A DNA stretch of 64,000 bases from Calothrix sp. PCC 7103 (lineage in GTDB: Bacteria > Cyanobacteriota > Cyanobacteriia > Cyanobacteriales > Nostocaceae). Shown here in pieces: positions 1 through 64,000 of this stretch. The stretch lies in contig NZ_KB217478.1 of the NCBI RefSeq assembly GCF_000331305.1, positions 8,215,481 through 8,279,480 of the forward strand, in the 5' to 3' direction. The notes below the pieces were generated by a model. It worked only from the letters and a program-made list of their open reading frames with translations, searched no databases and had not been told where the DNA came from. The stretch's first letter is position 1. The number at the start of each line of letters is the position of its first letter. Both the position numbers and the translations under genes were made by a program.

Positions 1-592
1 ATTCTGCCGAGTCGTATAAATATACTTTTGCTCGATTAAACAAACTTGTCAAATCCTTCACAAAAGATTCAACTATATACACATTACATTTTTCTTGTAA
101 AGCTGGTATTAAATCTTTTATTAAGTAACTTGAAGATTTACGCGCTTGTACTAGTACATCAATATCGCGCGTTATATCTAAATTTGTAAATTCATCGCTA
201 ATTTGATTTGGCAAGTAGTAAATTAGAGAGTTAGGCGCCAACTGTCCCCAATATCCCATTGTATTACGGCTAACCGTGATAATTGGAATACTCGCCGGAA
301 GCTTAAATCCGTAACCCGCACTATGAGCATGATATATAACATTATGAGACTTTAAAGAAGGCGCCAGTTTAGGAACATCGAATCCCCAACTAACAACAAA
401 AATAACATCTTCAAGACTAGATGCTTTAAGAACATCATCCAAAAAAAGCTTATCAGGTTCGCGTTGACGATAAGTAACAACCTCAGCATCACAAATTGTT
501 TGGGCAATACTAAGCGTCTTCAACTCCGCGAACAGACCACCACAAGTAAATTTAGCATCTGTACCAGGCAATAAAAAGTAAAGTTTTCTCAT
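1..592 (-). CDS. Glycosyltransferase (GT4-like), C-terminus cut by window edge
   Basis: An open frame runs from an ATG at 592 off the left edge and gives about 197 residues. The start MRKLYFLLPG is followed by CGGL, by YHAHSAGYGF near residue 100, by a SRNTMGYWG segment and by YLPNQIS. This order matches the N-terminal acceptor-side domain of GT4/GT1-type glycosyltransferases. The UDP-sugar-binding C-terminal half would lie outside the window. The gene starts 17 bases after the DUF2809 gene on the same strand, so the three minus-strand genes are probably one transcript. The exact sugar and acceptor cannot be told. Confidence 0.7.
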   Translation of the reverse strand, partial: MRKLYFLLPGTDAKFTCGGLFAELKTLSIAQTICDAEVVTYRQREPDKLFLDDVLKASSLEDVIFVVSWGFDVPKLAPSLKSHNVIYHAHSAGYGFKLPASIPIITVSRNTMGYWGQLAPNSLIYYLPNQISDEFTNLDITRDIDVLVQARKSSSYLIKDLIPALQEKCNVYIVESFVKDLTSLFNRAKVYLYDSAE

Positions 593-609
593 ATTTTGTA
601 TGGGCAGGT

Positions 610-1017
610 TCACTTACGGATTTTAACCAACCAGCGCATCCAAAACCACCCAGCAAAGCTACCAAAAAAGTAAGATATAAAATCAGACAAAACAAAAGTA
701 TTACCTAAAACAAGCCTCCCCACCAACGTCGCACGTACTGCTTCAAGAAAAGGATGTTTCACTAGCTGTAAAAACTCTATTCCACACGTAGCAACACAAA
801 CTCCAACCGCAGTCCATAACGGAGAAGCTTTCGGATAAACAAAACCAACTAATAAAATCCAAAATATCTCATAAGCAACGCTCCCTAAAAAATCATACAG
901 CCACTCTAGTCCAAATCCTTGTGCAAAGCGCACAAAATAACCTAGTGGCACAATAAATATAATGCTAATAAGTAGCGCTACACGGTACCGAAAAAAATTT
1001 CTTTCTAACTTTGCCAT
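610..1017 (-). CDS. DUF2809 family membrane protein
   Basis: This 135-residue protein has about four hydrophobic segments, near residues 13-30, 45-62, 65-82 and 108-128. The motif RATLVGRLVLGNTFVLSDF before the last segment is the signature of the DUF2809 family (small integral membrane proteins, function unknown). Its ATG lies inside the end of the DUF6391 gene with a 13-base overlap, which indicates translational coupling. The glycosyltransferase follows directly. Assignment to the family is fairly secure; no role can be given. Confidence 0.75.
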   Translation of the reverse strand: MAKLERNFFRYRVALLISIIFIVPLGYFVRFAQGFGLEWLYDFLGSVAYEIFWILLVGFVYPKASPLWTAVGVCVATCGIEFLQLVKHPFLEAVRATLVGRLVLGNTFVLSDFISYFFGSFAGWFWMRWLVKIRK

Positions 1018-1667
1018 TGAACTTTTACGAAATGCGCTTCACGTCCCCACATATCCCTAGTTTTAATAATACTCTCGATACTGAGATTAAAAGGTACAGA
1101 CGTTGTTAAGTAACGCTGTGCTAAAGCGCCAACATAAGGCGCTAACTCACCAGCAAGAGTGGTAGCTATTCCCAACCCAAACATCTGTTCGATTAATCCG
1201 CGCGGCATAATTAAATGCATTCCTACTGCACATCCCGCAGTCAGTAACATTGATGTCGATACATTAGTACCACAGCGTGGATGAACAGCTAAATTCCACT
1301 CACCGTCTTTCAAACGTTGAAGACCGTTGGTAACAGCGCGACGTAAATCACTGATATTAACATCACCGTAGAGAAAAAAGCCTTGTTCGGTAGATAATCC
1401 TCCAAGTGATTCGTCATCTACCTGAAAATTACGAGGTAGCAGCGAAATAAACCGGGAAGCACGGGGTTGACTCAAAAGCCACACAGTCGCGTGTTCAAGT
1501 GCATGAACTTGACGCAGCATTAAAATTTCTTTTAAGCCAGGTACAAAATGCAGTACTGCAAGCAACTCCTTATCTTGGTTAGGCTGAGGAGTAATAAAAT
1601 CCAACAAATCAAGATTTACAAAATCAAGGGGATTGGAGTTACCCTGTACAGAAACAGAGGTATTCAT
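1005..1667 (-). CDS. DUF6391 family protein
   Basis: This 220-residue protein is of a type common in cyanobacteria. It has a histidine-containing RQVHALEHATVWLL segment (about residues 52-65), a conserved HPRCGTNVS segment near residue 130, and a hydrophobic stretch after it. The HALEH and HPRCGTN segments suggest a metal-binding or enzymatic site, but the function is unknown. It is the first gene of the minus-strand run toward the left edge and overlaps the next gene by 13 bases. Confidence 0.7.
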   Translation of the reverse strand: MNTSVSVQGNSNPLDFVNLDLLDFITPQPNQDKELLAVLHFVPGLKEILMLRQVHALEHATVWLLSQPRASRFISLLPRNFQVDDESLGGLSTEQGFFLYGDVNISDLRRAVTNGLQRLKDGEWNLAVHPRCGTNVSTSMLLTAGCAVGMHLIMPRGLIEQMFGLGIATTLAGELAPYVGALAQRYLTTSVPFNLSIESIIKTRDMWGREAHFVKVQWQS

Positions 1668-2120
1668 TAAAACACCGCCCTCTTAGAATTAATGGAGTAT
1701 TGAAGATATTTTTAATTTAACTCTTGTATCAATCAAACAACTACAAATTTTTATTGAGTTTTGCGTAGAAACAAAGAAACCGGGTTTCTGTTGATAACTT
1801 GTAATAAAAACGACAATTTTGCGCGAGATTCCCGGTTTCTAAGATTTGGGAAAAAATTAGACCGAAGCTTTTAAACTCCGGTCTGTATTATGAATGCGCT
1901 TGCGCGCGTATGTTTAGCAGGTTTGAAGTTGTCTTTGTTTTTTACGGAGATAGCGTGATAATGCAACACCTGTTCGCCAAAAGCTACGTATAACCAAGAA
2001 GAGAGAAATTGAAGTTGCTTTCTGACTGGTTGACACACAAGCTGCGACGTGAGGAGAACGGACAGCAACCAGCCATAATTGCTGAGTCGTGTTTAAAAGT
2101 TGAAAGAAGCGAATATGTAT
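1668..2120. other. Intergenic region with palindromic repeats
   Basis: No convincing gene is seen in these 453 bases. Two copies of a GAAACCCGGTTTC-type palindrome lie at about 1776-1789 and 1829-1842. The second is missing one arm, and another copy of the family is at 29828-29842. A terminator hairpin for the LuxR gene lies at 1850-1884. A minus-strand open frame at 1871-2068 overlaps that terminator and has no ribosome binding site, so it is not annotated. Confidence 0.6.
1850..1884 (-). terminator. Rho-independent terminator downstream of the LuxR gene
   Basis: Read on the minus strand, a 9-bp stem (AGACCGGAG with CTTCGGTCT, one G-U pair) with an 8-base loop is followed by a T-rich run (AATTTTTT). 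It lies about 240 bases past the stop of the LuxR-type gene, so the transcript would have a long 3' tail. Confidence 0.65.
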
Positions 2121-2390
2121 TCAATCAGGTTGGTTTGGGTTTGGCAGAGTACAACAGTTCACATCATTTAGGCAAACTTTGCCCCAACGCATTGCCCAAC
2201 GCACAAGCGCGACACGGTTATCGGTTTGCGTTTTGGTAAGAATGTTGCTGATGTGGTTATCAACTGTGCGCTTGCTAATTTCAAGCTTGGCTGCAATATC
2301 TTGGTTAGTTAAGCCAGCGGCTACTAAGTCGATAATTTGCAGTTCTCTGTCTGAAAGACTTACAGGGGTCTGTGACTCGCCACTAGCCAT
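2121..2390 (-). CDS. Small LuxR-type HTH transcriptional regulator
   Basis: This 89-residue protein is almost only a GerE/LuxR DNA-binding domain. It has LSDRELQIIDLVAAGLTNQD at residues 13-32, IAAKLEISKRTVDNHISNIL at 33-52 with the recognition helix KRTVDNHISNI, and an alanine/tryptophan-rich end. There is no receiver or ligand domain, so its activity is probably set by its level or by a partner. The start is well supported: AGGAGG (minus strand, 2403-2408) lies 12 bases before the ATG. A terminator follows at 1850-1884. Its targets are unknown. Confidence 0.85.
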   Translation of the reverse strand: MASGESQTPVSLSDRELQIIDLVAAGLTNQDIAAKLEISKRTVDNHISNILTKTQTDNRVALVRWAMRWGKVCLNDVNCCTLPNPNQPD

Positions 2391-2749
2391 GTTTTATCGA
2401 ATCCTCCTAGTATATGTACTCAATCGCTCTTTCTCATTCTAGAAGATTCTTTGCCTGGTGGCTGTTTCAACTGTTAGCAGTAATACGATAATGAATAATT
2501 CTTTAATTGACCAGTTAGCCGTGGCACATTTTTGTGTTACTTAGTTTTTTATTATACGGTATATATGAAGAAAATACCAGCGCATTCAAAAGCGAAATGT
2601 TACTTTTAATTCATACAAAGTGAAATCAGTAATAAAAGTTCTTGTAGATTTGTGTGAACAACTGCCGACGGTGAACCAAAATTATTGTAGATTTTTAGTT
2701 GTAAATTTTCTAGATGGAATTGTCCTTCTAAAGAAACGGACAGGAGCGC
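2391..2749. other. A+T-rich intergenic region
   Basis: These 359 bases separate the divergent LuxR gene and fructokinase gene and must hold both promoters. Apart from the LuxR ribosome binding site (2403-2408) and a GGACAGGAGCGC stretch just before the fructokinase ATG, no repeat or palindrome stands out. Confidence 0.5.
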
Positions 2750-3718
2750 ATGAGTAATCCCCGTGTATTGTGTCTCGGCGAAGTTTTATTTGACCTCTTA
2801 GCTGACCAACTAGGACGTGACCTCTCTTCAGTTGAGTCGTGGACTCCCTATCCAGGAGGGGCACCAGCTAATGTTGCTTGTGCGCTAGTCAAGTTGGGAA
2901 TACCTGCGGGTTTCGTTGGTTGTGTGGGTGAAGATGAACCAGGTAATGAATTAGTAAAGCTTTTAAATGATGTTGGGGTTGATACAACTGGTTTACAACG
3001 GTCTGAGTCGGCGCCAACGCGGCAAGTTTATGTAACAAGAAGTTTAAGCGGCGACCGGACTTTTGCGGGGTTCGGTAATTACGACACTAGCGAGTTTGCA
3101 GATACACGTCTCAACGCAAAAGAATTACCACCATCATTATTTGAAGCAGCAGATATTTTAGTTTTAGGCACTTTAGAGCTAGCCTATCCCGAAAGCGCCA
3201 ATGCTGTGCATCATGCTTTGGACTTGGCGGAAAAATACGACATGAAAATTATTCTTGACGTGAACTGGCGCCCAGTATTTTGGCATAATCCAGCTATAGC
3301 GCCGGATATAATTCGTAAAATCTTTAAAAAAGTAGATTTTGTTAAGCTTGCCAAAGAAGAAGCTGAATGGTTATTTGATACCAGTGATGCAGGTGCTATT
3401 AACTATCGTTTAGACACAGTTGAAGGTGTTTTAGTAACAGACGGTGAAAACGGTTGTGCTTATTGTTTAGATCAAAACGAGGGCAAGTTACCAGCTTTTC
3501 CTGTATCTGTAGTCGATACAACAGGCGCCGGTGATAGTTTTCTCGCTGGCTTTATTCATCAACTATTAACTCACGGTATTCCAAGTCTTAAAAATGAAGA
3601 AACCGCGCGCAAAATTATACAATACGCAAGTGCAGTTGGTGCATTAACTACTTTAAAACCAGGCGCCATAGCTTCCCAACCCACTCCCGCCGAAGTTGAA
3701 GCATTTTTATCATCGTAA
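2750..3718 (+). CDS. PfkB-family carbohydrate kinase, probable fructokinase
   Basis: This 322-residue protein is a ribokinase/PfkB-type sugar kinase. LGEVLFDLL at residues 9-17 and PGGAPANVACAL at 35-46 form the substrate side. The PfkB signature DTTGAGDSF is at about 255-263, with the catalytic base Asp in GAGD and the anion hole around it. Family knowledge: such cyanobacterial proteins phosphorylate fructose to fructose 6-phosphate with ATP, often in sucrose breakdown. The substrate is inferred from overall similarity to fructokinases and could be another ketose. AGGAG just upstream supports the ATG at 2750. A gluconokinase converges on it. Confidence 0.85.
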   Translation: MSNPRVLCLGEVLFDLLADQLGRDLSSVESWTPYPGGAPANVACALVKLGIPAGFVGCVGEDEPGNELVKLLNDVGVDTTGLQRSESAPTRQVYVTRSLSGDRTFAGFGNYDTSEFADTRLNAKELPPSLFEAADILVLGTLELAYPESANAVHHALDLAEKYDMKIILDVNWRPVFWHNPAIAPDIIRKIFKKVDFVKLAKEEAEWLFDTSDAGAINYRLDTVEGVLVTDGENGCAYCLDQNEGKLPAFPVSVVDTTGAGDSFLAGFIHQLLTHGIPSLKNEETARKIIQYASAVGALTTLKPGAIASQPTPAEVEAFLSS

Positions 3719-3719
3719 G

Positions 3720-3750
3720 TTGGGTTACGCAAAGCCTCCACCCAACCTAC
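3720..3750. repeat. Dispersed palindromic repeat, TGGGTTACGCAAAGCC family
   Basis: The unit starts TGGGTTACGC and ends CCACCCAACCTAC, so the GGTTGGGT-type ends can pair. Relatives lie at 7680-7732, 14199-14226, 15485-15516, 20282-20314, 49013-49089 and 50302-50330, always between genes or at gene ends. Here it lies between convergent genes and may act as a transcription barrier. Confidence 0.75.
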
Positions 3751-4232
3751 AGTAGTGTTAGCTGTGCGCGTATTTGCTGGATTATAGCTTCGGGGGAAGA
3801 TGAAATGTCTACTTTGATGCTGTTTGATGGTTCTTCGAGGGTATTAAACTGACTTTGGAGCAGTGTTTCGGGCATAAAATGATTTTGGCGCCGTTTTAGT
3901 CGAGCTTCGATTGTTTCAAATGAACCAAATAGATAAACTATTTTAATTTCGTTGTTACCATTAAGATATTGACGATAACTAGCTTTTAGTGCGGAGCAAG
4001 CTAGTACAGCAGAACGATGTTCTAATAACCATTTGTGAATTAAAGCTTGTAATATTTCTAACCAAGGTATTCTATCTGCATCTGTGAGGGGAATACCTTG
4101 CTGCATTTTACTGACATTAAATTGAGGATGATAATCATCGGCATCATGAAATTCGTAACCTAACGACTCTGCTAGCATTTTGCCAATCGTTGATTTGCCT
4201 GAACCTGATACACCCATGACAATAATTATCAT
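3747..4232 (-). CDS. gntK: Gluconokinase
   Basis: This 161-residue protein has the P-loop GVSGSGKST at residues 7-15 and the DADDYHP segment at about 30-36 that marks the GntK branch of the shikimate kinase-like fold. The length is typical (about 160-175). It phosphorylates gluconate to 6-phosphogluconate with ATP, feeding the oxidative pentose phosphate pathway. It converges on the fructokinase gene, and its last codons touch the repeat at 3720-3750. Confidence 0.88.
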   Translation of the reverse strand: MIIIVMGVSGSGKSTIGKMLAESLGYEFHDADDYHPQFNVSKMQQGIPLTDADRIPWLEILQALIHKWLLEHRSAVLACSALKASYRQYLNGNNEIKIVYLFGSFETIEARLKRRQNHFMPETLLQSQFNTLEEPSNSIKVDISSSPEAIIQQIRAQLTLL

Positions 4233-4414
4233 TATTTTGATGTTGTATAACTAACTTGTCGCCTAATAAGCCACTTATATTTATGATTATGCCATTAAGA
4301 GTTTCACCCGAACTTCAAGCAAAATTCTAAAATTAGAGATGTTTCGAGAAAGCCACTGCGACCAAAGAAGGCAAAGTAATGTATACTTTTATATTTTTGA
4401 TGCGGTAGGCAAGA

Positions 4415-5848
4415 TTGATTGAATCTGGAGAACAAGCCTTGTCTGAAGAAATAAAAAGCGTTCAACCCCCATTAAAGTTTATAGCCCCAAATTTTAACCG
4501 ATTTTTCCTCCAGATTGTCCAATGGTCATTACCAGTACTATTGCGCTTTCGTCTTCGACGTTGGTTACCTGCGAGAATTATTCGAGTTGAAACAGAGAAC
4601 GTTTTGGAGTTAGCTAAATTATATGAACAATTCCAAGCTGGTAAGGTTCGCTTCCTAATGGCATTCCGTCATCCTGAAGTCGATGACCCCCTATCAATGT
4701 TTTATTTAATCTCACATGCTATCCCTAACAGTGCCCGTGAGCATGGTATCAAATTAAAAGACCCAGTTCATTCCCACTTTCTCTATGAACGAGGTATGAC
4801 TATATGGGCGGGTGATTGGCTGGGAAAATTTTTCTCATTCTTAGGTGGATTCCCGATTCGTCGAGGTAAAAGAGTTGACAGAACTGGTTTACAAACAGCA
4901 CGCGACTTATTTCTCAATAGTAATATCCCTTTAGCTATAGCACCAGAAGGCGCCACTAATGGGCACAGTGGTAAAGTTAGTCCATTAGAACCAGGTGTTG
5001 CCCAGTTAGCATTTTGGTGTATAGAAGATTTACAAAAAGCCAATCGTCCGGAAGAAGTATTTATAGTCCCGATAACCATTCAATACAGTTACCCTAACCC
5101 ACCTTGGAAAAAACTCGATTGGCTCTTAAGTAAATTAGAAGCAATGAGTGGACTTGAGACAATATCAATAGAACCTGCATCTAAACGCGAAGAAATTTAT
5201 TACCAGCGTATACTGCGTCTTGCAGAACGTATACTTTCAGAAATGGAAGATTTTTATCAACGTTTTTATCATCAAACCCTTGTACCAATTGACTTAGACC
5301 CATCATCTGACACTACCGAACTTATCATTGCTCGTCTTCACCGATTACAGGATATAGCTTTGCGTGTAAGCGAGCAACACTTTGCTTTACAAGCACAAGG
5401 AAACTTTATTGACCGTTGTCGCCGTTTAGAAGAAGCAGGTTGGAGTTATATTTATCGTGAAGATTTACCTTCTTTAGATACATTAACACCACTAACGCGC
5501 GGACTAGCCGACTGGGCAGCAACAGAAGCAGCAAAAAGAATGCAGCATATGCGTTTAGTAGAAAGCTTTGTTGCCGTTACTGCCACTTATATTAAAGATA
5601 AACCAACAGTCGAGCGCTTCGCCGAAATAACATTACTAATATATGACATGATGTCCCGTCTTCAAAATGATACATTTCCTGGGCGCCCTAACTTAGGATG
5701 GCGCCAGTCAAAAGTCACAGTCGGCAAACCAATATCAGTAACCCAACGCTGGCAGAGCTACAAACAAGACCGTCAATCAGCCAGAAAAACCGTCACCGAC
5801 CTAACTCAAGACTTACACAAAGCTCTACAAAGCATGATTAGCAACTGA
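4415..5848 (+). CDS. PlsC-type phospholipid/glycerol acyltransferase family protein
   Basis: The HX4D catalytic motif is visible as HPEVDD (H86, D91), followed by GGFPIRRG and APEGATNGHSG, the usual glycerolipid acyltransferase blocks. At 477 residues it is about twice the size of a plain PlsC and carries a long C-terminal domain without transmembrane segments that I do not recognise. This long form is known in cyanobacteria. Both possible starts are TTG: 4415, or 4439, which has GGAG eight bases upstream (4427-4430). The later one is better supported by the ribosome binding site. The substrate is not deducible. Confidence 0.8.
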   Translation: MIESGEQALSEEIKSVQPPLKFIAPNFNRFFLQIVQWSLPVLLRFRLRRWLPARIIRVETENVLELAKLYEQFQAGKVRFLMAFRHPEVDDPLSMFYLISHAIPNSAREHGIKLKDPVHSHFLYERGMTIWAGDWLGKFFSFLGGFPIRRGKRVDRTGLQTARDLFLNSNIPLAIAPEGATNGHSGKVSPLEPGVAQLAFWCIEDLQKANRPEEVFIVPITIQYSYPNPPWKKLDWLLSKLEAMSGLETISIEPASKREEIYYQRILRLAERILSEMEDFYQRFYHQTLVPIDLDPSSDTTELIIARLHRLQDIALRVSEQHFALQAQGNFIDRCRRLEEAGWSYIYREDLPSLDTLTPLTRGLADWAATEAAKRMQHMRLVESFVAVTATYIKDKPTVERFAEITLLIYDMMSRLQNDTFPGRPNLGWRQSKVTVGKPISVTQRWQSYKQDRQSARKTVTDLTQDLHKALQSMISN

Positions 5849-5852
5849 TGAT

Positions 5853-5900
5853 AAACGGGTGTAACGGATGGTTAATTCATCTACCCGTTACATCCGTTGT
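5853..5900. repeat. Dispersed repeat with CGTTACATCCGTT unit
   Basis: It contains GTAACGGATG followed by CCGTTACATCCGTTGTATCCGTTGCC in two pieces, so it can fold on itself. A related stretch lies at about 39958-39986. It sits directly after the acyltransferase stop. Confidence 0.55.
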
Positions 5901-6069
5901 ATCCGTTGCCTAACTCACATCTTGCACCAAGAAAAATTGATGGAATTTAGTCACTCAGTATTAAATCCAAAACCATTGATTTGACCATAAAAGCCAATCA
6001 AAAGAATGTAGCTTTATCGCACCTGTTTTAAGTTAATCTGGGTTTATACGTAGAGGTGCAAGATATCAG

Positions 6070-6201
6070 CTAACCCTTACTCAAGCGCACATGATCCATA
6101 ATTTGCTGCTTGCGAGAAGAGGTGTCAAGCTTTGGGTTAATATAATCACCCTTACTACGGGTCAAGTGTTCCATAATTTTCTTTTGGCGTTCAGACTGCA
6201 T
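6070..6201 (-). CDS. 43-residue peptide with two copies of an IM(E/D)H..SKG motif
   Basis: ATG at 6201 opens a 43-codon frame. It contains the segment RQKKIMEHLTRSKG (residues 5-18), a 12-residue linker, and a second copy KQQIMDHVRLSKG ending at the stop. The duplicated, strongly charged motif is good evidence that this is a real coding sequence and not noise. It lies 52 bases downstream of the P450 gene on the same strand and may share its transcript. I do not recognise a named family. Each half could form a short amphipathic helix. Confidence 0.7.
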   Translation of the reverse strand: MQSERQKKIMEHLTRSKGDYINPKLDTSSRKQQIMDHVRLSKG

Positions 6202-6253
6202 AACTTTAACTTTTCTTAACTAATATGAAGTAATATATCTATATTAGTAGAAA

Positions 6254-7648
6254 TTACTGACTTGTAACCAATTTGTGTGATTCTTTACGCGCGCCTTTTC
6301 CTGTCATAATCATCTTGACACCCTTTGCAGGCGCCAGAGTTACACCACGACGACGAGGAATTTCGGGTTGCGACTCAACGAGTGATAATTGATAATTCGA
6401 TAAAATGGTAGCAATTACCAACTTCATCTCAAAAATTGCTAAAGCTTCACCTGCACAACGACGCGCACCACCACCAAAAGGCATAAACTCGTAAGGAGAA
6501 AACTGACGCTCTAAAAAGCGTTCGGGTCTGAATTGGTTTGACTGTGGGTATAAATCTTCGCGATGGTGTACAAGGTACATGCAACATAGTAATAGCGTAT
6601 TAGGAGGAATTTGATGCCCTAAAATTTCTACTTGCTCTTCGGCAATGCGCGGAAATGTCAGCATTGCAACCGGGTAAATTCGTAATGTTTCGTTGCAAAA
6701 TGCTGTTAAGTAAGGTAATTTAGACAGACTTATAGGGTCATTATTATTGCCCAAAGCATCGATTTCATTGAGTATTTTTTCGTTAGTCTCTGGTATATAG
6801 TGGCTCCAGTATAAACCCCATGCCATTGCAGTTGCGGTAGTTTCATGTCCAGCAAGTAACAGCGTCATTAACTCATCGCGTAATTCTTTATCAGTTAAAC
6901 CTTGTCCTTGTTCATCACGTGCGGACATTAATAATGAGAGAATATCAATTCGATTAGGGTCTGGATTTTCGCGACGTGCGGCAATTTCAGCATATAAGAT
7001 TTTATCAATTGAGGAGCGCTGACGTAAAAAATTACCCCACGGACTTAATGCACCTAAATCTTTTTGTAGAAAAGGGAAAAATAGGAAGCTTGAAGAGAAA
7101 GGAGATTTAAAAATATCTAACATTTTCCCCATTAAATCTTTGACTTGCTGGCACCTTGCACCTTTGTATAAGCCAAAAACTGATTGAAGAATAACTTGCA
7201 TTGATATTTCTTGCATTGCTGAACGTGCTAAAAATGCCTTGTTCAATGCAATATTATCCATAACCTGTTTGGTTAAATTGACAATTAAATCGCCATATGA
7301 TTTTATTCTATCTCCATGAAACGATGGCATCATTAACTGGCGCCGTTTGCGGTGGTCTTCACCATCGAGCATGATAACCGAATAATCACCAAGTAACGGT
7401 TCTAGTATACCGTTATACTTTCCTGGGGCAGTGAATTTTTTACGGTCGTTAGTTAAAATTTCTTGAATAGCTTGGGGATGGTTAACAAATATAAGTCTAT
7501 TATTAGACCTAAAGATATTAGCGCTAAAAATATCAGGATACTCACTAACTGCATTTTCCATATAACCTATAGGATTGGCAACCCATTGCAGTTTTTGCAG
7601 AAATCCAGCAGACTTAACGGGGTTTGGTAGTTGAATTTGTCTGTTCAT
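6254..7648 (-). CDS. Cytochrome P450, CYP110-like
   Basis: This 464-residue soluble P450 has the I-helix oxygen-binding motif AGHETTATA (about 267-275), the K-helix ExxR as ETLR, a PERF motif, and the heme loop FGGGARRCAGEAL with the cysteine ligand near residue 397. The proline-rich N-terminus and overall layout resemble CYP110, a family typical of filamentous cyanobacteria whose members oxidise fatty acids or terpenes. No membrane anchor is evident. No terpene synthase or redox partner is adjacent, so the substrate is open. Confidence 0.85.
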   Translation of the reverse strand: MNRQIQLPNPVKSAGFLQKLQWVANPIGYMENAVSEYPDIFSANIFRSNNRLIFVNHPQAIQEILTNDRKKFTAPGKYNGILEPLLGDYSVIMLDGEDHRKRRQLMMPSFHGDRIKSYGDLIVNLTKQVMDNIALNKAFLARSAMQEISMQVILQSVFGLYKGARCQQVKDLMGKMLDIFKSPFSSSFLFFPFLQKDLGALSPWGNFLRQRSSIDKILYAEIAARRENPDPNRIDILSLLMSARDEQGQGLTDKELRDELMTLLLAGHETTATAMAWGLYWSHYIPETNEKILNEIDALGNNNDPISLSKLPYLTAFCNETLRIYPVAMLTFPRIAEEQVEILGHQIPPNTLLLCCMYLVHHREDLYPQSNQFRPERFLERQFSPYEFMPFGGGARRCAGEALAIFEMKLVIATILSNYQLSLVESQPEIPRRRGVTLAPAKGVKMIMTGKGARKESHKLVTSQ

Positions 7649-7679
7649 TTTAACAATACTTCTTTTATATTACTGTATG

Positions 7680-7732
7680 TTGGGTTGCGCCTACGGCGTA
7701 CTACGTAAACGCAAAGCCTCCACCCAACCTAC
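7680..7732. repeat. Dispersed repeat, TGGGTTACGCAAAGCC family (long form)
   Basis: It has the same ends as the copy at 3720-3750, with about 20 extra bases (CTACGGCGTACTACGTAAAC) after TGGGTTGCGC. It lies between the divergent-side start of the P450 gene and the end of the YifB gene. Confidence 0.7.
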
Positions 7733-7758
7733 TTCTGATTATAATCGTCGTGTTGGTG

Positions 7759-9288
7759 TTACATTCTATCGATTGTGCGGTATTGGATGGCTTCTGCTAT
7801 ATGATGTACTTTTAATTGCTCGTCTCCTGCTAGGTCTGCTATTGTACGTGCGACTTTTAATATTCGGTCGCTGGCTCTTGCTGATAAACTTAATTTTTGA
7901 ATGGCGCCTTCTAATAATCTTTTACTTGAGTCATCAAGTTTACACCATATTTGTAAATGACGACTTTGCATTTGTGCGTTACAGCGTAGGTTTTGTTCGT
8001 TTTTAAATCTTTGGGTTGCAATGTCGCGTGCTTTTATTACTCTTTTACGTATTTCTAAAGAGGATTCACCTGTTGGTTGCTGGGTTATTTCTTCTGGTTT
8101 TAATCGGTTAACTGCTACTTGTAAGTCAATTCTATCCATTAGTGGCCCCGAAAGCTTTGCCCAATAATCTTCACGTTTTCGAGGTGTACAACTACATTGT
8201 TGAATCACGTCACCATAAAATCCACACGCACAAGGATTTGTACTGGCAACTAACGTAAACTGAGCAGGAAAGTTTACCGATTGTTTTGCTCTAGATATTG
8301 CTACATAACCATCTTCTAAGGGTTGTCGTAAAAATTCCAATACGTCGCGTTTAAATTCCGTGAGTTCGTCGAGAAATAAGACACCTGTATGTGCTAAAGA
8401 TATTTCTCCAGGACGTGGATAGCTACCACCACCCACTAAAGAAGGCCCTGAAGCAGAGTGATGTGGACTTCGGAAAGGACGTTCTCTAACTAATGTCCCT
8501 TTATTTTTTAACAAACCTGCAACCGAATGGATACGTGTTACTTCTAGTGCTTCCGCAAAACCCAGTGGTGGTAAAATACCTGGTAAACGACGCGCGAGCA
8601 TAGTTTTTCCACTTCCAGGTGGTCCAACAAATATAAGATTATGTCCTCCTGCTGCGGCAATTTCTAACGCACGTCGTGCATGAGCTTGTCCCTTTATATC
8701 TTTCAAATCAACTAAATCAACACTATTAGCTGGGAGTACTTCATTCTTATATATAGCTTGTACAGGTTTGTAACGAGATGGATTATTTAAAAAATCTGTA
8801 ACTTCCAGTAAATTACGAAAACCATAAACTTCTAACCCATCAACTGCTGCTGCTTCCTGAGCATTATCTGCTGGTACAACTAACCCAGTTATACCCATAC
8901 TACGTGCGGATGCTGCTATTGGTAATACTCCTGCAACCGGACGCAAGCTACCATCAAGACTGACTTCACCCAAGAATAAATAATCACCTAGTAAATCGGC
9001 GCCGACTTGTTCGGATGCGGCTAAAATCCCCACACTAATTGGTAAATCAAAACTTGGTCCCTCCTTACGTAAATCAGCAGGAGACAAATTAATTACAATC
9101 TTCTTAGTGGGAAATCCAAACCCAGCGTTTTTTAAAGTTGCCCTAACTCTTTCTTTACCTTCTTGTATTGCAGCATCTGGCAATCCCAAAATCATTATTC
9201 CAGGTAATCCGCCTGAAACATCCACCTCTACACCTACTTTTACCGCGTCAATTCCAACTACAGAAGCACTCCAAACCCTTGCTAGCAT
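7759..9288 (-). CDS. YifB/ComM family Mg-chelatase-like AAA+ ATPase
   Basis: This 509-residue protein starts MLARVWSASVVGIDA, typical of YifB. An N-terminal Lon-like substrate domain contains the conserved GLPDAAIQE and NLSPADLRKEGPSFDLP blocks. The AAA+ core has Walker A GPPGSGKT near 222, Walker B LFLDELTEF, the zinc-like CACGFYGD segment, and a C-terminal Mg-chelatase lid. Family knowledge: the ComM homologue drives branch migration during natural transformation. It is not the chlorophyll chelatase. Length and ends look intact. Confidence 0.9.
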   Translation of the reverse strand: MLARVWSASVVGIDAVKVGVEVDVSGGLPGIMILGLPDAAIQEGKERVRATLKNAGFGFPTKKIVINLSPADLRKEGPSFDLPISVGILAASEQVGADLLGDYLFLGEVSLDGSLRPVAGVLPIAASARSMGITGLVVPADNAQEAAAVDGLEVYGFRNLLEVTDFLNNPSRYKPVQAIYKNEVLPANSVDLVDLKDIKGQAHARRALEIAAAGGHNLIFVGPPGSGKTMLARRLPGILPPLGFAEALEVTRIHSVAGLLKNKGTLVRERPFRSPHHSASGPSLVGGGSYPRPGEISLAHTGVLFLDELTEFKRDVLEFLRQPLEDGYVAISRAKQSVNFPAQFTLVASTNPCACGFYGDVIQQCSCTPRKREDYWAKLSGPLMDRIDLQVAVNRLKPEEITQQPTGESSLEIRKRVIKARDIATQRFKNEQNLRCNAQMQSRHLQIWCKLDDSSKRLLEGAIQKLSLSARASDRILKVARTIADLAGDEQLKVHHIAEAIQYRTIDRM

Positions 9289-9352
9289 TTATATTTATGG
9301 CCTTTTGTTATAGCAATATTCCTTTGTCTTATCATTGGAAATTGGCGAATGA

Positions 9353-9730
<378 letters not shown>

Positions 9731-9794
9731 AGCCTATATCTAATTGCGCCGGAATCCTTGCCGTATAGGGTTTTGATACAAGGTGCCGATTCTT

Positions 9795-9822
9795 GTAGAG
9801 ACGTGATACATCACGTCTCTAC
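9795..9822. repeat. GTAGAGACG-type palindromic hairpin repeat
   Basis: Outer arms GTAGAGACGTGAT and ATCACGTCTCTAC are fully complementary. Other members are at 11216-11243, 20358-20382 (partial), 22514-22541, 42744-42771, 44506-44534 and 55787-55812. The centre differs between copies while arm pairing is kept. Followed by T-rich sequence here, it could also serve as terminator of the HIT gene. Confidence 0.8.
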
Positions 9823-9854
9823 ATTTTTATACACGTAAAATATTTAACCAATTA

Positions 9855-9884
9855 GTTTACATTTCATAATGTAAACCATATAAA
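9855..9884 (+). promoter_or_regulatory. psbA promoter with palindrome over the -35 box
   Basis: TTTACA (9856-9861) and TATAAA (9879-9884) are 17 bases apart, a good sigma-70-type promoter. An inverted repeat with 9-base arms, GTTTACATT and AATGTAAAC around TCAT (9855-9876), covers the -35 box and most of the spacer, as an operator would. Transcription would start near 9891, giving a leader of about 120 bases. Confidence 0.65.
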
Positions 9885-9956
9885 TACTCACTGTTACATA
9901 ACAAAATGTTAAGTTAAATACCTTTACAAAACTCAATAAAAGATTTAACTTAGTTA

Positions 9957-9982
9957 TTAAGCAAGTCAAACGACTCGCTTAA
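9957..9982 (+). promoter_or_regulatory. Hairpin in the psbA leader
   Basis: TTAAGCAAGTC (9957-9967) pairs with GACTCGCTTAA (9972-9982) with one mismatch around a 4-base loop. It lies about 30 bases before the psbA ATG, where no clear ribosome binding site is seen. It could affect message stability or translation. This is a prediction from sequence only. Confidence 0.5.
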
Positions 9983-9998
9983 ATTATTCATCACATAG

Positions 9999-11096
<1,098 letters not shown>

Positions 11097-11125
11097 TAGT
11101 TGAATAACAACTAAATAACTTGTAG

Positions 11126-11158
11126 AAAAGCGCTCCTAGAAATAAGGGCGCTTTTTTA
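11126..11158 (+). terminator. Rho-independent terminator of psbA
   Basis: AAAAGCGC (11126-11133) pairs with GCGCTTTT (11148-11155), and the T run continues to 11157. It begins 29 bases after the psbA stop. Confidence 0.8.
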
Positions 11159-11169
11159 TTTCCCCTAGC

Positions 11170-11243
11170 ATAGGCGCCTCGCCTGTGCAGCCCATTTTTA
11201 CCACAGAGACACAGAGTAGAGACGCGATTAATCACGTCTCTAC
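11170..11243. repeat. Cluster of short repeats after psbA
   Basis: Three dispersed repeats sit side by side: a CATAGGCGCCTCGCCTGTG hairpin (about 11170-11188), the ACCACAGAGACACAGAG unit (about 11199-11215, relatives at 15539-15565 and 50344-50372), and a GTAGAGACG-type palindrome (11216-11243). No gene is seen between psbA and 11367. Confidence 0.65.
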
Positions 11244-11366
11244 AGAGAGGCGCCTGCTTCCACAACCAATGACACGAACCAATAAGTTTGTATTGAAAAA
11301 TAAAACTCAATAAAAATGAGTAGTATTGAGGGTAATTTAATTGAATAGTGCTATTGGAAATCAGTT

Positions 11367-11862
11367 ATGACAACAGTCTGCGAGTACACACGGCTTTCAC
11401 TCAGCGAGCTTGAACCACTTATTGCCAATCCAGATAAGTTAAATGACTTTTTATATGAGAATGCTATTAGTCAGCGCACCCTTTCTATTAATATTTTTTG
11501 GCACTTAATTCATTTCTTACTTACGAGTGATGCATGGAACGGCGATGAAGTTTTAAAAAACTTAGTTGTTGGAGGAGAAGAAGCAAAAAATGATGTTGGC
11601 TTTAATGAGTCAGTTAGATATTTGCTTCCCAACCAAGTAAAAGCCACATATGAAGTAGTTAAGAACATTACTTCAAATCATTTATGGTCTCGTTTTGATA
11701 AAAAAGCAGTTACAGATGCCTATATATATCCAATTGGCTATTGGTCTGAATCGTCAGCAGAGGGTTCAAAAGAGTGTGTTATTAGATTACTTTGAGAAAT
11801 TAAAAGAGTTTTTCAAAATTGCTGTAGAAAATAAACAAGCTATGCTAATTTTGTTTTCTTGA
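11367..11862 (+). pseudogene. DUF1877 (YfbM-like) gene with a frameshift
   Basis: The first frame gives 142 residues with the DUF1877 layout (LEPLIANPDKLNDFL, then FWHLIHFLLTSD, DAYIYPIGYW) but stops at 11795. The next frame continues without a break as VLLDYFEKLKEFFKIAVENK and ends at 11862, which is the expected C-terminal helix of the family. The switch falls at or just after a run of four A (11768-11771), so loss of one A explains it. Restored length is about 165 residues, normal for the family. It could be a pseudogene or a read error. Confidence 0.75.
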
Positions 11863-12037
11863 CAACCAAAAACTAGCTATTTAAGTAATTGACTTGTCAG
11901 CTAAAGAACAATAATCTTACACTAGTTTAAAGTTGCCTATGCTTAAAAATGCGTGCTGTCTCTAATAGCGCTTTTTACTTTATATTTGCCCTTCATATTC
12001 AGAGAAATAAATTATACAAAATGAGTTTTATATAACG

Positions 12038-12072
12038 AACCACAAAGGACGCAAAGGACACAAAGGAAAGAA
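12038..12072. repeat. ACCACAAAGGACGCAAAGGACAC repeat
   Basis: A short run of near-tandem (A)CAAAGGA units, a variant of the ACCACAGAGACAC intergenic repeat seen elsewhere in the window. The rest of 11863-12156 is A+T-rich and holds no gene that I can support. Confidence 0.5.
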
Positions 12073-12156
12073 GAAAAGTTTTAATAACTTTGGTTATAAT
12101 TGTGACACTAAAGTAATTTATTATGTTAATTCTAAAATTACTCTTATGTCCAGTCT

Positions 12157-13029
12157 TCAAGTACCAAAACCTAAAATAGCCTCAAAACCAAGTATTCCAA
12201 GGATACGGTTTTGTTTTGGTTCACCCCATACACTCATCAAAATACTACCCAACATTAAACCACTACTAGCTAGAGATAGTAATGTACCGAGCGCAGCAGC
12301 ATTGGTAAAAGATAGCACTAACGGTTTGACTAATATTTCAGCAATGCCAACAACAAAATTGCTAGTAGCAAAGAAAATTAAAAGCGCTAATAGTCCTTTT
12401 CGCCTTACTATATAATTCCATCCATAGACAACTTGTTGCAATAGTGGTGTGTTGACTGTTTCAGTAATAGGCGCCGATTGAAATCTAACGCTCAATAACG
12501 CAATAATTGAGACAATAAAAGTTATGCCATCAAGTATGATAATTCCACGCAGTCCAACACCGGCTAATAGTACGCCTGCTAACAATGGTGAGACTAGTTG
12601 TGCTACAGCGTCTGCTATTTGCACCATACCCGATGCTCGACCTAAATATTGCTTTGGAACTAGTAAGGAAATGTTAGCTGTATATGCTAAATTTCCAAAA
12701 GTGTTAAAAACTGAACTGAGAGTGACTGCTAAATAAATATGCCATATTTCAAGTCTACCCAAAGTAATTAATGACACAATTGCAATGCTGCAACTCATCG
12801 CACCGCAATCACTTAATATCATACAAACACGACGATTCCAACGGTCAACCAAAGCTCCTGCGACAGGCGCCACTATAATTCCAGGTAGCAAAATAAACAA
12901 TGAAATCAGACTAAACTGAGTAACCGACCCTGTTTTTTGATAAACCCAAATAGCAACTGCAAAACTTGTAAGGTCAGAACCAGTAAACGAAATTATTTGC
13001 CCAAGCCAAACGATAATAAATTTACGCAT
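12157..13029 (-). pseudogene. MFS transporter, C-terminally truncated
   Basis: The frame starts MRKFIIVWLGQIISFTGSDL and contains the MFS loop motif GALVDRWNRR near residue 60, like the MFS_3/enterobactin-exporter type proteins. These have about 400-420 residues and 12 membrane segments. This frame stops after 290 residues, about eight or nine segments in, at GILGFEAILGFGT. No continuation is visible in other frames before 12100. It is most likely an inactive remnant, though a shortened protein could be made. Confidence 0.7.
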
Positions 13030-13214
13030 AATTATGCAGTTTGATTATGCTTCCGAGCTATAGCTTTAACTTGAGACCTAACAAAAAGCAATTAAAATGT
13101 TGGGTTAAGTAGAACTACACAACTAGAGTATCATCGTTTTTCATATAAAATCTTTGTAGTATTGGCTGCCGTCCTCCGAGACGAACTTGTGATGCTGCAA
13201 CTGGGAATTGCTGA

Positions 13215-13466
13215 TCAGCTAGCCTGCTCAAGTTCAGAAAAATGGGCAACTTTAACGGGACATTCAATCGCTATACTACGTCTATTAGCCTTAATTCGCT
13301 CAATTTCATGTAGCGTTTCTGCTGTAAAATAGCTAGCCCCACAATTAGGACAGCTAATAAGCGGAATATTTTCTATAACCAGTAAATTATCGCCTTTGCC
13401 GTAAGCTCTCGATATTTTACGAATACGAGCGCCTTGTTGCCCACAAACATCACAATTCATCACCAC
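13215..13466 (-). CDS. YgiT-type zinc finger protein (putative antitoxin)
   Basis: This 83-residue protein has CDVCGQQG at residues 5-12 and CPNCGASYF at about 39-47, the two CxxC pairs of the YgiT/MqsA N-terminal zinc domain. The family's HTH half is absent, as usual for this short version. It overlaps the end of the DUF4258 gene by 17 bases. The DUF4258 plus YgiT arrangement is a known toxin-antitoxin-like pair. The antitoxin side looks intact while its partner is frameshifted. Confidence 0.75.
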   Translation of the reverse strand: MVMNCDVCGQQGARIRKISRAYGKGDNLLVIENIPLISCPNCGASYFTAETLHEIERIKANRRSIAIECPVKVAHFSELEQAS

Positions 13467-13759
13467 CCTCCTCTTCTAATAAAGCATATACAGTAATGAT
13501 AACTACTTTTCCTGTAGCACCCAGTTTAACAATTATTTCAATGCCCTCACGCATGACCGTTTCTCCTCGTATACGATATTTTGACTCAGCGCTCGCCTTA
13601 TCTTTTTGACGTTCTAAAATTTCACCTGTAAGTATTCCATTTTCAACATCTATAGATACTGAAACCATCGTCTTCCATCTCTTCTTCAGCATGAAGAGTC
13701 ATAATATACTGTTGTAGGCGTATTTTCTCCTGAATAGTTCTTAGTATTTTTTCTAACAT
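13450..13759 (-). pseudogene. DUF4258 gene (putative toxin) broken by a frameshift
   Basis: An ATG at 13759 opens a frame reading MLEKILRTIQEKIRLQQYI, then TLHAEEEMEDDGFSIY, then a stop. The adjacent frame takes over with DVENGILTGEILERQKDK and runs to 13450 through KYRIRGET and VVIITVYALLEE. Together they give a normal DUF4258 protein: the TLHA.EEM.DDG start and the DVE..I.TGEI continuation are both family hallmarks. One inserted or lost base at about 13645-13665 separates them. The downstream part alone could start at a spurious ATG at 13692 or 13668. Confidence 0.75.
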
Positions 13760-13963
13760 TTTTTATCTATATTGCTCATTCTATCGCCACGCGATTTTCA
13801 TAATTAAGTTTAGATTATTTAAATAGTTATGTAAATACAATATCATGCATACTTGCTGAATTTCAACAAAATAACTAGTGTTTAATGTCATGAATTTTGG
13901 AGAGTAGGCGCCTCAAACAAACTCTCTGTACAGACACGTAATATCGAGGATTTCTCTTAGGGA

Positions 13964-14173
13964 TTAATTGTGTGTCAACTCTCTTAGCATATTTTCCGTT
14001 GAAACAATTTGCCAAATATATTTAAATTCATATTCTTGACGTTCATAAACTGCTTCAATGAAAGCACTTTTACCAGCATTATTTTTACCAACAACTAGGT
14101 TGACTCGACTTAGTTTTTCTACCTCGATTTTTTGGAACAGTCTAAAGTTGCTGATGTGGAAGGACTTTAGCAT
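13964..14173 (-). pseudogene. AAA ATPase (RecF/OLD-like) N-terminal remnant
   Basis: The first 41 residues are the start of an AAA/ABC-type ATPase: MLKSFHISNFRLFQKIEVE, then VNLVVGKNNAGKSAFIEAVY with the Walker A GKNNAGKS. The sequence then turns into an unrelated stretch and stops at 69 residues, whereas intact family members have several hundred. It is a deletion remnant. Three other damaged genes precede it. Confidence 0.7.
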
Positions 14174-14198
14174 ACGTACTAAGAGCGCGTATTATATG

Positions 14199-14226
14199 TT
14201 GGGTTACGCAAAGCCTCCACCCAACC
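14199..14226. repeat. Dispersed repeat, TGGGTTACGCAAAGCC family
   Basis: Nearly identical to the copy at 3720-3750 over TGGGTTACGC through CCACCCAACC. It lies between the AAA remnant and recR. Confidence 0.75.
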
Positions 14227-14328
14227 GACAATATTGTGGAAGCTTGTTGAATTTTAACAAAATTATTAGGCTAAAATTCTCTAATAGTGTCATTATAAGT
14301 AAAGTACAGATTTACTGGAGATAGGACT

Positions 14329-14925
14329 ACGGTTTACGCACGCCCTTTAGCACGGTTAATTGAACAGTTGCAACGCTTACCCGGAGTTGGACCCAAAACT
14401 GCCCAACGTTTAGCGCTGCATATTCTGAAGCGTCCCGAAACGGAAGTCGAAGCTCTTGCACAAGCTCTTATCGAAGCTAAAAAAAAGATAGGTCTGTGTA
14501 AGGTTTGCTTTCATCTTTCTTCTGAACCTGTTTGCGAAATTTGTCGGAATAATACACGCGATAACACTACTCTATGTGTTGTGGCAGACTCGCGCGATGT
14601 GATTGCACTTGAAAAGACTCGCGAATTTAAAGGGAAGTATCATGTTCTAGGTGGTGTAATATCTCCTATTGATGGTGTTGGACCTGAACAGCTTACTATT
14701 CAGTCATTAGTACGAAGAGTGAGTAAAGACCAACCTCAAGAAGTCATTTTGGCTATTAGTCCTAGCGTTGAAGGAGAGACTACTACTTTATATGTAGGTC
14801 AACTTCTCAGACCTTTTACCAAAGTTACACGTATTGCTTTTGGTCTTCCAGTGGGTGGAGATTTAGAATATGCTGATGAAGTTACACTCGCGCGCGCACT
14901 TGAAGGGCGCCGGGAATTAGATTAA
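14329..14925 (+). CDS. recR: Recombination mediator RecR (unusual start)
   Basis: RecR acts with RecF/RecO in loading RecA at gaps. Visible are the helix-hairpin-helix [17 protein letters not shown], a C4 zinc finger (CKVC and CEIC), the Toprim region and [20 protein letters not shown] at the end. The conserved N-terminal stretch [16 protein letters not shown] has no ATG, GTG or TTG in frame upstream before a stop at 14296. The first usual start is TTG at 14368, inside the conserved region. ACG at 14329 has GGAG (14317-14320) eight bases upstream, so I place the start there with low certainty on the exact codon. Confidence 0.8.
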
Positions 14926-14946
14926 TCATGTCTAAAATATCATTTA

Positions 14947-14964
14947 TAATTAGGCAACTAATTA
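14947..14964 (+). promoter_or_regulatory. Palindromic operator before the marR gene
   Basis: TAATTAG, four bases, CTAATTA. The same palindrome with the same spacing is found at 15602-15619 before the next gene. It lies 17 bases before the GTG of the MarR gene, which suggests self-repression. Confidence 0.65.
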
Positions 14965-14980
14965 ATAAATAAATATCAAA

Positions 14981-15487
14981 GTGGAAACACTACGTCCTTT
15001 CGTTGAAAAAGAAATTTTAGAAAATCTCGCCAAGCAGGTTCCCGAACTTGATGTAACGTCCGTAGAAACTTGTTTGGCTTTTCTTCATACTACTGCTGAG
15101 GTTTACACTGCTTTAAATACTCATTTCGCGCGCTACGGTCTCTCAATGGGTAAATTTACCCTATTAATGCAGCTACTTCACGCACCCGAACAAGGTTTAA
15201 CACCATCTGAATGTGCAGAACGTGTAAAAGTTACACGCGCTACCATTACTGGTTTACTTGATGGACTTGAACGGGATGGTTATATTAGGCGCCAACCTTC
15301 ACTAACAGATAGGCGCATGTTAACTGTACATTTAACTGAAAAAGGGCGCCTGCTACTAGAGAACATGTTACCAGACCACTTTTGCCGCACTACTAAACTG
15401 ATGGCTAATCTATCTTACGCCGAAAAACTCATGCTAATTGAACTATTGGCAAAACTAAGTGCGGGGGCACCTGCCATGAGCCAGTAG
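14981..15487 (+). CDS. MarR family transcriptional regulator
   Basis: This 168-residue protein has the MarR winged helix: LTPSECAERVKVTRATITGL for the HTH at about residues 73-92, then LERDGYIRRQPSLTDRRMLTVHLTEKG with the DxR wing. Helical ends would make the dimer. The start is GTG at 14981. MarR proteins usually repress a nearby operon and let go on binding a small phenolic or oxidant. A shared palindrome before this gene and before the membrane protein gene at 15636 suggests that gene is its target. Confidence 0.88.
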   Translation: METLRPFVEKEILENLAKQVPELDVTSVETCLAFLHTTAEVYTALNTHFARYGLSMGKFTLLMQLLHAPEQGLTPSECAERVKVTRATITGLLDGLERDGYIRRQPSLTDRRMLTVHLTEKGRLLLENMLPDHFCRTTKLMANLSYAEKLMLIELLAKLSAGAPAMSQ

Positions 15488-15516
15488 GTTGGGTGGAGGC
15501 TTTGCGGAACCCAACT
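15485..15516. repeat. Dispersed repeat, TGGGTTACGCAAAGCC family (inverted)
   Basis: Reverse orientation of the family (AGGTTGGGTGGAGGCTTTGC). It overlaps the last codon of the MarR gene, and an ACCACAGAGACAC unit follows at 15539-15565. Confidence 0.7.
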
Positions 15517-15601
15517 TAGAACCCAACTTATTTTTTTACCACAGAGACACTGAGGGCACAGAGAAGAGAGGTTGCTTTTTCGTACCTTTAAAGCTTAAAT
15601 A

Positions 15602-15619
15602 TAATTAGGTTCCTAATTA
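15602..15619 (+). promoter_or_regulatory. Palindromic operator before the DUF2269-like gene
   Basis: TAATTAG, four bases, CTAATTA, with full symmetry over ATAATTAGG and CCTAATTAT at 15601-15620. It matches the site upstream of the MarR gene and lies 16 bases before the ATG at 15636, which places it in or near the promoter. Confidence 0.65.
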
Positions 15620-15635
15620 TTAAGTAGCTAATCAT

Positions 15636-16178
15636 ATGAAGAAGTTGAGTGTAAAGCCCAAAAACTGGTTACTATCATTCCACGTCGCATTCGGTGGAAT
15701 ATGGTTCGGCGCCGCACTATGCATGGTAGTTGTCGCGCTCTTCAAAGGAGGTAAAGTCGGCAACGGTGACGAGCTTTACGCGATTAACTATATATTGAAA
15801 GTCCTTGATGATTTTGTAGTAATTCCATCTGCAAACTTATCGTTACTTACTGGTGGATTACTTAGTTGGCTAACTATATGGGGATTTTTTAAGCATTACT
15901 GGGTAATTTTCAAGTGGGTTGCAACAGTGACGTTAATTGTGAGTGGTACTATTTGGCTGGGTCCTTGGGTTAATGCCATGACAAGTATTTCAGAAGCGGA
16001 ACGATTACAAGCGCTGCACAACCCTTTATATTTATTTGACCAGAAAGGCGCCTTAATTGGTGGTGCAATTCAAACAAGCTTAATTTTAGTAATTATTGCG
16101 GTTTCAGTCCTTAAACCTTGGGGTAGAAGAATTATTAAAACCAAGGATGAGAAAGAAACCGTTTCTGTTGCTAATTAA
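15636..16178 (+). CDS. DUF2269-like integral membrane protein
   Basis: This 180-residue protein has four predicted membrane segments, at about 12-34, 66-84, 91-110 and 140-160, and a basic tail. WLLSFHVAFGGIWFGAAL near the start, with a histidine inside the first segment, resembles DUF2269/CopD-like small membrane proteins. The function is unknown. The shared palindrome suggests control by the MarR protein encoded upstream. The family call is moderate. Confidence 0.6.
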   Translation: MKKLSVKPKNWLLSFHVAFGGIWFGAALCMVVVALFKGGKVGNGDELYAINYILKVLDDFVVIPSANLSLLTGGLLSWLTIWGFFKHYWVIFKWVATVTLIVSGTIWLGPWVNAMTSISEAERLQALHNPLYLFDQKGALIGGAIQTSLILVIIAVSVLKPWGRRIIKTKDEKETVSVAN

Positions 16179-16324
16179 AGCATACAGTTTGTAGAAAGTG
16201 GCGCCCAATACTTGCACCCCACTCTGTGCTGAATTATTATTTGCGTCTTGTGATAGTGTTTGGCAAGCGACGGCAAGCTTACGCTGAATATACACGTAGT
16301 ATGTTTATTGGAGAGAAAATTATT

Positions 16325-16543
16325 ATGCCAGCAGGTCGCGCAAATCACAAAGGTACCTCAGATAAGCCTAACGTCAATGCAAACGGCGAACTGAATATGA
16401 ATTCAGCAGCAGATAAATCTATAGACCCCAAAGACGTTTTGCCCGAAACTATTACGAATAATGCAGCTTCTAGAACTCAAGAGTACGTAGATAATCCTGC
16501 TGCAACTCAGCGTCCAGACCAAGAAGATAAAGACGAAGAGTAA
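16325..16543 (+). CDS. Small hydrophilic hypothetical protein
   Basis: From the ATG at 16325 (GGAGAG eleven to sixteen bases upstream) this is 72 residues, rich in Asn, Asp, Glu and Ala and without hydrophobic segments, so probably disordered. The open frame extends upstream to 16226, but that part lacks a ribosome binding site and has a different composition. I do not recognise a family. Confidence 0.6.
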   Translation: MPAGRANHKGTSDKPNVNANGELNMNSAADKSIDPKDVLPETITNNAASRTQEYVDNPAATQRPDQEDKDEE

Positions 16544-16690
16544 AATAATTTTGGGTGAGGATTTTTACCAAATAAGCTTCGTAGTCTTTTATACTTGCTC
16601 AGGTTAGTTTGAGTTACTTTGTTATGGCAGTTAATATGTAATTAAGCTAAGTCGTTAATATTGTCTCTCAAACTAGCAGGAGATTAGACG

Positions 16691-17119
16691 GTGAGTAAGT
16701 TAGGCAAAAAAAGATTAGAAGCTACTTCAGTAATTGTAACTTGTGCGCTCGGTAATGCCAGTGTTTCTGTGGCGCCCACACCTGGTGTAGAACTTCCCAA
16801 GCAGTTTCTTTTGACTGCTTCGGATGTTTTGATGTATTCGCGTATATGGAAAACTTATTTTGAAGAAGATTTATCAAGCAAAGGCATTTTAGACATATTA
16901 GCGGAATTAGGTTTAGTTTGTGCAGTTGGCGCCGGAACAGGGTATGTAGTAAGTAAAGCGTCAACAGCAGTATTAAAAGAAATTATTAACTGGACTGGCC
17001 CATTAGGTTGGGGAGTTACTGCCGCTGTAGCTGGTTCTGTCTCGGCAATGTTTGGCGCCGCATGGGCATTATACTGCGATAGTACCTACCAACAAAAACA
17101 TCCAGAACCCGCAGCGTAG
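16691..17119 (+). CDS. Hypothetical protein with glycine-rich membrane segments
   Basis: This 142-residue protein starts at GTG 16691, with AGGAG about nine bases upstream. The N-terminal half is soluble. Two hydrophobic, glycine/alanine-rich segments (about 77-93 and 99-123, containing GAGTGYVVS and GPLGWGVTAAVAGSVSAMFGA) are packed closely near the C-terminus, then a short polar tail. Such a helical hairpin is seen in holins, bacteriocins and membrane anchors, but no family is recognised and no function should be assumed. Confidence 0.6.
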   Translation: MSKLGKKRLEATSVIVTCALGNASVSVAPTPGVELPKQFLLTASDVLMYSRIWKTYFEEDLSSKGILDILAELGLVCAVGAGTGYVVSKASTAVLKEIINWTGPLGWGVTAAVAGSVSAMFGAAWALYCDSTYQQKHPEPAA

Positions 17120-17126
17120 GCAACCC

Positions 17127-17153
17127 GTAGGATAGGCTTATAGCCTGTCCTAC
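17127..17153. repeat. Palindromic repeat, GTAGGATAGGC type
   Basis: GTAGGATAGGC and GCCTGTCCTAC pair around a short centre. It lies eight bases after the stop of the gene at 16691 and belongs to the broad class of AACAGGC/GCCTGTTCC hairpins found at 22078, 29184, 33337, 41951 and 45606. Confidence 0.6.
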
Positions 17154-17272
17154 TAAATACTAATTAGTAAATTCAAGTTGCTGATATATAAATTGACTAA
17201 ACTTTACTAATGCGGGCTTGAAGAATGTTGAAGCATATGGCGCCGTTTTCAATAAATGCAATTGGCGTGAAC

Positions 17273-17527
17273 CTACATATACCGGACGCAAATCGACCAA
17301 GCCCGCTCAATTTCGCATGCTGCACTCTTTACCGAAGCTGCGCTCTCCTGCAATGCTGAGGATAACTTAATACGACCCCGGTCTAAATCGGCAGCCGCAT
17401 CTTGTTCCAGTTTCTCTGATAGCGCGCGTAGAAACATTGCAAGTGCATCATATCGTAAGTCACCTAACTCGCTAGCTAATTCAACTAAAGTACCTGAGTA
17501 TCTCTCAATTTCCTCACGATGCACCAT
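17273..17527 (-). CDS. Small helical hypothetical protein
   Basis: This 84-residue protein is rich in Ala, Leu, Glu and Arg and predicted to be fully alpha-helical (ELASELGDLRYDALAMFLRA, later CEIERAWSICVRYM). No membrane segment or known motif is seen. Codon use fits a real gene and the start has GAGAGGA a few bases upstream on the minus strand. No family is recognised. Confidence 0.55.
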   Translation of the reverse strand: MVHREEIERYSGTLVELASELGDLRYDALAMFLRALSEKLEQDAAADLDRGRIKLSSALQESAASVKSAACEIERAWSICVRYM

Positions 17528-17686
17528 TTGAATATAATCCTCTCGTCCAAAAATTCACGTTCTTTATTACAATACTTTCGCCATCATAATGCCATAGTCT
17601 GACAAAAATTATGTATTATTATCTATTTTAATAGTGATTCTCTTTAAAAATATACCTTCATACAACCATGACATGGAGTACTAGAA

Positions 17687-17724
17687 GCGGCTGTAAAGTC
17701 TAGTATATAATGCATTACAGCCGC
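17687..17724. terminator. Hairpin after the HAD phosphatase gene
   Basis: GCGGCTGTAA and TTACAGCCGC form a perfect 10-bp stem with an 18-base loop, 28 bases past the HAD stop on the minus strand. No T run follows, so it may be a 3' stabiliser or repeat and not a true terminator. Confidence 0.45.
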
Positions 17725-17752
17725 ACTCAATTACTTACCTCGCTTCAACTAT

Positions 17753-18421
17753 TTATGCAGCTAGCGGTGAATTGTCGTATTGTGCAAGTAAATCAGCAGG
17801 GTTATCGTAAATAGCGATAGCTTTGCTTAACTGACTATCATCAAAACCACCACAGCGAAACGCGATAACTTTTACTCCAGCTTTGCCAGCAGATTCAATA
17901 TCGTAAGGAGTATCCCCAATCATTATAACTTCTTGTGGCGCCATTCCTATTTTCTCTAATGCTGCTTCAACTATATCTGGTTCGGGTTTTGAAGACTTCG
18001 CATCACATGAAGTTGTTGCATTATCTGGACTTAACAAGTCATCAACATGTGCTGCTTTTAGTAATACGCTTAGTTCTTCAGTGGTTGCCGAACTGGCTAT
18101 CATCGTTTTTAAACCCTGATTTTGTACCTTTTCTATTAAATCGTGTGTTCCAGGTGCTGGCGCTAGAGTTTTACCAAATTTATTAATTATCAACTCCTTA
18201 CGACGGTCAGCAATTTTTTTACCTTCACCTTCTTCACCCGATAAACCAGGGGCAAACTTGGGTACTATCTGGTCACCACCCATCCCTATTAAAGGACGAA
18301 CTTGCTCAAACTCTACGGTATATCCAAAGTCGGTAAACGCTTCAACCCAAGCTTGTGCATGAGCATCATTACTTATAACAAGCGTGCCATCAACATCTAA
18401 AAGTACACCCTTGAGTGTCAT
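17753..18421 (-). CDS. HAD superfamily phosphatase
   Basis: This 222-residue protein has the HAD motifs in order: LLDVDGTLV at residues 7-15 (nucleophile D9, acid D11), SSATTEE for motif II, KPEPD for the motif III lysine, and MIGDTPYDIESAGKAG for motif IV. A helical cap lies between motifs I and II, as in phosphoglycolate phosphatase or beta-phosphoglucomutase-like enzymes. The substrate cannot be told from sequence. It stands alone. Confidence 0.88.
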   Translation of the reverse strand: MTLKGVLLDVDGTLVISNDAHAQAWVEAFTDFGYTVEFEQVRPLIGMGGDQIVPKFAPGLSGEEGEGKKIADRRKELIINKFGKTLAPAPGTHDLIEKVQNQGLKTMIASSATTEELSVLLKAAHVDDLLSPDNATTSCDAKSSKPEPDIVEAALEKIGMAPQEVIMIGDTPYDIESAGKAGVKVIAFRCGGFDDSQLSKAIAIYDNPADLLAQYDNSPLAA

Positions 18422-18617
18422 TGTTTTATTCCATCAATATAGTGCCTTTAAACTACTGCCCAAGCTGATGGAAAAACCTCATCCTATGGTTTGTATAATT
18501 TGAGCATGTAATTTGAACCATTGGTAAGATGAACCCCAACACTCAAATATTTTGTTACACAATGGCACAGTTTTACGTTAGGTTATTCAAGTTGGAAATA
18601 TATATATAGAGATAAGA

Positions 18618-20273
18618 ATGCAAGTAGCCCAGAAAAGGATGGCTAAGAAAACTAACAAGCTAGCGGTTAATTTGCTGCTTGGGGGACTGCTGTTTAGAAG
18701 CTTTATTGCTTTTTGGCTTTATCCAAGCTTTGATGAAGCATATTACTACGTTTACAGCCTGCACCTAGACTGGAGTTACTTTGACCATCCACCACTTGTA
18801 GCTTTTTCTACTGGTTTTGGACCCTGGTTAACTGGTAATGTATCCCAATTTACTATTCGCTTAGGCGCCTTGATTTTACATACAGGTAGTTTAGTACTAT
18901 TGTATTTAACAAGTGCCAGATTATTTTCAGTCAAAGCAGCGACATTAACATTGGCAATTGCGACAGTAACACCAATATATCAGCTTGCGTTTGGTACATT
19001 TGCTTTGCCCGATAATCCACTGATGTTTTTCTGGTCAGCTAGTTTATATTGTGCAGTTTGCGAATTTTTTAAGGAAGATTTTGATTTCCCACCAAGTGAA
19101 TATGTTCCTAGTTACCGTTTGACTATTCTTTCAGTTTTAGTTGGTTTAGCTTGCTTAAGTAAATATCATGGTTTTATTTTAGGGTTTGGTTTAGTTGGTT
19201 TTTGTTTAACGAGTCAGCAGCACCGTAGAGTTTTTAGTTCTGTTTGGACATGGTTAGGAATTGGATTATTTTTGCTAACTATATCACCCATTTTATATTG
19301 GAATATTCAACATGACTGGGTTTCGTTTCTTTTTCAGTCAGAGCGCGCGGTGCCTAGAGTCGGCTATAATTTTTTAAATGTTTTACTAGTATGTTTAGTT
19401 GGTATTGGTTATTTATTTCCCACTATAGGGTTTCCATTGTGGCGCATTACATTAAAAAACACAATCAATCAAATTAGTCAAGTAGTTTATAAAAAGCCTA
19501 TAGATACAGATTGTAAACAATTCAAAGAATTTAAAGACCAAAAAAACATATTTATATTGTGGTTATCTTTACCCTTAATTTTAGGATTTAACTTAATAGG
19601 AGGATACCGTCAGATATTACCAGCTTGGTCAATGCCAGGATTTTGGGGAGCAACTTTACTGCTAGGACAGCAAGCTGTAATTTGGTACAATCGTTCTAAA
19701 CGTTCGGTGTGGCGATGGTTAGTAAGTACAGGAGTAGTAGTTTCAACAATTTTATTATTTCTTTTACTGCATATTACAACAGGTACACTGCAAAAACCTA
19801 GTAACTTTGCAATATTTGGGGGATTTGTGGCACCGCAAAATGACCCATCTTCTACAGAATTAATAGATATTCAACAAGTACGAAGTGGTTTTGCTGAGTC
19901 TGAAGTATTACGCGAAGCTTTAAAAACATCTAACTTTATATTTACTAACCGCTATTATTATGGTGGACTCATCGCAATGGCACTTCACCCAATATCTAAT
20001 ATACCAATTACCTGTTTCGATATTGGTTATGATATACGTGGCTTTGCATTTTGGTCTAAACCAGATGAATGGCTAGGCAAAGACGCTTTATATATTACAA
20101 CCGAAGCATTCACCACTAGAGAAGATTTAATGGCAAGCTATAAATCTCACTTCAACAGCTTCAACGAAATTGCAAAAGTCCCAATTAAACGAGGTGGTGT
20201 AGTGGTTAATAATATTCACGTATATCAAGCAAAAACACTGCTAAAACCCTACCCACGCGCATATGGAATTTGA
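18618..20273 (+). CDS. Glycosyltransferase family 39 (ArnT/PMT-like) membrane protein
   Basis: This 551-residue protein has about ten to twelve membrane segments. FDEAYYYVYSLHLDWSYFDHPPLV near residue 37 holds the acidic DE pair and the DHPP motif of GT39 enzymes that use lipid-linked sugars, such as the aminoarabinose transferase ArnT. A C-terminal soluble part (from about 400) would face the periplasm. The likely role is sugar transfer to a lipid or protein outside the cytoplasmic membrane. Donor and acceptor are unknown. Confidence 0.85.
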   Translation: MQVAQKRMAKKTNKLAVNLLLGGLLFRSFIAFWLYPSFDEAYYYVYSLHLDWSYFDHPPLVAFSTGFGPWLTGNVSQFTIRLGALILHTGSLVLLYLTSARLFSVKAATLTLAIATVTPIYQLAFGTFALPDNPLMFFWSASLYCAVCEFFKEDFDFPPSEYVPSYRLTILSVLVGLACLSKYHGFILGFGLVGFCLTSQQHRRVFSSVWTWLGIGLFLLTISPILYWNIQHDWVSFLFQSERAVPRVGYNFLNVLLVCLVGIGYLFPTIGFPLWRITLKNTINQISQVVYKKPIDTDCKQFKEFKDQKNIFILWLSLPLILGFNLIGGYRQILPAWSMPGFWGATLLLGQQAVIWYNRSKRSVWRWLVSTGVVVSTILLFLLLHITTGTLQKPSNFAIFGGFVAPQNDPSSTELIDIQQVRSGFAESEVLREALKTSNFIFTNRYYYGGLIAMALHPISNIPITCFDIGYDIRGFAFWSKPDEWLGKDALYITTEAFTTREDLMASYKSHFNSFNEIAKVPIKRGGVVVNNIHVYQAKTLLKPYPRAYGI

Positions 20274-20281
20274 ATTATCTT

Positions 20282-20314
20282 GTAGGTTGGGTGTCGCGAC
20301 AGCGTAACCCAACA
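20282..20314. repeat. Dispersed repeat, GTAGGTTGGGT family
   Basis: AGGTTGGGTGTCGCG and CAGCGTAACCCAAC copy, between the convergent GT39 and GH5 genes. A partial GTAGAGACG-type palindrome follows at 20358-20382. Confidence 0.65.
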
Positions 20315-20357
20315 TTTTAATCTAAGTAAGATTTGACAACCATAGTCATATATCTTG

Positions 20358-20382
20358 GACACGTGATAAATCACGTCTCTAC
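20358..20382. repeat. GTAGAGACG-type palindrome, left arm degraded
   Basis: ACGTGATAAATCACGT core with an intact right arm (CACGTCTCTAC). The left arm reads GGACACGTG. It lies 17 bases from the end of the GH5 gene. Confidence 0.6.
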
Positions 20383-20398
20383 AACGAATATATTAACT

Positions 20399-21808
20399 TT
20401 AAATAAGTATTAGTTTGACATTACTGGGTTGATAATTGCTGCCAAATTTGTCGGCACAATATCCAATCTCAACAAATTGGTTTGGTGCTAAACTTATACC
20501 AGAATCTTCTGGTATGACAGTTATGGTTGGTGGTTGAAGGCAAAATTTACCATTCCAAATTTGATCAATTTGAACTTGACCGGGAATAAATGATAATTTC
20601 CACTTCGGTGCTAACTTCTCACAACTATTATTGGTGACTCTAAAAAGTACGCAAAGTCTTTTATCCCAATTTGATTCAATAATTATCTCGATGTCCAACA
20701 TATTAGTTGAAATGATTCGAGTTACATTAGATAATGGCGCCTCAAATAAAGTTGTTGCGAGCAAATCTTGTTTCTCCTGATTTATATTTATCCAGTCGTC
20801 TTGTAATATTCCGCTCGTATAACCGTTATTAGGATTCCAAGACCAGTAAGTGTAATGAAGTTGGTTTTGTTGAATATACTTAACCAACGCTCTCTGCCAT
20901 AACCCTTCTACTGTATCTTTATTTACACTCTCGCCGCCAAATTCTCCAATTAGAACTGGAGCAATATTTTCAGAAGCAATATAATTAAAACCCATCTCCC
21001 AACGGTATTTGAGAAGGTCTAATATTTCTGATGTTGGTTTTTGAAACCATTCTCGCGCTAAAACTCCGGCGCCGTACTCGTGTACAGAATATACCAGCTT
21101 ATTCGCAACTGCTAACCTAACAGGATTATTGCGAACACCTTCTAGATTACCACCCCACCAATGTTTTGACAGTTTTTGCCCTGCAACAGAACCTGAAATT
21201 CCTTCGACTACAATTAACCAATTAGGATTTACAGATAAAATGGCATTTCCACAACGTTCTGCTGCTAGTCTCCAATCTGTCGCGATATCTCCACTACCCC
21301 AAGTCGCGGCGCCATGTGGATTATTCTTCAAGTCTGCACCAATAACATTTGCTTGGTTTTTGTACCGTTTCGCGAGTAATGTCCATGTATCAATCCAATC
21401 TTCTTCAGAAAAACCATCTCCATACCATAACTGCGGAGTGTAATAGTCATTCAGTCGATGACAATCTAAAAGAATCATCAAACCTTGGCGTCCAGCTTCT
21501 TGAATAACAAAATCCATCACTTCCAAAGGTTTCTTATCCTTCAGAACTCGGTTTTTACCATTCTTAAAATCAATCCCCGTTACCCAATTAGAACTCAAAC
21601 ATTCTACAGAAAAAGGTAAACGGATAACGTTATAACCTAGCTTCTTAATCTGAACCAGCATGTCTGTACAATCTCTTGTCCACAGTCCGTGCGGTGCATG
21701 ATTATCTGTTTCAAACCCAGACCAATTAACTCCACGCAGTAAAATAACTTGCCCATCCGAATCCACTATCTGCGAACCATTAGTCACTAAGGGAAACTGA
21801 ATTGTCAT
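20399..21808 (-). CDS. Glycoside hydrolase family 5 protein with CBM2-like domain; acid/base residue missing
   Basis: From the ATG at 21808 this is 469 residues. The GH5 barrel is clear: GVNWSGFETDNHAPHGLW near the start, HRLNDYY, and VLIGEFGGES with the nucleophile glutamate at about 289. At the acid/base site, where GH5 has NEP, the sequence reads ADLKNNPHGAATWG near residue 160, so Asn replaces Glu. A C-terminal domain (about 365-469) with NWDKRLCVLFRVTNN and WKLSF looks like a family 2 cellulose-binding module. No signal peptide is seen. It may be a sugar-binding protein or weak enzyme and not an active cellulase. Confidence 0.85.
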   Translation of the reverse strand: MTIQFPLVTNGSQIVDSDGQVILLRGVNWSGFETDNHAPHGLWTRDCTDMLVQIKKLGYNVIRLPFSVECLSSNWVTGIDFKNGKNRVLKDKKPLEVMDFVIQEAGRQGLMILLDCHRLNDYYTPQLWYGDGFSEEDWIDTWTLLAKRYKNQANVIGADLKNNPHGAATWGSGDIATDWRLAAERCGNAILSVNPNWLIVVEGISGSVAGQKLSKHWWGGNLEGVRNNPVRLAVANKLVYSVHEYGAGVLAREWFQKPTSEILDLLKYRWEMGFNYIASENIAPVLIGEFGGESVNKDTVEGLWQRALVKYIQQNQLHYTYWSWNPNNGYTSGILQDDWININQEKQDLLATTLFEAPLSNVTRIISTNMLDIEIIIESNWDKRLCVLFRVTNNSCEKLAPKWKLSFIPGQVQIDQIWNGKFCLQPPTITVIPEDSGISLAPNQFVEIGYCADKFGSNYQPSNVKLILI

Positions 21809-21928
21809 AGGTAGTACTGAGTTGCATCTGTTTCCACAATACAACTATGACCTTATTAAGTATTCCGTAATTTTGCGTGTTTTAATACAAATGTATTTTA
21901 CCCAACTCAGTGAAGCTACTGAATATAC

Positions 21929-22075
21929 TGTAAACGGGTAAAAAGTGAACTTTTGTCATGCTGAGGGACGTTAACGAAGTTTTCCCGTTATCCGAAGGAT
22001 ATCCCGAAGGGTAGGGTAGCATCTTAAACATTCCGTTTGTTTTAAAAGTATAGTTTTAACCCGTTTTGAGTATAT
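21929..22075. repeat. Long dispersed repeat, copy 1
   Basis: It aligns along most of its length with 49808-49940, with several small insertions (GTTATCCGAAGGATATCCCG is extra here). Both copies end in GTTTTGAGTATA and lie outside genes. No coding capacity is seen. Confidence 0.6.
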
Positions 22076-22078
22076 CTT

Positions 22079-22104
22079 GTGGAACAGGCATCCCTGCCTG
22101 TCCC
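22079..22104. repeat. AACAGGCATCCCTGCCTGT hairpin
   Basis: GGAACAGGCA, TCCC, TGCCTGTCCC form a compact hairpin. The family has further copies at 29184-29211, 33337-33361, 41951-41975 and 45606-45632. Confidence 0.7.
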
Positions 22105-22139
22105 AATCCCAACTTAATATAATTAAATCTCTAAAAACA

Positions 22140-22367
22140 CTATTTAACTTGTCTAAGAGGTGGTGACATAATCAGTAAACCTCTAACAACTTCTTCAGGG
22201 GTCGCTATGCCATTTGCTACTTTAGGCGTAATTTGCATAAGTTCTAATGCCAAATCTGTAGGAATTCCCCATTCTTCTAGGCACCTCAATTCCAAAATAT
22301 CAATACCTTTTTCTAGTCCTTCTAAGTATTCTTCCACAGTAACGCCGTAGTCTTTTATCTCCGACAT
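22140..22367 (-). CDS. Small hypothetical protein, one of a tandem pair
   Basis: This 75-residue acidic helical protein (VTVEEYLEGLEKGIDILELR, then ALELMQITPKVANGIATPEE) ends PPLRQVK. It has no known motif. A second, interrupted copy lies just upstream on the same strand (22379-22635) with the same C-terminal sequence apart from a few changes, so the gene was duplicated in tandem. The family is not recognised. Confidence 0.6.
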   Translation of the reverse strand: MSEIKDYGVTVEEYLEGLEKGIDILELRCLEEWGIPTDLALELMQITPKVANGIATPEEVVRGLLIMSPPLRQVK

Positions 22368-22378
22368 AGATATAATCC

Positions 22379-22635
22379 TTATTTCATTTGCCTAAGAGGT
22401 GGTGACATAATCATTAAACTTCTAACAATTTCGTCAGGTGTCGCTGTACGATTCGCTACTTTGGGTATAAGAGTCATATCATGTCCGGTTGCTTGCCCAT
22501 AATTCCCGACAATGTAGAGACGCGATTAATCGCGTCTCTACGATGATTTTATTATGGTTATGTACCCGGACATGATATCATTAGCTCCAAAGCTAAATCT
22601 GTAGGAACTCCCCATTCCTCAAGATGCCCTACTTT
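22379..22635 (-). pseudogene. Duplicate of the 22140 gene, interrupted by a MITE-like element
   Basis: On the minus strand the sequence encodes GVPTDLALELM, is interrupted by a 100-base element, and resumes as TLIPKVANRTATPDEIVRSL to PPLRQMK and a stop at 22379. These two parts align with the intact neighbour. The first third of the gene is missing or unrecognisable beyond about 22635. Removing the element (22478-22577) and one TCAT restores the frame across the junction. Confidence 0.75.
22478..22577. mobile_element. MITE-like element with perfect terminal inverted repeats
   Basis: The ends ATCATGTCCGG and CCGGACATGAT are perfect inverted repeats (13 bp if flanking bases are counted, 22476-22488 and 22566-22578). 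TCAT stands on both sides (22474-22477 and 22578-22581), which fits a 4-bp target duplication. The inside holds a complete GTAGAGACG-type palindrome at 22514-22541 and no open frame, so it must be moved by a transposase elsewhere. Confidence 0.75.
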
Positions 22636-22659
22636 ACTTAGTTAAATAATTTACTAATG

Positions 22660-25600
22660 TTATATTCTTTGGCGCCTAATCAACTGACTAAACAAACCTG
22701 GTTGCTGTGCGAGCTGGTCAAAATTGCCTTGTTGAACTAATTTACCGTTTTGTAAAACATAAATTCTATCAGCGTTGCGTATGGTGCTGAGACGGTGTGC
22801 TACTACTATACGAGTGACGTTGAGTTTTTCTAAGCTTTCGCTGACTATTGCTTGGGTTCTATTATCGAGTGCGCTGGTTGCTTCGTCGAATAGTAATATG
22901 CGTGGACGTAATGCTAATGCACGGGCAATAAGTAGTCTTTGTCGTTGCCCACCTGATAAATTTGTACCTCCTTCACTCACAATAGTGTGCATTTTCATTG
23001 GCATTGAGTTTATATCATCTGCTAAACCTGCCATGTGTGCTGCTTCCCATGCTTCTTCCATTGATAGAACAGCGTTACTCGAAATGTTCTCAAATATAGA
23101 TGCTGACATTAAGCGACTGTTTTGTAATACTACCCCTAACTGGCGCCGTACTGCATTGATATCTAAACCAGCTAGGTCTTGTCCATCTAAGTACAAACTT
23201 CCTGATTCTGAAGCATCAAACCCTAATAATAATCTAAATAGTGTTGATTTTCCGCTGCCACTTGGCCCCACTAGTGCAATAAATTCTCCTGGATCCGCTT
23301 TGATGGAGACATCATCTAATGTTAATGGGCCATCGTTACGGTAGCGAAATACAATATTTTTAATATCAATTTTTCCTGATAATCTACCTGGGTCTGCTTT
23401 CGTGGTGTCAACTTCGGGAGTTGCTTTGAGTATTGGTTGCGCGCGTTCCCATAATGGTAGTGTTTCTAATATATCAACAACGGTGGTGCTTAAACTAGTG
23501 GCGCCGCTAATAAATGTTCCAAATGCGGCGTTAAATGCTAAAAAAGTACCTGTGGAGAAACTACCATTAGCTTGTGATGAAGCAAGTAAGCTGGTTGCAC
23601 ATCCAAACATAACAGCAGGAGTTAAGGCAGAAAGTATATTATTAATTACTACTAAGTTATCTTCGATACTTTGCGATGCCATTGTTAGTTGTAATTGATG
23701 TCGATATTGACTACCCCAGTAAGCAAATGCTCTAGCTTCTGCCCCAGAACAGCGAAATTTTGATACACCACCAATAATTTGCACCATCATCCCAAATAGT
23801 TTACCTTGTTGGTTTAATAGTGGACGGACTTTTTTAATGGTGAGAATACCAGAAATAATGGTAACTACGACGTTGACTAAAGCTACAAGTGTGGCAACGA
23901 GTGCTAGTGGAATGCTGTAGTAAAACAATAATCCTAAGTTGAGTAAAGAAAATATACTAGAAAAAAAGCTTTTGAGTAAAGTATTGCTAAGTTTTTGACG
24001 AATTTGAGTAATTACAGAAACCCGTGCGCTTAAATCACCTATTGAGAATGCACGAAAAAACGATGGTTTCAGTTTTAATAATCTATCCCATACTGCCGCT
24101 TGGGTGGTAGTATCGGCATAAGTCTCCAACCGCATTAGTGCAAAACCCTGTGTGAGTTGAAATAATGTGGCGCCTATTGTAGTTGCAACTAATCCTAAAG
24201 CAAGCTGAAATAATAGTGATTTATCACCACCCCCACTAGGTATAGCTTGGTCAATAATAAGTGCTGTTGCTTGTGGCGTCACCATACCGAGTAAAGTAGT
24301 TGCAATACCACCAAGCAAAATTGTTAGCATTTCCTTAGAACGTCTATACATAGCAAATTTCATCAAAGACAGAAAATTTTGCGTTTCTGGTAACGGACGA
24401 TAGAAGGTATAAGCAACAGGTGATAACGTTGCAGCAATTTTTTGATTACATGGCAACCGTTTCTGTAGAACGGGGTCAATTATTTCATAGCGACTTTCAG
24501 AAACAGGTAATAAAGCAATTGGACGATTATCCTCTAATTTATACGCAACCAACGGCCCACTGTCTTGCTTCCACCACTCACCTTGTAGTGTAATGCGACG
24601 AACGCGGATATGGGAAGCGCGTGCTATAGCGTCGAGTGGGTCGCGAACTCTTTGTAAATCTTCAGAAGAAGCAGGAGGGTTAATGGTAATACCCAACACT
24701 CTCCCAACTATACCAGCAGAAAACAGCAAAGATTTTACATATAACTTCTCTGCATCTTCGGTACTTATAGGTGCAGCAGGTATGACTTTGGCTTTTTCCG
24801 GTTCAAATATACTAGCAAATTCAGATAAAGTGCTAGCTATAGCTTGATTATTTAACCTTTCGCGTTCTTTTGAGCGCGCTAGTTCTGCCTGTGTTTCTTG
24901 ATGCTCAACTTGACTTATTGCTTGCAGTACAAAACTTTGTAGCTCATGTAAACCGTTGAGTAAAAACTGAGAATCTAGATATAACCCTCCTTCATTTTCT
25001 GTAATACAAGCTGAGTCAATTTCTACAACATCAGAGCGTGCTTGTAACCATAAATTTTTCTCTAAAGGAATTCTTGCTGTATCTGAAGTAATTTCTAAAT
25101 TATCTAATCCTAATAAATTAGCTTGTCCTTGTAATACTTTTACCCAAATTACTTTTTCATACGGTGGTTGAAATACTTCGCTATCTCCTAATACAGCACA
25201 TCCCGGCGCCTGTGATGGTGTTGGTAGCTTAGATGATGTAATCGTCGATACTGATATTCCAAGAATATTTACCCATTTTTCGATTAATTGAATTGCTGGA
25301 ATTTGTTTATTTCTATAAAGATTGATATTAGTATTTTGATTAATGTTACGATTAATGATATTAATATCTCGTTTAATTAAATCGCCGAATTCTTTTTTAG
25401 AAACTCGTACAAGCTCACTTTCTTCTAAACTGACAGCCAAAATTTGATGCTGTCCATCTAATGAACATGTCGCCGAAAACATTGCCTCACCAACTTTGAC
25501 TGTTGCTAAATAACGGCGCCGACCTTTTGGTGTACCATGTTCTACACTTATAGCAAACAATGCTAAGGCGCCTGACTTTACCAACCATATAGCATCAGGG

Positions 25601-25698
25601 TTGTCGAGTAAAAGCGGCTCATTGCTTTTAAAGGAATAAACTTCACCATAATCATTTATATCTATATTATGTTTATGTTCTGCCAGCATCCTTAACAT
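22660..25698 (-). CDS. NHLM-type peptide export ABC transporter, permease/ATPase subunit without peptidase
   Basis: This 1012-residue protein belongs to the NHLP/NHLM bacteriocin export family. The N-terminal region (about 20-120) resembles a cyclic-nucleotide-binding fold (LVKSGALALFAISVE, VGEAMF). A long linker follows, then an ABC membrane domain (about 460-740). The ATPase has GPSGSGKST near 814, LSGGQRQR near 917, Walker B ILLFDEATSALD and an H-loop AHRLST. Family knowledge: it works with a peptidase-containing ABC protein to export ribosomal peptides with nitrile-hydratase-like leaders. That partner is at 31074-33284. No precursor peptide or HlyD-type adaptor was recognised in the window. 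Confidence 0.85.
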   Translation of the reverse strand: MLRMLAEHKHNIDINDYGEVYSFKSNEPLLLDNPDAIWLVKSGALALFAISVEHGTPKGRRRYLATVKVGEAMFSATCSLDGQHQILAVSLEESELVRVSKKEFGDLIKRDINIINRNINQNTNINLYRNKQIPAIQLIEKWVNILGISVSTITSSKLPTPSQAPGCAVLGDSEVFQPPYEKVIWVKVLQGQANLLGLDNLEITSDTARIPLEKNLWLQARSDVVEIDSACITENEGGLYLDSQFLLNGLHELQSFVLQAISQVEHQETQAELARSKERERLNNQAIASTLSEFASIFEPEKAKVIPAAPISTEDAEKLYVKSLLFSAGIVGRVLGITINPPASSEDLQRVRDPLDAIARASHIRVRRITLQGEWWKQDSGPLVAYKLEDNRPIALLPVSESRYEIIDPVLQKRLPCNQKIAATLSPVAYTFYRPLPETQNFLSLMKFAMYRRSKEMLTILLGGIATTLLGMVTPQATALIIDQAIPSGGGDKSLLFQLALGLVATTIGATLFQLTQGFALMRLETYADTTTQAAVWDRLLKLKPSFFRAFSIGDLSARVSVITQIRQKLSNTLLKSFFSSIFSLLNLGLLFYYSIPLALVATLVALVNVVVTIISGILTIKKVRPLLNQQGKLFGMMVQIIGGVSKFRCSGAEARAFAYWGSQYRHQLQLTMASQSIEDNLVVINNILSALTPAVMFGCATSLLASSQANGSFSTGTFLAFNAAFGTFISGATSLSTTVVDILETLPLWERAQPILKATPEVDTTKADPGRLSGKIDIKNIVFRYRNDGPLTLDDVSIKADPGEFIALVGPSGSGKSTLFRLLLGFDASESGSLYLDGQDLAGLDINAVRRQLGVVLQNSRLMSASIFENISSNAVLSMEEAWEAAHMAGLADDINSMPMKMHTIVSEGGTNLSGGQRQRLLIARALALRPRILLFDEATSALDNRTQAIVSESLEKLNVTRIVVAHRLSTIRNADRIYVLQNGKLVQQGNFDQLAQQPGLFSQLIRRQRI

Positions 25699-25849
25699 CT
25701 CCTTTCTAGTAGTCGCGCGTGTTCAACCGCTTTTTGCTGCTTTTATGTCAGCAGAACGTACTAAACCGTTGCTGTTTACTACTATTTCTGGCAAGTGGCA
25801 ACATATGCACAACCCGTTTGCCGATGAAAACCTTATGCACGGTTCACAA

Positions 25850-25882
25850 ATACAAAATAAAAACCCCTAAAAAGGGGTTAAA
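25850..25882 (-). terminator. Terminator of the 25934-27863 gene run
   Basis: On the minus strand AACCCC, TTTTT, GGGGTT is followed by TTTATTTT. It lies about 55 bases after the stop of the gene at 25934 and before the NHLM gene. Confidence 0.7.
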
Positions 25883-25933
25883 CGCTAGGTCAGGCTATAT
25901 ACCTAACCTACGTGAATTGAATGGCACGGAATA

Positions 25934-26449
25934 TTAGTGTTTGCCAAACCATTTAGAAGCAATTGCTCCTAATGCGGCGCCTACCATAGGGTTGCTAAGG
26001 AATTTGAAGATTGCTGGTTGTTCAGCCATGACATCACGGAAGATGTCGGGGTGATTATGGTATGTAAACGAAGCAAGTTTAGATACATCATCTGCACTCA
26101 TCCGGTTGGGATTATGAGTAGAAAGACCCAACTGTTTCTCTAAATGACGGTCGTCAAGTCCTCTTTCTTTGAGGTGTTTAAAGAATGAACGCGCTACATC
26201 GTCTCTTTCGTTTGGTTGAATTTTCTCAATTGCTTTCTTGAGTTCTGGCTCCATTTGGCTTGGAGGAACTTGGTTGTGGTCGATACGACCGAACAATTGG
26301 CGCCGTTCTTGGTGTGTTGAACGTTGTGCAAAGTCGTCAAAGTTCTGATACTCTCTTGAAGGGTCTCTTGGAGCATCATCAAGAGATTCTGTATTTCCTT
26401 GTGCCAAATCATTCATTATTTGACGCTTGTATTGGTCGCTGCTAGACAT
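25934..26449 (-). CDS. Hypothetical stress-block protein
   Basis: This 171-residue hydrophilic protein starts MSSSDQYKRQIMNDLAQG. It is rich in Arg, Asp and Gln (residues 20-60), has a helical middle, and ends in a short hydrophobic stretch (NPMVGAALGAIASKWFGKH) that could touch a membrane. Proteins of this kind lie next to PRC-barrel/DUF2382 genes in filamentous cyanobacteria, as here. It has no known activity. It shares the strand with the lipoprotein and PRC-barrel genes upstream, and a terminator follows. Confidence 0.65.
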   Translation of the reverse strand: MSSSDQYKRQIMNDLAQGNTESLDDAPRDPSREYQNFDDFAQRSTHQERRQLFGRIDHNQVPPSQMEPELKKAIEKIQPNERDDVARSFFKHLKERGLDDRHLEKQLGLSTHNPNRMSADDVSKLASFTYHNHPDIFRDVMAEQPAIFKFLSNPMVGAALGAIASKWFGKH

Positions 26450-26522
26450 TTGTTTCTCCCTTCATTCAAATAAAATTTCGTCAACTAGCTTCTTGTTTTG
26501 CTTGAAGTCAATCAAAATCGTT

Positions 26523-26960
26523 TTATGAGTTGTACGCGATTTGATTTGACTGAGTATCATACTTAGCTGTCAAAATCAGCTTTTTATCAGGTGCGTATAC
26601 TAAAACCGTCAAGTCCTGACTTGGAAAGTTCTTGTGGAAACCTTGTACTAAAGATTTTGCCAATGGTCTTACTTCTGCTGGACGAACTTGAGGTGTAATT
26701 ACAACACCTAATTTGTTGTTATCACGCACAAAAGCATCAGAGACGATTCCTTTTGCTGTTGATACTACCCAGTTACCAAAGTCTTGCCCTTGTGCAGTAT
26801 TACCCAGTTCTAACTGTGAGTAATTATTGCTATATGTTGCACCTGGGAGCTGTGATGTTGGCTGTTTTGCTTGTACTGAGCTACATGCACTAGTGGTTGT
26901 TAGTAGTAGCACTAACGCAAATGCGGTCAAAATGCGACGGAAATGCTGAACTATTTTCAT
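26523..26960 (-). CDS. Putative lipoprotein
   Basis: This 145-residue protein has a signal peptide with hydrophobic core ILTAFALVLLLTT and a lipobox TSAC (cysteine at about residue 26), so it should be lipid-anchored. The mature part has an alpha/beta pattern (LGVVITPQVRPAEVRPLAKS, LTVLVYAPDKKLILTAKYD). No named family is recognised. It lies between two stress-type genes on the same strand. Confidence 0.7.
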   Translation of the reverse strand: MKIVQHFRRILTAFALVLLLTTTSACSSVQAKQPTSQLPGATYSNNYSQLELGNTAQGQDFGNWVVSTAKGIVSDAFVRDNNKLGVVITPQVRPAEVRPLAKSLVQGFHKNFPSQDLTVLVYAPDKKLILTAKYDTQSNQIAYNS

Positions 26961-27002
26961 GCTTTACCTCCTTGATATGTAAAGAGTTTTTAACTTTTTT
27001 GA

Positions 27003-27863
27003 TTAAAGGCGGTCTTGTTTGTTAACGACAGATCTACCATCGGTGTCTATATCCAATTCTTCACGACGAATTGTTTCAGTTGCTTCGACTGTTTCATGGT
27101 CTACAACTTTTCGGACACGAACTTCTTCTCGTACTACCGCTTCTTTACGAATGTCAGGAACTTCTTCGTAAATATCTACATGCGCTACTTCACCTTCACG
27201 GAATGCTGTTGCATCACCAGTAACTACTCTACCTGCATCTGCGGGGGTGACACGCTCAATAACTACTCGCTCTTTCTCAATTGGTACTGCAACACGTGCG
27301 GTTTCTGTTTCTACATGCTTACCAATTGCAACTTCACCAGCTTTACGACGCTGTTTATTAGCTACTAAGCGCTCTTCATAAAGTCTAATAGTTGTATCAT
27401 CGTGTACGCTGGTGTCGTATAAATCAGCGTCTTGGCTATAGTTATAAGTATTGCGGTCGTAAGTTGGGGTGGTACGTCCAACTGCACTCAGAGGCGCCGA
27501 GGCTTCGAGTGGTGTACGATATACTCCACGTACTCGCTCTTCGTAGTCGTAGTCTAGTACTGTATCATCCTTAAATTCAGGTAAATCTTCTGCTTGCTTT
27601 TTAGTTAACCCAGTATACACACGCTCTTCTCTTGAATCAACTTGAGCGCGACCAAGGGGAAGTAATACTTTTTTACCAAAAATCCAAAAGCCTAAATCAA
27701 CAAGTAGATAACGGAACTGTCCTTGGTCATCGACTAGGATATCACTGACTGTGCCAATTTTATCATCACTGCTTCGGCTATAGACACTCATTCCTTTAAT
27801 GTCTTTACCTTGAATAGTGTTATGGTAGTCTGTGTCGAAATCGCTAATTTTATGGAGTGCCAT
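27003..27863 (-). CDS. PRC-barrel and DUF2382 domain protein
   Basis: This 286-residue protein has an N-terminal PRC-barrel (about 15-100; MSVYSRSSDDKIGTVSDILV) and a C-terminal YsnF-like DUF2382 (about 155-270; RLYEERLVANKQRRKAGEVA, then VVIERV and VREEVRVRK). Such proteins are linked to general stress. The biochemical role is unclear. Charged residues dominate the C-terminal half. Confidence 0.85.
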   Translation of the reverse strand: MALHKISDFDTDYHNTIQGKDIKGMSVYSRSSDDKIGTVSDILVDDQGQFRYLLVDLGFWIFGKKVLLPLGRAQVDSREERVYTGLTKKQAEDLPEFKDDTVLDYDYEERVRGVYRTPLEASAPLSAVGRTTPTYDRNTYNYSQDADLYDTSVHDDTTIRLYEERLVANKQRRKAGEVAIGKHVETETARVAVPIEKERVVIERVTPADAGRVVTGDATAFREGEVAHVDIYEEVPDIRKEAVVREEVRVRKVVDHETVEATETIRREELDIDTDGRSVVNKQDRL

Positions 27864-28303
27864 TAGTTATTTTCTCTAGGGTTATTTACTAACAATGTTA
27901 AATATCTAAAACCCATGAGCCATCTTTCTAGAGAATGAAACGCCCTTATCTCCAGGTATAAAACACTCTTAATATTTATTGATATTTGCTAAATTTGATG
28001 CTATGTAAGGTAATTAAATTTCTCAAAATCTGGTTTTATAGATACCATTATAATGATTAACTATAAAATTGTGACTACTTTCTAGCATTCTATGTCAATT
28101 ATAGATAAGTCATTATAGGACTAAGGTACTAAGCAAAATATTAATAATTGTGACTAAGTTCTAGCATTTAATGTATGTTACATAAGATTGTATTCTAACT
28201 TTTGAGAGATACTGTTTCATTCAATTGATTGATGATAAGTTCGCTTAAATATGAGGAGATATAATTAAATAAATTGATAATATAACTAAATATTGAAGTT
28301 ACT
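27864..28303. other. Intergenic region with two 28-base direct repeats
   Basis: These 440 A+T-rich bases lie between the minus-strand PRC-barrel gene and a plus-strand pseudogene. Two copies of ATTGTGACTA..TTCTAGCATT..ATGT lie at 28068-28095 and 28147-28174, 79 bases apart, on the same strand with about four differences. No open frame is seen. The repeats could be regulator sites. Confidence 0.6.
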
Positions 28304-28742
28304 ATGAAAAGAGTAGTTCCGTTTCTTTTTAGCTGTTTTTTAATTATTGGTGTTGGCGATTGTCATAGTCTTGCAAAGACTATGACAATCGCCAGACCGT
28401 ACTGATGTAACTACTAAAATAACTAACCGAGAAGCAACTGATGCAGCTAAAAATGATGCCCAAAGTCAAATTTGGCGCCAGCAGTTAAATGCCGATATTG
28501 GTGTGCGCGAAGAACGAAATAACTGGGCAGGTGGTGAAGAACAAAAAAAACTACCGACTTAGCAAGTCAGGTACGCTCAAAATTAGAAGCAAATATTCCC
28601 AACAGTTACAGGAACTGTTGCAAATTCTTCACAGTTTGCTAAAGTTGCTCCCTTAGCTCGTTAAATTAAAGGTGTCTCGTTTGTAGAGATGAAAGTTACC
28701 GTCGCTAGTGCTAAGACTAAGGTGGTAAATAACCAACAGTAG
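28304..28742 (+). pseudogene. Degraded lipoprotein gene carrying an inserted hairpin
   Basis: ATG at 28304 opens MKRVVPFLFSCFLIIGVGDC, a lipoprotein-like signal, but a 41-base near-palindrome (28354-28394) follows directly and leads to a stop. Coding sequence resumes in other frames: RTDVTTKITNREATDAAKND and WRQQLNADIGVREERNNW, then TTDLASQVRSKLEANIPN, then TVTGTVANSSQFAKVAPLAR, stop, IKGVSFVEMKVTVASAK. At least two frameshifts and one internal stop are present. The middle and end resemble a BON-like periplasmic domain. Confidence 0.75.
28354..28394. repeat. Perfect 19-bp hairpin inside the pseudogene
   Basis: Arms 28354-28372 (starting TGGCGATTGTC) and 28376-28394 (ending GACAATCGCCA) are fully complementary around GCA. 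It has no match to the other repeat families in the window. Confidence 0.85.
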
Positions 28743-28781
28743 AAAAAAACTAGAACAAAAACTAGAACAAAGGAGTCAATT

Positions 28782-29174
28782 ATGGAAACTCAAGAACAAA
28801 CCAAACAACAAGAATATGCTACTAAGCTTCAAAACGAAGCAACTTCTCAATTCGATAGCCAAGTGCAACGCATTACTCAACAAGTTTCTAATTTTCTCGC
28901 AGAGCTACCAAGCAACGTTAATCGCTTCTATCAAGAGTACAAACTTCCTGTTCTTAGCTTTGTTGCACTCGTAGTTGGCATTGTAGTACTCCGTGTCGGC
29001 TTGGCAGTTATAGGCGCCATCAATGGTATTCCTTTAGTTAAACCAATTTTTGAGTTAATAGGGATGGGTTATACTGGTTGGTTTGTTTACCGCTACTTAC
29101 TCAATAGTTCTGCACGTAAGGAACTAGCAGAAAATATAGACTCGACTAAAAAGGAAGTCTTAGGTAGTAACTAG
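28782..29174 (+). CDS. CAAD domain membrane protein
   Basis: This 130-residue protein has a hydrophilic helical start, two membrane segments (about 56-78 and 86-104) and a charged tail, with the CAAD pattern ING(I)PLVKPIFELIGMGYTGWFVYRYLL at about 82-107. Family knowledge: CAAD was found as an appended domain on some cyanobacterial aminoacyl-tRNA synthetases and as stand-alone thylakoid proteins, related to plant CURT1. GGAG lies nine bases before the ATG. The likely location is the thylakoid membrane. Confidence 0.88.
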   Translation: METQEQTKQQEYATKLQNEATSQFDSQVQRITQQVSNFLAELPSNVNRFYQEYKLPVLSFVALVVGIVVLRVGLAVIGAINGIPLVKPIFELIGMGYTGWFVYRYLLNSSARKELAENIDSTKKEVLGSN

Positions 29175-29183
29175 GTTAATACT

Positions 29184-29211
29184 GGGACGGGCAGGATGCC
29201 CGTTCCACAAG
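29184..29211. repeat. GGGCAGGATGCCCGTTCC hairpin
   Basis: ACGGGCA, GGA, TGCCCGT pair between the converging CAAD and aquaporin-like genes. Near-identical copy at 45606-45632. Confidence 0.7.
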
Positions 29212-29214
29212 AGT

Positions 29215-29808
29215 CTATATTGTTGTTTGTGGTCTGTGGACAAAGAGTCTGAATAGTACTGTAAACACAATACCACTTAGTACTGTAGCCCAAGTTGCTG
29301 CTGACAGCGTTTGATTCATGGCAATTGCAACTGCTGGATTTAATATTCCTTTACTTATTAATAATCCAGCAGTTAAGGCTGCACCTATAGCTATACCACT
29401 ACCAGAAGAAGGAACATTCTTTTTATAAACTGCCATAACTGTCAGCATCAAAATACCAAAACCAACAAATTCTGCCAAGCTGTTTGCTGCAAAGTAATAC
29501 GGCGCCAAAACACCGACTAAGTTACCCAACGAACGCGCTAACAACGCACCAAGAATTTGCGCCGCAATATATAATGTACCAGTACTAGCCGTAATACTTC
29601 GATTTACAAGTAGACCAATAGTGACGGCTGGGTTTAAGTGGGCGCCTGAAATACTTCCAACTGCATAAACAAATGCTGCAAGCGTTAAACCAACTGCGTA
29701 AGGTGTACCACCCAAAAGTGCAGCTAGTGTTAGGAAAAAGGTTCCTATAAATTCAGCAAAAGCAGCTTTAACGTCTGGTTTTAACAAGGCACCTGTAGAC
29801 TTTCTCAT
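29215..29808 (-). CDS. MIP family (aquaporin-like) channel with altered second NPA box
   Basis: This 197-residue protein has six hydrophobic segments. The first NPA box is standard (SGAHLNPAVT, about residue 55-63). The second reads GILNPAVAIAM near residue 156, so the arginine that normally follows NPA and forms the selectivity filter is replaced by valine. It is about 30 residues shorter than AqpZ. It may carry a solute other than water, or be impaired. A GAAACCCGGTTTC palindrome lies upstream at 29828-29842. Confidence 0.8.
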   Translation of the reverse strand: MRKSTGALLKPDVKAAFAEFIGTFFLTLAALLGGTPYAVGLTLAAFVYAVGSISGAHLNPAVTIGLLVNRSITASTGTLYIAAQILGALLARSLGNLVGVLAPYYFAANSLAEFVGFGILMLTVMAVYKKNVPSSGSGIAIGAALTAGLLISKGILNPAVAIAMNQTLSAATWATVLSGIVFTVLFRLFVHRPQTTI

Positions 29809-29827
29809 GTTGCTATATTTTTAAGTT

Positions 29828-29842
29828 AGAAACCCGGTTTCT
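29828..29842. repeat. AGAAACCCGGTTTCT palindrome
   Basis: A 15-base near-perfect palindrome just before the aquaporin-like gene. Relatives lie at 1776-1789 and 1829-1842. Confidence 0.6.
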
Positions 29843-29885
29843 AGTTGTTTTTACTATTTATATAGCTATTAAGTAATTATTATAG

Positions 29886-30683
29886 TTATAGAGTAACTTC
29901 AAGTTCAGCAGCTATACCAAAATGGTCGGATGGATAAATTAGCTGATTATCTGGCGCCGACTTGGTAAGTATCAATTCACAGTTATGAACTTGTAAATGT
30001 TGATTAGTAAATATATAATCAAGCGTTCCGCGCCAAGCTTCAATTTTACGATGTACTAATATATTTGCTACACGGCGCCCAATTGTGCGAGTTAAATTAT
30101 TTTTAGTTTTAATTAAAGGTGTAGGACAAGTATATTCAGGTTCTTGACCGTGATGTGCTGCATAAGCTGAAATAAAATGTTCACGTATAAATTCTATCTC
30201 TGGTGTGTCGGGTGTTGCATTAAAATCACCAACGGCAATTATTGGTAATGAAGATAGTGTGCTCAACCAATCTACAAGTAACTTAAATTGTTCCATTCGT
30301 GCATCCGTTTTTCCTGGTTGCCAGTAATAATGTCCATTACAAAATATTAATGGTTGATTATTTATATTAACTTGCACATACTGAGCTAGGCGCCCTTGAC
30401 TTTGTAAATTGAGTTGTTGTTGTAAAACAAACGGGTAGCGACTCAGTATAGCTATTCCATATTCTGGCCCAAGTTTATACGGTCGTTCTTGGAAAGGAAC
30501 CAAGTACATATAAGGCATATTTAGTTGTTGTGCTAACCAATGACCTGTTTGTTCTTGAATATTAATTTCTTGTAATGCTATCAAATCAGCATTTATTACT
30601 TTAAGCTCATCAACGAGAAGTTTGCTTCTTTTCTCCCAACACTTTATGTCAAACAAAATATTGATTGTAACAACTTTAACCAT
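29886..30683 (-). CDS. Endonuclease/exonuclease/phosphatase family protein
   Basis: This 265-residue protein has the DNase I-like EEP motifs: LQEINIQEQ (Glu for metal binding, near residue 41), CNGHYYW, AVGDFNATPDTPE near 155, TLDYIF, and SDHFGIAAEL at the end. All catalytic residues appear present. Members cut nucleic acids, phosphoinositides or sphingomyelin, and the substrate is not clear here. There is no signal peptide. Confidence 0.85.
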   Translation of the reverse strand: MVKVVTINILFDIKCWEKRSKLLVDELKVINADLIALQEINIQEQTGHWLAQQLNMPYMYLVPFQERPYKLGPEYGIAILSRYPFVLQQQLNLQSQGRLAQYVQVNINNQPLIFCNGHYYWQPGKTDARMEQFKLLVDWLSTLSSLPIIAVGDFNATPDTPEIEFIREHFISAYAAHHGQEPEYTCPTPLIKTKNNLTRTIGRRVANILVHRKIEAWRGTLDYIFTNQHLQVHNCELILTKSAPDNQLIYPSDHFGIAAELEVTL

Positions 30684-30802
30684 AGGATAATTCTACAACG
30701 ATAATTTGAATGATTTTTATATTCATTTGTTATACATAATACTTGCTGTGCGACTAAAGGTTACTGTACTGTCTTAGGTGTTACTTTTGTCTAGAGAAAA
30801 TT

Positions 30803-31018
30803 ATGCAAGAGCTAGTTAATCAAATCACCAGCAGAACAGGTGTATCGGAAGAACAAGCACAACAAGCAATTTCAATCGTTTTTTCTTTTGTTAAAGATAA
30901 GCTACCTGAACCTATCGCATCGCAAGTAGGAGGTTATTTAGGTCTTGAGTCTGGTGGCGCCGCTGGGCTAATGGGACAGCTTGGTAATTTAGACGGCATG
31001 TTTGGTAATAACCAATAG
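30803..31018 (+). CDS. Small protein of DUF2780/DUF2267-like type
   Basis: This 71-residue protein begins with a helical segment MQELVNQITSRTGVSEEQAQ, continues into AISIVFSFVKDKLPEPIASQ, and ends with a glycine-rich tail (GYLGLESGGAAGLMGQLGNL). This layout is common in small stress-associated proteins annotated as DUF2780/DUF2267. No function is known. It converges on the C39-peptidase ABC transporter. Confidence 0.6.
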   Translation: MQELVNQITSRTGVSEEQAQQAISIVFSFVKDKLPEPIASQVGGYLGLESGGAAGLMGQLGNLDGMFGNNQ

Positions 31019-31073
31019 TATCAAGTTTTTTATTTACAGATAATCTAGGTTTACTGTGGCACAGGTGGGACAT

Positions 31074-33284
31074 CTATGCTACGGTTCCGCCCTCGCTTTT
31101 AATTAGTTCTAAATAATACCCTTCAACTTTACTCAAATCATCATGCGTTCCTCGCTGCACAACTTTACCGCGATGCAATACTATAATCTCATCACAGTCG
31201 CGAATTGTACTCAAACGGTGGGCAACTATTAAACAGGTACAACCTCGTAAACGTAAATTTTGGTCAATAATCTTTTCGGTTTCCGTATCCAACGCACTTG
31301 TGGCTTCATCCATTAATAATATAGATGGATTATTAACTAGTGCGCGAGCTATCTCTAACCTTTGTCGCTGTCCTCCGCTCAGGTTTGTAGCGCCTTCTAG
31401 TAAATTTGCATTATATCCACCCGGTAAAGACTGAACAATATCGTGTACGGTAGCATCACGACAAGCTTGTACCAAATTACTATCGGGAATGGTACTATCC
31501 CACAAAGTTAAGTTATCGCGTACACTACCACCGAATAACATAATCTCTTGCTCAATCGTAGCAATCGAATTTGCCAACACTTGAGGCTGTATTTTATTTT
31601 TTGGCTTACCATCAAGATAAATTTCACCTGACCAAGGTTGATATAACCCTGCTACAAGTTTAGCAATGGTGGATTTTCCGGAACCGCTACCACCCACCAA
31701 AGCTACACGTTGCCCAGGTTTGAGTGAAAGACTAAAATTTTCAATCAAAGCAGGCGCCGTTTTGCTATAGCCAAAGGTAATATTACGGAGTTCAAGATAT
31801 CCCTCTAATTTAGGATTATCGAGAATAAGTGACTTTCTTTCCCCGTTACCCCTTTCCCTTTTTTCCTCTGTCGGGTTTCTCAAAACATCATCGAGTCGAT
31901 TTAAATTACCTTCAAGTTCTTGTAAATCTCCTCCCAAACTAACCAACTGGTTAACAGGTTGCATAAACTGCTGCATCAATGCTTGAAATGCTACAAGTTG
32001 TCCAATACTAAGGGCGCCTTCCATAACGCGCAAACCACCAACACATAACAATAACATTGAAGCAATACCAGTTAAAAACGCGGGTAAAGTTCCTAAGCCT
32101 TGGTTGAGGCTGTCCATATCTTGCTGGACGTTGATAGATTTAGCATAATATCCAGCCCAACGGTTGAAAAAGTCAGATTCTAAACCTGAAGCTTTTAGGG
32201 TTTCCATACTTTGTAACCCTGCTATTGCGACCCCACTCACTTTGCCCTGTTCCTGCATCAATCGTACATTAGTATCCACTCTTAATGTAGCCACCCACTG
32301 TAAAGCAACAAGATTCACAACAACAAATGCAACACCTATCAGTGTTAGAACGTAGTCATACTGCCACATTACAACACCATAAAAAATCACCATCACAGCA
32401 GAAATTACGGTTGTAGCAAGCTTTCCCGAAAGTAAACTCGCGAGACGGTCGTTAAGTTGGATACGGCTACTAATTTCTCCAGCAAAGCGCTGGTCATAAA
32501 AACTTACAGGTAAATGCAGCAGATGCCAAATAAACTTACTCGACATACCCATTGCGAGTTTAATCTTTAGGCGCCGTAGTAGCTGTAACTGTAATCTTGT
32601 CAATAAACCGCTAATTAAAGCAGTAAACAGCATTCCGAATATTAGAGGACGTATCCATTCTTCGCGTTTATTAATTAATACTTCGTCTACAAAAAACCGC
32701 GAAAACGTCGGCATTGCTAAACCAGGTAATACAAGAAAAAACCCAGCTAGCACACAATATAGCAATGGTACAAAACTACACTGCACTCGTGAGTACAACG
32801 CCAAAAATAAACTTGGCTTATGACCCCCCTTCTTAAACTCCTGGCTTTTTTCAAATACCAATACAACCCCGGTAAAAGCTGCACTAAACTCTTCTATGGA
32901 AACAGCACGGCGCCCAGTTGCGGGGTCATTGAGAAAAACTTGCTTTTTACTAAAACCTTCGACAACTAAAAAGTGATTAAAATTCCAAAACACTATATAA
33001 GGACAAGCAACCTGTCTCAACCCTTCCAAATCGATTTTGAAACCCTTCGCCTGTAAATCGTAACTTTTCGCAGCATTAATAATATTAGAAGCCTTACTAC
33101 CATCACGAGATATCCCACAAGCTTGGCGCAACTCAGCAAGCGGTACAATTCGCCCATAATATCCCAATATCATCCCTAAAGAAGCGGCGCCACATTCTAC
33201 CGCTTCCATCTGTAACAACGTAGGAGTACGGCGAATCGGCTGGTATTTGGACTTTAACTGCGGAATTTTCAACATAAGCGACAA
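31074..33284 (-). CDS. NHLM-type peptide export ABC transporter with C39 peptidase
   Basis: This 736-residue protein starts with a C39 peptidase domain (TLLQMEAVECGAASLGMIL, catalytic Cys31; NFNHFLVVEG with the His; LNDPATGRR with the Asp). It then has an ABC membrane domain (about 165-450) and an ATPase with GGSGSGKST near 533, LSGGQRQRL near 636 and LLMDEATSALD. Such proteins cut the leader after a double-glycine site and export the peptide. It is the expected partner of the 1012-residue protein at 22660, although 5.4 kb separates them. Both are on the minus strand. Confidence 0.88.
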   Translation of the reverse strand: MSLMLKIPQLKSKYQPIRRTPTLLQMEAVECGAASLGMILGYYGRIVPLAELRQACGISRDGSKASNIINAAKSYDLQAKGFKIDLEGLRQVACPYIVFWNFNHFLVVEGFSKKQVFLNDPATGRRAVSIEEFSAAFTGVVLVFEKSQEFKKGGHKPSLFLALYSRVQCSFVPLLYCVLAGFFLVLPGLAMPTFSRFFVDEVLINKREEWIRPLIFGMLFTALISGLLTRLQLQLLRRLKIKLAMGMSSKFIWHLLHLPVSFYDQRFAGEISSRIQLNDRLASLLSGKLATTVISAVMVIFYGVVMWQYDYVLTLIGVAFVVVNLVALQWVATLRVDTNVRLMQEQGKVSGVAIAGLQSMETLKASGLESDFFNRWAGYYAKSINVQQDMDSLNQGLGTLPAFLTGIASMLLLCVGGLRVMEGALSIGQLVAFQALMQQFMQPVNQLVSLGGDLQELEGNLNRLDDVLRNPTEEKRERGNGERKSLILDNPKLEGYLELRNITFGYSKTAPALIENFSLSLKPGQRVALVGGSGSGKSTIAKLVAGLYQPWSGEIYLDGKPKNKIQPQVLANSIATIEQEIMLFGGSVRDNLTLWDSTIPDSNLVQACRDATVHDIVQSLPGGYNANLLEGATNLSGGQRQRLEIARALVNNPSILLMDEATSALDTETEKIIDQNLRLRGCTCLIVAHRLSTIRDCDEIIVLHRGKVVQRGTHDDLSKVEGYYLELIKSEGGTVA

Positions 33285-33796
33285 AACTGAACCACTATCT
33301 ATAGCTATTTCTAGGCGCCTTTAACTAATGCACTACTTGTGGAACAGGCATCCCTGCCTGTTAAATACCCCTCTCTGTGCCTAATAAGGTAAATAATAAT
33401 ACCACCTGCGTATACTATACATAGCAGTAAATACCCGTGCGCGACTCAACCACTTTGAAAAGTGTCATATTTACAAGCTTTTTTAAGAATGATATGTTGA
33501 GAACAACCAAGTAATATTAATCACTCTTCATCAACAGAGCAACTTGCTTCTAAAAAACTTTAAATATATAGTATAAAAAGTTTTATTTTGTCTGTAAAAA
33601 TATTTACTAGCGTATTTACTATTGTAACCTGATCTTTTTTTGTACTGCGATAAAATAACACATGTCAATTGTGTAATTTTCCAAATATTGTTACTAGTAT
33701 CAAATTGATATAAACCTTATAGAAAAAGGATGACGATTGCACTTAGGCGCCCATAACATAGCAAATATCAACCAGAGAAAACACGTACATACAACC
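33285..33796. other. Intergenic region before the PEP-CTERM gene
   Basis: These bases hold an AACAGGCATCCCTGCCTGT hairpin (33337-33361) and otherwise A+T-rich sequence with both divergent promoters. I looked for a short peptide gene with a double-glycine leader next to the transporter and did not see one. Confidence 0.5.
33337..33361. repeat. AACAGGCATCCCTGCCTGT hairpin
   Basis: The same unit as at 22079-22104, including the CTTGTGG lead-in. It lies upstream of the C39 transporter gene. Confidence 0.7.
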
Positions 33797-34564
33797 ATGC
33801 AAAAAGCTATGTTACTCGCAAAAATCTTCGCCGCAACGACTCTTGGCTTAAGTGTTCTTACTTTTGCTTCCACAGCAAATGCAGCTTCCTTAGTACCTAA
33901 TACAGAAGGTGAAATTCAAACAACAAACCTTGGTTGTCTCGATGCTACCAAGTGTATTGATACAACTGCTGCTGCTACGAATGGATTACCTTTTGCTTAT
34001 ACAGTAACCAGCTTGAAATACGATTTCGATAACAAGGGTCCTAAATTTGTTGAAAGCCGCTTATTTACTGATAACCGCAGCACTAAGAACGATTATGGTT
34101 TCGGTATTACATTTAATAAACAAGATGCAGGCACAAACCCAAATCTAAATCAACTGTGGATGCGTTCCGTAGCAATGCTTGGTTTAACAAGCACTTTTGA
34201 AAGTGGTCAATTAGAAGTTGGTAGATTCAAGTTTGATTTTCTTGGTAAAAATATTGGCTCCGTAACCTTTGATTTGTTTGATGTCGAAGACAAAGGTACA
34301 AGCATTTTGGAAGTTAACGGTCAGGCTACTACAATTAATGCTGTTGCTGGCGCCGATAGCAACAGACAGACAATCACTATCCACGATGTTAGCTCGTTTG
34401 TAATTCAACTGGGTAATCATGACAGCAAATTATTTCCTAAAACTGGTGATGGTGTCGCAATGCGTGCAAGTGTTCCTGAACCTGGTACTGTCATTAGCTT
34501 AGGTGTCCTGGCCGCTGCTGGTATAATCTCTGCACGCCAACGTAAAAAAGTAAATATCGGTTAA
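33797..34564 (+). CDS. LEVG-type PEP-CTERM sorting-domain protein
   Basis: From the ATG at 33797 this is 255 residues. A signal peptide (MQKAMLLAKIFAATTLGLSV, cleavage after ANA) leads to an extracellular beta-rich domain with QLEVGRFKFDF and DLFDVEDKG, the hallmark of LEVG-type PEP-CTERM proteins. The C-terminus has the sorting signal VPEPGTVISLGVLAAAG followed by RQRKK. Exosortase would cleave at PEP and the protein would go to the surface or extracellular matrix. The open frame extends to 33737, but the residues before the signal are unlikely to be translated. Confidence 0.88.
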   Translation: MQKAMLLAKIFAATTLGLSVLTFASTANAASLVPNTEGEIQTTNLGCLDATKCIDTTAAATNGLPFAYTVTSLKYDFDNKGPKFVESRLFTDNRSTKNDYGFGITFNKQDAGTNPNLNQLWMRSVAMLGLTSTFESGQLEVGRFKFDFLGKNIGSVTFDLFDVEDKGTSILEVNGQATTINAVAGADSNRQTITIHDVSSFVIQLGNHDSKLFPKTGDGVAMRASVPEPGTVISLGVLAAAGIISARQRKKVNIG

Positions 34565-34898
34565 TTATCGTAACCAATCATATATTTACTACATAAAGCT
34601 TAATTTTAAAGTGCATCAAAAATTTTAGATTTTTCCTTCTCGTTTACACATGCATTGAGTAGATAAAGTTACTAATGGTAAAAGTTAATACTTATATCTA
34701 CTCCATTTCTCTGTATACAATTATTCCTGACTAATAATTCTGGAAAAAAAGTATATTTCATCGTTACGCGAGTAAAATGTTCCTTAGTACTTTATTTGAT
34801 GGCTGTGATTTAAACTGCCTTGTCATTTGCAGCTTTTCGCACAAATGACTGAGTGTTTTTCGGCTATATTTCAGTTCCCCTACCCTCACACTCTGACA
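34565..34898. other. A+T-rich intergenic region, nothing recognised
   Basis: There are 334 bases between the PEP-CTERM gene and nadC. No repeat family member, hairpin or short gene stands out. The in-frame stretch from TTG 34827 is probably untranslated leader of nadC. Confidence 0.4.
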
Positions 34899-35762
34899 AT
34901 GATGAATTCAACTGCTGCATTACCTCCTTTTATCGTCCTCGATAAAATGCTATCTACCTGGCTACTAGAAGATATTGGTAGAGGTGACCGCACTACTCAA
35001 AGTTTATTTTTAGCAGATACAGTTGAAGGACAAGCTGAGTGGATAGTTAAAGCCACAGGAGTAATTGCTGGTTTACCAATAGCAGCAAGGGTGTTTCATT
35101 TGTTGAATGAAAGAGTTAGTTTTGTACCCTTTGCGGTTGAAGGTCAATATTGTGAGCGAGGTTTAATAGTTGCGCGAATGCATGGTTCGATGGATGCTCT
35201 ACTGACAGGAGAACGAGTCGCGTTAAATTTAGTCATGCGCTTGAGTGGTATCGCGACATTAACCAGACAATATGTAGAAAAAATTATCGATTTACCTGTT
35301 AGGTTAGTAGATACACGCAAAACAACCCCCGGATTACGTATATTAGAGAAATACGCTACACAAATAGGTGGTGCCATTAATCACCGTATGGGTTTAGATG
35401 ATGCCGTGATGCTCAAAGATAATCATATCGCCGCCGCAGGTGGTATCGGTGCCGCCATTAAAAAAGTGCGTTCTCAAATACCCTATCCCCTCAACATCGA
35501 AATCGAAACCGAATCACTAGACCAAGTAAAAGAAGCATTACTACATGGCGCCGATATTATCATGCTCGATAACATGCCTATCGAAATGATGAAAAAAGCA
35601 GTACAAATGATACGCCAACAAGATAGTCGTGTCAAAATCGAAGCTTCCGGTAATATTACATTAGAAACCATCCGTAGCGTAGCAGAAACAGGAATAGATT
35701 ATATATCTACCAGCGCACCAATTACACAATCAAAATGGCTAGATTTAAGCATGAAAATGTAG
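34899..35762 (+). CDS. nadC: Nicotinate-nucleotide pyrophosphorylase (carboxylating)
   Basis: From ATG 34899 this is 287 residues, close to the family norm. The marks are LEDIGRGDRTTQSL near the start, TRKTTPGLR(I)LEKYA with the substrate-binding Lys/Arg, GGAINHRMGLDDAVMLKDNH, IEIETESLDQ and EASGNITLETIRSVAETGIDYIS. It turns quinolinate and PRPP into nicotinate mononucleotide in NAD synthesis. The frame is open back to 34827 (TTG), which would add 24 residues not usual for NadC. Confidence 0.95.
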   Translation: MMNSTAALPPFIVLDKMLSTWLLEDIGRGDRTTQSLFLADTVEGQAEWIVKATGVIAGLPIAARVFHLLNERVSFVPFAVEGQYCERGLIVARMHGSMDALLTGERVALNLVMRLSGIATLTRQYVEKIIDLPVRLVDTRKTTPGLRILEKYATQIGGAINHRMGLDDAVMLKDNHIAAAGGIGAAIKKVRSQIPYPLNIEIETESLDQVKEALLHGADIIMLDNMPIEMMKKAVQMIRQQDSRVKIEASGNITLETIRSVAETGIDYISTSAPITQSKWLDLSMKM

Positions 35763-35789
35763 GCGATTGTATCTTGCCTGTTCTATTAA

Positions 35790-35950
35790 TCATATTAGCA
35801 AACGTGCCACAACAGGTAAATGGTCAGAACCGCCACCTTCAGCAACCCATGCTTTTACTGGTTTAAGTTCTTTTGTATACCAGATAAAATCAATTCTTCC
35901 AGGACGAAATAACTGACTCCGTACCGTATGTGTCCTAAATTGATTAAACA
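35790..35950 (-). pseudogene. C-terminal remnant of an EEP (endonuclease/exonuclease/phosphatase) gene
   Basis: On the minus strand the frame reads RTHTVRSQLFRPGRIDFIWY, then AWVAEGGGSDHLPVVARLLI and a stop. GRIDFIWY and SDHLPVVA are the last two motifs of DNase I-like EEP proteins. The rest of the gene is missing, since an in-frame stop lies near 35960. It converges on nadC. Confidence 0.7.
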
Positions 35951-36031
35951 AACTTTAGAAATGTTCCGTTTATTCCCTCTATATTGTATAGTTTTGATGA
36001 AAAAATCTGGTTTTTATAAAGGAAGTATAAA

Positions 36032-36418
36032 ATGTCCCCAGAGCAAATTAAAGGCATTATTGATTCGTATTATACCAATCTAGCCGCAATGAACACAGAA
36101 GGAGTACTTACAAATTTCGCAGAAGATGCAATTAGTCACGACCCGGTAGGAGAACCACCAGCAAAAGTGCATGAAGGATTTGGAGAATTTATTGGTAGAC
36201 TAAAAACAGTATTTGATAACTTAGCTACAAACACAGAATCAATATTTATAGCAGGAAACTCAGCAGCAGTAAAATGGAAAACAATTGGCGCCAGTAAAAC
36301 AGGTAAAACGATCATATTTGAAGGAATCACAATTTTTGAAATCAACGACAACGGTAAAATCCAAACAACGCGCGCTTATTGGAGTCCAGCCGAAATGATA
36401 GCCCAATTACGCGGTTAA
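36032..36418 (+). CDS. SnoaL/NTF2-like protein
   Basis: This 128-residue protein has the cone-shaped NTF2 fold pattern: an N-terminal helix (IKGIIDSYYTNLAAMNTEGV), then FAEDAISHDPVGEPP, then alternating strands (SIFIAGNSAAVKWKTIGAS, TIIFEGITIFEIND) and RAYWSPAEM. The family includes ketosteroid isomerase-like enzymes and binding proteins. The role is not predictable. GGAAG before the ATG supports the start, and a terminator follows. Confidence 0.8.
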   Translation: MSPEQIKGIIDSYYTNLAAMNTEGVLTNFAEDAISHDPVGEPPAKVHEGFGEFIGRLKTVFDNLATNTESIFIAGNSAAVKWKTIGASKTGKTIIFEGITIFEINDNGKIQTTRAYWSPAEMIAQLRG

Positions 36419-36449
36419 GAAATTAGGGGCGTACAAAAAACTAGCATTG

Positions 36450-36474
36450 AAATGTGAACCACGGTTCACATTTT
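36450..36474 (+). terminator. Terminator of the NTF2-like gene
   Basis: AAATGTGAACC (36450-36460) and GGTTCACATTT (36463-36473) form a perfect 11-bp stem with a two-base gap, ending in T's. It lies 31 bases past the stop. The remaining sequence to 36844 is A+T-rich and shows no gene. Confidence 0.7.
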
Positions 36475-36844
36475 ACTATACAATATAGCTGGCTCTACTA
36501 TAATTGGATACGTTTATTTACGCCACGGTGCCTTCTCATTTTTTGCTACTACTTATTGAGCCGAAACATTTATACTTTAGAAGCATGTGGCGCCCATCAA
36601 ACCAATCAAATGTATTAAAAGTAACAAAAAAATAAAAAATAAAAAATTGGTAGCTAGCAAGTATAAATCTGTAATGTGTGATATGTTACAAATCTAAACT
36701 AATACTTACTAGTTTACCAATAATTATCTAAACCACCAGAATGTTTCCATTTATTGCCGTATCACAATTAAAGCTTATCGAAGCCTAGCTCTAATCGGCA
36801 TTACCCATTGAGGGTACTTTTATACAAACTGTGATAAACGGAAA

Positions 36845-37600
36845 TTACGTGGGTAAATTCTCAGGGTCGATACCTTGGGATTTTAAATAGGCAGCTAACC
36901 GTTCTTTTTGCAAACGTTCTTGTTCAGCACGCTGACGTTCTTGTTCCACAAGTTCTGTACCCCAAGGTAACAAATTACCTGCTTCATCCCACCATCGTAG
37001 CCAATACCCTGTTCTACCTTGTTTTGTTCCTTGCCATGTTCCCAAAAACAAACCCATCGAAACAACCCAGTTACGACCATTTTCATCAGGTTGTTTTAAC
37101 TCGTAGCGTCCATTTTCTAGTTCATGGAACTCTACTAAACCGCCATCTGGGTCAAAAATGACGTAAACAGGAACCTTTAAAACTTGCTCGTAAAAAAACC
37201 ATTTTCCTGGTGGGTGAGATCTTTTGAAAGAATATTCTCCACCGTCTTTATCAGATAAAAATTCCATTACAACCGCAGGAACATCCCCTTCTAAGTTAGG
37301 TGTATAACTTTTACGGTCTGGTAAAATTTGCGAAACAGAAGGTACATAAAGCCAATCAGGTGCTTGAATTACGAATTGCCCGTTAAAGGTTGCACAAAGA
37401 CCAAAATTGAAGGCAATCAACATGTAGGGCTGGATAAAACCCATAAATTCTAAAATTTCACTTAAAGCTCCAGCCAAAAGCGGCTGATTTATATTATCCA
37501 CTGGCTCATCCTCTAACTGGAAATCATCGGGCAACGCTTCCCAAGTGATTACCAGTTCTCTAGATTTTGTGGCTTCACTGACCTGGGGCACCATAGACAC
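36845..37600 (-). CDS. Uma2 family (DUF820) nuclease-like protein
   Basis: This 251-residue protein is of the large cyanobacterial Uma2 family with a PD-(D/E)XK-type fold. VPAVVMEFLSDKDGGEY and PVYVIFDPDGGLVEFHEL hold the expected acidic residues, and a long charged Arg/Glu/Gln tail (WGTELVEQERQRAEQERLQK) follows. It is often annotated as a putative restriction endonuclease, but the family is very large in cyanobacteria and its actual role is unsettled. Confidence 0.85.
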   Translation of the reverse strand: MSMVPQVSEATKSRELVITWEALPDDFQLEDEPVDNINQPLLAGALSEILEFMGFIQPYMLIAFNFGLCATFNGQFVIQAPDWLYVPSVSQILPDRKSYTPNLEGDVPAVVMEFLSDKDGGEYSFKRSHPPGKWFFYEQVLKVPVYVIFDPDGGLVEFHELENGRYELKQPDENGRNWVVSMGLFLGTWQGTKQGRTGYWLRWWDEAGNLLPWGTELVEQERQRAEQERLQKERLAAYLKSQGIDPENLPT

Positions 37601-37875
37601 TGCCTTGTTTTAACGTGTTTTCATTTTACTACTTATGTACTATTTTAAGAATTTCTATTTATATTCTGCTATAATAGTAATTATTTGTTGTAACGCATGT
37701 ATTTTATGAAGTGGCGACGAAGACGATAAAAGAATAGAGGTAGGCGCCGCAAGGATTTTTCATCAACTTGCTGGGTAGTTAATTGCATTCCAGCTATATA
37801 TCTTTACTAATCTAGCAGTAACAACGAAGTGCTAGAGGTACAATACGTCTGAATTAGAAATTTTCATACTTACAC

Positions 37876-39633
37876 ATGAACGTTACACAAGAACAACTAA
37901 AATTAAAAGTAGAACAGGCAACGGTAGCGGCGTTTGGCGCCGACTTAGCGGGAACTGACGTAATGTTAGTATCCACAAATAATCCGAAATTTGGTGATTA
38001 TCAAGCAAACTTAGCTTTACCGTTAGCCAAAAAGTTAAAACAGCAACCGCGCGCTGTAGCTCAGGCAATTGTAGATAAACTTAATGTATCAGATATTTGT
38101 GAGGCGCCAGAAATAGCAGGGCCAGGGTTTATTAACTTACGGTTAAAAACAGTATATCTCGAAGCGCAACTCAGTGCAATACAAGCAGACGCACGGTTAG
38201 GTGTACCAATATCACAACATCCCAAACGGGAAATAGTAGACTTTTCGAGTCCCAACATTGCCAAAGAAATGCACGTTGGACACTTGCGGTCTACAATTAT
38301 TGGGGACAGTATTGCTCGGATTTTAGAATTTAAAGGTCATGATGTACTGCGGTTAAACCATGTTGGTGACTGGGGTACGCAGTTTGGCATGTTAATTACT
38401 TACCTACGGGAAGTTTACCCCGAAGCATTAACAACTGCAAACGCATTAGATATTGGTGACTTAGTAGAGTTTTATAAAAAAGCCAAAGCACGGTTTGACG
38501 CAGACGAAAAATTCCAAGAAACCGCGCGCTCTGAAGTTGTACGATTACAAGCAGGCGCCGAAGATACAACTCACGCTTGGAAACTTCTATGCGAACAGTC
38601 ACGCAAAGAATTCCAAATAATATATGACTTGCTTGATATTAACTTGACCGAACGCGGCGAATCTTTTTATAACCCTTATTTAAAGGCAGTTGTGGAAGAT
38701 TTAGAAAACGCAAGTTTATTAGAAGAATCTGATGGCGCCAAAGTAGTATTCTTAGAAGGATTTACTAACAAAGAAGGTAAACCATTACCGTTGATTGTCC
38801 AAAAAACTGACGGTGGATATAACTACGCTACTACAGACTTAGCAGCACTACGACAACGGATACAAAACGAAGGCGCCAAACGGTTAGTATATGTCACCGA
38901 CGTTGGACAAGCAAACCACTTTGCAGGAGTGTTTCAAGTAGCACGTCGGGCAGGGTGGATACCCGATGACGTAGAAATCGTACATGTGCCATTTGGCTTA
39001 GTATTAGGAGAAGACGGCAAGAAATTTAAAACCCGTTCAGGTGATACAGTACGGTTGCGGGATTTACTAGACGAAGCAGTAACTCGGTCGCGCAATGATT
39101 TAGAAACACGGTTAAAAGAATCTGGTAATAACGAAACGGAAGAATTTATAGCTAATACTTCCAAAGTAGTTGGTATCAGTGCCGTTAAATATGCAGACTT
39201 AAGCCAAAACCGTACAACCGACTATAAATTTAGCTTTGATAGAATGTTGTCGCTCAAAGGTAATACGGCGCCGTATATGTTGTATGCTTACGCACGGGTT
39301 AAGAGTATTGGACGTGAAGGTAATATTGATTTTAGTAAATTTGGCGCCGACGCAAAAATTCTGTTACGCGAAGAAACTGAATTTACCCTAGCCAAACACA
39401 TACTACAACTAGGTGAAGTAATTAATACCGTTGAACAAGAATTATTACCTAACCGCTTGTGCGAATACTTGTATGACTTGAGCGACAAATACAACAAGTT
39501 CTACGAAAACTGCCCCGTTCTAAAATCAGAAGAACCAGTACGAACATCACGGTTAGCACTATGTGATTTAACCGCGCGTACCTTAAAACTTGGTTTATCA
39601 CTACTAGGAATCCAAGTTTTAGAGCGCATGTAA
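37876..39633 (+). CDS. argS: Arginyl-tRNA synthetase
   Basis: This 585-residue class I synthetase has an N-terminal Add-1 domain (to about 110), [18 protein letters not shown] with the HVGH signature, the catalytic Rossmann fold, [18 protein letters not shown] in place of KMSKS as is common for ArgRS, and a DALR anticodon domain ending in [11 protein letters not shown]. Length is normal. The gene is unusually dense in GGCGCC sites: eight between 37936 and 39342. Confidence 0.97.
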
Positions 39634-39984
39634 AAACAAATGTCATGCTGAACGTAGTGAAGCATCTCTTAAATCATCAAAACCTTAAAGATTCTTCGCT
39701 TCGCTCAGAATGACGGTTCTTTCGTATATAGCGTGCTAAATTTTAATTAAAATCGATAATTATCCTTTCTTTACAAGGCTTACAGGCACTTATAGTTTTA
39801 ATTTAAGCAGTGAATACCGTTCTGATGGTAATAATGGCTGTAAGACAAGTCCAGCAATAGTTTTAAGCTTATTTTCCCACAAGTTTCGCACGCTAAGTAC
39901 GCAAGAGCCGCGCGTTACAACAAATATTTATTAAATTTTATTATTTAAAATAAATTATCCGTTACATCCGTTCATCATCCGTTG
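39634..39984. other. Intergenic region with dispersed repeats
   Basis: A hairpin-type repeat at about 39641-39715 starts TGTCATGCTGAACGTAG and ends with the complementary CTCAGAATGACGG, a type also partly seen at 21957. CGTTACATCCGTT units lie at 39958-39986 (compare 5853-5900). No gene is seen. Confidence 0.55.
39641..39715. repeat. GTCATGCTGA...TCAGAATGAC hairpin repeat
   Basis: The outer parts GTCATGCTGA and TCAGAATGAC are near-complementary, and inner parts (AGTGAAGCATCT and AGATTCTTCGCTT) pair imperfectly. It lies just after argS and could act as its terminator. Confidence 0.6.
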
Positions 39985-40464
39985 CTAATTTACATCACCT
40001 AAATAAACTTTGTTATATATTTGATTGATTAATAAGTTTTTTAATTGACTGGGATATATACGATATTCATGTAACTTGGCAATAGGCAACCACTCGACTT
40101 TTTCTTGCCCATCATCCGGTAATGTTCCATTTCCTAAAATATAATTCTCAGGAACACTACAAGCAAATATAAAATCTACGGAGTGAACAAGTTTACACCA
40201 TTCTACATCAGTACAGTCTTCTAAGTGGTTTTTGCCGATAAACTCGCGCACGAATACTAAATTGTGAATTTCTACTAAGGTGCCTATTTCTTCCAAACAT
40301 TCACGCTGTAATGCTTGTTCTAAACTTTCACCGTGCTTTTGTCCTCCACCAGGTAACAAATACCACATACCCTTAGCATCGCGTTTGGCGATTGCCAGTA
40401 GATGGTTGTCACGGATGATGAGTGCTTTAGCAGCGTTTCTTATTGGTCGGGAATGGTCTGGCAT
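39985..40464 (-). CDS. Nudix hydrolase
   Basis: This 159-residue protein has a complete Nudix box: GGQKHGESLEQALQRECLEE followed by IG (about residues 41-62) fits G-x5-E-x7-REUxEExGU. The N-terminal strands (RNAAKALIIRDNHLLAIAKRD) are typical. It hydrolyses a nucleoside diphosphate linked to another moiety with Mg2+. The substrate is unknown. The gene stands alone. Confidence 0.88.
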   Translation of the reverse strand: MPDHSRPIRNAAKALIIRDNHLLAIAKRDAKGMWYLLPGGGQKHGESLEQALQRECLEEIGTLVEIHNLVFVREFIGKNHLEDCTDVEWCKLVHSVDFIFACSVPENYILGNGTLPDDGQEKVEWLPIAKLHEYRIYPSQLKNLLINQIYNKVYLGDVN

Positions 40465-40600
40465 TTTCTACACCACTCGAAAGTGATTAATAAGATACAC
40501 GTAATTTCCTAATTTTTATAGTCAATCTCGCTATAGTTAGATGTATTTATCGATAATATAGAGTTTAATTGACTGCTGTTGTTTTATGAGAAATTAATTT

Positions 40601-41926
40601 GTGGATGCAATATTAGAGCGCACGCACCAACTCAAGCAAGATTTAATCGATTTTGTCATGGATGCTGAAGGTGAGCTAGCACAAGCTTTAGAAAGTTATG
40701 CAGCAATTCAAGCACGTCGCGGTTCTGGGGATACTGTTCAACGCGATATGATTATCGATGGCTTTATTACCGAGGGCAAAGTTGGGGATAAGGCGCCGCT
40801 CGATATATTTTTGCAAGATAATAAATTACCACAAGCCGATATTGACTTACTAAATAACTGGCGCGGGAGTTTCATCGGTTTATTTACAGTATCTGAAGTA
40901 CTACCCGATGGGTTTGAGTTGACGAACTGGTTAACAGAGAAGCGCTATATTGTAAAACCAGATAATCAGCGCATGTTACAAGACTTATCAAGATGTACAG
41001 TTGGAGAAATTTTACTTAGTCGCATATCCCCTGTTACAGACATATACTGGAGTTTTTCGGGACCTTGTTCGGTAATGGGTAAATTAGGTAGACCCAAGTT
41101 AGCTGTAGCTATAGGTAATTTTAAAGATAATCATCGTAATCACCTATATAGTGACGCACCCGACTTACTCGAAGAAGCTTGGCTATCTGTAGAAAAGTAT
41201 CACCAACAGTTTGTTGACTTTTTTGGTAGTGATGAAGTCACAATGCCGGGATACCAACTTAGTAAGAAAATGACCGAGTTTCAAGAAATTCTGACGCAGA
41301 ACCAATTAGAACAAGCAGGTGTTGATACTTCCAAGTCACTTACAGAAATGGCAGAATCTGCGGGTGTAGATGAAGACGAAATTAAAGCTGCTGCAACAGA
41401 ATTAGGTGCCGACTCCAGTGTCGTATCACAATTATTCGATGCTAAAAACACTACAGGTAAAATGGTGGCGCCAAAAGTTGAATTACCACCAGACCTCAAA
41501 AAAGCAGAACAACTAACAGCAATATCACATCCGCGTTGGGGACAAATGCTTCTACCAACTTACGCCAAGATGAAGTCTATATTAACAGCAGATGATTGGC
41601 AAAGCATCGAAGGTGCCGAGAAACTAGTACGCTTTTATCTTGAAGACAAAACTATCAACGCTTTTATTTGCCAGCGTTTAGCAAAAGAATATCCAACACA
41701 ACTAGAAAAAATCTTACAAACAATATTAGGGCGCCCCGACTTCAACCTCCAACGTGACCTCGACACACTACTAGAAAGTAACCACAAACTCATAGAACCC
41801 GAACTCCCAGAAATTGCCAGCGTACCCCTACATTTACACAACCTCTTCCAAGAAGCAGTTACAGAAGTTAGCAAATCAAAATCCAAAACTAAAAAGCCAG
41901 CAGCAAAAAAAGGCTTCTCTTCCTAA
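40601..41926 (+). CDS. Conserved cyanobacterial protein with lysine-rich tail
   Basis: This 441-residue soluble protein starts at GTG 40601. It has a helical N-terminal segment (MDAILERTHQLKQDLIDFVM), a mixed middle domain (TVGEILLSRISPVTDIYWSF), a short helical part rich in Glu/Ala (330-390 region), and a Lys/Ser tail (KSKSKTKKPAAKKGFSS) that could bind nucleic acid or a membrane. It looks like a conserved cyanobacterial protein, but I do not recognise a named domain. Confidence 0.65.
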   Translation: MDAILERTHQLKQDLIDFVMDAEGELAQALESYAAIQARRGSGDTVQRDMIIDGFITEGKVGDKAPLDIFLQDNKLPQADIDLLNNWRGSFIGLFTVSEVLPDGFELTNWLTEKRYIVKPDNQRMLQDLSRCTVGEILLSRISPVTDIYWSFSGPCSVMGKLGRPKLAVAIGNFKDNHRNHLYSDAPDLLEEAWLSVEKYHQQFVDFFGSDEVTMPGYQLSKKMTEFQEILTQNQLEQAGVDTSKSLTEMAESAGVDEDEIKAAATELGADSSVVSQLFDAKNTTGKMVAPKVELPPDLKKAEQLTAISHPRWGQMLLPTYAKMKSILTADDWQSIEGAEKLVRFYLEDKTINAFICQRLAKEYPTQLEKILQTILGRPDFNLQRDLDTLLESNHKLIEPELPEIASVPLHLHNLFQEAVTEVSKSKSKTKKPAAKKGFSS

Positions 41927-41950
41927 CCAATTATGTCACAGCATAGGTTG

Positions 41951-41975
41951 TAGCACAGGCAGGAATGCCTGTGCA
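41951..41975. repeat. AGCACAGGCAGGAATGCCTGTGC hairpin
   Basis: GCACAGGCA and TGCCTGTGC pair around GGAA, a compact perfect hairpin after the gene at 40601. It could terminate that gene but has no T run. Confidence 0.65.
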
Positions 41976-42106
41976 GACACTTGTATAAAATCTATCTACC
42001 GCTAGATGTAATCTTATAAACAACTCAGATATAAATTATCCGAAACCGTCTGTATATAAATTGAAGCTCAATTTATAAAATAGATATCAATTTACCAGGT
42101 GTATAT

Positions 42107-42715
42107 ATGGCTTTAAACCGAATAGTTTTTATTACAGACACTGTTATTAAGCAAGAACCTATTCAGTCAAATCAATTACCAAGTAACAGGCTCCAAAATA
42201 TCCCTGCTGGTACTACATTCGTAATACAATCTTACAGCTTACCCCCAGGCAACAATGACCACTACAAAATAACCTTGGAAAACATTCAATTCAAAGGTTT
42301 TAGTAACTGGTTCGCATTCGCAGACCATGTACAAATAATTCAAGAACCAATTGTAGCAGCTACCACTGTAGAAGCTGTAGTTAACAGACAAACCGAGAAA
42401 AACGTCGCTAGAATTGCAGTAGACCGCAATACACTCGGAACTCAACAAGGTTTCCTCAAGCTAGTTTTTAACGTAGATACATTTATTAAACGTCAACCAA
42501 TAGACTCCAACGTATTAAACGACCAATCTAAACAGTTAATACCTGCTGGTACAGAATTAGTTCTTGCTACCAGTTTACCTGACAACACTAATACAGTTAG
42601 ACTACCAATTCAAGACAGCCATGTTAGATTTACACTCGATGATATTGAAATTAAAGGGTTTTCAAGAGATTGGTACGCATTTATTAAACATGTAGGTATT
42701 CAACGAGTAGGATAA
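42107..42715 (+). CDS. Protein with two tandem copies of an unrecognised beta domain
   Basis: This 202-residue protein consists of two related units of about 75-80 residues. Unit 1 (about 3-80) runs RIVFITDTVIKQEPIQSNQL to IPAGTTFVIQSYSLP and IQFKGFSNWFAFADHVQI. Unit 2 (about 120-200) runs KLVFNVDTFIKRQPIDSNVL to IPAGTELVLATSLP and IEIKGFSRDWYAFIKHVGI. Shared features are the xVDTxIKxxPIxSN start, IPAGT turn, and (I/E)IKGFSxxW(Y/F)AF end. The pattern suggests SH3-like beta barrels. No signal peptide. No function known. Confidence 0.7.
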   Translation: MALNRIVFITDTVIKQEPIQSNQLPSNRLQNIPAGTTFVIQSYSLPPGNNDHYKITLENIQFKGFSNWFAFADHVQIIQEPIVAATTVEAVVNRQTEKNVARIAVDRNTLGTQQGFLKLVFNVDTFIKRQPIDSNVLNDQSKQLIPAGTELVLATSLPDNTNTVRLPIQDSHVRFTLDDIEIKGFSRDWYAFIKHVGIQRVG

Positions 42716-42743
42716 AAACCAGAACATTCCCATTATGTAATAT

Positions 42744-42771
42744 GTAGAGACGTTACATGTAACGTCTCTAC
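42744..42771. repeat. GTAGAGACG-type palindrome
   Basis: GTAGAGACGTTACA and TGTAACGTCTCTAC are perfect arms with no loop. It lies 29 bases after the two-domain protein gene and next to a LuxR remnant. Confidence 0.8.
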
Positions 42772-42783
42772 AAGGTAAATCAT

Positions 42784-42928
42784 TCAAAAATTGACAATAC
42801 CCAATTTCTGGAATGCGTACATAACGGCGCCAAGACGAGTTTGAACACCAAATTTATGATAAATATTTTCCAAATGTTTCCTAACTGCTTTGAAATTTCA
42901 TCGGTACTTTTATCCTGATATAATTTAG
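42784..42928 (-). pseudogene. Remnant of a LuxR-type response regulator C-terminus
   Basis: On the minus strand one frame gives YQDKSTDEIS and another gives FKAVRKHLENIYHKFGVQTR, then LGAVMYAFQKLGIVNF and a stop at 42784. Together they are the recognition helix and end of a GerE domain, with about six residues deleted between the parts. No receiver domain is left. It is unrelated to the intact LuxR protein at 2121. Confidence 0.75.
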
Positions 42929-42938
42929 AATTGCTTCA

Positions 42939-43649
42939 TTAAAGCGAAGTCATGCTAGCAAGGGTAGATACCATTTCTATCGTTTCAATAGGTTTAGAAA
43001 TATGGACAGCGAACCCCATTTTAAACGCGCGTCCACGTTCAAAAGGACTATTACAAGGAATAATAGCAACCTTTGCTAAAGCTTTACCAGATTTTTCTTC
43101 AACTTCTTTGATTTGAGAAGTAAATAAATACACATCGTTATTACTCAATATAGTTAAATCAATAAGTGCAATATTAAATTGAACCTGCTTAAGCAAGTTA
43201 AACATCTTTTTGGAAGTAGTTACAGCGAAAACTGTAGCGTGGTTTTGTTCGAGATTTGCCTGTAATGTTATAGCATCAGGCGATACCACTAAAACTTTTA
43301 TACCTTCAAGGCGACAGTAAGTAAATTGATAATCTGGCTTATGTTGCTTGCCCCATTCACACATTAGTTCGGCTATTGGCGTAAAAGTTTGGCCATGAGG
43401 AGTTAGAGCATATTCTACACGAGGTGGTGACTCTGGATAAGACTGTCTAGAAATTAAGCCTTCTTTCTCTAATTCTCTCAATTGTTGAGTCAAGACTTTT
43501 TGCGTAATGTTAGAAATCAGTAGTTTTAATTCACTAAAACGCCTAGCATCTCGTCTTAGCCACCAAAGAATAAGGCATTTCCACTTACCACTGATTGTAT
43601 TAATAGTCACTTCTAGCGGGCAGATGTATTTTCGAGTATAAGTATCCAT
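42939..43649 (-). CDS. HxlR-type winged helix fused to a receiver-like domain
   Basis: Residues 1-105 are a complete HxlR domain: ICPLEVTINTISGKWKCLIL, then RRFSELKLLISNITQKVLTQ with the recognition helix, EKEGLISRQSYPESPPRVEY and LTPHG. Residues 114-236 have the fold pattern of a receiver: IKVLVVSPD, FNIALIDLTILSN with a possible phospho-Asp, and a lysine in HISKPIE. The expected acidic pair after beta-1 is reduced to one Asp. HxlR proteins are normally about 110 residues, so this is an unusual fusion. It is divergent from the SDR gene, which is its likely target. Confidence 0.8.
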   Translation of the reverse strand: MDTYTRKYICPLEVTINTISGKWKCLILWWLRRDARRFSELKLLISNITQKVLTQQLRELEKEGLISRQSYPESPPRVEYALTPHGQTFTPIAELMCEWGKQHKPDYQFTYCRLEGIKVLVVSPDAITLQANLEQNHATVFAVTTSKKMFNLLKQVQFNIALIDLTILSNNDVYLFTSQIKEVEEKSGKALAKVAIIPCNSPFERGRAFKMGFAVHISKPIETIEMVSTLASMTSL

Positions 43650-43668
43650 TTGGTAACTATTGTGTGAC

Positions 43669-43680
43669 TATACTAGTATA
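43669..43680. promoter_or_regulatory. Palindrome TATACTAGTATA between hxlR-type and SDR genes
   Basis: A perfect 12-base palindrome 19 bases before the start of the HxlR-type gene and 42 bases before the SDR start. Its position in the short divergent region and its symmetry fit a site for the HxlR dimer. TAnTATA boxes overlap it. Confidence 0.6.
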
Positions 43681-43722
43681 CCTATGCAGCATAATAATTT
43701 GTCGTTAGGGGATATTGTTAAG

Positions 43723-44484
43723 ATGCAAATTAGTAATTCAGTTGCATTAGTAACAGGTGCCAATGGTGGAATTGGTTCTCATTTTGTCGAACAGTTACTT
43801 CAAAGAGAAGCGGCTAAAATATACGTTTGCGCGCGTAGTTTGGAAAAATTGAACGGTCTTGTTGCACTTGACCCTTTTCGCATTGTTCCTATCGCATTAG
43901 ATGTTACTAATCCTCAATCAGTTGAGGCTGCCGCAAATAATTGTCAGGACGTGACTCTTTTAATCAATAATGCAGGCACTTCACTCAACCAGGGATTGAT
44001 TGCCGCAGCTAATCTGGATAGTGCTAGAGCCGAAATAGAAGTTAATTATTTTGGAATGTTATCTATGTGCCGCGCCTTTGCACCCGTTCTAAGACAAAAT
44101 GGTGGGGGCGCGATTGTGAATATTTTATCACTTCTAGGACAGGTAAATTTACCATTCAGCGGCTCTTATAGTGCTTCCAAAGCAGCTGCTATATCAATGA
44201 CTCAAGGGGTGCGGGCAGAATTAGCAACTCAAAATACGTTGGTTGTAGCAGTAATGCCTGGAACTGTTGATACAGATTTAGCGGCTGAATGGCCTAATCC
44301 AAAGGTTGCACCTGTCGAAGTTGCAAAAGCCGCTTTACAAGCATTAATAGATAACGTCGAAGATGTTTATCCTGGTGAACAAGCTAAGACAGTTTCTGCT
44401 TTATTATTGAGCGACCCTAAAGGCGCCGAGAAATATATGGCAAAATTTTTACCCGGCATGAAGTTAGCGGGAACGAATGCATAA
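43723..44484 (+). CDS. Short-chain dehydrogenase/reductase
   Basis: From ATG 43723 (AGGGGA upstream) this is 253 residues. TGANGGIG near residue 10 binds NAD(P), NNAG follows near 80, and the catalytic Ser (NILSLLGQ) and YSASKAA with Tyr and Lys are present. A classical SDR. The frame is open back to 43660, but that part covers the palindrome and is unlikely to be coding. The substrate is unknown. It is probably controlled by the divergent HxlR-type protein; HxlR proteins often sense reactive electrophiles such as quinones or aldehydes. Confidence 0.9.
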   Translation: MQISNSVALVTGANGGIGSHFVEQLLQREAAKIYVCARSLEKLNGLVALDPFRIVPIALDVTNPQSVEAAANNCQDVTLLINNAGTSLNQGLIAAANLDSARAEIEVNYFGMLSMCRAFAPVLRQNGGGAIVNILSLLGQVNLPFSGSYSASKAAAISMTQGVRAELATQNTLVVAVMPGTVDTDLAAEWPNPKVAPVEVAKAALQALIDNVEDVYPGEQAKTVSALLLSDPKGAEKYMAKFLPGMKLAGTNA

Positions 44485-44839
44485 TTGCTTGATATTTTAA
44501 CCCTTGTAGAGACCGAATTCAATATGGTCTCTACATTTTTGTAAAATAGATATCATCGCCTAAACACTTTCACAGCCTTGGTAGCTCATAAATCAAGTCG
44601 AACTGCTATAACTACACAGACGTTAATTCCTTTACACTATATACATTGCATAAATGTGTCATAAATATGAATAATTTATGTCTAATACTTCAGTTCAGTA
44701 ATATTATGATTTTGCTGCTGTTTTACTTATTATAAACTTGCTCATCAAATTGATATAACTTTAATTGTAATAAAAAATTCTAATTGAATAATTAAGTAAA
44801 ATACAGTAAAATGAAGCTGAAAATTTATACTAATAACCA
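44485..44839. other. Intergenic region, A+T-rich, with one repeat
   Basis: It contains a GTAGAGACC-type palindrome at 44506-44534 and otherwise very A+T-rich sequence. No gene or clear promoter was recognised. Confidence 0.5.
44506..44534. repeat. GTAGAGACC-type palindrome after the SDR gene
   Basis: GTAGAGACC and GGTCTCTAC arms around a degenerate centre, followed by ATTTTTGT, so it may work as terminator of the SDR gene. Confidence 0.7.
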
Positions 44840-45583
44840 ATGAAAATTAGTAAGTCGTTTACTTTATTGCAATTACCATTAATACTTGTAATTGCTTCAA
44901 TTAGTATTTTTGCTTATAGTTTATTAAATAAATCGCATCGAGTAGAGGCTATCAGACGAGGAAGTAAACAAAGCATACAAATAGCATCAATACAGCAAGT
45001 ACAATCAAGACCTCAAAAAAATATTGCTTTTAACGTACCCACAAAGTTTGCTTCTTCAACGTTTTACCAGGCAAAGCTCAAAAAAGGAGAAAAATATATT
45101 GCTTTGACTTTTGATGATGGGCCAGCAGATCATTTTACAGACCAAATATTAAGTATACTTCGGCAAAATAATATTAAAGCCACATTCTTTATGATAGGAG
45201 AGAATATCAAAACTTATCCACAGCAAGCGAAAAATGTAATAGCAAATGGTAATGTAATTGGCAACCATACTTGGCACCACTGGTATCATCATATGAGTCC
45301 ACAACTTGCAGCTTTAGAAATCGAAAATACTGCAAACATCATTTATCAAACGACAGGTGCCAAAACTACTTATTTTCGTCCACCTGGAGGAATATTAAAT
45401 AACGGTGTAGTAACTTATGCAAGAAATCAAAAGGATGCTATTATTATGTGGTCTGACGACTCAGAAGATTGGCGCCGTCTTTCTGCATCAACACTAGTAA
45501 AACGAGTATTAAAACAAGCAGCACCAGGTGGCATTATATTAATGCATGATGGTGGAGGAAATCGTAGTAATACTGCTGAATGA
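44840..45583 (+). CDS. Polysaccharide deacetylase (NodB-like), short at the C-terminus
   Basis: This 247-residue protein has an N-terminal membrane anchor (about 7-29), a linker, and a NodB domain: ALTFDDGPADHF (metal Asp pair), NHTWHH (metal His), RPPGG and LMHDGGG. It removes acetyl or other groups from polysaccharides such as peptidoglycan in the periplasm. The frame ends at GGGNRSNTAE, about 30 residues before family members normally end, which removes the last helix and strand. It may be a recently truncated gene. Confidence 0.8.
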   Translation: MKISKSFTLLQLPLILVIASISIFAYSLLNKSHRVEAIRRGSKQSIQIASIQQVQSRPQKNIAFNVPTKFASSTFYQAKLKKGEKYIALTFDDGPADHFTDQILSILRQNNIKATFFMIGENIKTYPQQAKNVIANGNVIGNHTWHHWYHHMSPQLAALEIENTANIIYQTTGAKTTYFRPPGGILNNGVVTYARNQKDAIIMWSDDSEDWRRLSASTLVKRVLKQAAPGGIILMHDGGGNRSNTAE

Positions 45584-45605
45584 GTAATTATATCCTTAAT
45601 ATTAT

Positions 45606-45632
45606 GACGGGCAAGGATGCCCGTTCCACAAG
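45606..45632. repeat. GACGGGCAAGGATGCCCGTTCC hairpin
   Basis: Copy of the unit at 29184-29211, 22 bases after the deacetylase stop and 15 bases before the end of the convergent DUF3370 gene. Confidence 0.7.
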
Positions 45633-45647
45633 ATTAGTTTTACAAGA

Positions 45648-47063
45648 TTATTGGTTTATGGGGTTTGGTTGGATGCTGGGAATTGGTGGTTTTGTACCAT
45701 CGAGGGTTTGGATGGTTAGGACTTGGGGTGGTGTTGCGTCGGGTGGATAGAGAAAGTTTACTTCTACTAGGCGCCTTTGTCCTGGTCTTATTGGTAGTGC
45801 TACTAATGACTCACCTGGTTGTCCGCGTTTTTGTACTAAATGTATATAGCTACTTTGGGCTTTTCCTAGGTCGTCACGGTATGTTACTCTCACTGTCCCT
45901 CTAAAAAATGTGGGACGTGCGGGTGTGGCAAAGAAGCGTAGTCCTTTTTTGCTAAGTTGGTCTTCTTTTAGTGGTGTTTGAATTGATAGACTGACCGTTT
46001 GGACGTTTTTCGTGTTGTTATATAACGGTAATTTTAAGTTATATTGCACGCCGTAGTTACCATGAGCAACGTATGCTGTGTCTGGATAGCGGACTAGCAT
46101 TGGTGCGCTTTGAATTTGATTTGTTCCTAACGTACCACCGTGAAGTGTGCTTAAGCCGTAGGAGATTACTTGTCCTGGTTGAGGAATTGTTAAGAATCTT
46201 GTTTTGGGATTATCTGTAAGTAGCGCACGCCAATATGAACCTCTTGCTACTCCTGCGACTCGTCCATATTTTCTAAGACCTGGTTGATCAAGAGGGGTAG
46301 GTGGTATATCTCTGGGTGTGGAGAGTTCGCCGTTATCTAATATATTACGCCATTCTTCAATTGTCGGCGCCCGTTCAGTTCCATCAGTATTTGTACGTGC
46401 GGGAGTTGCTAAAGACGCTATATATAGTGTGCCATTACTCCGCAACCTTGCATAAGTAGAACGACCATTTAAAGGTGGTGTTAGTCCTTGCACTGGGATT
46501 GGTGCATTTTGCAACATTTGATACTTGCCTGGAGCAATGACAATTTGTTGAGGAAAATTATTTTGTCTTAGTCCTCGTAAAACATCGCTCATGACTCGAC
46601 TACCTGGACCCGCATAAACATTATTTTCTGTGTTTAAAGCGAAGGATGGTAACTCTATAAATGGTGCATCTGGTTGACTTAGATAACTTGCACCTTGAAG
46701 AACACTGACTGTTACAGGTTTTTTGCCAGGATTATGTAAGATGATGCCAACGTAAAGTGAGCGTAGATTATCGGCCAGAGGAGACGACGAAGGCGCCCCA
46801 AAAACGTGGTGGGCAAAAACATCGAACCTACCGTTGAAAGGAAAGTTTAAATGCGCTTCGGGATTTTTTTTGCCTGCACTTGGAAAAGTTGACAGCAGAA
46901 TTCCTTCATTAATGACTTTCTCTGGACTATTGCTGTTAAATACAGGCACACTATCCAACCTACCTGGAAGGGGTCTTATTTCTTGAGGAATGACAATTTC
47001 TTCGGGTGGAGGTGGGGTAGGAGTTGTTTGGGCAATAGGAGAGATTAGTAAGATTGGCAACAT
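45648..47063 (-). CDS. DUF3370 family protein
   Basis: This 471-residue protein is of a cyanobacterial family of unknown function. The start MLPILLISPIAQTTPTPPPP has a short hydrophobic stretch then a proline-rich linker, so it is probably exported. The bulk is beta-rich with conserved NEGILLSTFPSAGKKNPEAH, HHVFGAPSS, and YGVQYNLKLPLYNNT. The proline-rich end (TKPPIPSIQPNPINQ) mirrors the start. An upstream stop excludes a longer N-terminus, so the signal peptide is short. Confidence 0.8.
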   Translation of the reverse strand: MLPILLISPIAQTTPTPPPPEEIVIPQEIRPLPGRLDSVPVFNSNSPEKVINEGILLSTFPSAGKKNPEAHLNFPFNGRFDVFAHHVFGAPSSSPLADNLRSLYVGIILHNPGKKPVTVSVLQGASYLSQPDAPFIELPSFALNTENNVYAGPGSRVMSDVLRGLRQNNFPQQIVIAPGKYQMLQNAPIPVQGLTPPLNGRSTYARLRSNGTLYIASLATPARTNTDGTERAPTIEEWRNILDNGELSTPRDIPPTPLDQPGLRKYGRVAGVARGSYWRALLTDNPKTRFLTIPQPGQVISYGLSTLHGGTLGTNQIQSAPMLVRYPDTAYVAHGNYGVQYNLKLPLYNNTKNVQTVSLSIQTPLKEDQLSKKGLRFFATPARPTFFRGTVRVTYRDDLGKAQSSYIHLVQKRGQPGESLVALPIRPGQRRLVEVNFLYPPDATPPQVLTIQTLDGTKPPIPSIQPNPINQ

Positions 47064-47095
47064 ATACTTACATATTTTTCTTTTTCAAGACGCTG

Positions 47096-47659
47096 TTATC
47101 TTTCGGAAAGTGCCAGTCTGTGTATAACTAATAAGAAGTCGTCTACAACAACCCGTATATTACTCTCTGTCAAAACTGGTACGTGTATAAATATGCAAGA
47201 GCTTTTTGTCGAACTTGAGTGCAGGTAATCTAAAACCGAATAATAAAGTCCTTCGCATACAAACTTACCGCAGTCGTGACTAATCTCTGTTGCTTGGCAT
47301 GGCGCCACCAATTCTTCCAAATTTACTGAGGTATGTAATGTACTTTCTTGATAATCTTCTGGTAACATGCTCATACTACAATTAGTGAAAGCGGGTGTAC
47401 TACGAGCATTTGATTCCACGCTTAAGCGGCTACGACTTTCTGCCATGCCACAGCAGATTATATAGTCAGGTTGGGTTTCGCGGATTTTGGCTATTACTTG
47501 GTCAGTGGCTCCTTTGACTTCTACAGGTAGTTTTCGCATAGTAGTTAAAGCATGGGGTCGGGCGCCAAGTCTAGTCACTTCCTCTAACAACTCATCTGAG
47601 GAATTTGATTTGTGATGTGGCATCCAAATGTCAAAAGAAGTTAATAATAATCTTTTCAT
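47096..47659 (-). CDS. Pyroglutamyl peptidase (C15)-like protein
   Basis: This 187-residue protein has the C15 catalytic set: Glu in CGMAESRSRLSVE (about 75), Cys in HDCGKFVCEGLYY (about 135-140) and His in FIHVPVL (about 162). The start LLLTSFDIW replaces the usual TGFEPFG, so it is a divergent member. It may cut N-terminal pyroglutamate from peptides or have another substrate. It is divergent from hisH. Confidence 0.8.
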   Translation of the reverse strand: MKRLLLTSFDIWMPHHKSNSSDELLEEVTRLGARPHALTTMRKLPVEVKGATDQVIAKIRETQPDYIICCGMAESRSRLSVESNARSTPAFTNCSMSMLPEDYQESTLHTSVNLEELVAPCQATEISHDCGKFVCEGLYYSVLDYLHSSSTKSSCIFIHVPVLTESNIRVVVDDFLLVIHRLALSER

Positions 47660-47723
47660 CGTAAAGAATATTAATTACAATATAAAAAGACTCCATAATA
47701 ATAGTTTTATCGGGAGCAGGTCA

Positions 47724-48359
47724 ATGGCAGTGATTGCAGTCGTAGATTACGACATGGGAAATTTACACTCGGTCTGCAAAGGACTGGAAAAAGCTGGTGC
47801 AACTCCTAAAATTACAGCGACTCCCAAAGTTATCGAACAAGCGGATGCAGTTGTTTTACCTGGTGTTGGCGCCTTCGACCCCGCCGTTCAACACATAAGA
47901 GCGCGCGGTTTAGAAGCACCCATAAGAGCAGCGATAGCTTCAGGTAAACCTTTCCTTGGCATCTGCCTGGGACTGCAAATTCTTTTTGAATCTTCAGAGG
48001 AAGGAACTCAACCAGGACTCGGAATTGTGAAAGGAAAAGTTAGAAGGTTTCGACCGGAAGCTGACATTACAATTCCTCATATGGGCTGGAACCAACTCCA
48101 AATTACTCAACCAAAAAGTGTAATGTGGGAACATTTACCCCCACAACCTTGGGTTTATTTTGTTCACTCATATTATGTAGACCCAACCGACCCAAGTATA
48201 CGCGCGGCAACTATTACACATGGTTCACAAACAATCACCGCAGCTATAGCGCGCGATAACCTAATGGCAGTACAATTCCATCCAGAAAAATCCTCTAATA
48301 TTGGACTGCAAATCCTTTCTAACTTCGTATCACAAGTTTGGACACGAGTTGCCGCATAA
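47724..48359 (+). CDS. hisH: Imidazole glycerol phosphate synthase, glutamine amidotransferase subunit
   Basis: From ATG 47724 (GGAGCAGG upstream) this is 211 residues, normal for HisH. The triad is present: Cys in GICLGLQ, His and Glu in QFHPEKS, plus VVDYDMGNLHSV at the start and HMGWNQL. It supplies ammonia to HisF in histidine synthesis. The open frame extends upstream to 47628 but overlaps the divergent peptidase gene and is not likely to be translated. Confidence 0.95.
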   Translation: MAVIAVVDYDMGNLHSVCKGLEKAGATPKITATPKVIEQADAVVLPGVGAFDPAVQHIRARGLEAPIRAAIASGKPFLGICLGLQILFESSEEGTQPGLGIVKGKVRRFRPEADITIPHMGWNQLQITQPKSVMWEHLPPQPWVYFVHSYYVDPTDPSIRAATITHGSQTITAAIARDNLMAVQFHPEKSSNIGLQILSNFVSQVWTRVAA

Positions 48360-48463
48360 GTTCGATTTTGGTATTTGGGTTCTATATATTTAGATAAGTT
48401 GTTTATGTTTTGCCTTGTGTATTACACTAAACCCAATCTAATATCCAATATCTAAAATTAATA

Positions 48464-49015
48464 ATGAGCCTGAGAATACACGGGAATCGACTGTTAAAAA
48501 CTTTACCAGGGCTAGATACCCGTCCTACGAGTGCGCGGGTAAGAGAAGCATTATTCAATATTTGGCAGGGTGAAATATCAGAAAAAAGCTGGCTTGACAT
48601 ATGTACAGGTAGCGGTTCGATGGGAGCAGAAGCACTATGTCGAGGCGCAAGTTTTGTCGTAGGTATAGAACAATCAAGTCGTGCGTGTGCAGTAATTAGT
48701 CAAAATTGGCAGCAAGTAGCATCACAAGAGCAAACGTTTCAAATCTTGCGAGGTGACGTACTGCAAAAACTACCAAAATTAGCTCCACAGCAATTTGACC
48801 GCATCTACTTCGACCCACCTTATGCAGCTAACTTATATAGAGCAGTACTAGAAATAATTGCCAAACATCACCTTTTACATCCCGAAGGTGAAATAGCTAT
48901 CGAACACAGTCCTACTGGATGGGATGCGCTACAAATACCAACCTTAGAAATTTGTCGCGAAAAAGTCTACGGAAACAGCGCACTCACATTCTACCGATTA
49001 AGCGAAGAATCGTAG
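48464..49015 (+). CDS. rsmD: 16S rRNA (guanine-966-N2)-methyltransferase
   Basis: This 183-residue protein starts MSLRIHGNRLLKTLPGLDTR, then PTSARVREALFNIW, an SAM-binding LDICTGSGSMGAEAL, and the catalytic DPPY (FDPPYAANLY). It methylates G966 of 16S rRNA in the small subunit. Length is normal. It is the last plus-strand gene before a large repeat and petG. Confidence 0.92.
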   Translation: MSLRIHGNRLLKTLPGLDTRPTSARVREALFNIWQGEISEKSWLDICTGSGSMGAEALCRGASFVVGIEQSSRACAVISQNWQQVASQEQTFQILRGDVLQKLPKLAPQQFDRIYFDPPYAANLYRAVLEIIAKHHLLHPEGEIAIEHSPTGWDALQIPTLEICREKVYGNSALTFYRLSEES

Positions 49016-49089
49016 GTTGGGGAGGCACCGCGTTGCCGGGGTTCCCCCGGTTGAAGCGAGTGCCGTTGGAGGAACGAAACCCAACCTAC
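49013..49089. repeat. Long member of the GTAGGTTGGG repeat family
   Basis: GTAGGTTGGG at the left end and CCCAACCTAC at the right are complementary, and the G+C-rich interior (CCGGGGTTCCCCCGG, then GCGAGTGCC) can also pair. It starts on the last bases of rsmD and ends just before petG, where it probably separates the converging transcripts. Confidence 0.75.
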
Positions 49090-49094
49090 ATACA

Positions 49095-49211
49095 TTAGTT
49101 AATTCCTAACTGGTCGCCACGCTTGTATTGAACATACGCCTTGTAAAATAGACCAGCGAGAGTAACGGGAATCAAGCCAAGGACAATACCACACAATAAA
49201 GGTTCAATCAC
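49095..49211 (-). CDS. petG: Cytochrome b6f complex subunit PetG
   Basis: A 38-residue protein is read on the minus strand from GTG 49211. It starts [20 protein letters not shown] and continues [19 protein letters not shown] single membrane segment (residues 5-22) with the PetG pattern EPLL.GIVLG(L)[13 protein letters not shown] is followed by a short basic end. AGGAG lies seven bases upstream of GTG. PetG is a small essential subunit at the rim of the cytochrome b6f complex. The residues CGI and PVT differ from the common SGI and VVT but do not affect the call. Divergent from cytM. Confidence 0.95.
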
Positions 49212-49418
49212 TTTTAATCTCCTTGTAGAAATTATTAAACTTTTGTATCTGTCTTGTGATTCTACCAAATTTCGTAGCTTTCCGCTCTACATCTAGCTTA
49301 CGGCTAAAATTTAGTGATAAAAATATCTGTTTGTGCTTGCAGACACTGCTAAGAACTTTTAAGCTATGTGTATGAAATGAAAAAAACTTTGTAAACCTCT
49401 CATTTAACAGTAAACCTT

Positions 49419-49793
49419 TTGGATAACCACATTACCACACCCTCGATTCTCGTACAGCGCGCGATGTTAATCACGCTGTCGGTTGTACTTGCTTTTATTT
49501 TGGGCATGTTTGCCGTGCGTGTGGTGCAAGCTTCCGACCCATACGTTAAAACAGTGCTATCTCTCAACGGTAACTCTGTTCAAGGACATGCTATCTTTCA
49601 AATTAACTGTGCTGGATGTCATGGTTTAGAAGCTGCCGGTAGAGTTGGGCCAAGCTTGCAAGGTGTTTCCAAACATAAATCTCGCTACGGACTAATTCAC
49701 CAAGTTATCAGCGGTGATACTCCCCCCATGCCCAAATTTCAACCCAGCACCCAAGAAATGGCTGACCTATTAAGTTACTTAGAAACTTTGTAG
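49419..49793 (+). CDS. cytM: Cytochrome cM
   Basis: This 124-residue protein starts at TTG 49419. A hydrophobic N-terminal segment (about 14-37) works as signal or anchor. The heme site is CAGCH (about 65-69), and the sixth ligand Met lies in PPMPKF. NGNSVQGHAIFQINCAGCHG and SRYGLIHQVISGDTPP are the pattern of CytM, a minor cyanobacterial cytochrome linked to respiration and stress, whose exact role is debated. Next to petG, it extends a photosynthetic/respiratory electron transport pair. Confidence 0.92.
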   Translation: MDNHITTPSILVQRAMLITLSVVLAFILGMFAVRVVQASDPYVKTVLSLNGNSVQGHAIFQINCAGCHGLEAAGRVGPSLQGVSKHKSRYGLIHQVISGDTPPMPKFQPSTQEMADLLSYLETL

Positions 49794-49807
49794 TAATACA
49801 TGTGTGC

Positions 49808-49940
49808 TGTAAAGTGGTAAAATCTTAACTTATGTCATGAGTCGTCAACGTTTACGCAGTTTTCCCGCAGGGTCGCATCTTAAATATTTTTACGCCTTTT
49901 TAAAACTAAAGTTATAACCAGTTTTGAGTATAACTAACTA
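49808..49940. repeat. Long dispersed repeat, copy 2
   Basis: It aligns with 21929-22075: CTGTAAA, AACTT.TGTCATG, GTTTTCCCG, GCATCTTAAA, TTTTAAAA(C)TA, and the end GTTTTGAGTATA. It falls directly after cytM. Confidence 0.6.
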
Positions 49941-50266
49941 TCCGGCGCCTGTTGGTACGTATAAACCAACTCAAAATGTTTACCTGGTTTTTGCGGTTGC
50001 CAACCAGCAGAAATTGCTCCCTCTATCGCGCACTTCACATCAGCAGGATAAACAGGAACAATCACCTGCGTCCAAAAACTGCTGGGATGTCCTGGTGGCA
50101 TTACGACCACCAAATTGGCGCCAGGGTTAAGAGCATGTTCAACAGCCACCGTCAAATGCACCCCAGGATAATCACCTTGAGCATGAGTTGGTTTCTTACG
50201 AACTCTCCAACGATAACTCTCTCCATCTACAACTATTAATCTAGAACCTTTCTTTGGAATTGCCAT
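49934..50266 (-). CDS. Conserved hypothetical protein
   Basis: This 110-residue protein starts MAIPKKGSRLIVVDGESYRW and has WRVRKKPTHA, a VVVMPPGHPSSFW middle and VKCAIEGAISAGWQPQKPGK at the end. It is compact and soluble with mixed alpha/beta pattern. The sequence looks conserved (proper composition, clear start), but I do not recognise its family, and no function can be assigned. Confidence 0.65.
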   Translation of the reverse strand: MAIPKKGSRLIVVDGESYRWRVRKKPTHAQGDYPGVHLTVAVEHALNPGANLVVVMPPGHPSSFWTQVIVPVYPADVKCAIEGAISAGWQPQKPGKHFELVYTYQQAPDS

Positions 50267-50301
50267 ATCACCTTGTAGTATATTGTCCTATCTTACTACA
50301 T

Positions 50302-50372
50302 TGTAGGTTGGAGGAACGGAACCCAACATTTTAATTTCGTTTTTACCACAGAGACGCAGAGTACACAGAGAA
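50302..50372. repeat. GTAGGTTGG and ACCACAGAGACGC repeats side by side
   Basis: GTAGGTTGGAGGAACGG with ACCCAACATT (50302-50330), then ACCACAGAGACGCAGAG (50344-50372). Both families recur in the window. Confidence 0.65.
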
Positions 50373-50388
50373 ACAATTATTAAGATAT

Positions 50389-50508
50389 TTAATAGAAAAA
50401 AGCTAGTCCCTGATTCGTATTATTCGCTTGTATGGTTTTTACTATCGTAGTTTTACCAACTCCGGAGGCGCCTGTTAAAAATAGTATAGCTGGACTATAT
50501 TGTGGCAT
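50389..50508 (-). pseudogene. P-loop kinase remnant
   Basis: ATG 50508 opens a 39-residue frame, MPQYSPAILFLTGASGVGKT, then TIVKTIQANNTNQGLAFFY. The Walker A motif GASGVGKT is at residues 13-20, and the frame ends straight after the first helix. It is the start of an AAA/adenylate kinase-type protein whose remainder is deleted. Confidence 0.65.
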
Positions 50509-50569
50509 ATAATATAAAGTACTCTGGTAAGACCAAAAAGAGTAAGATAAAAAATTAAAATCTAAGCTT

Positions 50570-50827
50570 ATGACAATATCAGTAGATAAGACTATTAAAG
50601 TTTACGACGACATTGTAGAATTTATTGCTACTGGCACTACTCCTGAAAGTGTTTTGGATTTTAAACTGTCTGAAGCCGCACAGGAGCGTTTGGAAGATTT
50701 GGCTTACGCACATGAATTAGGTAAACTCACACCCGAAGAGAGAGAAGAGTTAGACGATTTTCTCGTATTAGAGCATATAATGACCTTAGCGAAAGCACGC
50801 GCTCAAGAGTACATTTCTAATAAATAG
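50570..50827 (+). CDS. Small acidic protein upstream of an HNH remnant
   Basis: This 85-residue helical protein (VYDDIVEFIATGTTPESVLD, ERLEDLAYAHELGKLTPEER) ends KARAQEYISNK. Similar small genes stand before HNH endonuclease genes in filamentous cyanobacteria, and eight bases after this gene the HNH remnant begins. It might be a partner or antitoxin-like protein. The link is inference from position. Confidence 0.65.
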   Translation: MTISVDKTIKVYDDIVEFIATGTTPESVLDFKLSEAAQERLEDLAYAHELGKLTPEEREELDDFLVLEHIMTLAKARAQEYISNK

Positions 50828-50835
50828 TTATCATT

Positions 50836-51043
50836 GTGACTCGTCCATACATTAATCAAGAACTTAGGCACCTGGTCATAGAACGCGCTGATTGTTTATG
50901 TGAATATTGCTTATATTGGAGAAGTAACTGTTCGTATATTGGAGTTTAATAGTAGTAAACGAATTGCTGAAATGCGAAGATTAATAAGAGTTGGAGCATA
51001 TCCACCACCCTCAGCATCCGAACGTATAAATAAAGAAAATTAA
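50836..51043 (+). pseudogene. HNH endonuclease gene with internal deletion
   Basis: GTG 50836 opens MTRPYINQELRHLVIERADC and LCEYCLYW, the usual HNH start with its CxxC. In a second frame the gene's end follows directly: IGEVTVRILEFNSSKRIAEM, then RRLIRVGAYPPPSASERINK, stop at 51043. The middle with the HNH catalytic residues is absent and the frames differ, so an internal deletion of about 80-100 residues has occurred. Confidence 0.75.
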
Positions 51044-51144
51044 TAATTGCTGGCTTTAATTTTAATCGTAAGATTCCCAATTTATTTTAAAAGTTGAGAA
51101 TCTTGACTTTTTTATTTGTGGGTAAGGTGCGTGACGCTTTTAGA

Positions 51145-52140
51145 TTATTCGCTTCGTTGTGAGGCTGTTGGTAGCGTCACGCACCCTAAGTATAATTCTT
51201 TCACCCATTGCCATTCTTGGGTTAATCCTTCGCGTAAAGATACTTCGGGTTGCCATTTTAGAAGTTGCTTGGCTTTGGTAATATCGGCGCCTGTATGTCG
51301 TGCATCACCCATTGCTCTTTCTATATGTTGCCGTTTAATAGGTTGTCCTACTATTTCTTCCATCATATTAAGTACATCTGATAGCACTGCGCGACTACCA
51401 CCACCAATATTAATGATATGTCCAATGGCATCTGGCGCCGTTGCTGCTGCTAAGTTTGCTGCTACTGCATCACTTATATATGTAAAGTCGCGTGTTTGTT
51501 CTCCGTCTCCATATACTGGAATTGCTTCGTTTTCAATAACAGCTTTGAAGAATTTATGAAATGCCATGTCTGGACGCTGACGTGGCCCATAAACTGTAAA
51601 GTAACGCAGAGCTACAAATGGTACACCAAAGTTTTTATGGTAAAGTCCACATAATCTTTCTGCTGCTAGTTTGGTGATGCCATAAGGTGATACTGGCGCC
51701 GGACAAATTCTTTCGTGTGTGGGCAATGTTTCCGCATCTCCGTAAATGCTCGATGTTGATGCGAATACCAAACGTTTAAGGTGCTTTGCGTCTTTGGCTG
51801 CTTCTAATAAGATTTGTGTGGCGCTAATGTTACGTTCTGTATACGAACGAAACCCTTTACCCCACGATGCGCGTACACCTGCTTGTGCTGCTTGGTGATA
51901 AACCACATCAACATCTGATAAAAGCCTTTGCCAGTCTACAAACTGAACATCTTCTTCGATTAACTCAAAATTTGGGTTGTTATGTAAATGGTTGATATTT
52001 TTACGTTTGAGCGCTGGGTCATAGTAACTGTTGAACTCGTCTATACCAATTACTTGTTGCCCTTGTTTTAATAAAGTTTCGACCAAGTGCGAGCCTATAA
52101 AACCTGCGGCGCCTGTTACTATACTTTTATTCATGTTCAT
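51145..52140 (-). CDS. NAD-dependent epimerase/dehydratase, UDP-glucuronate epimerase-like
   Basis: This 331-residue extended SDR has the NAD site TGAAGFIGSHL (residues 9-19), DVVYHQAAQAGVR, catalytic YGITKLAAE and RYFTVYGPRQRPDM. This pattern is found in UDP-glucuronate 4-epimerases and related UDP-sugar enzymes. It would supply nucleotide sugars for polysaccharides. The exact reaction is inferred. It stands alone on the minus strand. Confidence 0.88.
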   Translation of the reverse strand: MNMNKSIVTGAAGFIGSHLVETLLKQGQQVIGIDEFNSYYDPALKRKNINHLHNNPNFELIEEDVQFVDWQRLLSDVDVVYHQAAQAGVRASWGKGFRSYTERNISATQILLEAAKDAKHLKRLVFASTSSIYGDAETLPTHERICPAPVSPYGITKLAAERLCGLYHKNFGVPFVALRYFTVYGPRQRPDMAFHKFFKAVIENEAIPVYGDGEQTRDFTYISDAVAANLAAATAPDAIGHIINIGGGSRAVLSDVLNMMEEIVGQPIKRQHIERAMGDARHTGADITKAKQLLKWQPEVSLREGLTQEWQWVKELYLGCVTLPTASQRSE

Positions 52141-52416
52141 TGTTTTAATATCACTAAGTACAATATTTAAAGACCAATATTTGAAAAAGCGTAATCTTTA
52201 TACCAATATAACCGCTACTCAAAAAGCGATGTTTTTCTTCTTTTCCTAGGTTGTTTGATTTTGTTTCAAAAGTCCTCAGTATAAACTTTGAATTTTAGGA
52301 TTATTTAAGATTTTTTTAGATTAGGTGACAACGTAGACACAGCATATCTCGATTGGTGTAATATGAAAAATTGTCATAAAGTCTGCTGAATGGTGGCGCC
52401 ATATTGAGGGAAAAGG

Positions 52417-53709
52417 GTGAAAGTTTTAGTTGTTGGTAATGGTGGGCGCGAACATGCCCTGGCTTGGAAACTTCTACAATCAAAGCAAATTGAGCGTGTT
52501 TTCTGTGCCCCAGGAAATGGTGGAACTGCCAGTATGGAACGTTGCGAAAACGTTCCTGTAAAAGTTGATGATTTTGAAGGGATTAACGAAATAGCCCACT
52601 CTGAAGGTGTTTCATTAGTAGTCGTTGGGCCCGAAGTACCTTTAGCTAAGGGTATTACAGACTTTTTACAAGCCAAAGGTTTAAAAGTATTTGGCCCCAG
52701 TCGTGCTGGTGCCCAAATTGAAGCGAGTAAAGCATGGGCAAAAGCATTGATGCAAGAAGCACATGTACCTACTGCTGCTTCTGCGGTATTTACTGATGTG
52801 ACAGCCGCGAAATCGTATGTCAAATCTAAAGGGGTGCCTATTGTTGTTAAAGCTGATGGGTTAGCAGCAGGCAAGGGTGTAATAGTTGCCCAAACTATCG
52901 AAGAAGCCCACGCGGGACTTGATGCGATTTTTGGTGGGCAGTTTGGCAGTGCAGGTAATTTTGTTGTTATTGAAGAATTTTTAACTGGACAAGAAGTTTC
53001 TGTTTTAGCACTCACTGACGGTGAAACTATTTGTCCTTTATTACCCGCACAAGACCATAAACGTATTGGTGAAGGTGACACTGGTGAAAATACGGGTGGT
53101 ATGGGGGCCTATGCTCCAGCACCTATTGCTACCGATGCTTTAATGACTAGAGTACAAACCGAAGTACTCGAACGTACAATTGCAGCTTTAAAAGCCAAGG
53201 GTATTGACTATCGAGGTGTTTTATATGCTGGGTTAATGGTTTCGGAAGATGGAAATTTTAAAGTTTTAGAATTTAACTGTCGTTTTGGCGACCCCGAAAC
53301 ACAAGTCATTTTACCTTTACTTGAAACTCCTTTAGAAGAACTTCTTTTAGCCTGCGTAGAAAGGCGCCTAGCACAAATGCTTCCCATAGTATGGAAGTCT
53401 GGTGCATGTGCTACTGTTGTCGCTGCTAGTGGCGGTTATCCTGGTGATTACACCAAAGGTAAAATAATCACAGGATTTAATGATGCTGTTTCTACTGGTG
53501 CCACTGTATTTCACGCCGGAACAAAGTTACAATCATCAACACAAGCTTCAGAAGTATGTACTGATGGTGGTAGAGTGTTGAATGTCACAGGTGTGGGAGA
53601 AGACTTTCAACAAGCACTCAACCAAGCATATGCAGGAATTGCGAAAATTAGCTTCGACGGCATGTACTATCGAAGAGACATTGGATATAGAGTTAAAAGT
53701 TCTGAGTGA
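52417..53709 (+). CDS. purD: Phosphoribosylamine-glycine ligase
   Basis: This 430-residue protein starts at GTG 52417 (MKVLVVGNGGREHALAWKLL). It has the ATP-grasp features: VKADGLAAGKGV, IEEFLTGQEVSV, HKRIGEGDTGENTGGMGAYAP and LEFNCRFGDPETQ. It makes glycinamide ribonucleotide in purine synthesis. Length is normal. It precedes nblS by 154 bases. Confidence 0.96.
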   Translation: MKVLVVGNGGREHALAWKLLQSKQIERVFCAPGNGGTASMERCENVPVKVDDFEGINEIAHSEGVSLVVVGPEVPLAKGITDFLQAKGLKVFGPSRAGAQIEASKAWAKALMQEAHVPTAASAVFTDVTAAKSYVKSKGVPIVVKADGLAAGKGVIVAQTIEEAHAGLDAIFGGQFGSAGNFVVIEEFLTGQEVSVLALTDGETICPLLPAQDHKRIGEGDTGENTGGMGAYAPAPIATDALMTRVQTEVLERTIAALKAKGIDYRGVLYAGLMVSEDGNFKVLEFNCRFGDPETQVILPLLETPLEELLLACVERRLAQMLPIVWKSGACATVVAASGGYPGDYTKGKIITGFNDAVSTGATVFHAGTKLQSSTQASEVCTDGGRVLNVTGVGEDFQQALNQAYAGIAKISFDGMYYRRDIGYRVKSSE

Positions 53710-53721
53710 GATCAAAAGTTA

Positions 53722-53782
53722 GGAGTTATGAGTTATGAGTTATTACTTACCACTCAGCACTCTCTACTCAGCACTATTTTGA
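53722..53782. repeat. GAGTTATGAGTTATT and CTCAGCACTC short tandem units
   Basis: Repeated GAGTTATGAGTTATGAG and then CACTCAGCACTCTCTACTCAGCACT. The second unit recurs in the linker of cheB (63480-63535). Confidence 0.6.
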
Positions 53783-53863
53783 TTCGCAATTTATGTAAAT
53801 AACTGTTAATTTTTTAGTTGTTGCAGTTTGTTTATAAAAAACTATTAACAACTTAAATTTAAA

Positions 53864-55768
53864 ATGCTTGCTGTTTTTACTTATATCCGAGAAGCGATTG
53901 CCTCCTGGTGGTCGCAGTTTACCCTCCAAACTAAGCTCTTGGCTGCCGCCACCCTGGTGGTATCTTTAGTTATGAGCGGTTTGACTTTTTGGGCAGTCAA
54001 TACTATTCAACAAGATGCGCGCTTAAATGATACTCGTTTTGGTCGCGACTTAGGATTATTGCTTGCTGCTAACGTGGCGCCTTTAATAGCCGATAATAAC
54101 TTAACTGAGGTTGCCCAACTATCTCAAAGGTTTTATAGCAGTACATCTAGCATTCGATACATACTCTATGCAGATGATACTGGGAAAATCTTTTTTGGCA
54201 TTCCCTTTTGGGAACCAGAAGTTGAGAACTCACTTACAATTCAACGACGAATACAACTACCTGACGACTACGCAACTGATGCTGAAAAGCCAATGGTACG
54301 TCAGCATCAATCACCTGATGGGGAAGTTACCGATGTATTTGTACCATTAACAATCAATGGTAAGTACCTTGGTGTGATGGCAGTTGGTATAAACCCCAAC
54401 CAAACAGCAGTTATTTCCACTAACTTTACTCGTGATGTCACTATTGCCGTATTTATCACAATTTGGGTAATGGTAATTTTGGCTGGTGTTGTTAATGCCT
54501 TAACTATTACTAAACCTATTAAAGAACTTTTAGTAGGTGTCAAGCAAATTGCTGCTGGTAATTTCCAACAGAGAATAGATTTGCCTCTCGGTGGAGAACT
54601 TGGAGAATTAATCTTCAGTTTTAACGATATGGCAGAACGCTTGGAACGTTACGAAGAACAAAACATCGAAGAACTCACTGCTGAGAAAGCCAAACTTGAA
54701 ACCCTCGTCTCTACTATTGCTGACGGCGCCGTGTTGATTGACAATAATATGCAGGTAATTCTTGCCAACCCAAACGCACGTCGTATTTTTGGTTGGGACG
54801 ATATTGAGGTTGAAGGTAGTAACGTATTGCACCAGCTACCAACTGGAGTACAAATGGAAATTACACGTCCTTTGTACGAAATGGCAGCAGGAGAACGTGA
54901 AAGTGCTGAGTTTCGTATTCCACTCGGTCAACCCACAAAACGTACCATTCGTATTTTATTGACAACAGTTCTTAACCTTCAACGCGAAAGTATCAAAGGT
55001 ATTGCTATAACTGTTCAAGATATTACGCGCGAAGTTGAGCTAAACGAAGCCAAAAGTCAATTTATTAGTAACGTCTCCCACGAATTACGAACACCATTAT
55101 TTAATATCAAAACATACATCGAAACACTACATGACTATGGTGAAGATTTAGAAGTAGAACAGCGAAAAGAGTTCTTATCAACAGTAAATCACGAAACAGA
55201 CCGCCTAACTCGATTAGTAAACGATGTATTAGATTTATCAAAATTAGAATCAGGACGTACTTACAATTTAGATGGAGTAGATTTAAGTCAAGCAATCGAA
55301 CAAACACTGCGTACCTATCAACTTAACGCTAAAGACAAAGGAATTGAAATATTTCAAGAAGTTGAACCTAACCTACCTTTAGTCGTCGGTAACTACGATT
55401 TATTACTACAAGTTTTTGGTAACTTAGTTGGTAATGCACTCAAATTTTCCACTCCCGGTGGTAAAATTGCCTTCCGTGCGTATCAACACCATACAAAAAA
55501 AGTGCGAATAGAAATATCCGACACAGGAATTGGAATTGCACCAGAAGACCAAGAAGCGATATTCGACCGTTTCTTTCGCGTCGAAAACCGAGTTCACACC
55601 CTTGAAGGTACAGGTTTAGGACTATCAATAGTCCGTAACATCATCGACAAACACCACAGTCGAGTTAATCTAGTCAGCGAAGTTGGTACAGGTACAACCT
55701 TTTGGTTCGACTTATCAATTGTAGAACAACAGGCGCCGCATGTTGATCTGTTAGGAGTTAAGAGTTAA
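53864..55768 (+). CDS. nblS: Sensor histidine kinase NblS/Hik33-type
   Basis: This 634-residue membrane kinase has TM1 (about 25-47), an extracytoplasmic domain, TM2 (about 193-216), HAMP (to about 270), a PAS domain (about 275-385), HisKA with SHELRTPLFN, then HATPase (DTGIGIAPEDQEAIFDRFFR and GTGLGLSI). The order and length match NblS/Hik33/DspA, the conserved cyanobacterial sensor for high light, cold, salt and nutrient stress, which works through RpaB. It controls phycobilisome breakdown and high-light genes, including psbA in some species. It follows purD here, as I recall for other cyanobacteria. Confidence 0.92.
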   Translation: MLAVFTYIREAIASWWSQFTLQTKLLAAATLVVSLVMSGLTFWAVNTIQQDARLNDTRFGRDLGLLLAANVAPLIADNNLTEVAQLSQRFYSSTSSIRYILYADDTGKIFFGIPFWEPEVENSLTIQRRIQLPDDYATDAEKPMVRQHQSPDGEVTDVFVPLTINGKYLGVMAVGINPNQTAVISTNFTRDVTIAVFITIWVMVILAGVVNALTITKPIKELLVGVKQIAAGNFQQRIDLPLGGELGELIFSFNDMAERLERYEEQNIEELTAEKAKLETLVSTIADGAVLIDNNMQVILANPNARRIFGWDDIEVEGSNVLHQLPTGVQMEITRPLYEMAAGERESAEFRIPLGQPTKRTIRILLTTVLNLQRESIKGIAITVQDITREVELNEAKSQFISNVSHELRTPLFNIKTYIETLHDYGEDLEVEQRKEFLSTVNHETDRLTRLVNDVLDLSKLESGRTYNLDGVDLSQAIEQTLRTYQLNAKDKGIEIFQEVEPNLPLVVGNYDLLLQVFGNLVGNALKFSTPGGKIAFRAYQHHTKKVRIEISDTGIGIAPEDQEAIFDRFFRVENRVHTLEGTGLGLSIVRNIIDKHHSRVNLVSEVGTGTTFWFDLSIVEQQAPHVDLLGVKS

Positions 55769-55786
55769 TAGTTGGGAGTTGGGAAT

Positions 55787-55812
55787 GTAGAGACGTGACA
55801 TGCCACGTCTCC
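55787..55812. repeat. GTAGAGACG-type palindrome, right arm shortened
   Basis: GTAGAGACGTG and CACGTCTC arms around ACATGC. It lies between the convergent nblS and zinc-ribbon genes. Confidence 0.65.
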
Positions 55813-55823
55813 TAATGTTTGAA

Positions 55824-56192
55824 TTAAGTAAAAGCAGCTATCATTAAACAAACAACAAACAAAGCCACAAACAGCAACAGCGTTTGATTTTGTCGTACCC
55901 AACTCTGTAAACTTTCATTAGAACTGGGTTTACGATACTGCTGTTGCTTCTGCGTTTGATACTCCTCAAAATTTTGATATAAAGTACACTCTTTTGCCGT
56001 AGGACGCTGCGGATAATTACAGCTATCATCTACATGGTAAGTACAAGTGTCACACAAATACTCACCTTTTCCCGCACGGTGCAACGGAATACCAGGATGT
56101 CCAAACGCTTTTAACTCAGTTCTACAAAAAGGACAAGTGACAGCTTGTGAGTCAACTTGCTGTTTACAACGGGGACAAAATATACTAGCCAC
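55824..56192 (-). CDS. Zinc-ribbon protein with C-terminal membrane anchor
   Basis: This 122-residue protein has MASIFCPRCKQQVDSQAVTC (CPRC and then CPFC, residues 6-24), a second cysteine set (CDTCTYHVDDSCNYP), and a membrane segment at the end (about 100-120). The zinc ribbons face the cytoplasm if the tail is inserted. Related cyanobacterial proteins have no proven function. Confidence 0.75.
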   Translation of the reverse strand: MASIFCPRCKQQVDSQAVTCPFCRTELKAFGHPGIPLHRAGKGEYLCDTCTYHVDDSCNYPQRPTAKECTLYQNFEEYQTQKQQQYRKPSSNESLQSWVRQNQTLLLFVALFVVCLMIAAFT

Positions 56193-56324
56193 CTGAATAA
56201 ATATAATTAATATAAGGTTTACTCGATTGTATCCGACCCAATTGATAACAAATTAGTTAAGTAAGGATTACTCAACCCGTCTAGTTTTTCGCATATTATC
56301 GTAGAACAGGCGCCCATTCCTATG

Positions 56325-57914
56325 CTACAACCTGGCTAATTCAACAACTGCGCGCACTAATTCATCAAAAGCAACAGGTTTTACAATGTGATATTTATAA
56401 CCAATATTCAGAATTCTCTCATTATCTATATCCGTACCATAAGCTGTAAGCGCAATTGCTGGAATTGATATATTTTGATACTGTGGCAACGCGCCAATTT
56501 GACGCATCAGTTCATAACCATCCATTGTTGGCATTCCAATATCGCTTATTATTACATCTGGCTGATTCAATCTAATTGCTTCAAGTGCATCAGTACCACA
56601 GTTAAAAGCTGTTACTCTGGCGCCATATTGTTCTAATACAAATGTTATCAGTTCTAAATTATCAACTTCATCATCAACTACTAACACGTTTACTTCAGCT
56701 AACGACGTAAAATCTTCTTCTAATTCTTGTTTTACTTGTGGCGCCATAACTGCTACAACAGGAAAACAACAAGTGAAAGTTGCCCCAAGTTCTTCACCTT
56801 CACTTTCTGCCATAATTGTGCCACCGTGCAATTCGACTAAATGACGCGAAATTGCTAAACCTAACCCCAACCCACCAAATTTTCTAGTAGTACTGCTATC
56901 AGCTTGACGAAAAGACTCAAATATGTATGGTAAAAACTCTCGTGTAATACCTTTTCCACTATCACTAACCTTTAGTTGAACCTGCATATCAATTTGTTCA
57001 AGGCTGATTGTAACTTTTCCACCTGTAGGTGTAAACTTAACGGCATTGGTAAGTAAATTGATTGCGATTTGCTGTAAACGGTTGGCATCACCCAATACTT
57101 TACCGATATCATAATTAATTTCGGTATTTAGCTGAATCGATTTTGCTTCTGCTGCTAACCTAACTGTTTCTAATGCTGCTTGAATAATATAAGCCAAGTC
57201 TACATTTTCTAATTTTAATTCCAACTTACCTCGTAATATTCGCGATACATCAAGTAAATCATCAATTAGTTGCACCTGTAATTTGGCATTGCGTTCAATT
57301 GTTTCAATTGCTAAACTTTTACTCTTTTCATCTAAAGTCCGAGTTTTTAGCAATTTTGACCATCCCAATATTGGGTTTAGCGGTGTACGCAACTCGTGCG
57401 ATAAAATCGCTAAAAACTCATCTTTGACTCGATTTGCCGCTTCTGCTGATTCTTGCGCTAATTTTCGTTCTACTGCTTCCGCTAATGCACGGTCACGCAT
57501 TGTTCTATATTCTTGGACACGATATGTTAAATCTGTTACGTCTTGTATTGACATCAACGCATAATAACTATCTTCTATACCAGATAACGATGTTACAGTG
57601 GTATGTTGAATGCGATTTTTTCCTTGGCTACTCTGTGTTGGAATTATATAGTTATGTAGTTGTGAAGAAAAAATTGCTGGTGGGCCACCCTTAAATATAT
57701 CTTGTAACCGACTTGCATACTGTGGTTGATTTAAATGCGGAAATCTCTGAGTAAGTGTTGTACCTAAAATAGACTTACGCGAAATTTTCGTCCATTCTTC
57801 TAAACAGTTATTCCAATAAATTACTGTGTAGTCAGATTTAAAAATACACAAACCCAACGGTATAAGGTCAAAATGACTAAATTTCTCCTGCGCTTGAGCG
57901 ATTATTTCTAGCAT
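56325..57914 (-). CDS. Hybrid sensor histidine kinase with PAS and receiver
   Basis: This 529-residue soluble protein has PAS (about 15-125), HisKA (LAILSHELRTPLNPILGW, His near 172), HATPase (NAVKFTPTGGKV, DSGKGI, GLGLGLAI) and a C-terminal receiver (VLVVDDEVDN, phospho-Asp in IISDIGMPTMDG, KPVAFDEL). It lies next to CheC and CheY genes on the same strand. The sensed signal is unknown. Confidence 0.9.
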   Translation of the reverse strand: MLEIIAQAQEKFSHFDLIPLGLCIFKSDYTVIYWNNCLEEWTKISRKSILGTTLTQRFPHLNQPQYASRLQDIFKGGPPAIFSSQLHNYIIPTQSSQGKNRIQHTTVTSLSGIEDSYYALMSIQDVTDLTYRVQEYRTMRDRALAEAVERKLAQESAEAANRVKDEFLAILSHELRTPLNPILGWSKLLKTRTLDEKSKSLAIETIERNAKLQVQLIDDLLDVSRILRGKLELKLENVDLAYIIQAALETVRLAAEAKSIQLNTEINYDIGKVLGDANRLQQIAINLLTNAVKFTPTGGKVTISLEQIDMQVQLKVSDSGKGITREFLPYIFESFRQADSSTTRKFGGLGLGLAISRHLVELHGGTIMAESEGEELGATFTCCFPVVAVMAPQVKQELEEDFTSLAEVNVLVVDDEVDNLELITFVLEQYGARVTAFNCGTDALEAIRLNQPDVIISDIGMPTMDGYELMRQIGALPQYQNISIPAIALTAYGTDIDNERILNIGYKYHIVKPVAFDELVRAVVELARL

Positions 57915-57991
57915 TATTCAGATATATGCCCTAATTTATATAATAACTTTAATATATTTATATTTAATCTTATTTCTAGACATATTCCTAA

Positions 57992-58612
57992 CTAAGAAGG
58001 TTGAAATTCTAACTGTTGGTCAATCACCCTAATTAGCGTACCAAATGAATCCATTTCAAAAATTAAAACGATATCTCCTATAATTTCTAACGTTTTAATT
58101 GCAAAGCGCGCTTGTGCCAGCAAAAAAATTGTTTCTTCACTTGCATATTCTAAAGATAATATATGCTTTATCGAATCTTCCATGTAAATTGGTATCGCAT
58201 AGTTGAGGTGTTGATTTAATACGTTACTAATCGACCCCATGATTCCATTAATTACAATATTGCCGACTTCGCTAAGTGTACCAATTTTTACTGAGTCTAA
58301 ATCGGGACTACTTATTTCCTCTCCCGTAAGTAAGCTAACTAATGTTGCTGCACTCTCTGTTGGAAAAACTAAGTTTGCTTTCCCCGAAAACGAACCTGTA
58401 AAATTTAATTTTACCGCCGCTAACGAATCTCCATCAAATCTTTTTTCGAGTTCTGCTTGTATCTGACTCAAAGTTAATATGCTAACAACCGGAATTTCTA
58501 AAACAATCCGAGAATCTAACATTTGGTTGAGCATACCAGCAGCTCGACCCACACCAATATTTATTAATTCTTGTAAAGCATCTAAGTGAGCATCTGTTAG
58601 CTGATATACCAT
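57992..58612 (-). CDS. CheC-like phosphatase
   Basis: From ATG 58612 this is 206 residues. Two CheC active-site copies are visible: ALQELINIGVGRAAGMLNQM with Glu and Asn and a following Pro, and TLSEVGNIVINGIMGSI with Glu and Asn. CheC removes phosphate from CheY. AGGAG (minus strand, 58619-58623) lies inside the end of the CheY gene, one base separates the two genes, and they are probably co-translated. The longer frame to 58663 starts inside cheY. Confidence 0.85.
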   Translation of the reverse strand: MVYQLTDAHLDALQELINIGVGRAAGMLNQMLDSRIVLEIPVVSILTLSQIQAELEKRFDGDSLAAVKLNFTGSFSGKANLVFPTESAATLVSLLTGEEISSPDLDSVKIGTLSEVGNIVINGIMGSISNVLNQHLNYAIPIYMEDSIKHILSLEYASEETIFLLAQARFAIKTLEIIGDIVLIFEMDSFGTLIRVIDQQLEFQPS

Positions 58613-58613
58613 A

Positions 58614-58982
58614 TTAAGCTCCTTGATGCTTACAAGCTTCGCGTACAGCTTTAAGCACTTCATTTTCTTTTACTGGCTTATTAATAAACCCTGCGGCGCC
58701 TAATTCCATACCACGGTCACGCGAAGCATCTTGAATGTCAGCAGAAATAATAATAGTCGGAACCTCAAACTTTTCTGCCCGCAACATCTCAAGAAATCTA
58801 AATCCATCAATGTCTGGCATCAGTATATCAGTCAATACACAATCTGGAGTATGTGCGCGTACCATCTCTAAACCTTCCAGACCGTTACTAGCTTCGAGTA
58901 TTTCATAGCCATCGGTTTGGAGGATTTTACGAAGCATCCTACGAGCAAAGGCTGCATCGTCAACAATCAGGATTGATTTCAT
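58614..58982 (-). CDS. CheY-like single-domain response regulator
   Basis: This 122-residue receiver has ILIVDDAAFARRML (acidic pair), CVLTDILMPDIDGF (phospho-Asp near residue 54), a Ser at the switch position in IIISADIQ, and FINKPVKEN with the lysine. No output domain. It is paired with the CheC gene one base downstream and is divergent from cheA. Confidence 0.9.
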   Translation of the reverse strand: MKSILIVDDAAFARRMLRKILQTDGYEILEASNGLEGLEMVRAHTPDCVLTDILMPDIDGFRFLEMLRAEKFEVPTIIISADIQDASRDRGMELGAAGFINKPVKENEVLKAVREACKHQGA

Positions 58983-59248
58983 CGTTCAAATTTTGCCCTT
59001 AAATTATACATTAATTATTTTACACCTGCATAACAATAAATTATATTTTATCATCTATTCAATAGTGGACTAATTGTCAAGTAGCTTTGATACACTTTTG
59101 CAATAAAAATCTATTAACACTAATTAAAAAAATAAACTTCTATCTAAAGGCATAATTTGTATCTACTTCCCGATATAATTTTAAACCATACTAGTTTCAC
59201 TACTTTCATCGTAGAATATTTCATTACCTAGACTAAATATCAAATTGC

Positions 59249-61360
59249 ATGGAGTATATCGATAGTGATGACATCAAAGCCTTTTTGGCAGAAAGCTATG
59301 AAAATATTAATCAAATAGAAAATGATATTGTAGATTTAGAAAAAGCGTCGGTGTCAGTTGATGCACTGTCTCGGATTTACCGATGTTTACATACATTGAA
59401 GGGTAATTGCGGCTTTTTGGCATTTTCTAAGTTAGAGAGACTTGCTCATGCTGGTGAAAGTTTACTCAACCAACTGCGTACAGGTAATTTAACCATAAAT
59501 ACCGAAATTGCCACTGCTCTACTTCAAACAATTGACAGTATTCGTAAAATCCTCACTTCCATCGAAGCTAATAATAACGAAGGCAGCGAAGACTACTCAA
59601 ACTTGATTCAAAAAATAAATATATTCCATTCTAGTACTTCTATCGAAACTACTCCCCTTCCCGAAACTAGCGTTAGTTCTCAAGTTGCTCCCACTTTTAA
59701 TACCTTAGAAACTATTCGAGTTGATGTAGATGTACTCGATAAAATCATGAATTTAGTGGGTGAGTTAATACTATCGCGTAACCAAGTGTTGCAATTCGCA
59801 AATCATGTAGATGATATTGCTTTTACCAAAATCAGCCAAAATTTAAATGTAATTTCATCAGAGTTGCAATTTGTAGTTATGAAAACTCGGTTGCAACCAA
59901 TAAATATAGTATTACAAAAACTACCGCGTGCTGTTCGCGATATCGAAGTTGCTTCACACAAAAGGGTACATCTCGATATTATTGGCGCCGAAACCGAACT
60001 CGACCGCAGTATAATCGAGTTCATCAAAGACCCAATCATGCATATAGTTCGTAACTGTATTGACCACGGAATTGAAACACCAGAAGTACGCACATCACTC
60101 GGCAAACCAATCGAAGGAAAGTTGTACGTGCGCGCGTTTCACGAAGGTGGTACAGTTAATATTGAAATTGGCGATGATGGTAAAGGTATTGAACCAGAGC
60201 TTGTATTAGCAAAAGCATTAGAGCTAGGTTTAATTAATTCTTCACAAGTGCAAACTAAAAGCGAAGCTGAAATTATAAATTTAATTTTTCTACCCGGTTT
60301 ATCTACATCACCTCAAGTTACCAACCTTTCTGGTAGAGGAGTTGGAATGGATGTAGTCAAAACAAATATCGAGCGGGTAAACGGTTCAATACAAGTTTAT
60401 AGTCAGTCAGGACAAGGTACAGTATTTAAAATCAGGATTCCTTTAACTCTAGCAATTATTGGTGCGTTAATAATTACTGGCAATCAACAATGTTTTACTA
60501 TTCCCCAAACTAATGTTCAAGAACTCGTCAGGCTTGAGGGTGATACAATAACCGAACGTATTGATATACTATATGATATTCCTGTATTGCGTTTGCGTGG
60601 AAATATCTTACCTTTGGTCTACCTGAACAAAGTTCTCGGATTTGAAGATGATGTACCATTACATGTACTAAAAAATATAGAAATAGAAACTCTATATATA
60701 GTAGTTATCAATATTGATGAATATCACTTTGGTTTAGTTGTAGACTCAATCGAAGACACTGAGGATATTGTAGTTAAACCTTTAGGAAAACAACTCAAAG
60801 ATGTTTCTATATTCACAGGCGCCACTATTCTTGGTGATGGTAAAATTGCTTTAATCATAGATACAATTGCACTGGCGATACAAGCGGGTGTCACACCTCA
60901 AGCTCAAAAACGTTTCAATACCACACTTATAGATGATAATGAAGAGCACGTTTCGGTACTCTTGTTTGAAGGGGTTGAAAACGCACGCATGGGTATTTTT
61001 CTCACGCTTGCCAACCGTCTGGAAGAATTCGATAGCAAAGACATTAAAATTGTCGGCAACCAAAAGGTCATACAATATAACAATGAAATTATACCTTTAA
61101 TTGATTTAAACGAAGTCTTTTTAGGCGCCTCAAAAATACTACCAGATTCTATAATTCAAGTTGTAGTTATCACTTTCAATCATCATAACTACGGCTTAAT
61201 AGTCAACTCTATCATTGATATTGTAGAAGAACCGTTAAAAATTCAAGGTGTCTCTACCCGTTCTGGTGTGAAAATGCTTGCTACTATTCAGAATGAAATT
61301 ATCGAAATTCTCGATATCGAAAAAATTATTAGTCTTGCCAACCCTTATTTAATCAAATAA
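59249..61360 (+). CDS. cheA: Chemotaxis kinase CheA with two CheW-like domains, no P2
   Basis: This 703-residue protein has an Hpt domain (1-110; CLHTLKGNCGF, phospho-His48), a dimer domain (about 165-225; LDKIMNLVGELILSRNQ), HATPase (about 225-400; HIVRNCIDHG, IGDDGKGIEPE, SGRGVGMDVV), a CheW-like domain (about 405-540), and a second CheW-like domain (about 560-700). A CheY-binding P2 is not seen between the Hpt and dimer parts. Two regulatory domains suggest binding to more than one receptor/CheW type or a different array. It starts the plus-strand chemotaxis run. Confidence 0.92.
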   Translation: MEYIDSDDIKAFLAESYENINQIENDIVDLEKASVSVDALSRIYRCLHTLKGNCGFLAFSKLERLAHAGESLLNQLRTGNLTINTEIATALLQTIDSIRKILTSIEANNNEGSEDYSNLIQKINIFHSSTSIETTPLPETSVSSQVAPTFNTLETIRVDVDVLDKIMNLVGELILSRNQVLQFANHVDDIAFTKISQNLNVISSELQFVVMKTRLQPINIVLQKLPRAVRDIEVASHKRVHLDIIGAETELDRSIIEFIKDPIMHIVRNCIDHGIETPEVRTSLGKPIEGKLYVRAFHEGGTVNIEIGDDGKGIEPELVLAKALELGLINSSQVQTKSEAEIINLIFLPGLSTSPQVTNLSGRGVGMDVVKTNIERVNGSIQVYSQSGQGTVFKIRIPLTLAIIGALIITGNQQCFTIPQTNVQELVRLEGDTITERIDILYDIPVLRLRGNILPLVYLNKVLGFEDDVPLHVLKNIEIETLYIVVINIDEYHFGLVVDSIEDTEDIVVKPLGKQLKDVSIFTGATILGDGKIALIIDTIALAIQAGVTPQAQKRFNTTLIDDNEEHVSVLLFEGVENARMGIFLTLANRLEEFDSKDIKIVGNQKVIQYNNEIIPLIDLNEVFLGASKILPDSIIQVVVITFNHHNYGLIVNSIIDIVEEPLKIQGVSTRSGVKMLATIQNEIIEILDIEKIISLANPYLIK

Positions 61361-61361
61361 T

Positions 61362-61802
61362 ATGAATCAACAATTTTGTACATTTTTTCTAGATAAAATC
61401 TATTTTGGCATCAATGTTATACAAGTGCAAGAAGTAATTAAATGTACACAAATAACACCTGTACCACTGGCACCGCCCGATATTTTAGGTTTAATCAACT
61501 TACGTGGTAAAATAGTTACTATTGTCGATATAAAATCTCGATTAAAAATGAATCAAAATATAAATTATCTAAATTTGGAAAACAATTACAATATTATTTT
61601 GAAACATAAATCAGAATTTGTAAGCTTGATAGTAGATGACATTGGAGACGTAATTGAAGTCGAAGAAAATCAATTTGAACCACCTCCTGCAACTTTAAAA
61701 GGTAAAATTCGCTCTTTACTGCAAGGAGCATACAAATTACAAGACAACTTTTTATTAATTCTAAACATTGATAAACTTTTAGCCAAAAATATTGAAAGTT
61801 AG
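61362..61802 (+). CDS. cheW: CheW coupling protein
   Basis: This 146-residue CheW-fold protein has [20 protein letters not shown] near the start, [20 protein letters not shown] in the middle, and [20 protein letters not shown]. It links CheA and receptors. One base separates it from cheA and eight from the MCP gene, so they form an operon. Confidence 0.9.
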
Positions 61803-61810
61803 AGAAAACT

Positions 61811-63025
61811 ATGAGTCAACTACAGCCAATTTTAACAGCCTTGACCGCATTGAAACAAGGAGATTTTGCTTATCGTTTATCAGTTGAAGAAAATGAACTA
61901 AGCGAAGTACATCAAGCTTTCAACGAGTTAGCAGCTTTTAACGGAAATTTTGCATCCGAAATCATCAAAATGACGCATGAAGTCGGTACAGAAGGAAAGT
62001 TAGACTCGCAAATTATAATCAATAATGCTACTGGATGTTGGAAAGAAATAATCGACAGTATTAATTACATGTCTTCCAAATTGACCGTCCAATTCCGTAA
62101 TATTGCTCAAGTAATGCTTGTAGTATCACAAGGCGATTTATCCCAAACAATTGACATTGAAAATGTAGGCGAATTTCAAGCCCTGACAAGCAGCGTTAAT
62201 GCGATGATAACCAACCTGCGTAGTTCAATTCAAGAAATTACCGAAGTTGCAACTACTGTAGCTTCATCTTCTGAAGAATTTAGTGTTGTCAGTCAAGAAA
62301 TGACGAAAAATGCAACTCAAACTGCCGAGCAAGCAACAAGTGCTTCAGCTTCTGCCGACCAAGTTAGTCAAAATGCAATTATAGTAGCTACCGCAGTCGA
62401 AGAAATGAATGCTTCAATCCGTGAAATTGCTAAAAATGCTGCTGAAGGTGCCCAAGTAGCTACAGGCGCCGTAAAAACTGCTGATGATACTAATACCACA
62501 ATTACCAAGCTTGGTAATAGCAGTATAGAAATAGGCAAAGTCATTAAAGTAATTACCTCAATAGCCCAGCAAACAAATTTATTGGCTCTTAATGCGACCA
62601 TCGAAGCTGCACGTGCGGGAGATGCTGGTCGAGGATTTGCCGTTGTTGCGGGTGAAGTCAAAGAATTAGCGCGCGCAACTGCCAAAGCAACTGATGATAT
62701 TAGTCAGCGTATCGAAACGATTCAAACCGATACAAAAAGTGCTGTTGACGCAATCGCTGAAATTAGTACCGTTATCAATCAAATTAATGATATTCAAAAT
62801 ACTATAGCCAGTGCTGTCGAAGAGCAAACAGCCACTACTAATGAAATTGCTCGCAACGTTACAGAAGCTGCTAAAGGCGCCACCGACATTGCCAAAAATA
62901 TTTCTGTCGTAGCCTTAAACGCTCAAAACACCACAACAGGCGCCGCAAATACATCCCAAGCTGCCAACGAACTATCGCGCATGGCAGTAGATTTACAGAA
63001 AATAGTTAATAAATTTAAATATTAA
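61811..63025 (+). CDS. Soluble methyl-accepting chemotaxis protein
   Basis: This 404-residue receptor has no membrane segment. The N-terminal region (about 1-140) has HAMP-like repeats ([20 protein letters not shown] and [18 protein letters not shown]). The C-terminal signalling coiled coil includes [20 protein letters not shown] and [20 protein letters not shown]. It should sense an internal signal or read a partner protein, as in phototaxis or pilus arrays. The cheB start overlaps its stop by one base (TAATG). Confidence 0.92.
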
Positions 63026-64000
63026 TGAAAATCCATGTGCTTGTCGTTGATGATGCCGTCATCGTTCGCAATCGGGTTTCCAAGATATTATCCACCGTAC
63101 CAGAAATCGAAGCTGTCTCTGTAGCAGCAAGTGGTAAAATAGCCCTTTTAAAAATTCCTCAAGTCCATCCAGATATCATTATCTTGGATGTGGAAATGCC
63201 CGAAATGAATGGTTTAGAGACACTCGTTGAAATTCGACGACACTATCCAAAACTACCTGTAATTATGTTTAGTGCCTCAACTGTATTAGGCGCCGCAACC
63301 ACATTAGACGCTTTAATGTTGGGCGCCAACGATTATGCTACCAAACCAAGTAACCTCACAAGCATAGAAGCAGCAAACCACCACATCCTCACAGAACTAG
63401 TACCCAAAATAAAAGTATTGAGTGCTGAGTACAAAATTCAGGGTAATAAGGCACCTGACAATAGTAGTAAAATACCTCCTTTACTCCCTCCCACTCAGCA
63501 CTCACTAATCAGCACTCACTACTCAGCACTCACTACTATTGATATCGTCGCAATTGGTGTTTCTACAGGCGGACCCAATGCGTTAGCAGAAATTTTACCC
63601 AAAATCCCTGCTAATTTTCCTGCCGCGATTTTGATTGTTCAACACATGCCACCAATGTTTACTAAGCTGATGGCAGAACGTTTGGCATCAAAATGTCAAA
63701 TTCCTGTAGCTGAAGCTATTTCTGGCACAACTGTAAAACCAGGACATATTTGGATTGCACCTGGTGATTTTCATCTAGAAGTTTTGCGCCTCGAAGATAC
63801 CGTAAAACTTATAACTAATCAAGCACCACCAGAAAATTCTTGCCGTCCTGCTGTTGACGTTCTATTCCGTTCGGTTGCAAAAATTTACGGAAACAAATCT
63901 TTGGCTGTTGTGTTGACAGGTATGGGAAAGGACGGATTACAAGGTGCTGAACATATTCGCGCTTGTGGTGGTCATATTTTCGTCCAAGACCAAGCTTCTA
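63025..64000 (+). CDS. cheB: Chemotaxis methylesterase CheB, C-terminus cut by window edge
   Basis: The frame from ATG 63025 runs off the right edge at about 325 residues. It has a receiver (VLVVDDAVIVRNRV, ILDVEMPEMNG, with KP near 113), a linker (about 133-172), and the methylesterase domain (VAIGVSTGGPNAL with the catalytic Ser, IVQHMPPMFT with His, LTGMGKDGLQGA with Asp). It removes receptor methyl groups or deamidates. Only the last residues are missing. The linker DNA (63480-63535) is a run of CTCAGCACTCACTA-type units like an intergenic repeat. Confidence 0.92.
   Translation, partial: MKIHVLVVDDAVIVRNRVSKILSTVPEIEAVSVAASGKIALLKIPQVHPDIIILDVEMPEMNGLETLVEIRRHYPKLPVIMFSASTVLGAATTLDALMLGANDYATKPSNLTSIEAANHHILTELVPKIKVLSAEYKIQGNKAPDNSSKIPPLLPPTQHSLISTHYSALTTIDIVAIGVSTGGPNALAEILPKIPANFPAAILIVQHMPPMFTKLMAERLASKCQIPVAEAISGTTVKPGHIWIAPGDFHLEVLRLEDTVKLITNQAPPENSCRPAVDVLFRSVAKIYGNKSLAVVLTGMGKDGLQGAEHIRACGGHIFVQDQAS

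Follow-up and report, generated by a model that had tools for sequence, protein, structure and literature searches.

A described counterpart of the sequence studied here is HIP1 (GCGATCGC), a cyanobacterial palindrome that resembles GGCGCC in being GC-rich, in recurring about once per kb and in being tied to an orphan methyltransferase (Elhai, PMC4390886). The two differ in sequence and in enzyme, and HIP1 is nearly absent from the genome of Calothrix PCC 7103. For this strain, GGCGCC has been described as an "alternate HIP" (Elhai 2015, Life 5:921, PMC4390886), identical in sequence to the word found here and likewise accompanied by two GRCGYC-type methyltransferases. The table of that paper gives 14 HIP1 and 159 CAGGCGCC per Mb; the genome analysed here has 14.1 and 158 per Mb and is therefore apparently the same, so that the abundance of GGCGCC in place of HIP1 has apparently already been published for this strain. 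Within the open-licence PMC literature, no other paper on GGCGCC together with Calothrix was found. In the parts of the paper drawn upon here, alternate HIPs are held to arise sporadically and not to persist. Their persistence is nevertheless one of two points that the paper leaves open, the other being the identity of the C that is methylated by the GRCGYC enzyme. Relative to these parts (PMC4390886), the present analysis adds the spread through the genus, the clade of the methyltransferase L005, the branches of second methyltransferase copies, a mutational signature at the inner C, a net loss of sites, a second palindrome (CGCGCG) and the case of CGGCGCCG.

Why methylatable palindromes are strewn over cyanobacterial genomes is a long-standing question. 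Also related are the HindVP-type restriction-modification (R-M) systems, which recognise GRCGYC and in which a methyltransferase is accompanied by an endonuclease.

GGCGCC and CGCGCG in the 64-kb window

The window is the whole stretch of 64,000 nucleotides that was analysed; its relevant features are:

1..64000, no strand: GGCGCC, 108 sites (first 234, 360, 3010; last 63289, 63322)
1..64000, no strand: CGCGCG, 29 sites (first 166, 1199; last 62670)
10014..11096, + strand: psbA-like ORF, 360 aa, 0 GGCGCC (putative name, from the first-pass annotation)
37876..39633, + strand: argS-like ORF, 585 aa, 7 GGCGCC (putative name, of the same origin)

The first-pass annotation had put GGCGCC at about 105 sites, with three or four expected by chance; the count is 108, and base composition predicts 3.4. 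An order-2 Markov model yields 4.9 (2.6 when the sites are masked). The order-4 expectation is high (54.6) because the 5-mers GGCGC and GCGCC (120 and 122 occurrences) are mostly portions of GGCGCC itself. The sites are evenly distributed, with 11-18 per 8 kb and a largest gap of 2,650 nucleotides. They occupy, as had been claimed, both coding and non-coding DNA (1778/Mb within ORFs that are 200 aa or longer, 1542/Mb outside such ORFs), and the coding sites fall into all three codon frames (34/15/21). The absence of HIP1 from the window (0 copies of GCGATCGC), the scarcity of GATC (16 versus 136-146 expected) and the lack of GGCGCC in the psbA-like ORF were all borne out by counting; the argS-like ORF carries seven sites rather than the eight reported.

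GCGCGC had also been considered frequent. It does occur 23 times, but a maximal-order model, built on its 5-mers, already predicts 22.3; the palindrome in excess is CGCGCG, with 29 sites versus 14.3 expected. CGCGCG numbers 3706 in the whole genome, and all six of the genus genomes considered have it at a high level. A methyltransferase gene with a stop codon in the PCC 7103 genome (L004) was considered as its cause, which gives no simple fit to a word that is high in all six. Methyltransferases L003, L007 and L010, which have counterparts in several genus members, are further candidates.

Genome-wide counts and distribution in the order

The whole genome contains 17,704 GGCGCC in 11.58 Mb (1528/Mb), far above the Markov expectation (O/E 30 in a 400-kb sample), and 163 HIP1; a HIP1 that is abundant elsewhere in the genome, which would have spoken against a replacement, is thus not seen. 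These values correspond to those of an alternate HIP, a GC-rich palindrome at about 1000-2000/Mb, far in excess of composition, with HIP1 low or nearly absent. CCGCGG occurs only eight times in the genome, which encodes an Eco29kI-type R-M pair; its avoidance is probably due to this system, and the word was therefore not taken as a neutral control.

Words were counted over 388 genomes of the order, including three genus members and 68 other family members. Per Mb, the three whole genus genomes contain 1528, 1711 and 1545 GGCGCC; the 68 other members of the family range from 0 to 530 sites each. The HIP1 copies of these three genomes number 163, 31 and 88, versus 1117-7721 per genome for comparison. 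GATC is scarce in the three members sampled. In 400-kb samples, the O/E of GGCGCC is 34.7 in PCC 7716 and 28.5 in NIES-4105, and the other GRCGYC sites, GACGTC and GACGCC/GGCGTC, are depleted. Loci from PCC 7102, PCC 7716, NIES-4105, HK-06 and a metagenome-assembled genome (MAG) contain 827-2005 GGCGCC per Mb, and HIP1 is absent from all five. Abundance of GGCGCC with HIP1 nearly gone is the genus-wide state among the members examined, as judged from whole-genome counts for three genomes and from samples for the other members. The spacing of the sites is near Poisson in the three genomes sampled (CV 0.97-1.01), and gaps above 1 kb are almost as many as at random.

A distant genome of the same order (G059) contains 9489 GGCGCC at a GC content of 53.6% (sample). 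It is not a plain second GGCGCC genome: the word enriched there is CGGCGCCG, a related but different palindrome centred on GGCGCC. HIP1 is lost and an orphan GRCGYC-type m5C methyltransferase is present; this palindrome apparently arose independently of GGCGCC in the genus. Another candidate, G136 (872 GGCGCC, HIP1-poor, with an orphan enzyme), proved to be an rCCGGy-type genome.

An orphan m5C methyltransferase of the GRCGYC type

The first-pass annotation had proposed a link to a methylase. The PCC 7103 genome encodes two methyltransferases that are GRCGYC-type by homology, L005 and L006, of which L005 is the candidate of choice:

G000:C7:8004451-8005407 (PCC 7103 genome), strand not given: L005, intact orphan m5C methyltransferase, GRCGYC-type by sequence kinship

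L005 has the methyltransferase family and the recognition stretch in common with HindVP-type R-M systems. The HindVP-type endonuclease (PF09519) was matched in 78 of the 388 genomes of the order, and the methyltransferase beside it was best matched by L005 in all 30 loci fetched (55-68%, one being a 100-residue fragment). The nearly invariant columns of the recognition region are retained at 30 of 32 positions in L005 and at 31 of 32 in L006. Specificity of L005 for a GRCGYC-type site is therefore predicted, from homology and from the presumed site of HindVP. Unlike these R-M systems, the three genus genomes have no match to the PF09519 endonuclease, and GGCGCC is hugely enriched in the genus rather than avoided.

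The L005 clade comprises seven genus rows (SH-aLRT 99), and dN/dS is 0.12-0.14 in the three pairs formed by three strains: the enzyme is vertically inherited in the genus, and purifying selection acts on it in the strains compared. Second methyltransferase copies occur on several branches. In none of the 31 orphan-carrying genomes that retain HIP1 does GGCGCC exceed 70 per Mb; the orphan enzyme alone is therefore insufficient.

Mutation pattern of GGCGCC

Gains and losses were followed in one region, a 223-kb three-way alignment of the PCC 7103 genome, PCC 7716 and NIES-4105. Single-base losses of GGCGCC number 69, and in 49 of them the inner C has become T (position 3) or its complement G has become A (position 4). 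In the PCC 7103 lineage, C>T at the inner C occurs at twice the rate of the CpG control (48/618 versus 126/3326 in NNCGNN, p=4e-5; these matched controls supersede a first estimate made without matched context). No such hypermutability of the inner C is seen in PCC 7716 (12/548 versus 105/3252, p=0.23), and the deamination-like signature is confined to one of the two lineages. The most over-represented one-off form is GGTGCC/GGCACC (O/E 2.07, 1.49 and 1.65). This pattern suggests GG(m5C)GCC, with the inner C methylated.

GGCGCC is the most shared hexamer in pairwise comparison (546/609 with PCC 7716, 283/376 with NIES-4105; rank 1 of 1453 and 1 of 1498). This conservation was rejected as proof of selection: outgroup accounting and matched loss rates attribute it largely to the rarity of gains. 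In the PCC 7103 lineage, GGCGCC is lost at the same rate as other GC-rich hexamers (0.188 for both); when 967 hexamers are ordered by increasing loss, it takes rank 855 (median 0.128), showing no net protection. Among discordant sites, 81 are present in the outgroup versus at most 36 candidates for gains, a balance that is reversed in seven of eight ordinary hexamers (the exception is GGAGAA, 11 versus 8). GGCGCC is today lost more often than gained in this lineage, where the sites are decaying.

Origin and maintenance of the sites

In the Calothrix PCC 7103 / Dulcicalothrix clade, GGCGCC is likely to serve as an alternate HIP with a link to an orphan m5C methyltransferase. L005 would methylate GG(m5C)GCC; the ancestor of the clade would have lost HIP1, probably via GATC restriction, as proposed by Elhai, and GGCGCC may then have multiplied through a methylation-linked fixation bias, whether this lay in repair or in selection favouring sites that are methylated. 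The present stock would be maintained by constraint on the site, as seen in the PCC 7716 lineage, and opposed by deamination of the methylated C, whose excess is seen in the PCC 7103 lineage. Against this reading speak the ordinary inner-C rate in PCC 7716, the lack of net protection in the PCC 7103 lineage, the insufficiency of the orphan enzyme by itself and the depletion of GACGTC and GACGCC, which are GRCGYC sites as well.

A rival account is Elhai's ratchet, in which methylated GGCGCC would be the strand signal for a hypothetical mismatch repair that depends on G(m)C and preserves site-creating mutations up to about one site per kb, abundance being a by-product. HIP1 loss together with a GRCGYC methyltransferase is the same constellation as here, the inner-C signature agrees with the methylated base that the model needs, and GACGCC/GGCGTC is depleted. 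However, losses currently exceed gains, near-random spacing and gap numbers are not what coverage-driven filling predicts, and alternate HIPs were held to be sporadic and non-persistent in the parts of Elhai's account considered, whereas GGCGCC persists through the genus. The ratchet is possible but doubtful; the contrary evidence concerns the present day, and it may have operated in the past.

Slightly less probable, and on the whole unlikely, is selection for GGCGCC itself, as chromosome binding or folding signals, protection or regulatory marks. Flank changes are about three times fewer than in controls in PCC 7716 (11/1096 versus 192/6504, p=6e-5) and 0.63 times control in the PCC 7103 lineage (p=0.02), and the sites are dense in coding and non-coding DNA. 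Against this stand the lack of overall protection in the PCC 7103 lineage, the near-random spacing and the fact that high pairwise conservation is partly expected of any over-abundant word, because gains are rare.

A Vsr-like very-short-patch repair, returning GGTGCC to GGCGCC at T:G mismatches, is disfavoured and very improbable. The mutating base is indeed the inner C, and apparent gains derive mostly from GGTGCC/GGCACC (4 of 5 in one tally; 4 of 13 in another). Such gains were discarded as a sign of repair-driven creation, since by a reasoned estimate parallel losses could yield as many; GGTGCC/GGCACC accumulates instead of being cleared, and PF03852 (Vsr) had no match in any of the 13 genomes searched (5 of 14 control genomes matched, 4 above cut-off).

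An origin of the count in composition, codon usage or a mobile repeat has next to no chance and is already contradicted: about half of the coding sites lie in the Gly-Ala frame and other GC-only words are elevated too (CGCGCG 280/Mb, GCGCGC 240/Mb), but the palindromes GCCGGC (O/E 0.44) and CCGCGG (0) are depleted, sites are present in every frame and in non-coding DNA, their flanks are only mildly biased (G is rare immediately before the site), and the abundance is missing from the 68 other family members.

The alternate HIP linked to a methyltransferase agrees with the first-pass reading of GGCGCC as a stand-in for HIP1 as far as the association goes: orphan enzyme, HIP1 loss, the examined genus members in the same state, a second case and the inner-C signature in one lineage. 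The further suggestion of a tie to repair or chromosome structure fared worse, given the missing Vsr-type gene, the near-random spacing and the decay of sites in this lineage.

Implications for HIP biology

In a group of large filamentous cyanobacteria, GGCGCC is present at about thirty times expectation and replaces the palindrome that their relatives commonly carry. Tentatively, orphan methyltransferases may set a life cycle of HIPs: upon loss of HIP1 in the presence of a lone HindVP-type m5C enzyme, GGCGCC-centred palindromes would multiply (at least twice, as GGCGCC and CGGCGCCG) and last as long as a genus does, until deamination of the methylated C erodes them. The results bear on the two points left open in Elhai's paper, as far as it was drawn upon: the C methylated by the GRCGYC enzyme and the persistence of alternate HIPs. 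A clade with a replaced palindrome, named strains (PCC 7102, PCC 7716, NIES-4105) and a one-base signature makes the question whether methylation makes and maintains HIPs answerable by sequencing a few strains. If the life cycle is true, some genomes can be encountered while their sites are decaying, and the way in which a HIP mutates would reveal its methylated base without experiment.

GGCGCC in the window and the genome

The first-pass annotation had put the number of GGCGCC sites in the window at about 105; the count is 108, compared to expectations of 3.4 from composition (G+C 38.8%), 4.9 from an order-2 and 54.6 from an order-4 Markov model. The last value is inflated because the copies of GGCGC and GCGCC (120 and 122) mostly belong to the site itself. 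The sites are spread evenly (11-18 per 8 kb), lie both in and out of open reading frames (ORFs) and use each of the three codon frames. HIP1, the common cyanobacterial palindrome GCGATCGC, had not been seen and is indeed absent from the window (0 copies), and the reported scarcity of GATC is borne out by 16 copies. As had been stated, the psbA-like ORF contains no GGCGCC site; the argS-like ORF contains seven, not eight. GCGCGC, which had looked frequent, shows no excess over its 5-mers in the window: the word in excess is CGCGCG (29 vs. 14.3 expected).

The surrounding genome, G000 (11,584,393 bases, 12 contigs), holds 17,704 GGCGCC and 163 HIP1 sites, HIP1 being rare genome-wide too. The proposed genome-wide hexamer check, performed on a 400-kb sample, placed GGCGCC first by far, with an observed/expected ratio (O/E) of 30; in the same sample GATC occurs 0.40 times per kb vs. 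3.5 expected (~11%). The spacing of GGCGCC is near Poisson, with a deficit of gaps below 50 bases.

The GGCGCC feature is real and striking, and it has already been described for what appears to be the same strain. Elhai (2015, PMC4390886) reports GGCGCC as an alternate HIP, i.e., a palindrome abundant in place of HIP1, for Calothrix PCC 7103 and for 19 kb of Calothrix D253, accompanied by two GRCGYC-type methyltransferases and little HIP1; its table gives HIP1 at 14/Mb and CAGGCGCC at 159/Mb, and GATC is put at 16% of expectation. The frequencies in G000, 14.1/Mb for HIP1 and about 158/Mb for CAGGCGCC (1852 copies on one strand, 1816 on the other), match his table and make G000 most probably that strain.

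METHYLTRANSFERASES

PF00145 has 15 matches in G000, including two pairs that represent either parts of a single gene or fragments. The m5C methyltransferase loci of relevance here are:

L002: methyltransferase adjoining a TdeIII-type endonuclease
L004, G000:C7:7848143-7849318: methyltransferase with an in-frame stop in G000
L005, G000:C7:8004451-8005407: methyltransferase of 319 aa
L006: methyltransferase of 304 aa, 58% identical to L005
L011: methyltransferase adjoining an Eco29kI-type endonuclease

Intact counterparts of L004 (413-430 aa) are present in G380, another genome of the genus, and in NIES-4105 and PCC 7102. CCGCGG is absent from the 400-kb sample and has eight copies in the entire genome, in line with the endonuclease next to L011.

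PF09519, the HindVP endonuclease with GRCGYC specificity, has matches, partly fragments, in 78 of the 388 genomes examined from the order; none of the three genus genomes has one. Within the family, the median number of GGCGCC sites is 5 in genomes with PF09519 (n=24) vs. 23 in those without (n=44; p=0.0017). When the eleven G000 enzymes were compared with the methyltransferases of 30 fetched PF09519 loci, one of them a 100-residue fragment, L005 was the best match in all 30 (55-68%). The recognition stretch has 32 columns that are nearly invariant in 29 of the PF09519-locus enzymes, and L005 and L006 keep 30 and 31 of them, respectively. L005 and its orthologs form one clade (seven genus rows, SH-aLRT 99, in a quick tree with identical rows dropped), with dN/dS of 0.12-0.14 in three pairs. 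The second copies (L006, L285/L300 and L299/L048), covering G000, G353, PCC 7716, G380 and NIES-4105, sit on separate branches: L006; those of G353 and PCC 7716; and those of G380 and NIES-4105. By this topology L005 is the constant element, and second HindVP-type copies seem to have been acquired repeatedly within the genus.

Distribution in genus and order

GGCGCC and HIP1 were counted in 388 genomes of the order, including three genus members. The latter, some of which may coincide with named strains, are the genus genomes covered by whole-genome counts, and their GGCGCC densities reach 1528, 1711 and 1545/Mb. In the remaining 68 genomes of the family the number of sites is 0-530 each. HIP1 follows the reverse pattern (163, 31 and 88 copies vs. 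1117-7721). The five loci nearest to L005 (PCC 7102, PCC 7716, NIES-4105, HK-06 and MAG C42_A2020_038; 16-17 kb each) contain 827-2005 GGCGCC/Mb, the density of PCC 7102 coming from one 17-kb locus, and no HIP1. The nearest named one is from Dulcicalothrix desertica PCC 7102 (99%), an assembly distinct from G000. The next-nearest locus, of Rivularia T60_A2020_040, has no GGCGCC, and O/E is 0-4.7 in all 75 other loci of this search. Samples of 400 kb gave 1745/Mb in PCC 7716 and 1515/Mb in NIES-4105. CGCGCG, a second over-represented palindrome, occurs at 320-730/Mb in six genus genomes, most densely in NIES-4105, vs. about 4-38/Mb in eight other family members searched.

HIP1 is below 50/Mb in 19 of the 388 genomes (read by eye, with rounded genome sizes). 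An orphan enzyme, defined as an A1-type enzyme at E ≤1e-60 without a PF09519 match, is found in five of these: the three genus members, G059 and G136. GGCGCC exceeds 1500/Mb in four of these five and in none of the other 14 (highest ~252; Fisher p=0.0013), the four amounting to two events because three are one genus. Such an orphan enzyme occurs in 36 genomes altogether, and the remaining 31 keep HIP1 (at least 329/Mb), with GGCGCC at 70/Mb or less.

L216-L226, L282: loci of G059
L230-L233: loci of G136

G059, from another family of the order, contains 9489 GGCGCC in 3.8 Mb and 74 HIP1. Its enriched octamer CGGCGCCG has 4834 copies (~1270/Mb) vs. 18-32 in four genus mates, and AGCGCCG is likewise raised. 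G059 encodes a diverged orphan methyltransferase of HindVP type that shares 53% identity with L005, sits on a long branch and has retained 27 of the 32 recognition columns. One of the four mates, G007, is HIP1-poor as well (134) and lacks such an enzyme. G+C is 53.6% in G059 (187 kb) vs. 44.9% in a genus mate (60 kb).

G136 (81 HIP1 in 6.6 Mb) was rejected as a GGCGCC-type genome: GCCGGT/ACCGGC and GCCGGC are strongly over-represented, and by its enriched words it is of the rCCGGy type, which Elhai (2015, PMC4390886) reports for Oscillatoria PCC 10802.

Mutation and turnover of sites

The alignment paired 454 kb of G000 with PCC 7716 (93.8% identity) and NIES-4105 (86.3%), using 800 kb from each, and covered 223 kb three ways. 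C>T at position 3, the inner C, accounts for 26 of the 69 single-base GGCGCC losses, and G>A at position 4, which is the same change on the opposite strand, for 23; 12 further losses, outside the 69, involve multiple bases. Although palindrome symmetry puts the inner C and the outer C (position 6) at wobble positions with equal frequency, C>T affected 60 of 1166 inner and 9 of 1166 outer Cs. Measured against NNCGNN controls with at least four G+C, and with sites treated as independent, the inner-C rate is 48/618 vs. 126/3326 in the G000 lineage (p=4e-5) and 12/548 vs. 105/3252 in PCC 7716 (p=0.23), while the flanks change less in both (25/1236 vs. 213/6652, p=0.02; 11/1096 vs. 192/6504, p=6e-5). 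The odds ratio for inner C to T between the G000 lineage and PCC 7716 is 3.8 (p=1e-5). Among one-off forms, GGTGCC/GGCACC shows the strongest over-representation in the three genomes (O/E 2.07, 1.49 and 1.65; next form 1.05-1.29). Taken together, the inner-C excess, the low flank change and the abundance of GGTGCC/GGCACC suggest that in the G000 lineage the inner C acts like a methylated base undergoing deamination, putatively GG(m5C)GCC, with the remainder of the site constrained.

Where G000 and PCC 7716 are discordant for GGCGCC, the site is present in the outgroup 81 times, with 58 losses falling to G000 and 23 to PCC 7716; in the other 36 cases the outgroup has no site, and these represent gains or double losses. 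For eight ordinary hexamers the class without the site in the outgroup is the larger in seven, the exception being GGAGAA (11 vs. 8). The loss rate of GGCGCC in the G000 lineage equals that of other GC-rich hexamers (0.188 each; median hexamer 0.128), and in PCC 7716 it is half as high as theirs (0.084 vs. 0.167). By this accounting and these rates, the aligned region carries an ancestral stock of GGCGCC sites that is diminishing, more quickly in G000. CGCGCG is also diminishing (44 vs. 20 in the same comparison).

Additions to the earlier description, none of them found in the papers searched, are persistence throughout the genus, the signature at the inner C, site decay and the CGGCGCCG case. 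Elhai (2015, PMC4390886) argues that exceptional HIPs are sporadic and not clade-wide; unlike these, GGCGCC characterises a clade.
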